IMG/VR virus record: IMGVR_UViG_3300010334_000277
Span: 1-23,941 of that record
Strand: one strand, 5' to 3'
DNA: 23,941 nucleotides
Source: a virus
Shown: positions 1 through 23,941 of the stretch, piece after piece
How the letters are laid out: each line of letters begins with the position of its first letter
Position numbering within the stretch: position 1 is the stretch's first letter
Notes under the pieces: generated by a model
Database searches by the model: none
Told to the model about the DNA's origin: nothing
The model's input: only the letters and a program-made list of their open reading frames with translations
Made by a program: the position numbers and the translations under genes

Positions 1-512
1 CAGAAAACTTCCAAGGCAAGCCAGGCGAAAGCAACATGGCCAATGCCGGTGCTGGTTTGCCTGGCGGCACAGAAGGCATCGCACCGCCCACAGTGGATGT
101 GGGCAGCACATTAGGTGGCACCATAGGCAGTGGTATTGGTGCCGGTCTTGGTGGTGGTGGTTCAGGACACAGTGGTGGTGGAGCAGTTGCTCCTGTAAAC
201 CCCAGTTTGGGACCATTACACTGGAGCAATCTGCCTGACTTGCCATTGCCAGGCTTGAATCCAGGATTCATACAGGCACAACCATTCTATCAGACCACAT
301 CACCGGTTCAAGCACAGTATTACTGGGGCAATCATCCGTTTATGCAAACAGCAGCGGATCTGCCTAACTACAACATGATACCCAACGCACCTGCACAGCC
401 ATGGGGCCTGCAACAGATGTATCAACCAATCAACCTGGCACAATACTTGGCCGCACTGAATCAAACAGGTGCGGCACCAGCAGTGGCCGGACCAGTAGCA
501 CCCCCAAGATAA
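1..512 (+). CDS. Gly-rich virion-associated protein, 3' part only
   Basis: The reading frame is open to the left edge (first full codon at base 3), so this is the C-terminal part of a longer gene; the ATG at 36 is in frame but probably internal. The visible product has a Gly-rich stretch (about residues 25-50 counted from that ATG) followed by a Pro/Gln/Tyr/Asn-rich tail with aromatic repeats such as QAQYYWGNHPFMQTAADLPN. It lies directly upstream of the DNA-ejection-type genes on the same strand, separated from them by a late-promoter-like motif. Composition and position suggest a virion component, perhaps tail or internal. No enzymatic motif is visible and I do not recognise a named family. 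Confidence 0.7.
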   Translation, partial: ENFQGKPGESNMANAGAGLPGGTEGIAPPTVDVGSTLGGTIGSGIGAGLGGGGSGHSGGGAVAPVNPSLGPLHWSNLPDLPLPGLNPGFIQAQPFYQTTSPVQAQYYWGNHPFMQTAADLPNYNMIPNAPAQPWGLQQMYQPINLAQYLAALNQTGAAPAVAGPVAPPR

Positions 513-533
513 GACTACAAAACAATGAATACA

Positions 534-540
534 CTAAATA
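534..540 (+). promoter_or_regulatory. Late-promoter-like motif CTAAATA
   Basis: CTAAATA lies 22 bases before the ATG at 563, with an AGGAG Shine-Dalgarno between. It is one of at least eight plus-strand copies in the window, all next to gene starts, and resembles the T4-family late promoter core TATAAATA. It probably drives the ejection-protein operon. Confidence 0.6.
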
Positions 541-562
541 TTACAATGGTAGGAGACACTCA

Positions 563-1300
563 ATGAGTTTTGGAAAAAGTGGTGGAACACAGGTCACAAC
601 GCCTGGACTAACACCTGAACAACAACAACAGATAGCCACACAAAACAAGTTCTTTACAGAAACTATTGCTCCCACCTACGAACAAGCCGTGCGTGGTGCC
701 AGCAATCTGTATCAAACCGGTGCTCCTGGCGTGACCAATGCAGCCCAGAATCTCGCAGGCACAGCCAGTGCAGCACAGAACACCCTGGGCAGCACAGGTG
801 AAAGTGCTTTACGCAGTGGTATCACCGGCCTGCAGAATTTATTCACTCCAGAATACGAACGCCAACAACTGGATGCTGCCATGATGCCAGCACAGGCACA
901 ATATCAACAGAACCTGGCCAATCAAGCAGCCATGTTTGGTGGTGCAGGTCAGTTGGGGTCAGCAAGACAAGCATTGGCCGGCACACAGTTGGCAGGCAAT
1001 GCTGCCGCAGCACAACAGGCCGCAGCCGCTGGTGTGTTGAGAGACATCAACTCACAAAGACTATCGGCAGGCAGCAGCCTGGCACAACTGGGTCAAGGTG
1101 GTATTGGACAGGCCCTGGGTGCTGCTGGACAACAGGTCACAGCCGCAATGACACCACAACAACTATACAATCAATACGCTTCTGTGATCTTTGGAACACC
1201 AGCCAGCACTTATACACCTGACTTCCGTGGCACACAAAGCAGCACAGTAAGCAGCCAAGGATACCGAGCAGGCGTAGACTTCAAGTTCCCAGGACTATAA
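563..1300 (+). CDS. Putative DNA-ejection / internal virion protein (245 aa)
   Basis: The start is set at the ATG at 563 because AGGAG sits 7-8 bases upstream; an in-frame ATG at 401 lies inside the preceding gene and has no such signal. The product is rich in Ala, Gln and Gly and is mostly predicted helical. A long stretch has repeated QAA, GQLGSARQALAG and AAAAQQAAAAG-type segments, and the C-terminus has aromatic and Gly content. This composition and the position just before a transglycosylase-bearing internal protein match podovirus ejection proteins (the P22 gp7/gp20 or T7 gp14/15 functional class), which leave the capsid and form a conduit for DNA. The class is inferred from composition and neighbours, not from a catalytic motif. 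Confidence 0.65.
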   Translation: MSFGKSGGTQVTTPGLTPEQQQQIATQNKFFTETIAPTYEQAVRGASNLYQTGAPGVTNAAQNLAGTASAAQNTLGSTGESALRSGITGLQNLFTPEYERQQLDAAMMPAQAQYQQNLANQAAMFGGAGQLGSARQALAGTQLAGNAAAAQQAAAAGVLRDINSQRLSAGSSLAQLGQGGIGQALGAAGQQVTAAMTPQQLYNQYASVIFGTPASTYTPDFRGTQSSTVSSQGYRAGVDFKFPGL

Positions 1301-1301
1301 T

Positions 1302-4046
1302 ATGGCAAACCTTTCACCTTACGATTACAATTTGGGAGATTTTGCTGATTATCAGATGCCTGAAACTGAAGAAGAACGCCAACGGCGTCTGGCAGCAGAA
1401 GCAGCAGCACGAACCCCTGTGAAACAAACAATCACCACTGATCCTGTCACTGGTGAACAAAACATGACCATATCAGGCAATGTGCGTGATCTTGGTCCAG
1501 AAAACACACTCACACCCACAGTGTATGGTGCAGGTGAGGCCGCCACCCGAGGTTTTCAAGCAGTTCAACCAGCAGAAGTGGATACTGGCGCTGTGTATAA
1601 CCGCATGATCCAGGCCGAATCTGGTGGCAGACAATATGATCGCAATGGTCAGATCCTGACCAGTCCAAAAGGTGCTTTGGGCATGGCACAGGTCATGCCC
1701 GCCACAGCATTGAATCCCGGATACGGCGTGAGGCCAGCCACCATGGAAGAAATTAGCACACCCGAAGGCAATCGTGCTTTTGGACAGAGATATTTCCAAG
1801 GCCTGCTGAACTATTTTGGTGGCGATGTGCAAAAAGCCACAGCAGCATACAATGGTGGTCCAGGTCGTGTGAGTAGAAATGTGTCAGCCAATGGTGGCCA
1901 ACTGAATGTGGCACAACTGCCTGCAGAAACACAACAGTATCTTCGTGCAGTGGGTCCCATAGCACCTGCTCAGGCAGCAGCACCAATACAAACAGAAACA
2001 ATCATGTCATCAGCCCCGGCAGCAAATGCAGGTGTAAGACCGGGTGCTGTGTTAGGTCAGGGCGGAACTGCCACACAAGAAGGCACAGCCGGTGAAATTC
2101 CAGCACAACAGGCCATGGCTGAAGCCAACAATAGATTTGTTGCTGCCCAGGCACAGCCCGAAGCCATGGTATCCTTGGCACAAGACTCTGCTGCTCAACC
2201 TTGGCTCAGAGCCTTGGCAAGAGATCAAGTGGTTGAAAACTTGACACAAGCCCGAGAAAAAGAAAAAGCCACTCGCGAAGTGGAAGCAGCACGCCAAGAC
2301 CCCAATGCCTTGGCTCGCATGTTGCAGGCCAAATCATCCGAACAAGGTTCCTATGCCAAGGCCATGCTGTTCAGCATATTAGGCATGGAAAAGAGTGCTG
2401 CGGATGAAGCAGCCAAACTGGGCATTGGTAGCAAATGGAGCACCATGACAGATGTCAACGGCAAGACCGCATTGATCAAGGTGCGTTCAGATGGTGTGCC
2501 ATTGGAAGGCTACGACAGTTCTACCGGACGACAACTCAACAGCAATGATCTTGTGGCTGTGTTGGGTGCCGGTCAACGCAAGTTGGACATCGTTGGTGGC
2601 ACCTATGTGAATGATACCACTGGTGAAGTGGGTCGTGCAATCTCTGATAAAACTACCGGAATCACTTATATCCAAACTGACACTGGACGCAAAGGTATGA
2701 CTGGATTCCGTCCACAAGGCAATGCCGGCACCTTGGAAATGCAACGACAGGCACAGATACAAAAACAAAACATCGATCTGGCTGGTGATTATGCCAAAAC
2801 ACAGATGCGTATACAAGGTGCTGCACCAGAAGCATACAACAAGTTCATTGGTGAATTCAATGCCAAATGGGGCACCAACTTTACCATCAAGGATTTTGCT
2901 GGAGGTCCTCCACAGATTGACCTAACCACTAATCGTGTGGTCAGTTCAGCACCAGCCGCAGTGGCACCTGCCGCATCAGCCACACCAGCAGCAGCAAGCA
3001 CAGTTTCCGGAGCAGTAGCACCTGAAGCAACCGGAGTATCAGGAGCAGCACCAGCCGCAGTGGCAGCAGGTCCAGTAGTTCCTGTGGTCAGTGGCGGCGG
3101 TGCAACAACAGTTTCTACCGCAGGCAAAACACCTGCACAGATCCTCAAGGCCGAAGAAGACGCCAAACGAGCCGCCGATGAAGCCCGTGCTGCTCGCGAA
3201 GCCGAAAACAAAAAACGCTTGGCCATCGAAGAAGCACAAGGCAAACAACCTGTTGAAGTTGGCACAGCAGAACAAAAAGACTTTGTCACATACAAAACCA
3301 CTGTGCAAGACAAGGCCGAGTCTGGACGAGATGTGGCAAGAGTCACTCGTTCACAAGTAAAAGATCTCATGCAAGATCCTGTGATTATTGGTATCATGAA
3401 TGGATCAGGCACACAATATGCTGCTGCTGGCAAACTGATCCGTGAAATGGCTGCAGGTGCTTATAGTGATGACGACAACGGTAAACGCCTGGCAGATGAC
3501 ATCCGTGGATTGAGCCTTACACAACCACAAAAAGATGCTTTGAGCCGTTATGCTCAAGCCAATACCAGTATAAATCGTGCCACACTCAAAGCCAACAGCG
3601 GTGCAGGTTCTATCAGCAATGCTGAACAGACTGCTAACAAAGCAGCCAACATGACCAATATTGGTGATCTAACACCATTTGCTGCTCTAACTGGATTGTC
3701 ACGCAGATCATACATGGGAGACTTGACACAAGAAAAAGCCGCTATGTTGGCCGCCAGTAAATATGTCACTCGTGATCAGTTCGATCAAGCCTGGCAGAAA
3801 ATTGAAGATCAACGAGTTAAACAATACGACGGAATCTATCGTGCTCGCCTGGACTTAATCAAACCTTTTGCAGAAAAAGCCACAGCCAATCCAAATGATG
3901 CACAAGCACAACAGCGTTATCGTGATGCAGCCATACACGCATTCCGTGTATATCCCACACCAGAATACACAGCAGGAGTAGGATGGACTTTTCCCACCAA
4001 AGAAAGCAAACAGGCTGCTATGGCGGCCATAGCAGGAGATAGATAA
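1302..4046 (+). CDS. Internal virion protein with lytic transglycosylase (SLT) domain (914 aa)
   Basis: This large virion protein carries an SLT-type muramidase near its N-terminus. The catalytic Glu is visible in QAESGG (E106), followed by GALGMAQVMPATA (residues 124-136) and AAYNGGPGRV (181-190), the classic order for family 1 transglycosylases. Residues about 600-680 are Ala/Pro-rich and then charged and coiled-coil-like. The C-terminal third is helical and resembles large internal ejection proteins. Such proteins (T7 gp16 is the model) cut peptidoglycan locally so the DNA channel can cross the wall. The gene starts two bases after the preceding stop and ends in a TAATG overlap with the next gene, so the three are probably translationally coupled. 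Confidence 0.88.
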   Translation: MANLSPYDYNLGDFADYQMPETEEERQRRLAAEAAARTPVKQTITTDPVTGEQNMTISGNVRDLGPENTLTPTVYGAGEAATRGFQAVQPAEVDTGAVYNRMIQAESGGRQYDRNGQILTSPKGALGMAQVMPATALNPGYGVRPATMEEISTPEGNRAFGQRYFQGLLNYFGGDVQKATAAYNGGPGRVSRNVSANGGQLNVAQLPAETQQYLRAVGPIAPAQAAAPIQTETIMSSAPAANAGVRPGAVLGQGGTATQEGTAGEIPAQQAMAEANNRFVAAQAQPEAMVSLAQDSAAQPWLRALARDQVVENLTQAREKEKATREVEAARQDPNALARMLQAKSSEQGSYAKAMLFSILGMEKSAADEAAKLGIGSKWSTMTDVNGKTALIKVRSDGVPLEGYDSSTGRQLNSNDLVAVLGAGQRKLDIVGGTYVNDTTGEVGRAISDKTTGITYIQTDTGRKGMTGFRPQGNAGTLEMQRQAQIQKQNIDLAGDYAKTQMRIQGAAPEAYNKFIGEFNAKWGTNFTIKDFAGGPPQIDLTTNRVVSSAPAAVAPAASATPAAASTVSGAVAPEATGVSGAAPAAVAAGPVVPVVSGGGATTVSTAGKTPAQILKAEEDAKRAADEARAAREAENKKRLAIEEAQGKQPVEVGTAEQKDFVTYKTTVQDKAESGRDVARVTRSQVKDLMQDPVIIGIMNGSGTQYAAAGKLIREMAAGAYSDDDNGKRLADDIRGLSLTQPQKDALSRYAQANTSINRATLKANSGAGSISNAEQTANKAANMTNIGDLTPFAALTGLSRRSYMGDLTQEKAAMLAASKYVTRDQFDQAWQKIEDQRVKQYDGIYRARLDLIKPFAEKATANPNDAQAQQRYRDAAIHAFRVYPTPEYTAGVGWTFPTKESKQAAMAAIAGDR

Positions 4047-4855
4047 TGGAAGATCCAAGAATACAAAAACTCAGAGACGCTGGCTACAATGACCAGGATA
4101 TTGAAGAATATCTGAGATCAAGCCCAGCCCCTACTGCCAGTGCTTCAGCAGCCGGTTCAACCGAACCTCCCAGTGTAAGTGCAGAAGTTCCTGCTACTAA
4201 TCCTGCAGATGTAGCACCGGAACCTACTTGGTTGGAACGAGGTGCCACAACACTCAAAGCCATAGCACCAGAAAATCTAACCGATGCAGCAACCAAAGTC
4301 GGAGAAGGCCTTCTGGCATACAAAGGCATACAGGCTTGGAAACAAAGCAGCCAGGCTGCTCAAGCCAAAGCCGCTGCTGATGCTCTTACTGAAGCAGGTC
4401 GTCAAGCACGATTCAATGCCAAATATCCAGTAGTGGAACCAGTGGCAGCACCTGCAGCACCCCCACCAGCACCACCTGCACCTGCTGCTCCACAACAACC
4501 CAGCGTGATCCAAAGAGGCATGGACTACGCACGCCAGATGCAACGCATAGCAGCAGAAAAGGTCATGCAAGGAGCACAAGCAGCCGGAGAAGGCCTGGTC
4601 AGTGCCGGAAGAGCAGCAGGCCAAGGCTTGGTCACAGCCGGAAGAGCAGCAGCACCTTACGCTGCTCCTGTGGCAGTGGGACTCACAGCAGCACTCATGC
4701 CCGGCAACGCAGGTTCAGCCGGTATGATGGTGCCACAAACAGGTCGCTTGCGTGGCAGCGATCTAAACCCCATGACAGGTCGTCCTTGGACACGACAGGA
4801 ACTGGATGCATACAACGCCAACCCCAATATCATCGACAGCAGACTACCAAGGTAA
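4046..4855 (+). CDS. Ala/Pro-rich virion-associated protein (269 aa)
   Basis: The start codon overlaps the stop of the transglycosylase gene (TAATG), which indicates coupled expression. The N-terminus (residues 1-25) has a short helical region with the look of a UBA/CUE-like or SHOCT-like peptide (IQKLRDAGYNDQDIEEYL). It is followed by a Ser/Ala/Pro/Glu linker, a helical region, a Pro/Ala-rich linker (about 133-152) and amphipathic repeats of the GLVSAGRAAGQ / GLVTAGRAA type (about 188-207). It ends in a polar tail with LNPMTGRPWTRQELD. Small Ala/Gly amphipathic repeats are common in ejected phage proteins that touch membranes. I infer a role in DNA ejection from context; no named family is recognised. 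Confidence 0.7.
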   Translation: MEDPRIQKLRDAGYNDQDIEEYLRSSPAPTASASAAGSTEPPSVSAEVPATNPADVAPEPTWLERGATTLKAIAPENLTDAATKVGEGLLAYKGIQAWKQSSQAAQAKAAADALTEAGRQARFNAKYPVVEPVAAPAAPPPAPPAPAAPQQPSVIQRGMDYARQMQRIAAEKVMQGAQAAGEGLVSAGRAAGQGLVTAGRAAAPYAAPVAVGLTAALMPGNAGSAGMMVPQTGRLRGSDLNPMTGRPWTRQELDAYNANPNIIDSRLPR

Positions 4856-4858
4856 TAT

Positions 4859-5338
4859 ATGAATCCATTAGATCAACTACACGAAGAACTCACACGCACT
4901 TATGGCAGTGTGTTTGTGGCCTATCAACGAGCACACATAGCACACATCAACACTCGCAGTAGAAACTTCTACGGCGATCACAAGTTGCTAAAACACATCT
5001 ATGAATTCTTACAAGATACCATTGATACAGTAGGTGAAAAGATACAATCATGCGGTCTGGGTGGCGTGCCCACCAGCATTGAAGATACCATGAACTTGAG
5101 TTCAGTTGATGACGAGCCTGTAGAAGGCGACGCAGATGCATTGCTACACACGGTGTGGGAAGATCTCAACACCTTGATTGATGTTTATCATGATCTGGCT
5201 GATGCTGCGAGACAAGTGAACTATCCAGATGTGGACAACATGGCAGCAGATCACATTGGTCGGATTGCTACCTTTGCTTGGAAGATTGAGGCTACCTTGG
5301 ATCTTGAAGGACGCCACACACGCAGAGCACCCATTTGA
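4859..5338 (+). CDS. Dps-like ferritin-fold protein (159 aa)
   Basis: Residues about 28-71 align without gaps, by eye and from memory, with the first ferroxidase segment of Dps (E. coli: AHWN, NF, H, LDTMAER, LGG). Here the segment reads AHIN, NFYGDH, IDTVGEK, LGGVP. The metal-binding positions H29, H41, D56 and E60 correspond to Dps H51, H63, D78 and E82, while Dps D67 is Lys45. The C-terminal helix IGRIATFAWKIEATLD resembles the Dps KFLWFIES helix, and 159 aa matches the usual Dps length of 150-190. Dps proteins oxidise Fe(II), store iron and in some cases bind DNA. The gene follows the ejection-protein genes by three bases, with AAGG upstream, so it should be made late with virion parts. 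The fold is fairly convincing; activity is uncertain because of the Lys45 change. Confidence 0.72.
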   Translation: MNPLDQLHEELTRTYGSVFVAYQRAHIAHINTRSRNFYGDHKLLKHIYEFLQDTIDTVGEKIQSCGLGGVPTSIEDTMNLSSVDDEPVEGDADALLHTVWEDLNTLIDVYHDLADAARQVNYPDVDNMAADHIGRIATFAWKIEATLDLEGRHTRRAPI

Positions 5339-5387
5339 GGTCAACACACCCGGAACACTATCAAGAACCCAGTGATTTTGTGTGTTT

Positions 5388-5915
5388 CTAACTGGGGCTC
5401 AACGAAACGGCAGGCGTGGCTTGTGTCGTGTTCAATCTCTTATAAGCATATGATCCTCGCACATCATATCCTAACCGGCGATGCAGATCCAAAAACCCAG
5501 ATTGGTCTCGTCGCATGGTAGTGCTGCACACTATATTCACTCCACATTCTCTTGCCCAGGTCTCCCATAACACAACCATGCCTGTGACCAGGCGTAATCT
5601 CTGTCGAACAGGCAAGGTCAAGTCCACATGTGCTATCTTTACACAAATCAACTCCTCATCTGACCATGGGGTTTTTTCGCCGCGGATAGCCCAGACATAA
5701 GCCAAGATACGATCAGTTTCTGCTTGTTTAGCGACTTTTAACAACTCCAGGCCAGGATTGTAGAATTGTGCCACTGTGGCCATGGTCAAGTTTCTTGCGT
5801 AGGCAATGGGATCCGGCACAAACACCCGATCTATTTCAGTTTCGAAATGATCTTGTGCCATTTTGACCAGTGTGGCCACATCTGTGCCTGTGGTGCTGTT
5901 CCATGTCCATTTCAT
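5388..5915 (-). CDS. GNAT-like acetyltransferase family protein (175 aa)
   Basis: The minus-strand start ATG at 5915 is preceded by AAGGAA. The C-terminal half has the shape of a GNAT fold: strands in ICVKIAHVDLTL (90-101), a helix over LVTGMVVLWETWAREC (109-124), a strand in VNIVCSTT (126-133), and the closing FLDLHRRLGYDVRGSYAYKRL (141-161), where GNATs usually read 'F..LG+...G....'. The usual acetyl-CoA loop Q/RxxGxG/A is not clear, so activity is uncertain. It is transcribed divergently from the HNH gene, from one half of a palindromic late-promoter element. The target is unknown; it may modify a host or virion protein. It could also be a conserved marine-phage hypothetical with a GNAT-derived fold. 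Confidence 0.6.
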   Translation of the reverse strand: MKWTWNSTTGTDVATLVKMAQDHFETEIDRVFVPDPIAYARNLTMATVAQFYNPGLELLKVAKQAETDRILAYVWAIRGEKTPWSDEELICVKIAHVDLTLPVRQRLRLVTGMVVLWETWARECGVNIVCSTTMRRDQSGFLDLHRRLGYDVRGSYAYKRLNTTQATPAVSLSPS

Positions 5916-5936
5916 ATGAGTTCCTTGCTAATAGTA

Positions 5937-5944
5937 TATTTATG
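5937..5944 (-). promoter_or_regulatory. Late-promoter-like motif CATAAATA for the minus-strand GNAT-like gene
   Basis: On the minus strand CATAAATA lies 21 bases before the ATG at 5915. With the plus-strand copy at 5946-5953 it forms the perfect 17-bp palindrome TATTTATG-A-CATAAATA. Confidence 0.6.
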
Positions 5945-5945
5945 A

Positions 5946-5953
5946 CATAAATA
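5946..5953 (+). promoter_or_regulatory. Late-promoter-like motif CATAAATA for the HNH gene
   Basis: CATAAATA on the plus strand ends 18 bases before the ATG at 5972, with AAGGAG between. It matches seven of eight bases of the T4 late core TATAAATA. It is the right half of a back-to-back pair serving two divergent genes. Confidence 0.6.
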
Positions 5954-5971
5954 CACTTGAAGGAGATAATC

Positions 5972-6526
5972 ATGGCCAAAAAACAGCCTCGAACACAAGT
6001 ATACGATCTCATGATCCGTTGGGATTACTACCAGAGACATCAGGTGCCCAATGCAAATGCACAAGGTTGCACACACTGGAATGCTGGCCGGCACAAACAA
6101 GGATATGGCATGGTAGGTGCCATCCGCATCAGTGATGGAGAAGACATCATGGTCACCACACACCGAGTGGCAGCACGCCTCAAATACGGTCGTGCCATAG
6201 ATTCAAAAGAAATGGTGTTGCACACCTGTTCAAACATGGCCTGCATGAATCCAGATCACTTGATCATCGGAGACCGTGCGGACATGCAGGACATCATGGT
6301 GGCCAACAAGCGACACAGATATGGTATCAAGATCAGGATCAAACTGCCCACACCAAAAGCAGTGGCTGAAAAAATGTCAGATCATGACCTGGCTCGGGTG
6401 TTTCTCATGCCCAATGAACAGATACAACGGGAGTTCCACATGAGTCCTTATCGCAGCATGCATCTCAAACGGGCTTGTGGAGTAGAACGCCGTCGGCGTC
6501 GAATCACACGCCTGGGCTTGGAATAG
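5972..6526 (+). CDS. HNH homing-type endonuclease (184 aa)
   Basis: The start is the ATG at 5972 because AAGGAG lies 8 bases upstream; the in-frame TTG at 5957 lies ahead of that signal. The HNH core is visible: C33/W36, GYG (44-46), THRVAARLKYG (63-73), then VLHTC (82-86) and CMNPDHLIIGD (91-101). This pattern is the HNH_3 style with H-x-C...C-x-N-P-x-H-L. A basic C-terminal region (ERRRRRI) probably binds DNA. Such free-standing phage HNH proteins nick or cut DNA and often spread by homing. It stands alone between the GNAT-like gene and a structured intergenic segment, which fits an inserted element. No intron was found in flanking genes. Confidence 0.88.
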   Translation: MAKKQPRTQVYDLMIRWDYYQRHQVPNANAQGCTHWNAGRHKQGYGMVGAIRISDGEDIMVTTHRVAARLKYGRAIDSKEMVLHTCSNMACMNPDHLIIGDRADMQDIMVANKRHRYGIKIRIKLPTPKAVAEKMSDHDLARVFLMPNEQIQREFHMSPYRSMHLKRACGVERRRRRITRLGLE

Positions 6527-6534
6527 TAGTGACA

Positions 6535-6660
6535 GCAGTGCAGGATCGAAAGAGACGACATGTATGGCACATATCAACAGTTTATAGGAACCAAAAGTTA
6601 GACTAATGGGGTCCGTCGATCTCGGACTGCGTTTAATCACCAGACGGTGATCTGCACTGC
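6535..6660. ncRNA. Candidate structured RNA / inverted-repeat element
   Basis: A 9-bp perfect closing stem pairs GCAGTGCAG (6535-6543) with CTGCACTGC (6652-6660). Inside are GTCCG/CGGAC (6611-6615 with 6623-6627, 7-nt loop) and ATCACC/GGTGAT (6636-6641 with 6646-6651, loop AGAC), the latter stacked directly on the closing stem. A competing CCGTC/GACGG pairing (6613-6617 with 6643-6647) is also possible. No ORF is convincing here. On the minus strand a CATAAATA motif at 6677-6670 would start a transcript almost exactly at the closing stem. It could also be a plus-strand 3' UTR structure of the HNH gene. It is not a tRNA. Confidence 0.35.
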
Positions 6661-6669
6661 GGTCCTGTT

Positions 6670-6677
6670 TATTTATG
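6670..6677 (-). promoter_or_regulatory. Late-promoter-like CATAAATA on the minus strand
   Basis: The minus-strand octamer CATAAATA is identical to the two in the 5937-5953 palindrome. It has no protein gene directly downstream but faces the structured element at 6660-6535. It lies just beyond the terminator of the minus-strand early cassette. Confidence 0.4.
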
Positions 6678-6681
6678 CCAG

Positions 6682-6709
6682 AAAAAAAATCCCAGGATTT
6701 CTCCGGGGA
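6682..6709 (-). terminator. Terminator of the minus-strand early cassette
   Basis: Read on the minus strand, TCCCCGGA-GAAA-TCCTGGGA forms an 8-position stem with one central mismatch and a GAAA tetraloop, followed by eight T. It begins just after the stop codon of the last cassette gene at 6711. Confidence 0.8.
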
Positions 6710-6710
6710 T

Positions 6711-6893
6711 TTAGGCCATGTGCTTGATTTGTTTTTGTGGCTGTGCCCGCACTGGATACTTATCCATACGCGGTAGTTCTCGAACCAGGGCTTCTTGCAT
6801 GAGTTCCAGGCACTGATCCGCACCGTGCGTTTGCACCAGCCTTTGGATTATGCTTTGGAGACGCAGGCGATCCATCAAGAGTTGGTGGTTCAT
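6711..6893 (-). CDS. Small helical protein, last gene of early cassette (60 aa)
   Basis: The start at 6893 overlaps the previous stop (ATGA) and is preceded by GGAGG. The stop is directly followed by the cassette terminator. The product is a basic, mostly helical protein (for example LQSIIQRLVQTHGADQCLELMQEALV) ending in a Lys/Gln-rich tail. No family is recognised. Small early phage proteins of this kind often act on host machinery, but nothing in this sequence shows a target. Confidence 0.6.
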   Translation of the reverse strand: MNHQLLMDRLRLQSIIQRLVQTHGADQCLELMQEALVRELPRMDKYPVRAQPQKQIKHMA

Positions 6894-7150
6894 ACTGCCT
6901 CCAATATTTTCTTTTTGGTTCTGACCAGATCTACTTCTACTGAATCTTCTACCATGTCGCCCAGTTCTGATTCAACAGGATCAGTGAGTTCAAAACCCAA
7001 ATCATAAGCATCAGACTCTTCAATGTCATTCAGAGTTCTATCTGTATCTTTGAGATTCTGGCGGAGTTCAGCATACTGCTCATCTGTGAGATCAAACTCA
7101 TAAACATCTGTAAACTCTCTTAAACCAGTCTGTGTTATACGGATTTTCAT
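6890..7150 (-). CDS. Small acidic protein of early cassette (86 aa)
   Basis: ATGA overlaps join it to both neighbours, and GGAGT precedes its ATG. The middle of the protein is strongly acidic (residues 40-76 with DIEESD, DPVESELGDMVEDSVEVD) and the C-terminus is basic (RTKKKILEAV). The acidity suggests a protein that binds a basic partner or mimics DNA; this is only an inference. No family is recognised. It is transcribed from the sigma70 promoter at 7828-7856. Confidence 0.65.
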   Translation of the reverse strand: MKIRITQTGLREFTDVYEFDLTDEQYAELRQNLKDTDRTLNDIEESDAYDLGFELTDPVESELGDMVEDSVEVDLVRTKKKILEAV

Positions 7151-7413
7151 TCTGCGGACTCCAGTTCGTATTCATCTGCGATGTGTTCATTATACCAAGA
7201 CTCGATCTCCTGATCTGGCACAGCATCAAGATGACGCTCCAGATTATCCCAATCACCGGCTGTGCGATGACCTGTGGGCAGTTGATGGATGATGATCCAT
7301 TCACTCATGTCTTGATTCCAAAAGATAAAGCAAGTGTCAAAGCCCAGGCTGTTGCGATCCAGGCTGTAAGCGTCTGTGGCAATGCGATCACGCATGGTAG
7401 CAAAATCAATCAT
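7147..7413 (-). CDS. Small protein of early cassette (88 aa)
   Basis: The start is taken at the ATG at 7413, which overlaps the previous stop as ATGA and has GGAAGG upstream; the longer reading begins at a TTG at 7428. The product is acidic and aromatic-rich, with ATDAYSLDRNSLGFDTCFIF, EWIIIHQLPTGHRTAGDWDN and an acidic C-terminal end. The pattern suggests a compact alpha/beta domain. No family is recognised. The junction sequence CCGCAGAATGA is shared with the next junction at 7150. Confidence 0.65.
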   Translation of the reverse strand: MIDFATMRDRIATDAYSLDRNSLGFDTCFIFWNQDMSEWIIIHQLPTGHRTAGDWDNLERHLDAVPDQEIESWYNEHIADEYELESAE

Positions 7414-7793
7414 TCTGCGGCCTTCCAAACAATAAGAAACTTATCATTGCTGGATTCACCTTTGCTAAAGAACATGGTTATCATATTGCCATCTGTCCAA
7501 TCACTGATCTTGATTGGGCCTTCATCCCAACGGTCATTTGAATCAATCAGGCGACGAGCACCACGATATGCGTCAAAGTCATTTAACAAATCATTAAATG
7601 TGCCTTTAAACTTGATTTGTTTGTTAGTGTAAAAACAATGCGATTCATAAATCAGTTCTACAATGGGCAGTTGGTTGAGTTGGAAATCTACCAAAGTTTT
7701 ATAGAACTTGCTGTTGCGATTGATTTTGTATGCTGTCTTTTTAGACACACAATCCGTAAACGGACGGTTTGTAGGGTAAGCAAGTGTAGTCAT
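7410..7793 (-). CDS. First gene of the downstream early transcript, unknown (127 aa)
   Basis: The ATG at 7793 follows AAGGAG and a sigma70 promoter about 30 bases upstream, so this is the first gene of the four-gene transcript ending at the terminator at 6682-6709. The product is mixed alpha/beta, rich in Lys, Asn and aromatic residues (RNSKFYKTLVDFQLNQLPIV, DFDAYRGARRLIDSNDRWDEG), with no membrane segment. Base composition is more AT-rich than in the structural genes. No family is recognised. Host-type promoter and position suggest expression soon after infection. Confidence 0.7.
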   Translation of the reverse strand: MTTLAYPTNRPFTDCVSKKTAYKINRNSKFYKTLVDFQLNQLPIVELIYESHCFYTNKQIKFKGTFNDLLNDFDAYRGARRLIDSNDRWDEGPIKISDWTDGNMITMFFSKGESSNDKFLIVWKAAE

Positions 7794-7856
7794 TTGGTGC
7801 TCCTTAAAGCGTTGTTGATAAGTGTGTAGTATAGCACTTCACGCGATACTGGTCAA
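7791..7856 (-). repeat. Direct repeat copy A: duplicated early promoter and leader
   Basis: The 66 bases match 8200-8265 in the same orientation at 57 of 66 positions, with a 32-base identical core covering the -10 box and leader. It includes promoter, 5' leader, Shine-Dalgarno and start codon of the gene at 7793. Confidence 0.9.
7828..7856 (-). promoter_or_regulatory. Early sigma70 promoter (TTGACC-17-TATACT)
   Basis: Read on the minus strand, TTGACC (7856-7851) and TATACT (7833-7828) are separated by exactly 17 bases, each one base or so from the bacterial consensus. Transcription should start near 7821 and read genes 7793 to 6711. The -35 box directly abuts the stop codon of the 43-aa gene upstream. 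Confidence 0.85.
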
Positions 7857-7988
7857 CTATGTGCCAAACACAGGTGACCAAATCAACCAAAGCAACCGTG
7901 CCGCGGTGGCTGTGGCCACAACTGTGGCGGTAGCAACAGCCACCAATTCACAATATTGCCACAATGTGCGTGGTGTTCTTGTGGGCAT
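7857..7988 (-). CDS. Small single-span membrane protein (43 aa)
   Basis: This short ORF begins 4 bases after the stop of the 69-aa gene, and AGGAG overlapping that stop lies 7 bases before its ATG. The N-terminus carries three Arg (MPTRTPRTLWQ). Residues about 15-41 are strongly hydrophobic (LVAVATATVVATATAARLLW and on to SPVF), interrupted only by Arg31. The TAG stop touches the -35 box of the next promoter. Spacing, ribosome site and composition all fit a real gene coding for an inner-membrane peptide with its N-terminus inside. Its role is unknown; phage early membrane peptides often affect superinfection or lysis timing. Confidence 0.6.
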   Translation of the reverse strand: MPTRTPRTLWQYCELVAVATATVVATATAARLLWLIWSPVFGT

Positions 7989-7992
7989 GTGC

Positions 7993-8202
7993 TTACTCCT
8001 GGGCTGTGAGTTCTGCTGCTTCACGCAGGGTCATTTGTGGAAATGACTCTGTAAGATAGTTGCGATACTGATTCAGTGTGGTGTCCAACCACATTTTGTA
8101 GTGCAGTTCGCTGTAGTGCTTGCGAACAGCGTGAATGTCAGCAAAGTTGCCTGCTGTGGCTTGGGACTGGGCAAAAGCCACGAATGTTTGTGCTTGGGTC
8201 AT
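7993..8202 (-). CDS. Early small protein, unknown (69 aa)
   Basis: The start is the ATG at 8202, with AAGGAG upstream and a sigma70 promoter about 35 bases before it; the longer reading from 8286 would run through that promoter. The product is soluble and helical with many Gln, Ala and aromatic residues (FVAFAQSQATAGNFADIHAV, HYKMWLDTTLNQYRNYL). No family is recognised. It is followed at once by a 43-aa membrane peptide gene, so the two are probably made together early in infection. Confidence 0.7.
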   Translation of the reverse strand: MTQAQTFVAFAQSQATAGNFADIHAVRKHYSELHYKMWLDTTLNQYRNYLTESFPQMTLREAAELTAQE

Positions 8203-8265
8203 TTCATGCTCCTTGAAGCGTTGTTGATAAGTGTGTAGTATAGCACTCTTGCCGATACCGGTCAA
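8200..8265 (-). repeat. Direct repeat copy B: duplicated early promoter and leader
   Basis: This is the partner of 7791-7856, of equal length and same orientation, with 9 mismatches that fall mainly in the promoter spacer and beside the start codon. Confidence 0.9.
8237..8265 (-). promoter_or_regulatory. Early sigma70 promoter (TTGACC-17-TATACT)
   Basis: On the minus strand TTGACC (8265-8260) and TATACT (8242-8237) are 17 bases apart. It drives the 69-aa and 43-aa genes and has the same -35 and -10 boxes as the promoter at 7828-7856. Confidence 0.85.
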
Positions 8266-8360
8266 GCACAAAAATGCCAACTTCACTTGCGATTATATAG
8301 GTATATTTGGGTGCTTTTTACCAAAATGAACACAAAATATCCTGGTTCTGAACACATTGA

Positions 8361-8367
8361 CTAAATA
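8361..8367 (+). promoter_or_regulatory. Late-promoter-like motif CTAAATA
   Basis: CTAAATA lies 18 bases before the ATG at 8386, with GAAGGA between. The 8266-8360 stretch upstream is AT-rich and shows no other clear signal. Confidence 0.6.
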
Positions 8368-8385
8368 ATAGTGAAGGAATATTGT

Positions 8386-9129
8386 ATGGCAACAAATCAA
8401 CTAAATGCGGCTGAATCACAAATACCGCGAGAAGTATATAAAGACTTAAAGATTAAACTATTGATCTCGCAAGAAGGAGGCGAAGATCAAGACAGGGAGA
8501 AGGTCTCTGCGAGACCTGCCTTTGGCCCCGAGGGCAAGCCCTCGAATCCACTGGCCTTTGACTTCGTCACCTCTCCCGAGGAAGTCCCCCAAGAGAGAGA
8601 GGTTAGTTGTATCAGCCCGCGAGAACTATGTTCTCGCTATTCAGGCATCAGTGTGCAGCATGCTCGAACTGACCGAGGCATCAAGGTATACATCACACTA
8701 CAACAATCGGATTGGGTGCCAACCGGTGCTGTGCAGTTGGCCACAGCAGAACTCAAACGCAGTGATCGATTGAGAGAAGTGCGAGCCCGAGAGGATGACA
8801 GCGAAGAGTTTGCGGCTTATCTGGATGATGCCAAACAACAACTACGACCACAAAAGGCACAAGTGGCCATGGGCAGATTGCATCAACGCAACAAACGCAG
8901 CAGTTGGATCTATGACACCGTGATGGTGGCTTTCTTCGAAAATGACAAAATGAACAAAGTGCTGTTGTATCTTGAAGGAGAAGAAGTTATTATAGATATG
9001 GATCGAGAAATGAGCATGAACCAACAACGATACTATCACTGCCAAGGCTTGCTGGGCACTATACACGGCAACAAGAAAGTGCCAAGACTCAGCGATCTTC
9101 CTTTGAGCCGGTTTGGAAAACAATCATGA
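8386..9129 (+). CDS. Hypothetical protein with hairpin-dense 5' region (247 aa)
   Basis: The ATG at 8386 is preferred over the in-frame GTG at 8371 because GAAGGA precedes it. Residues 26-85 are charged and Pro-rich and are encoded by a chain of inverted repeats (see 8461-8637). The rest looks folded: ISVQHARTDRGIKVYITLQQ (about 86-105), a charged helical region, then strands in WIYDTVMVAFFENDKMNKVL and LYLEGEEVIIDMDREMSMNQ. I recognise no family. It shares an ATGA overlap with a small CxxC protein gene downstream and is preceded by a late-type motif, so it is probably a late gene. Confidence 0.75.
   Translation: MATNQLNAAESQIPREVYKDLKIKLLISQEGGEDQDREKVSARPAFGPEGKPSNPLAFDFVTSPEEVPQEREVSCISPRELCSRYSGISVQHARTDRGIKVYITLQQSDWVPTGAVQLATAELKRSDRLREVRAREDDSEEFAAYLDDAKQQLRPQKAQVAMGRLHQRNKRSSWIYDTVMVAFFENDKMNKVLLYLEGEEVIIDMDREMSMNQQRYYHCQGLLGTIHGNKKVPRLSDLPLSRFGKQS
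8461..8637 (+). other. Chain of five inverted repeats inside a coding sequence
   Basis: Successive hairpins: TTGATCTCGC/GCGAAGATCAA (8461-8490, one bulged A); AGGTCTC-tgc-GAGACCT (8501-8517); CGAGGG-caag-CCCTCG (8529-8544); GACTT...AAGTC enclosing CCTC-tccc-GAGG (8560-8586); GCGAGAAC-tat-GTTCTCGC (8619-8637). A further ACCTCTC/GAGAGGT pairing (8569-8575 with 8597-8603) competes with the fourth. The words GCGAG and CTCGC recur. The frame stays open throughout. Confidence 0.8.
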
Positions 9130-9293
9130 AACGCCCAACACTAACACCCCAACAACGACATGCCACGCACCCTGCTGATGTAAGACCTGGCCGAGGACCA
9201 CATGCTGCCCAAATCTACTGCTTAAAATGCCGCCGACATATCCAATGGATCTCACAAGCACAATACGAAACTTGGCAAAAATCCCATCGCTAA
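9126..9293 (+). CDS. Small CxxC protein (55 aa)
   Basis: The ATG overlaps the previous stop (ATGA). The product is a small basic protein with a Cys pair in YCLKC (C32, C35) followed by RRHIQWIS and a polar C-terminus. Only one CxxC knuckle is present, so any zinc site would need the nearby His residues (H26, H38) or a dimer. Short proteins with 'C..C...IQW' occur in marine phages as I recall, without known function. Overlap with the upstream gene and the conserved look of the motif support it as a real gene. Confidence 0.6.
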   Translation: MKRPTLTPQQRHATHPADVRPGRGPHAAQIYCLKCRRHIQWISQAQYETWQKSHR

Positions 9294-9339
9294 CTATGCC
9301 TTTTTTGAGTGATTTGGTAAATATCATCGAGCACACGCT

Positions 9340-9798
9340 ATGAGCACATTCTACTACAAGAAACTACACACCATGGAACCCCGAGCAGGCAGAAAGTATG
9401 CCACGGTGTATATCAAACAAAGTGCCGAGGAGCATGGTCGCTTGCTCGCCTGGCTTACAGAACGAGCACAGGAAATCTTGGCAGTGTGCGAACACTATCC
9501 GGACATGGCAGAATGGTTCCAACGACCCTGTAGAGACTTTCCACGCAGTCGAAAACATGACTTCTACACACCCGAAGACATACTCACGGACATGATTCAA
9601 CAGTTGAGTCTGGGACGAGACTTGCCCAGGGCAATGTGGGCTCGCTGGAATAGACTGACGGATCAAACCCCTTGGACAATAACCATGCTCGGGCCTCAGG
9701 GTCAAGCACTTGATGTTCACGATACTCAATCCGGCGTGGCCTCCACTCGCGAGCAGTCCGCATCCATCTCCACTCTAAATAACCTATTTTCATATTAA
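9340..9798 (+). CDS. Hypothetical protein (152 aa)
   Basis: The start is the ATG at 9340, with only a weak GAG upstream; a TAAATA-like hexamer in GTAAATA (9317-9323) lies 16 bases before it. The product is soluble with a helical middle (EEHGRLLAWLTERAQEILAV, DILTDMIQQLSLGRDLPRAM) and Trp/Arg-rich segments. The C-terminus is Ser/Thr-rich and less ordered. No family is recognised. The late-type motif for the next gene lies inside its last codons. Confidence 0.65.
   Translation: MSTFYYKKLHTMEPRAGRKYATVYIKQSAEEHGRLLAWLTERAQEILAVCEHYPDMAEWFQRPCRDFPRSRKHDFYTPEDILTDMIQQLSLGRDLPRAMWARWNRLTDQTPWTITMLGPQGQALDVHDTQSGVASTREQSASISTLNNLFSY
9775..9781 (+). promoter_or_regulatory. Late-promoter-like motif CTAAATA
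   Basis: CTAAATA sits inside the end of the preceding gene, 23 bases before the GTG at 9805. No clear Shine-Dalgarno precedes that GTG. Confidence 0.45.
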
Positions 9799-9804
9799 AT
9801 CCCC

Positions 9805-10134
9805 GTGACCAAAACTGCTGTTCCTGTAAGACTACGCTTGCCCATACCTGATCAACACGAAGAAATCCACATACATGAGCCTGCTGCTTGGTGGGTTGTG
9901 ACTTATCAAGGTGTTATTGTGAACTTCAGCAGGCACGATACCATGACGGATCGTGTGCATTACACACGCAATGGCTGGAGCCAACAAGCCTCAGCCCTAA
10001 ACGCAAGAGACAGACTGCGAGCACTCAGTTATTCAACGGACTTTGATGTGGTCAACTTGGTTGATGTTCTATCTCGAACCGCTCAACTCCACAATGCTCA
10101 CAGTGTATGCTCTGACGATACAGCCAGGTCCTGA
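9805..10134 (+). CDS. Hypothetical protein, GTG start (109 aa)
   Basis: The frame opens with GTG at 9805, seven bases after the previous stop, and is read from a CTAAATA motif. The N-terminal 80 residues look folded (RLRLPIPDQHEEIHIHEPAA, WWVVTYQGVIVNFSRHD). The last 28 residues overlap an opposite-strand gene and look less structured. No family is recognised. The start codon and 3' end are less secure than for its neighbours. Confidence 0.5.
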   Translation: MTKTAVPVRLRLPIPDQHEEIHIHEPAAWWVVTYQGVIVNFSRHDTMTDRVHYTRNGWSQQASALNARDRLRALSYSTDFDVVNLVDVLSRTAQLHNAHSVCSDDTARS

Positions 10135-10411
10135 ACTGACTCACGCTGACTTCTAATCTGGTTCGATCTATTGAGTCAGCAGGTATGCGTAGCACATACA
10201 AAGGCCGCCAATACCGAGTGCGGTGGCGATACTCTTCATCACAGCCCGCAGCAGTGTCTGATAGATAACGCACTGTGACACCACGAATCTCTCCTGTGAC
10301 AATGTCTATGGTGGTTGACGCATCCACGGGAATCACACGAGAGTTTTCAAAAGATCGATATTCTGGTTCAGTGAGAGCAAGATAGAAATATTTCAGTTTG
10401 GGTATTCTCAT
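10052..10411 (-). CDS. Hypothetical protein, minus strand (119 aa)
   Basis: The ATG at 10411 has no good Shine-Dalgarno, but the near-match CATAAGTA lies five bases upstream, similar to the leaderless late genes. The product looks folded: IPKLKYFYLALTEPEYRSFE, a beta-rich middle (VIPVDASTTIDIVTGEIRGV), RPLYVLRIPADSIDRTRLEV and a C-terminal CEHCG. The 'LRIPADSID' segment is of a type seen in phage hypotheticals. It overlaps the plus-strand gene by 83 bases tail to tail and diverges from the terminase small-subunit candidate. Confidence 0.55.
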   Translation of the reverse strand: MRIPKLKYFYLALTEPEYRSFENSRVIPVDASTTIDIVTGEIRGVTVRYLSDTAAGCDEEYRHRTRYWRPLYVLRIPADSIDRTRLEVSVSQFRTWLYRQSIHCEHCGVERFEIEHQPS

Positions 10412-10441
10412 GTGTATACTTATGGATTTCCAATCACACCA

Positions 10442-10448
10442 CTAAATA
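10442..10448 (+). promoter_or_regulatory. Late-promoter-like motif four bases from an ATG
   Basis: CTAAATA, then CAAC, then the ATG at 10453. No Shine-Dalgarno is present. If transcription starts six bases after the motif, as in T4 late promoters, the message begins at the start codon. Confidence 0.55.
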
Positions 10449-10452
10449 CAAC

Positions 10453-10794
10453 ATGGAACAGATCATTCAAAAACAAACACAGGGTGGAGCACGACCCGGA
10501 GCAGGCAGACCCAAGGGCTCCAAAGCCCGTGTGAGTGTGGAAAGCCTCCTGGCAGAATTAGAACTCAGGGCTCCTGGTGAGAGTTATGAAGCACTGCTGT
10601 TAGAAGACTTCTTGAGAGCCAGACTGGAAGACGACAAAGGCCTGGTGCTGAAGTATCACAATCTCATCCTGAACAAGGTCATGCACACCCTGACCACTGT
10701 GGAGGTGGTGGAAGGTCAAGACGCCATCGACGCCAAGAGCCGTGCTTTTGCAGAAGCCATAGCACAGATAGTGGGTATTCCCGCCAAGGACTAA
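10453..10794 (+). CDS. Putative terminase small subunit (113 aa)
   Basis: The N-terminal motif GGARPGAGRPKGSK (residues 11-24) is frequent at the start of phage small terminases and related DNA-binding proteins. It is followed by predicted helices (VSVESLLAELELRAPGESYE, LLLEDFLRARLEDDKGLVLK, LILNKVM) and a C-terminal helix ending GIPAKD. The small subunit binds phage DNA and starts packaging with the large subunit, encoded here about 2.6 kb downstream on the same strand. Length fits the lower end of the family. The assignment rests on the motif and location. The distance from terL is larger than usual, so another DNA-binding role remains possible. Confidence 0.6.
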   Translation: MEQIIQKQTQGGARPGAGRPKGSKARVSVESLLAELELRAPGESYEALLLEDFLRARLEDDKGLVLKYHNLILNKVMHTLTTVEVVEGQDAIDAKSRAFAEAIAQIVGIPAKD

Positions 10795-10797
10795 ATA
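10791..10797 (+). promoter_or_regulatory. Late-promoter-like motif overlapping a stop codon
   Basis: CTAAATA includes the TAA stop of the previous gene (10792-10794) and lies 23 bases before the ATG at 10821, with AAGGA between. Confidence 0.55.
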
Positions 10798-10820
10798 ATA
10801 ATACACAAGGAAGCACCAAC

Positions 10821-11054
10821 ATGCCATTAGACAAAAGCAAAAGCCCTAAAGCGTTCCAAAAGAACATCCGCACTGAACTGAAAGAAGGCAAGCCAATGAA
10901 ACAGGCAGTGGCCATCGCATATGACATTGCTGGCAAGAAAAAGAAGATGGGCGAGAAAATCTCTGACACCATGAAAAAAGACAAGATGCACAAGATGAAA
11001 GATGGCAAGATGATGAAAGACTCTGCTATGAAATCCAAAGGAAAAACCAAATGA
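10821..11054 (+). CDS. Lys/Met-rich small conserved phage protein (77 aa)
   Basis: The start follows AAGGA. The N-terminal half (PLDKSKSPKAFQKNIRTELK, EGKPMKQAVAIAY) is a pattern I recognise in many phage genomes ('K..KPxKQAVAIAY'), usually near structural genes and without assigned function. The C-terminal half is almost all Lys, Met, Asp and Gly (MKKDKMHKMKDGKMMKDSAM), suggesting a disordered, nucleic-acid-binding tail. ATGA overlaps the next gene. A DNA-condensing or virion-packaged role is a guess. Confidence 0.75.
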   Translation: MPLDKSKSPKAFQKNIRTELKEGKPMKQAVAIAYDIAGKKKKMGEKISDTMKKDKMHKMKDGKMMKDSAMKSKGKTK

Positions 11055-11533
11055 AAAACCGTTCAACACAATCTGACATGAACATGGACTTTGATGGCAT
11101 GGCCAAATCTGGCACTGGTCGTGTGAATCAGAAACTGCAAACAAACGCCTGGTCAGGACACATGAATGATGGTCGTGAAGTAAACATGGGCCGTGGACCT
11201 ACCAAAGGCAACATGGGCTGTGGCAAGCCAGGCAAGCCAGGTGCCATGAACTCAGTCACACAGGATTCATTCCGACCAGCACCCACTGACAGTCTGCCCA
11301 GCAACATGAAGATCAAGAATCCCGACTACATCAATGGTGGTGCACAGGTTCGCACACCAGGCGGCACTCGAGCCTGGGATCCCAAGTGTGGTCAGAACTA
11401 TTCAGGCAATCCTGATCAGATCCGCATTGGTCAGACAGGCGGCCCTGGTTATGGCAACACCACACGGGGCAAGCGTCCTCCAACCGACGCAGGCAAAAAC
11501 ACATTCAACTACGGTCCCCGCAGCCAGTACTAA
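11051..11533 (+). CDS. Gly-rich basic protein with RGPTKGN motif (160 aa)
   Basis: It starts by ATGA overlap. The product is Gly/Asn/Pro-rich, basic and probably disordered, with RGPTKGN at 48-54, GCGKPGKPG at about 56-64 and further GG-rich segments (GGAQVRTPGGTRAWDP). The same RGPTxGN motif occurs twice in the protein encoded two genes downstream. No family is recognised. Location between terminase genes suggests a capsid-associated or assembly role. Confidence 0.65.
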   Translation: MKNRSTQSDMNMDFDGMAKSGTGRVNQKLQTNAWSGHMNDGREVNMGRGPTKGNMGCGKPGKPGAMNSVTQDSFRPAPTDSLPSNMKIKNPDYINGGAQVRTPGGTRAWDPKCGQNYSGNPDQIRIGQTGGPGYGNTTRGKRPPTDAGKNTFNYGPRSQY

Positions 11534-11542
11534 AGGACAATG

Positions 11543-11890
11543 ATGAACATACCATTCCAACTTCAAGGCGAAAACTTCGCAGTGAATTCAACTGCTGACA
11601 GTTCACTGTTTGAGTTCCAGATCACCAACGGTCAGATGCCCAATGCTCTCCTGGTCAGTGTGCCTGTGTCAACATCAAACACCGTGGTAGCAGTGAATGC
11701 CAGTTTTGATCAATTCAATTCTGACGCTGTGGTGCCTGCAGATGGCTCACCCGGAAGAGGCATCGTGGTGATCCCTGGTGCTCCTGCCTTGTTCACTCTC
11801 AACACCCAGGCCGCTGCCACAGGCAATCTGTATGTGAGCGTGGCCAGCACAGCCAATGTCACAGTTTATCTCAGTGGCTTGGTCATTTAA
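11543..11890 (+). CDS. Beta-rich putative decoration or minor head protein (115 aa)
   Basis: AAAGGA precedes two consecutive ATGs; the second (11543) has the better spacing. The sequence alternates short hydrophobic strands and polar turns along its length (FEFQITNGQMPNALLVSVPV, RGIVVIPGAPALFTLNTQAA, NLYVSVASTANVTVYLSGL), typical of a small beta-sandwich. It has no Cys and few charges. Small proteins of this type often decorate capsids; this is inferred from fold appearance and position. Confidence 0.6.
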   Translation: MNIPFQLQGENFAVNSTADSSLFEFQITNGQMPNALLVSVPVSTSNTVVAVNASFDQFNSDAVVPADGSPGRGIVVIPGAPALFTLNTQAAATGNLYVSVASTANVTVYLSGLVI

Positions 11891-11899
11891 GGAAACATC

Positions 11900-12229
11900 A
11901 TGAGAATATCAACCAAGAACATGCAAGCCCGTGCAATCAATGTCAAGCGTGGTCCAACCACAGGCAATGAGAATCCCGGCACCAAACGATCTGACTTCAT
12001 GGCTGAAAAGTCAAAGACAGGATCAGAGAAAAGTGAGATAGCTAACATGATCACCGACGCAGTGGCAGCACGAGGTCGTGGCATGATGGGATTCAGAGAT
12101 CCCACAGTGGAAGGCCTGCACACCAACACCAATGTTGGCCGTGGACCCACAAAAGGCAATGCTGGTCGACAGACTGGCAAGTCTGGTGCTGCTCGTCGCG
12201 GTGCTCTTGGAGCCACTTCAGGCTACTAA
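11900..12229 (+). CDS. Basic protein with two RGPTxGN motifs (109 aa)
   Basis: AAGGAAAC precedes the ATG at 11900, ten bases after the previous stop. RGPTTGN (17-23) and RGPTKGN (81-87) flank a helical middle (KSEIANMITDAVAARGRG). The C-terminus is Arg/Gly/Ala-rich (GRQTGKSGAARRGALGATSG). Both the motif and basic, Gly-rich makeup are shared with the 160-aa protein upstream, suggesting related function or a shared partner, perhaps DNA or capsid. No named family is recognised. Confidence 0.65.
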   Translation: MRISTKNMQARAINVKRGPTTGNENPGTKRSDFMAEKSKTGSEKSEIANMITDAVAARGRGMMGFRDPTVEGLHTNTNVGRGPTKGNAGRQTGKSGAARRGALGATSGY

Positions 12230-12236
12230 ACCCCCC

Positions 12237-12268
12237 ACATCTGATCACACGAGGGTGGTCAGGTGTTT
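12237..12268 (+). terminator. Hairpin with T-rich tail, probable terminator or attenuator
   Basis: ACATCTGATCAC pairs with GTGGTCAGGTGT over 12 positions (two G-T wobbles, loop ACGAGG), followed by TTTTGATTTGTT. It lies between the small virion-like genes and the gene at 12293. No promoter was seen between, so it may only partly stop transcription. Confidence 0.5.
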
Positions 12269-12292
12269 TGATTTGTTATGAAAGGAATAGAA

Positions 12293-13102
12293 ATGAACAA
12301 AACCACTCCCACCACCGGCAACAACATCTGGGACGATGTGCCTGCTGAAAAACCCACCCGAAAGAAACCTGACCCTGTGAGTGCTCTGGCACCTGATGAG
12401 TTTGACTCTGGCGGATTTGACACTGACGGCTTTGTGTCAAGAGACTTTGACCTGGAAGGCTTGATGACAGACTTTCCCACAGCCAAGGAACTGGAACGCT
12501 TTGTGTTTGATGAAACTGGTGTGGTGCTGAACCTAAAAGGTCGTGCCAACAAACTCAAATACCAAGTGGCCATGGATGTGCTCAACGGTCAGGATGTTGA
12601 TCCCCGATACATCGGCACTTCAAACCCTTACTTGGAAAAGACTGACATGGTACCAGAAGAGCCCATGAAAGCATTGCCACCCAGAGATCCAGATCTGCCA
12701 CCCTTAGACACTTTGCAAAACAGTTTCTTCACAGGATTTGTGCCACACTCTGATCCTGACTACCATGCACAAGGTCGCAAGATGCACTGTTTGTTTCGCA
12801 AATACCGGAATGGTGTGATCAGTTATGAAGTGCAAGGTCCCATCGAACCACGCCCAGTGGGAGAAAAGATTGACAAGTGGGGCAAAGTGCGTCCAGAGAT
12901 CATCCGGTGGGTTGATCCTCGCACAGGCGAGCAGTTGGTGCAGCGTGAAGATGGCACACTCACACCCATTGGACGCCGACTCAAGGCCATGATGCAGACC
13001 ATGAAATACAATACAACCAATCAGTGGTTGGCCTATGTGGATCGAGAGTTTGTGAGCCTGGACCACAGAGCCGCTGCCAACCCATGGGACTTGAGCACAT
13101 GA
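12293..13102 (+). CDS. Hypothetical protein upstream of terminase (269 aa)
   Basis: The ATG at 12293 follows AAAGGA; an in-frame ATG at 12278 lies before that signal. The first 60 residues are acidic, with Pro/Lys and Asp/Phe/Gly repeats (DEFDSGGFDTDGFVSRDFDL). The centre and C-terminus look folded, with HAQGRKMHCLFRKYRNGVIS and RWVDPRTGEQLVQREDGTLT. It is coupled by ATGA to a small gene and, through it, to the terminase large subunit. I recognise no family; a packaging or assembly role is inferred from the operon only. Confidence 0.7.
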   Translation: MNKTTPTTGNNIWDDVPAEKPTRKKPDPVSALAPDEFDSGGFDTDGFVSRDFDLEGLMTDFPTAKELERFVFDETGVVLNLKGRANKLKYQVAMDVLNGQDVDPRYIGTSNPYLEKTDMVPEEPMKALPPRDPDLPPLDTLQNSFFTGFVPHSDPDYHAQGRKMHCLFRKYRNGVISYEVQGPIEPRPVGEKIDKWGKVRPEIIRWVDPRTGEQLVQREDGTLTPIGRRLKAMMQTMKYNTTNQWLAYVDREFVSLDHRAAANPWDLST

Positions 13103-13422
13103 TCTCTGAACCCACCCTACGCGATGGCATGATCCATCAGGCCCGAGAGGATCGCATGGCACGAGATGTCAAGATCATGCAGGGCGTGAATGCTGCTCAC
13201 CGTGAAGCATTTGGTCAGAAGTTTCCTGGACAACTGGAACACTCAATGCGACTGATTTCTGAACGCCTGCAACAGATCCTGACCAAGCCGCCAGGAACAG
13301 AATTGGCCAATCCTGTCACATGGCCAGGCACTGCACTGGAGATTGCTGACCTGTCCCAGGCCCTGTGGCATCTACAACAGGTGCGACTGAGCCTACCCGT
13401 CACCTCCACTGCAAGTGAATGA
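13099..13422 (+). CDS. Small helical protein in the terminase operon (107 aa)
   Basis: The start is the ATG overlapping the previous stop (ATGA at 13099-13102). Its end overlaps the terminase start by ATGA as well, so three genes form one coupled unit. The protein is helical, with basic N-terminal helices (IHQAREDRMARDVKIMQG, MRLISERLQQILTK) and a C-terminal helix (TALEIADLSQALWHLQQVRL). It is an alternative candidate for the terminase small subunit because it sits immediately before terL. Confidence 0.65.
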   Translation: MISEPTLRDGMIHQAREDRMARDVKIMQGVNAAHREAFGQKFPGQLEHSMRLISERLQQILTKPPGTELANPVTWPGTALEIADLSQALWHLQQVRLSLPVTSTASE

Positions 13423-15029
13423 TCGATCCAGGCGTGCTCATGCGTCGGGCTGTGAGATACTGTTGCGAACAGAATCAAATTGAACCCGAAAACATAGCCA
13501 CACTGCCGGTGGCACTCCGTGCTGATTTTGAAGCATTAGTGATCGCAGTGCAGGAACACATGCAGTACAACCAACTGCACTACTTCAGACCATTCCTCCA
13601 CCAGCGGAGTTTCTTCACCACCATCTCAAATCGTCGTGGTATCCTGGCAGCCAACCGGATTGGCAAAACAGTTTCAACCTGTGCAGAAACAGCCATGCAT
13701 CTCACAGGCATCTATCCTGACTGGTGGCAGGGTCATAGGTTTGACAAACCCATAACCTGCATGGTGGCCGGTGAAGGATGGAGTCAGGTGGCCCTGGTGC
13801 TGCAACAAGAACTGCTGGGCACACCTGACATCAAACTGCGTGACAACATTGGCACAGGCATGATACCCAGGTCAGAGATCATACAGGACACCATGCGTGG
13901 TGATGGAGCCAACGCCATTGGCATTGAGATACGCCATGCCACAGGAGGCAAGAGTTATCTGTTGTTTGCCAACTACACTCAAGAGGTTCGCCAACTGCAA
14001 GGTTTCAAACTGGATCTGGCTGTGTTTGATGAGCAGCCTCCTGATGATTTCTTTAGTGAGATCGTGACCAGAACAGCCACCACACAAGGCATGATCCTGT
14101 GCTCATTCACACCACTCAAAGGTCTCAATGGCCTGGTGAGCAAGTTCTGGAATCGTGAACAAGGCTATGATTACATCCGTGTGAGTTGGGATGATGTGCC
14201 TGAATATGATCTATGGCACGAACCATTCTTGCTGAAGAGCACAAGAGATCAGTTAGAGCGTGATTATCTACCACACGAACGCGAAGCCAGGATGCAGGGT
14301 CGACCCATCATGGGCAAGGGTGCTGTGTTCCAGATCCGTCAATGGCCCACATACCAGTCGGGTGATTTTGACTTCCGGCAACGGTCAAACATACACAGGA
14401 TCATTGCTCTTGACCTGGGGCTGGTGAACGACAAAACTGTGATCACCTTGATGTATTGGGATCCTTACGAGCGTGAAGCATGGTTGCACCGGCAGATCAT
14501 GGTGCAAGGTGTGGAAGAGGCTGTGCCCACACAATATATCAACCACCTCTTACGGCCCGAAGTGTTTGGCACGCCCATAGTGTTGCCAGCAGATGCCTCC
14601 ACCCCTGGACGCTATACCATGAGTGTGAACAGCATCCGAGAACTGTTCGAATCTTATGAACTCAATGTGTTGCCGGGTGCCATCATGAATCCAGCAGACG
14701 ATCAAGGTCGACGCACCAACCACAAGAGTTATGGCATAAACCAGATGCGGCAGATGTTGGAAGTGGGCAGTCTGCATGTGAATGAAAACTGCGTGGACTT
14801 CTTGAGAGAAGCACAGAACTACTATGTGGATTCACAAGGCAGATTCTCGGACCCTGATGATTGTATTGACTCAGCGAGATATGCCATCCTGGGTTGCTTG
14901 CAAGGCATGGCCGAACCCTGGGACAACCGCACCCCCATGGACCGCATGCGAGCACAACGCAACCAGATCCGCTTGCCGGATGAATCAAACAAACCTGCGT
15001 GGAAACGCAGTTATAACCCACAAGGATAA
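13419..15029 (+). CDS. terL: Terminase large subunit (536 aa)
   Basis: This is the packaging motor ATPase and headful nuclease. Walker A is AANRIGKT (77-84), Walker B is LDLAVFDEQ (198-206) with E205 as the expected catalytic Glu, and a coupling-type segment CSFTPLKG follows (228-235). The nuclease carboxylates are D332 in IALDLG, D392 in LPADAS and D484 in DCIDSARY. The total length and 'GGKSYLLFANYTQEVRQLQG' region match podovirus-type terminases. ATGA overlap couples it to the 107-aa gene; a 73-aa gene follows after one base. Confidence 0.95.
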   Translation: MIDPGVLMRRAVRYCCEQNQIEPENIATLPVALRADFEALVIAVQEHMQYNQLHYFRPFLHQRSFFTTISNRRGILAANRIGKTVSTCAETAMHLTGIYPDWWQGHRFDKPITCMVAGEGWSQVALVLQQELLGTPDIKLRDNIGTGMIPRSEIIQDTMRGDGANAIGIEIRHATGGKSYLLFANYTQEVRQLQGFKLDLAVFDEQPPDDFFSEIVTRTATTQGMILCSFTPLKGLNGLVSKFWNREQGYDYIRVSWDDVPEYDLWHEPFLLKSTRDQLERDYLPHEREARMQGRPIMGKGAVFQIRQWPTYQSGDFDFRQRSNIHRIIALDLGLVNDKTVITLMYWDPYEREAWLHRQIMVQGVEEAVPTQYINHLLRPEVFGTPIVLPADASTPGRYTMSVNSIRELFESYELNVLPGAIMNPADDQGRRTNHKSYGINQMRQMLEVGSLHVNENCVDFLREAQNYYVDSQGRFSDPDDCIDSARYAILGCLQGMAEPWDNRTPMDRMRAQRNQIRLPDESNKPAWKRSYNPQG

Positions 15030-15030
15030 C

Positions 15031-15252
15031 ATGAGAACCATACAACTTGCTACCCATCTTGTGCGATCAGTAGGACTCGCAGACCCTGTGGCCACTGTGC
15101 TGTGCGAAATGCACAAGGATGCTTATGTGGACACACTCACGGCCATGGGCACGGACCTGGATGTGTTTGCGATCGCGGAGGACGAAGAGCCCATCTCCTG
15201 TCAAGCCTGCCATCTTGCGGCCATGCGATTGAGTACAAATACGCTACAATAA
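15031..15252 (+). CDS. Small hypothetical protein after terL (73 aa)
   Basis: The start is the ATG at 15031, preceded by AAGGA that lies in the last codons of terL. The product is a mostly helical small protein (TIQLATHLVRSVGLADPVAT) with an acidic patch and a CxxC pair in ISCQACH near the end. No family is recognised. It sits between terL and portal, before the late-type motif that serves the portal gene. Confidence 0.6.
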   Translation: MRTIQLATHLVRSVGLADPVATVLCEMHKDAYVDTLTAMGTDLDVFAIAEDEEPISCQACHLAAMRLSTNTLQ

Positions 15253-15271
15253 GCAGGATTGTCCAGGGCCG

Positions 15272-15278
15272 CTAAATA
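15272..15278 (+). promoter_or_regulatory. Late-promoter-like motif four bases before the portal ATG
   Basis: CTAAATA, then ACAT, then the portal ATG at 15283. No Shine-Dalgarno lies at a usable distance. Confidence 0.6.
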
Positions 15279-15282
15279 ACAT

Positions 15283-17559
15283 ATGCTTGATATAAAATAC
15301 ATTCCAGTTGATGACATCAACACCAATCGACCACAAAACGCACGATTTGTGCGGATGAAAAACATGATGGATGTGAAGATGGCATCCTATCTACGCTATC
15401 TGGGGACTAAAAATGCCATCAACCGTGCTTCTGATTATCATTATCTATGCCTTGCCGTCACTGATTCTACGGCTCCTGTAAACGGCATAGACTACATCCA
15501 CCCTACCGTGAAGCCTGTGGTAGATTACACCACAGCAGTGATTGCCAAAGGACTGGCACCCAATGGTGAGGTCAACTTTTCATTTGTGGCTGACGGTTCT
15601 GACGATGATGCTGCTGCCCGCCAGGCAAGTGAAATGGTCAGCCATGTGATCAACGAAATGAATGATCCGCACTTTTTGTTAGAGCGTTGGATCATGGATG
15701 CCAACATGCACAAGAATGGCATGATGATGATCATGCCCATACGCGAACCCATCACCAGGTATGTAGAAACCACAGGCACAGCAGATCAACTCAGAGCCTT
15801 CGAACAACAAGCAGCAGACTCCGGACTCACTGCCATGCGTCAAAGCCGCAGACGCACCAATGTGGACATGAGTCGCGTGGCAGAAGAAATGAAACAACTG
15901 CTGCCTGAACAGAATCAGCAGTTGATGCAGGATCAGATGGACCAACATCTTGCTGACATGACTAATGATGACACTGATCCAGAAAGTTTCACAGCAGATC
16001 AACAAGAAGCAGCGCAGGGCGAAGTAGAAAGCCAGCAACAACTGTTGAATGAAGCCATCACTCGCAACTCAATCTACACTGCCCGATACAAACTTACCGG
16101 CTACAACATCCGCATCAAGTTCAACCCCATAGCACAGCACTTCTGGATCTGTGATCCCACAGTGCCTGAAATGAGAGATCAGCCATTCTGCGGCTACTAT
16201 GATCCAATGACCATCCAGGAAGCCATGGAACTGTATCCTGGCATTGACCTGGAACAGTTTGAACGCCATGCTGAATACAACATGAACGGTGCTTATCAAG
16301 CCGGTTCGGTGCTGAACAACCTGGCCATCCACGCAAGAGATTCGGTGCCTATCATGGGTGTGCCGGTAGATTCAGCAGCATCAGCGGATCCAGACAGCCG
16401 ACAAGTCAGTATCGTCACTGTTTGGAACAAGTTTGACATTGATGATGACGGTGAACTGGAACTGGTAGAACTGATCTATTCAGGCACATATATCATATCG
16501 GCCAGAGAAGTGGAGTTTATCCCTGTGGCCAACATGTGCCCACGCCCATTACCCGGCAACTTCTACGGCATGAGCGTGGCTGAGAGTGTGATCCCCATGC
16601 AGGAATACAACACTTCAGCAGCCAGAGCCGAAATACAACTGGGCTTGCTCACAGCCACACCGCGTATCGGTGTGAAACCCGACAGACTGGACTTTGAAAT
16701 GCTGCAGGATGGCGAATCAGCCATCTTCATCCTGGATTCAAAGTTTGATCCTGCCAAAGACATCTACGCATTACCACCCCCATCAGGCAATCTCCAGTTC
16801 TTGGAAGTGGCCATGAACCGTATCCAACAGGATACCATGGCCATGGTCGGTATGACCACACCACAAGATGTGTTCAATCCAGAGGTGATGTCACCTGGAA
16901 ACTCAGGCATCAAACTGCAGATGGCTCTCACACCCAATCAGATCATCCAGGACAATATTGTTCGCAATTCAGCAGATGGTGTGAAAGAAGCCATCTGGTT
17001 GGTATGGCGAACCTTGATACAATACGGTGATGACTATGGTGTGAAGAAACTGGCACAGAAGAGTCACCCTGATAAAAAACCAGAATTCCTGGATTACATG
17101 TCCTGGGATGACATGAATTTCTGTGACCGCAAACACATTGAGATGGAACTGGCCCTGGGCATGCGTAGTGAAGAGAACGCACTGGGTCGCCAACAGATCA
17201 TCCAGAAGTGTCAGGCAGACTTGTACAACACCACACAGGCCATGGTAGCACAAGGCACACTCACACCTGAAGTTTACAAGAAGGTCAAGAAGCCATTCTC
17301 TGACACCTTGTATATCCTGGGAGTGAAAGACGCTGATAGTTATCTGCCCAGCGATGATGAGGTCATGGTGATGATCAAGCAAGCAGCAGAAGCAGCCAAG
17401 AACCGCCAGCCATCTCCAGAAGATCAGGCACGCTTGGCCAAGGCACAACTGGATCAGACTCGTGCTCAACAGATACAACACGAAGTGTCGGGCACTGATG
17501 CTAACAGCCAACTGGACTTCATGGCAGTGGCCGCTGGCACACCCAAAGTTTACAACTGA
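15283..17559 (+). CDS. Portal protein (758 aa)
   Basis: The portal is the dodecameric ring at one capsid vertex through which DNA enters and leaves. Length matches large podovirus portals (P22 gp1 about 725 aa). The recognisable section is CPRPLPGNFYGMSVAESVIP followed by MQEYNTSAARAEIQLGLLTA (about 414-455), a conserved portal pattern in which a helical clip/stem region follows a 'GxS' turn. Residues about 185-265 are a Gln/Glu-rich coiled-coil insertion. The C-terminus (about 700-740) is Gln/Ala-rich and helical, as expected for a barrel. The gene begins a late unit that continues into the scaffold and capsid genes. Confidence 0.9.
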   Translation: MLDIKYIPVDDINTNRPQNARFVRMKNMMDVKMASYLRYLGTKNAINRASDYHYLCLAVTDSTAPVNGIDYIHPTVKPVVDYTTAVIAKGLAPNGEVNFSFVADGSDDDAAARQASEMVSHVINEMNDPHFLLERWIMDANMHKNGMMMIMPIREPITRYVETTGTADQLRAFEQQAADSGLTAMRQSRRRTNVDMSRVAEEMKQLLPEQNQQLMQDQMDQHLADMTNDDTDPESFTADQQEAAQGEVESQQQLLNEAITRNSIYTARYKLTGYNIRIKFNPIAQHFWICDPTVPEMRDQPFCGYYDPMTIQEAMELYPGIDLEQFERHAEYNMNGAYQAGSVLNNLAIHARDSVPIMGVPVDSAASADPDSRQVSIVTVWNKFDIDDDGELELVELIYSGTYIISAREVEFIPVANMCPRPLPGNFYGMSVAESVIPMQEYNTSAARAEIQLGLLTATPRIGVKPDRLDFEMLQDGESAIFILDSKFDPAKDIYALPPPSGNLQFLEVAMNRIQQDTMAMVGMTTPQDVFNPEVMSPGNSGIKLQMALTPNQIIQDNIVRNSADGVKEAIWLVWRTLIQYGDDYGVKKLAQKSHPDKKPEFLDYMSWDDMNFCDRKHIEMELALGMRSEENALGRQQIIQKCQADLYNTTQAMVAQGTLTPEVYKKVKKPFSDTLYILGVKDADSYLPSDDEVMVMIKQAAEAAKNRQPSPEDQARLAKAQLDQTRAQQIQHEVSGTDANSQLDFMAVAAGTPKVYN

Positions 17560-17583
17560 TTTGATTCGTGATTGGAGTATGAT

Positions 17584-17928
17584 ATGATTAGTGAAGACGC
17601 TATAGATGCGTATAATACCAGATTGACCTTGGATCCCACAACCATCCGCAATCTCACACCAGCACAACGCGATCAAGTGCGTGTGTATGGTAGTCAAGCA
17701 GAAGCCTTGTTGAAAAATCGAGACTTGGCCATGTTTGTGCATCATTACAAGTTTTCAGTGAGTGATGCTCTGGTTTCAATCCAGGCACACACACCAGAAG
17801 CCAATGCTGAACGAGTGGCCTTAAGCAATCACCTGGCCGGCATAGATGCTTTTGTCAGCAGCCTCAAGCGAGCAGTGTATTGGCGGTCAAGATTAGATCA
17901 ACAAGACACCAAAGATCTGTCGAAATAA
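17584..17928 (+). CDS. Small helical protein between portal and scaffold (114 aa)
   Basis: The ATG at 17584 has GGAG six bases upstream; an in-frame TTG at 17572 lies ahead of it. The product is nearly all helical (NLTPAQRDQVRVYGSQAEAL, AHTPEANAERVALSNHLAGI) with no Cys. It lies between portal and scaffold, a place often held by head-assembly helpers. No family is recognised. A late-type motif follows its stop. Confidence 0.65.
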   Translation: MISEDAIDAYNTRLTLDPTTIRNLTPAQRDQVRVYGSQAEALLKNRDLAMFVHHYKFSVSDALVSIQAHTPEANAERVALSNHLAGIDAFVSSLKRAVYWRSRLDQQDTKDLSK

Positions 17929-17938
17929 CCCAATAATA

Positions 17939-17945
17939 CTAAATA
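17939..17945 (+). promoter_or_regulatory. Late-promoter-like motif CTAAATA upstream of scaffold
   Basis: CTAAATA lies 41 bases before the ATG at 17987, which has AAAGGA. It would drive scaffold and major capsid protein up to the terminator at 20362. Confidence 0.6.
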
Positions 17946-17986
17946 AAGCACACAGGGTAAGCACACGCCCCCTACAAAGGAAAAAC

Positions 17987-19144
17987 ATGACAGAAATGAT
18001 CAAGCCTAATGCTCCAGACAGCACGGCCAATGACACACCAGTAGCGACTTCTATTGAATCAATAGCGTCCAAGATGACCGCAATGAGAGAACATACTCTG
18101 CGTAATCTGATTAGACCTACAACAGAGTCCTCGGCAGGAGCAGATGAGTCGGCAGACACATCCAGCCCTGTGGCACCAGAACAGGTAGCCGAAGATGACA
18201 CTATCTATGACGATGGTAATGCAGGAGATATCACAGGATCTGAAGCCCAGACTGAGTCTGTAAGTGAACCAGAAAACACATCCGGTGAAGAGTTGATTGA
18301 TTTTATTGAGTTTGCCGAAACAAACCCCAACGCCAAGTTCAAGTTTGTTCGCAACGGAAAAGAAATCGTAGTCGACGCTCGAAAGGCCGCAGCAATACTT
18401 GGTCAAGGTGGAGCCATCCATGAAGAAGCACGCCAGTTAAAAGTGGAGCGAGCCGAGTTCGAGGAATACACTCGAGACTTGAGGGAACGCCAAGAAGGTT
18501 TAACATTGGCCATGGAGTTTACGGTGCAACCGCGTTTGCAAAGTGCGTATGATGAGATTGTGAAAACACAAGGTTATCAGACAACTTTCCAACAACAGAT
18601 GGCAAACACATCGGACCCCGCACAACGGGCAAGATTGCAGGCCAGCATGCAGCAGAATGAACAATACATTCGCCAGCAGCAAGAGTTGATTGGTCAGTTG
18701 AAACCAGCAGTGGATCAGTTTCGGCAGGTTCGCAAGCAGCAAGTGCAGTCAGTCCTGGAGAACAACCGCAAGGCGTTCACAGACAAGGAGTTGAAAAACG
18801 AATATGTCTACAACGAACTGCGAAACAACATCTCCAAGGTATGGCCCGAAGCCCGGTCAGAGTTAGTGCCAGGTATACCCAACATAGATCTCATCTCTTC
18901 GGATGAAAACTTGTTGAGTCTTGTGAGAGACGGATTGAAATACCGTAATGGACCCAAGACAAAAACAGCCGGATCCAGCATCGCACAATTGACCATGCGT
19001 CGTGGCAGTAGCACCCAGGGCAAAAACCCATCCAGTGATATAGCCAAACTTCGTGAACAAGCCAAGAGCGGCGATAAAAAAGCCGGAGACAACCTGTTGA
19101 TGCAACGACTCACACAGATTCGTTCAGCAAGAGGTGGTAGATAA
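17987..19144 (+). CDS. Capsid scaffolding protein (385 aa)
   Basis: Its position directly before the major capsid gene, together with a highly acidic, Ser/Thr-rich, probably disordered N-terminus (about residues 45-110), points to a scaffold. A central coiled-coil region (about 150-260, rich in Glu, Gln and Arg, for example QQNEQYIRQQQELIGQLKPA) and a basic C-terminal end (MQRLTQIRSARGGR) complete the profile. Scaffolds guide procapsid assembly through a basic C-terminal capsid-binding helix and are then released. Residues 114-138 (NAKFKFVRNGKEIVVDARKA) form a small ordered segment. No protease signature is visible. Confidence 0.8.
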   Translation: MTEMIKPNAPDSTANDTPVATSIESIASKMTAMREHTLRNLIRPTTESSAGADESADTSSPVAPEQVAEDDTIYDDGNAGDITGSEAQTESVSEPENTSGEELIDFIEFAETNPNAKFKFVRNGKEIVVDARKAAAILGQGGAIHEEARQLKVERAEFEEYTRDLRERQEGLTLAMEFTVQPRLQSAYDEIVKTQGYQTTFQQQMANTSDPAQRARLQASMQQNEQYIRQQQELIGQLKPAVDQFRQVRKQQVQSVLENNRKAFTDKELKNEYVYNELRNNISKVWPEARSELVPGIPNIDLISSDENLLSLVRDGLKYRNGPKTKTAGSSIAQLTMRRGSSTQGKNPSSDIAKLREQAKSGDKKAGDNLLMQRLTQIRSARGGR

Positions 19145-19170
19145 TATAGCCAACATTCAAGGAGAATAAA

Positions 19171-20343
19171 ATGGCAGAAATCACAACCAGTCAAATTGGT
19201 AACGGAACTACTGCATATGCCAGTGACATCGTTGTCAAAGACTTAGACTTAGATGTAAGCAATCGTATCAAAGACGATACCCCCGTGTTGAACATGTGCA
19301 TGAGCAAGAAGCGTAAAGTAAACTCTACACTTCCATTGTGGACTGACGACATCTATCGCTTGCCTTCAGCACAAGCGGTTCAAGAAGGAGCCAATGTTTC
19401 TACTGCCAACGCAGAAAGCAACAGCCGTTATAACCTGGCCAACTACACACAGATCTTCCAGACCACAATCGCTGCGTCCGGAACTGCTCGTGCTGTTATG
19501 CAGTCAGGTGGCGATCCCCAGGCATACCAAGAAGTCAAGCAACTGATCGAACTCATGTTCGATGTGGAGCAACAACTTGTTCGTGCAGACCAGATCGGCA
19601 CACAATACGGTGGACAGACAGGCACAGCCATCACCAACCCAACCACTGCCCAAACCGGCGGTCGTCGTATGGGTAGCCTGGCTTCGTTTGCTGGCACATT
19701 GAGTTTCAACCCTTCAAATGCTGCCATCGCCAACATCACCACAAACACCAACAACGCAAGTTCTGACAGTTCTGTGGCCAATGTGGGTAATCTGGTTATC
19801 AACTCAAACGGAACTCAGTTCTACACCGGCACATTCACCAACCAAGTGTTCCAGCCTGTGATCTACAAGCAGTTGGTGACCGTGGCTGAACAACGCTACA
19901 ATGCCAAGATCCGTACCATGGTTGTTCCAACCAGCCTGCGTACCATGATCTCTGACAATATCGTGAACAGCAACACCAGCATCAACCGTCGTAATGTGGA
20001 GCGTGGCGACACAATCCAGACTTACGAAGGTGACTTCAACTACACCTACGAAATCTATGATTCCTGGATCATGGACCAGTCTGGTGTGAGCAACTCCATC
20101 TACTTCTTGAATGAAGATGTGTTGCAGTGGGGTAGTCTGCGTGATCTGGGACCCAACAACGAAGTGTTCTCCAACGCTGACGCAAGTTTGGACCAGTTCC
20201 TGATGGAAGGTACCTTGATTGTTCGCAATCCAGCAGGCGTTGGTCTGTTGAACAACATCAGCACAACTGGTGCAGCAGCCAGTTCACCACGCGGTGCGAG
20301 TTTTGTTAGTCGTACCAACGCAGGTGGCGGCGACACATACTGA
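19171..20343 (+). CDS. Major capsid protein (390 aa)
   Basis: It follows the scaffold by 26 bases with AAGGAG upstream. Codon use is more regular than in neighbouring genes, as expected for an abundant protein. Recognisable patterns are DDTPVLNMCMSKKRKVNSTL then LWTDDIYRLPSAQAVQEGAN (35-74), RYNLANYTQIFQTTIAASGT (86-105) and EGDFNYTYEIYDSWIM late in the protein. These match, as I recall them, the SU10-type (DUF5309) capsid family with an HK97-like fold. The middle (about 150-215) is Asn/Thr/Ser-rich and may be a surface insertion. A strong terminator follows the stop. Confidence 0.92.
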   Translation: MAEITTSQIGNGTTAYASDIVVKDLDLDVSNRIKDDTPVLNMCMSKKRKVNSTLPLWTDDIYRLPSAQAVQEGANVSTANAESNSRYNLANYTQIFQTTIAASGTARAVMQSGGDPQAYQEVKQLIELMFDVEQQLVRADQIGTQYGGQTGTAITNPTTAQTGGRRMGSLASFAGTLSFNPSNAAIANITTNTNNASSDSSVANVGNLVINSNGTQFYTGTFTNQVFQPVIYKQLVTVAEQRYNAKIRTMVVPTSLRTMISDNIVNSNTSINRRNVERGDTIQTYEGDFNYTYEIYDSWIMDQSGVSNSIYFLNEDVLQWGSLRDLGPNNEVFSNADASLDQFLMEGTLIVRNPAGVGLLNNISTTGAAASSPRGASFVSRTNAGGGDTY

Positions 20344-20361
20344 TCCCCGGATTGGTAAAAC

Positions 20362-20386
20362 AAAAAGGCTCTTCGGAGCCTTTTTT
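20362..20386 (+). terminator. Strong terminator after the major capsid gene
   Basis: GGCTC-TTCG-GAGCC with five A before and six T after, 18 bases past the capsid stop. The A-run could make it work in both directions. The moron promoter begins two bases after the T-run. Confidence 0.95.
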
Positions 20387-20387
20387 G

Positions 20388-20416
20388 TTGACATTTTGTT
20401 GCTCTTATGCTATATT
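20388..20416 (+). promoter_or_regulatory. Moron promoter P1 (TTGACA-17-TATATT)
   Basis: A perfect -35 (TTGACA 20388-20393), a 17-bp spacer and TATATT (20411-20416). The transcript should begin near 20423, where ACGGTG-tgagc-CACCGT (20423-20439) would form a 5' hairpin. Confidence 0.88.
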
Positions 20417-20465
20417 ACTAATACGGTGTGAGCCACCGTGTCCAGGATCAAGTTAGCCTTTTTGT

Positions 20466-20494
20466 TTGCTAATGTATCGTCGCGGCTGTATAAT
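20466..20494 (+). promoter_or_regulatory. Possible second moron promoter P2 (TTGCTA-17-TATAAT)
   Basis: TTGCTA (20466-20471), 17 bases, then the perfect -10 TATAAT (20489-20494), about 37 bases before the ATG at 20532. The -35 overlaps the 3' arm of a small TTAGC/GCTAA inverted repeat. Confidence 0.6.
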
Positions 20495-20531
20495 ACATAC
20501 TAATGCGAGAGCAGATACAAAGGACGAAAAT

Positions 20532-20822
20532 ATGGCAAACAAAGAACACGAACAGCAAGAAATAATTGAAGTATTGCGTGGATCACGCCGCCTGGATTGG
20601 CACGAATACATGAACAAGCGTCAGGCAGAAATCCGAGCATTCAAAGAACAATATGGCGATGGCGATGGCACAGATGAAAAGTTTTTTAAAAAACATGATG
20701 AGCGTAATCTTCAAGAATCTAATCTCATGAGGTCCTGGTGCGAGGCATTGTATCCAGAAGAAAAAGGATATCAGTCTGCTGGCAAATATGACATCACAAT
20801 ACTGATAACAAAACGACAATAA
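20532..20822 (+). CDS. Moron gene, unknown function (96 aa)
   Basis: The ATG at 20532 follows AGGA; in-frame readings from 20466 would begin inside the P2 promoter. The protein is highly charged and helical (EHEQQEIIEVLRGSRRLDWH, NKRQAEIRAFKEQYGDGDGT) with a short beta-like C-terminus (GKYDITILITKRQ). No family is recognised. It lies alone between a terminator and its own promoters on one side and a second terminator on the other, inside the late morphogenesis region. This is the layout of a moron, which can be expressed independently of late genes, sometimes from a prophage or early in infection. Confidence 0.8.
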   Translation: MANKEHEQQEIIEVLRGSRRLDWHEYMNKRQAEIRAFKEQYGDGDGTDEKFFKKHDERNLQESNLMRSWCEALYPEEKGYQSAGKYDITILITKRQ

Positions 20823-20826
20823 CACC

Positions 20827-20849
20827 AGCCCCGAGAGGGGCTTTTTTTT
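20827..20849 (+). terminator. Terminator of the moron
   Basis: AGCCCC-GAGA-GGGGCT with eight T, four bases after the moron stop codon. Confidence 0.95.
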
Positions 20850-20879
20850 GTGGAGTAAGACCTGTTATTGAAGAGAGCA

Positions 20880-20886
20880 CTAAATA
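20880..20886 (+). promoter_or_regulatory. Late-promoter-like motif restarting late transcription after the moron
   Basis: CTAAATA, then CAAG, then the ATG at 20891. It lies just beyond the moron terminator and would restore late expression of head-tail genes. No Shine-Dalgarno is at a usable distance. Confidence 0.6.
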
Positions 20887-20890
20887 CAAG

Positions 20891-21478
20891 ATGAGCCTTG
20901 ATCCCAACCAACCCGAATACCTTGACAACACAGATCCCGAAAAGAACTACGATTATCTACGCCAAGACCACGGCGGCACTGTGACCATACACAATGGCAT
21001 AGCCGATCGATTGTTGCAGAATGACAAGTTGTATCGTGCCATGAAAGGCGACTGGTCAAGAACTGCCTGGAACGCCAGCAACAACATAAAAGTCACAACA
21101 GGGCGTGAAGATGGCAAGTTCTACATCCGTCGAGAACAGATGAATAGTGACGCTGTGGCTCGACGCTGTGCAGAATATCGAAAAGCAGCCGAACAAGGCT
21201 ATCCTGATCCCCTGGCACCCATTGGTGATGATGGTCATCTCACATGGAAATGGATGGACCTGCCCAATGTTGTAAGCATACGCATCAGTGATCAGTATTT
21301 TGGTGGCATGCCCTGGGCTGCTATCAAACATGATCGCACACTCAAGGCCCAGTTCTATCGAGTTGTGCAAAAAGAATACCCACAATATGTGTGCTATCCA
21401 GGCGGCCGATTGCCCATACCTGTTGATGTGCCTTATCCTGTCAAGCAAGGTGAACACAAGTTCTTCAAAGGAATATAA
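20891..21478 (+). CDS. Hypothetical head-tail region protein (195 aa)
   Basis: It begins four bases after CTAAATA with no ribosome site and ends three bases before the next gene. The product is soluble, mixed alpha/beta and rich in Asp, Tyr and Trp (DPEKNYDYLRQDHGGTVTIH, LTWKWMDLPNVVSIRISDQY), ending in a Pro-rich segment (YPGGRLPIPVDVPYPVKQGE). The region downstream of the capsid gene usually codes for head-completion or connector parts. I do not recognise a family, so function rests on context. Confidence 0.65.
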   Translation: MSLDPNQPEYLDNTDPEKNYDYLRQDHGGTVTIHNGIADRLLQNDKLYRAMKGDWSRTAWNASNNIKVTTGREDGKFYIRREQMNSDAVARRCAEYRKAAEQGYPDPLAPIGDDGHLTWKWMDLPNVVSIRISDQYFGGMPWAAIKHDRTLKAQFYRVVQKEYPQYVCYPGGRLPIPVDVPYPVKQGEHKFFKGI

Positions 21479-21481
21479 ACC

Positions 21482-22468
21482 ATGAGTTTTCAAATACCCA
21501 CTGGCACTGACCTGGTTGATTTCTTAAAGGATTTTACAGGATCAACCAACGACGCTGAAATCAAGAAATGTATCTATCTTGCTGAACTCAGCATGAGAAA
21601 CATCGAACTGCCTGCCTTGCGTAGCAATCCTTATGACCCAGAATACATTGGTGTGGCCAACGAATACGGTCGAGTTCCTATTCCCACAGACATGAACAAG
21701 CCAATCTTGTTCTTCAATCAGAATGGTGCAACGCCAACCCAGACAGGTCCGTGGATCGTTTATGATCGTATCGGAGACAGAGACATCATCACACAGGGCA
21801 TGATCGCCCAGTTGTATCTTTCTCCTGTGAATGTGCCGGCTGTGATCCGCGGCAAGTTCAGTGAAGTATACAATGAATATCAGTTCTTGCCTTATGTGGC
21901 TGAAGGTGCTCTAATCAACTTGTATTCCTACAAGGCCTGGCCCTTGTTGTTCAGTCCCATAGATGATGAGATCGTGAGTGCGACGGGCACCATAGGCACC
22001 ATTGCTGGTGCCGGCCCTTGGACAGCACAGATCACAGGCATGAGCGACACTGTGGGGCTTGAAGCAGGCAGCATTATCACTGCCACAGCAGGCACAGGCA
22101 GCATAGGCACCGGTGGTGTGTATGTGGTCACCAGCACAACCTCAACCTCAGTGAACTACACAGCCACAGGCGGCACCACACCCATAGCAGGCACAGTGAC
22201 CAATGTGGCCTTGCTGGAAAACACCGGACGAGTGGTAGAAACCAATGCTGTGTTGCAAACCTGGTCAGAAGGCTATGTGTACAGCACTCTGCGTGAATAC
22301 TACATCAAGCGTCACAATCCAGAAGATGCTGCGATCTATCAACAAAAATACACTGACGCCTGGAACATCGTGAATGATCAGAACAACCTGGGCAAATGGT
22401 CTGGAGGTCACACAAGACTCACTTCAGTGTGGCAGCCAAGACAATATCGAAATTACAGTCTCAAATAA
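21482..22468 (+). CDS. Head-tail adaptor / tail protein with inserted repeat domain (328 aa)
   Basis: Residues 1-160 and 245-328 look like a helical adaptor: KKCIYLAELSMRNIELPAL, EYIGVANEYGRVPIPTDMNK, YVAEGALINLYSYKAWPLL and then VLQTWSEGYVYSTLREYYIK. Adaptors of this kind join portal to tail. Residues about 164-244 form a Gly/Thr/Ser-rich beta insertion (GTIGTIAGAGPWTAQITG, GVYVVTSTTSTSVNYTATGG) of a type I recall from marine phage structural proteins. The ATG follows three bases after the previous stop, with AAAGGA upstream. Exact class (P22 gp4-like or other) is uncertain. Confidence 0.7.
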   Translation: MSFQIPTGTDLVDFLKDFTGSTNDAEIKKCIYLAELSMRNIELPALRSNPYDPEYIGVANEYGRVPIPTDMNKPILFFNQNGATPTQTGPWIVYDRIGDRDIITQGMIAQLYLSPVNVPAVIRGKFSEVYNEYQFLPYVAEGALINLYSYKAWPLLFSPIDDEIVSATGTIGTIAGAGPWTAQITGMSDTVGLEAGSIITATAGTGSIGTGGVYVVTSTTSTSVNYTATGGTTPIAGTVTNVALLENTGRVVETNAVLQTWSEGYVYSTLREYYIKRHNPEDAAIYQQKYTDAWNIVNDQNNLGKWSGGHTRLTSVWQPRQYRNYSLK

Positions 22469-22478
22469 GGATACCCAC

Positions 22479-23941
22479 ATGGCTACCAGCAACGCAACCA
22501 CAAACAGTCGAAATTACACAACTCTGTATTCGGCCAGCACCGGCAGTGTGAATCCAGGCACCGGTTATGGCAATGCCAATGTGGCCAGTTTCTTGGCTGA
22601 AGGATCTGACACGGGTGGCAACAGCATTGGCAATATCACTGCTGCTGGCATCATATCTGCACAGGGCAACATTCAGACAGATGCCTACTTCATTGGCACA
22701 TTCATTGGCAATATATCAGGCAATGTGGCAGCAGCAGGAGCCAACACACAGGTTCAATACAACAACAGCGGTGGTTTAGGTGCCAGTGCAGCATTCACAT
22801 TCAATCAAGTAAGCAATGTGCTCAACATTGGTGGCAATGTTTCTGCCAATTACTACACTGGCAATGGATCACAACTCACAGGTTTGCCTGCCACATACGG
22901 CAATGCCAATGTGGCTGCATTCTTACCCACATACACAGGCAATCTATCTGGAGGCAACCTGGCCTTGACCGGCAATGCTGTGATCACCGGCGGCGTGACC
23001 ACCAGCAACAACATCGTGAGTGGTGCCAACATCCAGGCAGCAGGCAATATCCGTACCACAGGACCCAGCGGCAACATCACCGGCGTGGATTATGCTGTGG
23101 CCAATTTCTTTGTGGGCAATGGCAGCCTGCTGACCGGTGTTACCAGCACATATGGCAATGCCAATGTGGCGTCTTTCTTGCCGGTGTTTGGTGGCAATGC
23201 GAATGTGACAACTGTGTTCTCTAACACAAACTTGGCCATGCAAGGTCAGGACTGGGTGCAGATGCAATACAATCCAGATGGCACACCACATGATCAGACT
23301 GACATAGGCACAGGATCATGGTTTTATCTGGATGGATCAGGTGCTGTGTGGGAAAGCAATACCACAGGTTCATTAAAATCAGTGATCCTGGGCAACAATG
23401 GAAACATTAGTGCTCAGGGCAATGTCACAGCACCATACTATTTTGGTAATGGCAGCCAACTAACAGGATTGCCAGCCACATATTCAAATGCCAATGTTGT
23501 GAGTTTACTGGCCAACTTTGGATCTAATACCATTACCACCACAGGCAACATTGTTGCTGGCAATGTAGATCTACCAGCAACTGGAAAATTCTTTGTGGGG
23601 GTTGCTGGATTAAACTCTGTGATTATCCAGCCTGCCGACATAAGTGTAGTCAGCGCCTTTGGAACTGGTCGAGTTAGTGCTGATTATTTCCAGGGCGATG
23701 GCAGCAATCTGAGTGGAATCACCGGTGCCAATGTCACAGGCACCGTGGCCAATGCCACATATGCAACTTCAGCAGGCACAGCAACCACAGCCACAACTGT
23801 GACGGGTGCAGCACAAGCCAACATAACTTCAGTTGGCACATTGACCAGTCTTGCAGTGTCTGGAAATGTGTCAGCAGGAAATATCAGTACCACAGGCTTG
23901 ATTTCGGCCACAGGCAATATCACAGGCAACTATTTTATCGG
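22479..23941 (+). CDS. Repetitive tail fibre / spike-type protein, 5' part (at least 487 aa)
   Basis: The frame is open from ATG 22479 (AAGGAT upstream) to the window end, so the gene is cut off. It is Gly/Asn/Ala/Thr-rich and beta-like. A repeat unit of the form [YF][YF]xGNGSxLTG recurs at residues about 125, 210, 320 and 403, the last as YFQGDGSNLSGI; the first three are followed by xxYxNANV, and the window ends as another NYFIG begins. Such repeats are common in phage fibres and structural proteins and suggest a trimeric, rod-like adhesin. Position after the adaptor fits a receptor-binding role. The distal end is not seen. Confidence 0.85.
   Translation, partial: MATSNATTNSRNYTTLYSASTGSVNPGTGYGNANVASFLAEGSDTGGNSIGNITAAGIISAQGNIQTDAYFIGTFIGNISGNVAAAGANTQVQYNNSGGLGASAAFTFNQVSNVLNIGGNVSANYYTGNGSQLTGLPATYGNANVAAFLPTYTGNLSGGNLALTGNAVITGGVTTSNNIVSGANIQAAGNIRTTGPSGNITGVDYAVANFFVGNGSLLTGVTSTYGNANVASFLPVFGGNANVTTVFSNTNLAMQGQDWVQMQYNPDGTPHDQTDIGTGSWFYLDGSGAVWESNTTGSLKSVILGNNGNISAQGNVTAPYYFGNGSQLTGLPATYSNANVVSLLANFGSNTITTTGNIVAGNVDLPATGKFFVGVAGLNSVIIQPADISVVSAFGTGRVSADYFQGDGSNLSGITGANVTGTVANATYATSAGTATTATTVTGAAQANITSVGTLTSLAVSGNVSAGNISTTGLISATGNITGNYFI

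Follow-up and report, generated by a model that had tools for sequence, protein, structure and literature searches.

Putative T4-type late promoters in a family of small aquatic podovirus-like phages with no recognisable late sigma factor

The stretch of viral DNA analysed here—a fragment of 23,941 bases from an IMG/VR record, referred to below as the window—carries repeated copies of the heptamer CTAAATA in a phage with SU10-type virion genes, which raises the question of whether these copies are late promoters of the T4 type and, if so, which sigma factor reads them. The window belongs to a large, widely distributed family of small aquatic phages resembling podoviruses, more than 500 IMG/VR stretches encoding a relative of its capsid or terminase. 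The comparison covered 20 of the longest IMG/VR relatives together with the GenBank sequence MW202484. Eleven relatives are complete, as indicated by overlapping ends (the overlap reaching 2.5 kb in one of them), and measure 33.6–36.5 kb. No relative of the family was found in 84,980 GTDB genomes; that search named no host, and the family is thus not a common prophage. The genes of the window include one for an SLT (transglycosylase) virion protein as well as the following:

4859..5338, plus strand: ferritin/Dps-like protein (PF00210, 1.4e-8)
5388..5915, minus strand: GNAT-fold acetyltransferase-like protein (model pLDDT 90; PDB matches to GNAT structures)
13419..15029, plus strand: terminase large subunit (PF03237, phrog_2)
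15283..17559, plus strand: portal gene, SU10 type (PF23899)
19171..20343, plus strand: major capsid protein, SU10 type (PF17236, 2.4e-32)

All eight plus-strand copies of CTAAATA reported in the initial annotation are present at their positions and there is none on the minus strand, the mean expectation for both strands being 0.95 in dinucleotide shuffles, of which 0 out of 100 reached eight or more copies. The accompanying statement that every copy stands just before a gene start holds for seven of them, all with credible starts, and fails for the copy at 9775, which is doubtful as a promoter. Concerning the variant ATAAATA, its three copies do not by themselves exceed chance (14 of 100 shuffles reach three); two make up a divergent pair, and the third looks like a chance copy. 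The boxes, with the gap from each box to the start behind it and the presence of a Shine-Dalgarno (SD) sequence, are:

534..540, plus strand: CTAAATA box, gap 22 to the SD-led gene 563–1300 (structural family 4)
5937..5943, minus strand: ATAAATA box of the divergent pair, gap 21 to the GNAT-like gene 5388–5915 on the minus strand, SD present
5947..5953, plus strand: ATAAATA box of the divergent pair, gap 18 to an HNH endonuclease gene starting at 5972, SD present
6670..6676, minus strand: ATAAATA, apparently a chance copy
8361..8367, plus strand: CTAAATA box, gap 18 to gene 8386–9129, SD present
9775..9781, plus strand: CTAAATA copy within the 3' end of ORF 9340–9798, with no good gene behind it
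10442..10448, plus strand: CTAAATA box, leaderless class, the ATG of gene 10453–10794 (small GGARPGAGRPKGS protein, family 14) at gap 4, no SD
10791..10797, plus strand: CTAAATA box, gap 23 to gene 10821–11054 (family 18), SD present
15272..15278, plus strand: CTAAATA box, gap 4 to the portal gene
17939..17945, plus strand: CTAAATA box, gap 41 to the scaffold-like gene 17987–19144, SD present
20827..20842, plus strand: intrinsic terminator-like hairpin followed by a T-run, 38 bases 5' of the box at 20880
20880..20886, plus strand: CTAAATA box, leaderless class, the ATG of gene 20891–21478 (family 3) at gap 4

Motif copies not enriched before genes in whole genomes had been named beforehand as the observation that would speak against promoters. 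In the 20 relatives, the window left aside, the coding strand has 119 copies of CTAAATA and the opposite one 26, the reversed word used as a control being found 26 and 29 times, respectively. When the window and MW202484 are included and all 22 genomes are oriented by their terminase, the counts are 130 and 27; 108 of the 130 coding-strand copies lie at most 100 nt before a start, such stretches making up 9.5% of positions, and the boxes are located before virion genes. Among all 7-mers, CTAAATA is the one most associated with starts in the 21 family genomes, ranking above the Shine-Dalgarno words. Individual sites are also conserved: the copy at 534 has an orthologous CTAAATA before the same gene in 14 genomes (19 sites if ATAAATA is counted), the portal-gene box is kept in 19 of the 22 genomes examined, with a gap of 4 in the window and 20–27 in the relatives, and the box of the gene after the capsid (family 3) has orthologues in 17 genomes, the gap being 4–6 in most relatives. 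The scaffold-like gene keeps its distance (41 in the window, 41–51 in relatives), and the box before the family 18 gene is leaderless, with gap 5, in several relatives. A chance or compositional accident, for which only the doubtful copy at 9775 might be cited, is refuted by the shuffles, by orthologous positions conserved in up to 19 genomes and by the first rank of the word before starts.

The aligned sites yield the extended consensus RCTAAATA, the first base of the box near starts being C in 100, A in 30, G in 7 and T in 7 cases. No conserved -35 hexamer was found in the aligned sites; A/T-rich stretches recur approximately 13, 24 and 35 nt 5' of the box. The architecture, i.e. a single TAAATA-containing -10 box without a -35 element, is that of T4-type late promoters, and the resemblance to the T4 late core proposed initially turned out to be an identity with the published late promoter of Aeh1, CTAAATA beginning at -12 (PMC1524935). 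Aeh1 shares with the family the core, the lack of a -35 element and the location of the boxes, on the coding strand and ahead of virion genes; it differs in being a 233 kb T4-like Aeromonas phage with its own gp55 and without a leaderless class at gap 5.

That leaderless class emerged when every ATG after every (A/C)TAAATA was counted independently of gene calls. An ATG follows at gap 5 after 43 of the 168 family boxes, as compared with 2.4 expected per offset; these boxes share descent, the short gap nonetheless being present in several separate gene families. A Shine-Dalgarno-like word accompanies only 5 of 58 starts at gap 4–6, but 49 of 58 starts at gap 18–28. Both classes fit a transcription start some 6 nt beyond the box, the distance inferred for Aeh1 (PMC1524935), and with such a start the genes at gap 4–6 would be leaderless. 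These distances also bear on whether the word could rather be a translation, processing or replication signal: the fixed spacing of 4–6 nt to some ATGs might be read in that way; however, the distances form distinct classes, short where a Shine-Dalgarno sequence is mostly missing and longer where one is mostly present, one box directly follows a terminator (20827..20842), and for the T4-like phage Aeh1 CTAAATA has been reported as the late promoter (PMC1524935), so that a signal of this kind is very improbable.

The same spacing was found in T4-like phages of aquatic origin. In the pelagiphage HTVC008M, an ATG stands at gap 5 after 13 of 64 boxes, two of these starts agreeing with its GenBank annotation. 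Three sets of pooled aquatic T4-like loci gave 49, 26 and 22 ATGs at gap 5 versus 0–2 at gaps 4 and 6, the HTVC008M-like set contributing the 49 and none at either neighbouring gap; the class is absent from P-SSM7, S-CRM01 and Aeh1, each taken alone. An exact 5-nt leaderless class seems to characterise aquatic T4-like late genes in general, of which no description was found in the literature searched, and it holds interest of its own wherever the sigma factor of the family comes from. Kyanoviridae and HTVC008M resemble the family in this class and in their (A/C)TAAATA boxes on the coding strand; they differ in encoding gp55, in the dominance of A at -12 in HTVC008M and in the frequent T at -13 in the pooled loci.

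Based on sequence evidence, it is very probable that the boxes are late promoters of the T4 type. CTAAATA and, less often, ATAAATA would act as single-element promoters located from about -12 to -6 and read by the host RNA polymerase carrying a sigma factor of the T4 gp55 type, with initiation some 6 nt after the box; an ATG at gap 4–6 would then start a leaderless mRNA, and one at gap 18–28 would follow a normal leader with a Shine-Dalgarno sequence. An earlier phase of transcription probably depends on host sigma-70, as suggested by the sequence TTGACC-17-TG(C/T)TATACT, an extended -10 form found in the variable region of several relatives and twice in the window, from which the short variable early region would be driven:

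7828..7856, minus strand: host-type early promoter TTGACC-17-TGcTATACT, before small minus-strand genes
8237..8265, minus strand: second copy of TTGACC-17-TGcTATACT

The initial annotation had expected a sigma factor of the gp55 or the phiEco32 type elsewhere in the genome, and this expectation was not borne out: none convincing was found in 24 family records, 11 of them complete. The gp55 profiles phrog_234 and phrog_12791 and a profile built from nine sequences and run at full sensitivity against six-frame ORFs gave no convincing match in the family, phrog_234 detecting 9 of 9 aquatic T4-like contigs at about 1e-60 and the nine-sequence profile all the gp55 sequences held out from it at 1e-27 or better. 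In profile-profile comparisons of the protein families present in at least three genomes, the probability did not exceed 1.4% for gp55 (control 99.9%) and 3.1% for the phiEco32-type sigmas (control, 7-11 versus phiEco32, 96%). Two Pfam scans of 237 non-structural proteins, with families listed down to 7e-6 and 3e-4, respectively, included no DNA polymerase, phage RNA polymerase, sigma-70 domain, integrase or sliding clamp among the families listed.

As for the link to phiEco32 also drawn initially, it stands for the structural genes—the portal (PF23899) and the capsid (PF17236) are of the SU10/phiEco32 type and the terminase is related—but not for the sigma factor or its promoter. The phages phiEco32, SU10 and 7-11 have genomes of 77–90 kb, sigma factors of their own and promoters of the form tAATGTAtA or GTAAtg-16-aCTA (PMC8948821); with 33.6–36.5 kb rather than about 77 kb, the relatives of the window are not phiEco32-like in genome plan. 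A phiEco32-type sigma as the reader was rejected on the evidence of both the protein and its box: gp36 of phiEco32 and gp47 of 7-11 have no counterpart in the family, and tAATGTAtA is not enriched (AATGTATA 12 times forward and 15 times reverse in 21 genomes).

A closer comparison is offered by Podoviridae sp. ctfne034 (MW202484), the nearest GenBank relative, which has the same gene order and 50, 45 and 60% identity in TerL, portal and capsid, respectively. It differs from the family in its size of 41.8 kb, in its Erf, SSB, RusA and Cro-like genes and in showing no enrichment of the box. Only three proteins without a clear counterpart in MW202484 are present in all the complete genomes, namely the SLT virion protein, the ferritin/Dps-like protein and a Gly/Asn-rich protein, none of which is a plausible sigma factor. 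The ferritin/Dps-like gene occurs in 21 of 21 family genomes and has relatives in T4-like contigs. A gp55-like match within the SLT virion protein of the window (3675–3905) was discarded, since it scores 13 bits, is confined to this genome and reaches 0.1% in the profile-profile comparison. The GNAT-like gene was likewise dismissed as a hidden sigma, its product having an acetyltransferase fold (a confident model with PDB matches) and being present in the motif-poor MW202484.

It could still be that the same promoters are read by a late sigma of the phage's own, so small or so diverged that it goes unrecognised, its likeliest place being the variable early region from the GNAT gene to the GGARPGAGRPKGS gene (family 14). 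In all the complete genomes this region contains several small unassigned ORFs, which in a number of genomes are preceded by host-type promoters. A fast-evolving sigma in such a region could escape homology detection, phage sigmas being known to diverge fast (only 15% identity between phiEco32 gp36 and 7-11 gp47; PMC8948821). The box, however, is kept family-wide, yet no early gene is common to all members, and the low profile-profile probabilities given above for families in at least three genomes count against this reading as well. A recurrent candidate, an early-region protein of 45–60 aa, is real but was rejected as the regulator, being found in 8 genomes only, with no T4-like match and one weak match to a Streptomyces phage. 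An own sigma is accordingly rated as rather unlikely; if it existed, it would be a new, unrecognised sigma factor with T4-late specificity.

An alternative sigma factor or an activator encoded by the host would also account for the missing phage gene, and the early promoters suggest that the host polymerase is in use. The box, however, has neither the -10 pattern of sigma-70 nor a -35 element, and both its sequence and its start distance agree with late promoters of the T4 type. To our knowledge, no bacterial sigma has a CTAAATA-type target, and a host factor seems improbable.

The best of the remaining options, to which we give about an even chance, is that a co-infecting T4-like phage supplies the late sigma in trans, since a box kept throughout the family calls for a reader that is equally conserved, and none can be recognised in the genomes. 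As late transcription in T4 normally depends on gp33 and gp45 as well, the helper would have to provide these, too. The family would then consist of satellite-like phages with their own capsid, tail and terminase. The inventory of replication genes is of interest in this respect, as a primase/helicase was recognised in only 4 of 21 genomes (G008, G010, G017 and G019) and 9 of the 11 complete genomes have no recognisable replication gene, G010 and G019 being the two that do. A match to phrog_16, annotated as a DNA helicase, was set aside because it corresponds to a methyltransferase gene in the one member traced.

Capsid-bearing satellites have a precedent in the Streptomyces phages Flayer and Mulch, described as satellite viruses that encode a capsid but lack a replicase (PMC10690885). 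They share with the family the possession of their own encapsidation genes, and the nine complete genomes without a recognisable replication gene resemble them in the lack of a replicase, Flayer also being without sign of integration; unlike the family, they belong to satellite-helper pairs isolated together, and they have no primases, versus one in 4 of the 21 family genomes. A text search of the paper in question returned no mention of promoters (PMC10690885), and no satellite using T4 promoters was found in the literature searches. That the family represents satellite viruses of T4-like phages, building complete tailed virions and having their late genes driven by a helper's gp55, is a tentative proposal, somewhat short of an even chance. 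Virophage genes carry the late promoters of their giant-virus hosts, and the proposal would make the family the bacterial counterpart of virophages. A sigma from a second phage would mean that a very abundant environmental phage group consists of conditional parasites of T4-like phages, linked to them by a readable DNA signal, which would change the reading of lytic infection, of co-infection and of how abundant phages are in lakes.

The box would, in that case, be directly usable in the search for helpers. The family combines a strong C at -12 with A or G at -13, and no T4-like set examined for its preferences at these two positions matched it fully. Sample identifiers shared with T4-like loci, four in number, were uninformative. 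The nearest T4-like sequence by box context is G024, a contig from a shared sample, which has C-type boxes preceded by A, G or C at -13 and almost never by T.

In the aquatic T4-like phages, covering the pelagiphage HTVC008M (loci L220-L227) and the T4-like loci L249-L494, genes with the ATG exactly 5 nt past the late-promoter box (A/C)TAAATA form a sharp late-gene class, the pooled ATG counts being 97 at a gap of 5 nt, three at 4 nt and none at 6 nt. Judged from this spacing, these late genes are apparently transcribed as leaderless mRNAs. Concerning the DNA upstream of the boxes, the 22 genomes exhibit A/T-rich stretches approximately 13, 24 and 35 nt 5' of the box, i.e. spaced by one helical turn, which suggests upstream contacts or bending.

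Three features of the window are considered here:
20388-20886, inter-gene segment from the capsid gene to the next CTAAATA
4859-5338, ferritin/Dps-like protein
6711-6893, minus strand, window copy of a 45-60 aa protein

The first successively comprises a predicted near-consensus host-type promoter (TTGACA-17-TGcTATATT), a small ORF ending at 20822, a strong terminator and the CTAAATA box; from this order, it looks like an inserted cassette with independent transcription.

The ferritin/Dps-like protein is universal in the phage family, and its relatives in the environmental T4-like contigs G024 and G027 share ~30% identity. Eight genomes (the window, G002, G003, G004, G009, G011, G012 and G013) encode the 45-60 aa protein within their variable early region; it follows the pattern R-L-R ... 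G ... EL, the likeness among its copies being below the level of ordinary BLAST clustering. Primase/helicase modules (VapE, Prim-Pol and DUF5906), of a type known in phage satellites, are present in a minority of genomes (G008, G010, G017 and G019).

Follow-up and report, generated by a model that had tools for sequence, protein, structure and literature searches.

A Conserved Hairpin Array within a Coding Sequence of SU10-Like Phages, Possibly an Intragenic Replication Origin

A series of inverted repeats was characterized in the first 250 bases of an open reading frame carried by a viral stretch of 23,941 nucleotides, the whole of which is hereafter called the window, and its comparison among related phages gave good support to the view that this array is selected as nucleic acid. 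The array is best explained as a cis-acting nucleic-acid element, most likely a replication origin acting at the DNA level within the gene, a reading that we favor tentatively and place somewhat short of an even chance. Among the functions envisaged in a preliminary description of this DNA, made from the letters alone, a replication signal fitted best, and two others, control of translation and a signal for packaging, are further candidates. The gene is a clear case in which the form of the nucleic acid seems to take precedence over the encoded peptide, the structure being kept and the frame not.

The Host Gene and Its Homologues

The window record (G000) carried genes for terminase and for a portal and a capsid protein of SU10 type, as assigned with Pfam and PHROGs, and the host phage of the array is SU10-like. 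The gene hosting the array (8386–9129, plus strand) encodes a 247-aa product with an N-terminal part predicted to be disordered and a folded domain starting at about residue 86, a boundary placed by alignment to the model of the homologue L016. In this model, pLDDT was below 50 across residues 11–87, which agrees with the earlier remark that residues 26–85 were polar and looked unstructured. No Pfam or PHROGs family matched the gene, and scans with both collections of this gene plus 11 family members returned weak and scattered matches only. A search against the sequences of solved structures gave a single chance-like match (E 0.11), and the fold comparison gave no PDB match with E <0.001, the best being GID4 (VIA-align Z 6.4). 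Against BFVD, one match fell below 0.001 and corresponded to A0A6J5N5A6, an uncharacterised phage protein. None of these searches pointed to a function, and the folded domain was unlike any known initiator, its PDB matches being weak.

Homologues were gathered from viral contigs with searches at the protein and DNA levels, and their records are fragments. The array was present in 14 distinct sequences, which comprised the window copy (W) and 13 further homologues (L084, L062, L016, L065, L030, L091, L094, L095, L093, L100, L137, L167 and L171). The identical or near-identical L001, L085, L088 and L172 were excluded from distinct-sequence counts, L001 representing approximately the same phage as the window (99.7% at the DNA level). 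L089, which is truncated at the contig end, was without the array, and L008 was a remote relative (E 2e-4). No relatives of the gene were found in the scans of genome contigs and of the phage collection.

Hairpins of the Array

In the window, the series started with a long-loop stem, hp0 (8427–8470), in which GCGAGA (8427–8432) and TCTCGC (8465–8470) enclosed an A-rich tract (8433–8464). The left arm of hp0 was unvarying in the seven rows of an automatic alignment designated A3, and CTCGC of the right arm was retained in 9 of the 14 sequences, being changed in L084, L016, L065, L167 and L171. A second hairpin (8461–8490) overlapped hp0 and was formed by the pairing of TTGATCTCGC with GCG-A-AGATCAA, with 10 pairs, one bulge and a 9-base loop; since both structures share one TCTCGC arm, they are mutually exclusive. 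In the consensus fold, one pair of this second hairpin was changed on both sides (CG in four, UA in two, and GC in one). Hairpin A (8501–8517; AGGTCTC-tgc-GAGACCT) was a perfect 7-bp stem, paired in all seven members of clade A with an outermost A-T or T-A pair and a loop of 3 or 4 bases, and none was seen outside this clade. It was followed by hairpin B (8529–8544; CGAGGGC-aa-GCCCTCG), perfect over 6–7 bp, and by the short stem constituting the core of hairpin C (8559–8569; TGAC-ttc-GTCA). The inner three pairs of hairpin C were retained in 10 of 10 tabulated rows (10 of the 14 sequences, L062, L137, L167 and L171 being left out), and its outer pairs were often broken. An imperfect stem appeared in the fold at about 8569–8603, and the 19-bp dyad or hairpin D (8619–8637; GCGAGAAC-tat-GTTCTCGC), a perfect 8-bp stem directly preceding the folded domain, was intact in place in 10 of the 14 sequences. 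All of the five stems previously described within 8461–8637 were present in the fold, and the additional GCGAG copies mentioned nearby were located at 8427 and 8781, the copy at 8427 being part of the series.

Dyads of the GCGAG/CTCGC type, hereafter D-type dyads, occurred in 1 to 4 copies per gene, with 2–4 copies in 8 of the 14 sequences. The window harbored one full D-type dyad plus half-sites, and hairpins A and B did not belong to this type. With spacers of 1–12 bases allowed, 23 of the 24 dyads had one of 8 or 9 bases and the remaining dyad one of 11. In L084, the 5′ dyad was the reverse complement of the 3′ dyad, and the dyads were thus found in both orientations. The left arms mostly changed together within one gene, to ACGAG in L167 and to CGCAA in L171, the arms of these two having been set by hand to the lineage form; L171 presented both arms in one dyad only, and the left arm of the 3′ dyad of L167 was altered. 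The A-rich tract came after the left arm GCGAGA, and over 36 bases its AT content was 0.72–0.89 in the 14 distinct sequences; ranked by A count, the tract of the window fell within the highest 1.6% of 36-base windows. In L093, four GCGAGAAGTAGTACTCGC dyads (1607–1750) preceded the A-rich tract, with a period of 42 bases.

Conservation of the Stems and of the Reading Frame

The decisive support for selection of the array was comparative, and did not come from the energy of a single window. The compensatory changes proposed as a check in the preliminary description were present in homologous stems: in hairpins A and B, 78 of 78 cells were paired in an alignment of seven rows (six distinct), and none of 500 shuffles reached the observed covariation score (0.533 versus 0.153 in shuffled alignments), in a control that ignores the relatedness of rows. 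Cells with double changes numbered 14 against a shuffled mean of 4.2, and the score fell to 0.03–0.11 when the alignment was slid, the observed value being about five times that of the best slid control. Six of the 13 pairs were changed on both sides, which was matched by 5 of the 500 shuffles, and the number of pair types was not exceptional (8 versus 6.2; 88 of 500 shuffles). In hairpin B, four pairs in the hand register or five in the MAFFT register were changed on both sides; compensation was thus seen in both, though the registers differ.

In the longer automatic alignment A3, long-range pairs between the repeated arms prevailed in the consensus fold, and the covariation term was unfavorable (+1), in our opinion because hairpins B and C were misaligned there. 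For this assessment of stem conservation, the local alignment of A and B and a hand table were used, not A3. The hand table comprised 245 stem cells, of which 228 were Watson-Crick pairs, 5 were A-C, 12 were other mismatches and none was G-T, and these figures are biased towards paired cells, since the arms were chosen by eye. Its rows for hairpins A and B covered clade A only, and a sixth stem, B2, was represented by three rows. In L016 and L100, hairpin C had an outer T-G pair situated beyond the tabulated arms.

The array lies inside an open coding sequence. In-frame stops were absent in 12 of 12 sequences (L062 being incomplete at its 5′ end), L167 and L171 were open too, and since the frame stays open, the array segment is almost surely translated. 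The codon phase in which the hairpins are read varied among homologues, being 0, 1 or 2 for hairpin B, 0 or 1 for hairpin C, and 0 or 2 for hairpin D. Moreover, the loop of hairpin A had three bases in W, L084 and L062 and four in L016, L065, L030 and L091, so that the peptide encoded downstream differed (SARPA or STRPA versus SxET[C/S]LLAQRQAS). Related phages kept the palindromes though the protein frame differed, which indicates that the nucleic acid itself is apparently selected. The opposite pattern, in which the protein would be kept and the stems lost, was not observed overall, the stems being maintained by compensation and in other codon phases.

The array had also been proposed for comparison with the rest of the gene at synonymous positions, and fourfold sites were indeed more kept N-terminally (71 of 96) than in the remainder (79 of 180; Fisher p 2e-6), as counted in six disjoint, hand-picked pairs. 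L091 and L172 were left out of this count and of the identity comparisons. Nucleotide identity was higher in the N-terminal than in the C-terminal part in 78 of 78 pairs when only aligned columns were considered and in 54 of 78 when gap columns were counted; gaps inflate the aligned-only identity, for which codon-order-shuffled controls reached 0.615 versus the 0.725 observed. Amino-acid identity, in turn, was lower N-terminally than C-terminally in 65 of 78 pairs with gaps and in 48 of 78 without them.

Folding Energy and Hairpin Density

The segment 8461–8637 presented a folding energy of −67.4 kcal/mol, ranking 12th of 793 among 177-base windows. When synonymous codons were permuted inside the region, its z was −2.8, with 7 of 1000 permutations equally low, and when codons were drawn by phage usage it was −4.0. 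The background mean z of 240-base coding windows was −0.94 (sd 1.16, n = 282), as obtained from four stretches of related phages in which the window and family genes were included, and consequently the folding energy of the window gives weak support when taken alone, being by itself only moderately unusual. In this 282-window scan, the lowest value belonged to the gene copy of G011, and the window's own gene was outside the 25 lowest. Perfect hairpins reached 3 per 260 bases in the window, and of 1001 coding windows taken from outside the family, 9 attained this density; it was at least 3 in 7 of 12 family sequences, 2 in L030, L091 and L093, and 1 in L094 and L095. With regard to the earlier assertion that ordinary genes do not hold such a series, hairpin density was higher than usual, and the energy alone was not extraordinary.

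Across the family, the N-terminal coding part folded below codon-permuted controls in all 12 sequences tested, that of the window among them (z −2.5 to −5.0), and 24 partly overlapping control windows from the remainder of the family genes gave z values from +1.0 to −2.3. L167 reached z −3.2, while L171 (z −1.0) and the remote relative L008 (z −0.85) were exceptions to the excess of structure. The comparison with codon-shuffled controls suggested beforehand thus gave lower folding in all of the 12 sequences and no marked excess in these two. Taken with covariation and the change of codon phases, the permuted-codon folds supported the initial suspicion that the RNA or DNA form may be what is selected.

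A Possible Intragenic Origin and Its Alternatives

The nearest known design is that of the lambda replication origin. The portions of the literature consulted describe ori-lambda as containing near-perfect inverted repeats of ~19 bp and an AT-rich tract within the O gene, and the copy number of these repeats as differing between relatives, adding residues (PMC5043065, PMC7466680). On this description, the array is similar to ori-lambda in its dyads of ~19 bp, the adjoining AT-rich tract, the location inside a coding sequence and the variable copy number. It differs in having the extra dissimilar hairpins A–C and a linker frame that varies between lineages, and in being known from sequence alone; unlike lambda O, the gene described here was without an annotated family in the searches made and lies beside packaging genes. 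The array may be said to resemble a gene-embedded origin in its anatomy, short of established membership in that class, since the window itself holds a single complete dyad.

In such an origin, the 18–19 bp dyads (GCGAG...CTCGC, in variable number) would be the binding sites of a dimeric protein, which may be the product of the gene itself, the strands would open at the A-rich tract beside the dyads, and hairpins A, B and C could serve on the exposed single strands. The encoded disordered linker would mostly be a tolerated by-product of the selected nucleic acid. Protein binding, strand opening, origin activity and the identity of the initiator are what we infer. It is conceivable, albeit doubtful, that SU10-like, non-lambdoid environmental phages evolved a gene-embedded origin of their own, in which palindromic dyads, an A-rich tract for opening and hairpins for single strands run through the disordered linker of a new family of initiators while the frame drifts over fixed DNA. 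If the array is an origin, the lambda arrangement would have arisen in another phage group, and a handle would be gained on the start of replication in small phages without recognised replication genes.

The main rival to the origin is a structure acting at the mRNA level, in which the string of hairpins near the 5′ end, with two exclusive pairings of TCTCGC, would control translation, stability or autoregulation of the gene. We regard this possibility as serious but rather unlikely. The array starts ~40 bases past the start codon, the stems 8427–8470 and 8461–8490 overlap, and the loop length of hairpin A varies while its stem is constant; this overlap and the variable loops are features that RNA would allow, and the low energy of the sense strand in 12 of 12 sequences agrees with RNA as well. 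However, the antisense strand folded about equally to the sense strand, with a lower z in 6 of 12 sequences. G-U accounted for 3–12% of pairs in the predicted sense folds, which was below their own shuffles in 9 of 12, and was absent from the 245 hand-tabulated cells, though some hairpins end in wobble pairs. The near-fixed spacing of D-type dyads and their occurrence in both orientations suit double-stranded DNA better and, together with the few wobble pairs, make action in DNA likelier than in RNA. Moreover, Rfam 15 gave no match at the gathering score in the whole window, and the one match in 8300–8700 was below threshold and lay for the most part upstream of the gene. If the array acts in RNA, it would be a regulatory structure that is both translated and conserved in phages with double-stranded DNA, and one with no Rfam match in the scans made.

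Other explanations were considered improbable to different degrees. The linker might simply be hairpin-prone and weakly constrained, template switching during replication building and repairing palindromes in such a way that paired changes are mutational and involve no selection. The mostly perfect Watson-Crick stems, the strand symmetry, the differing hairpins of L137, the tandem copies of L093 and L171, the inverted copy of L084 and the frame changes agree with this view, which is nevertheless unlikely, since conservation at fourfold sites exceeded that of the remaining gene instead of falling below it, dyad spacing was kept, and the same stems persisted at 43–53% protein identity. A signal for packaging or concatemer processing would suit the position of the array upstream of the gene for the terminase large subunit and of a putative small-subunit gene, and known pac sites can lie within genes. 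This function seems quite unlikely, because the record ends were not clustered at one point relative to the gene; 2 of 14 records ended within it, and strong hairpins could cause such assembly breaks. It is very improbable that the array is a selfish palindromic element inserted in frame, of the Rickettsia palindromic element type, even though it is palindromic, in frame and located in a segment predicted to be disordered, in likeness to the elements of Rickettsia and Wolbachia, which the consulted part of one report describes as translated in frame in unstructured protein parts (PMC2996958). The array differs from them in being restricted to one gene, with a position conserved with covariation, and in not being dispersed in the 184 loci. 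When the family genes were masked, 1 of 982 blastn rows fell outside them, and it was weak (E 0.025). Within the 184 loci searched, many of which are incomplete records, the array was confined to one gene, which makes unlikely the inserted series of dispersed elements initially listed among the possibilities.

The D-type hairpin pattern was found in 27 stretches of viral contigs, 8 with the family gene and 19 without it, and 10 of these 19 shared one GCGAGAACTACTTCTCGCGCTTGGAGCCGCGATGAG context, thus representing one sequence seen many times. In genome contigs, 6 stretches were found against ~7 expected from base composition, by a rough uniform-composition estimate. On these counts, the D-type hairpin was rejected as a mobile dispersed repeat. 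Regarding other palindromic families, the array is similar to PARCELs (palindromic amphipathic repeat coding elements) in comprising tandem palindromes in coding DNA whose meaning is unclear (PMC2996958); PARCELs encode a repeated 25-residue protein domain, whereas the peptide of the array is poorly kept. The palindromes of 20–40 bp described for REP repeats in the part of the source consulted (PMC3733652) are also comparable, but REPs are high-copy and extragenic, while the array is intragenic and local. No report of the array was found in those portions of the literature that were searched.

Genomic Slot and Replication Genes

The family gene was flanked on one side by a conserved gene of the minus strand and on the other by a small gene, taken to be TerS-like on account of an N-terminal motif, that precedes the gene for the terminase large subunit. 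It was absent from L050 (record G015), L046 and L043. The corresponding slot of G015, a sister phage (L050:1822–4141), contained genes for a PriCT_2 primase and a VapE-like helicase, in an apparent module exchange with the family gene, and L046 presented ORFs of lengths equal to those of the G015 slot genes, with similar N-terminal sequences. Searches for VapE, PolA and DnaB in 14 records had the VapE of G015 as the sole match, and none matched in the 11 searched records with the family gene. The 32.3-kb record G005 begins within the portal gene and ends just past terminase, and is therefore expected to be close to complete. A scan of 34 of the 35 ORFs called in it (at least 70 aa) matched seven Pfam families, none for replication. 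With PHROGs, 42 families were matched in this record, 25 of them being among the matches listed. Since G014 had neither the gene nor VapE, PolA or DnaB, the absence of those families was not specific to gene carriers. GC skew displayed no clear switch and was uninformative for an origin.

Clusters of hairpins were observed in the same slot of G014 (L176:3150–3275) and of L015 (from 4498), both without the gene. The two records shared a tandem pair of perfect hairpins, carried by opposite strands; on one strand the loop reads GCAA. The hairpin stretch of G014 folded unremarkably (z −1.46), and these clusters were not counted as evidence of a related array without the gene. The first 221 bases of G014 recurred at the record end (L176 start, L177 end) with 97% identity, so that this record of 36 kb, though classed linear, probably represents a full circular map. 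In G005, a ParB-like domain fused to a DNA methyltransferase was encoded near the family gene (L147:5295–6686).

Two further features were noticed in the window. A stretch of ~68 bases was present in two copies (7789–7856 and 8198–8265) with 88% identity, each of which is situated at the beginning of a leftward ORF and resembles a shared promoter plus ribosome-binding site. The hairpin at 20362–20385, whose 10-bp stem is perfect and bordered by A and T runs, follows directly on the capsid gene and is likely a terminator.
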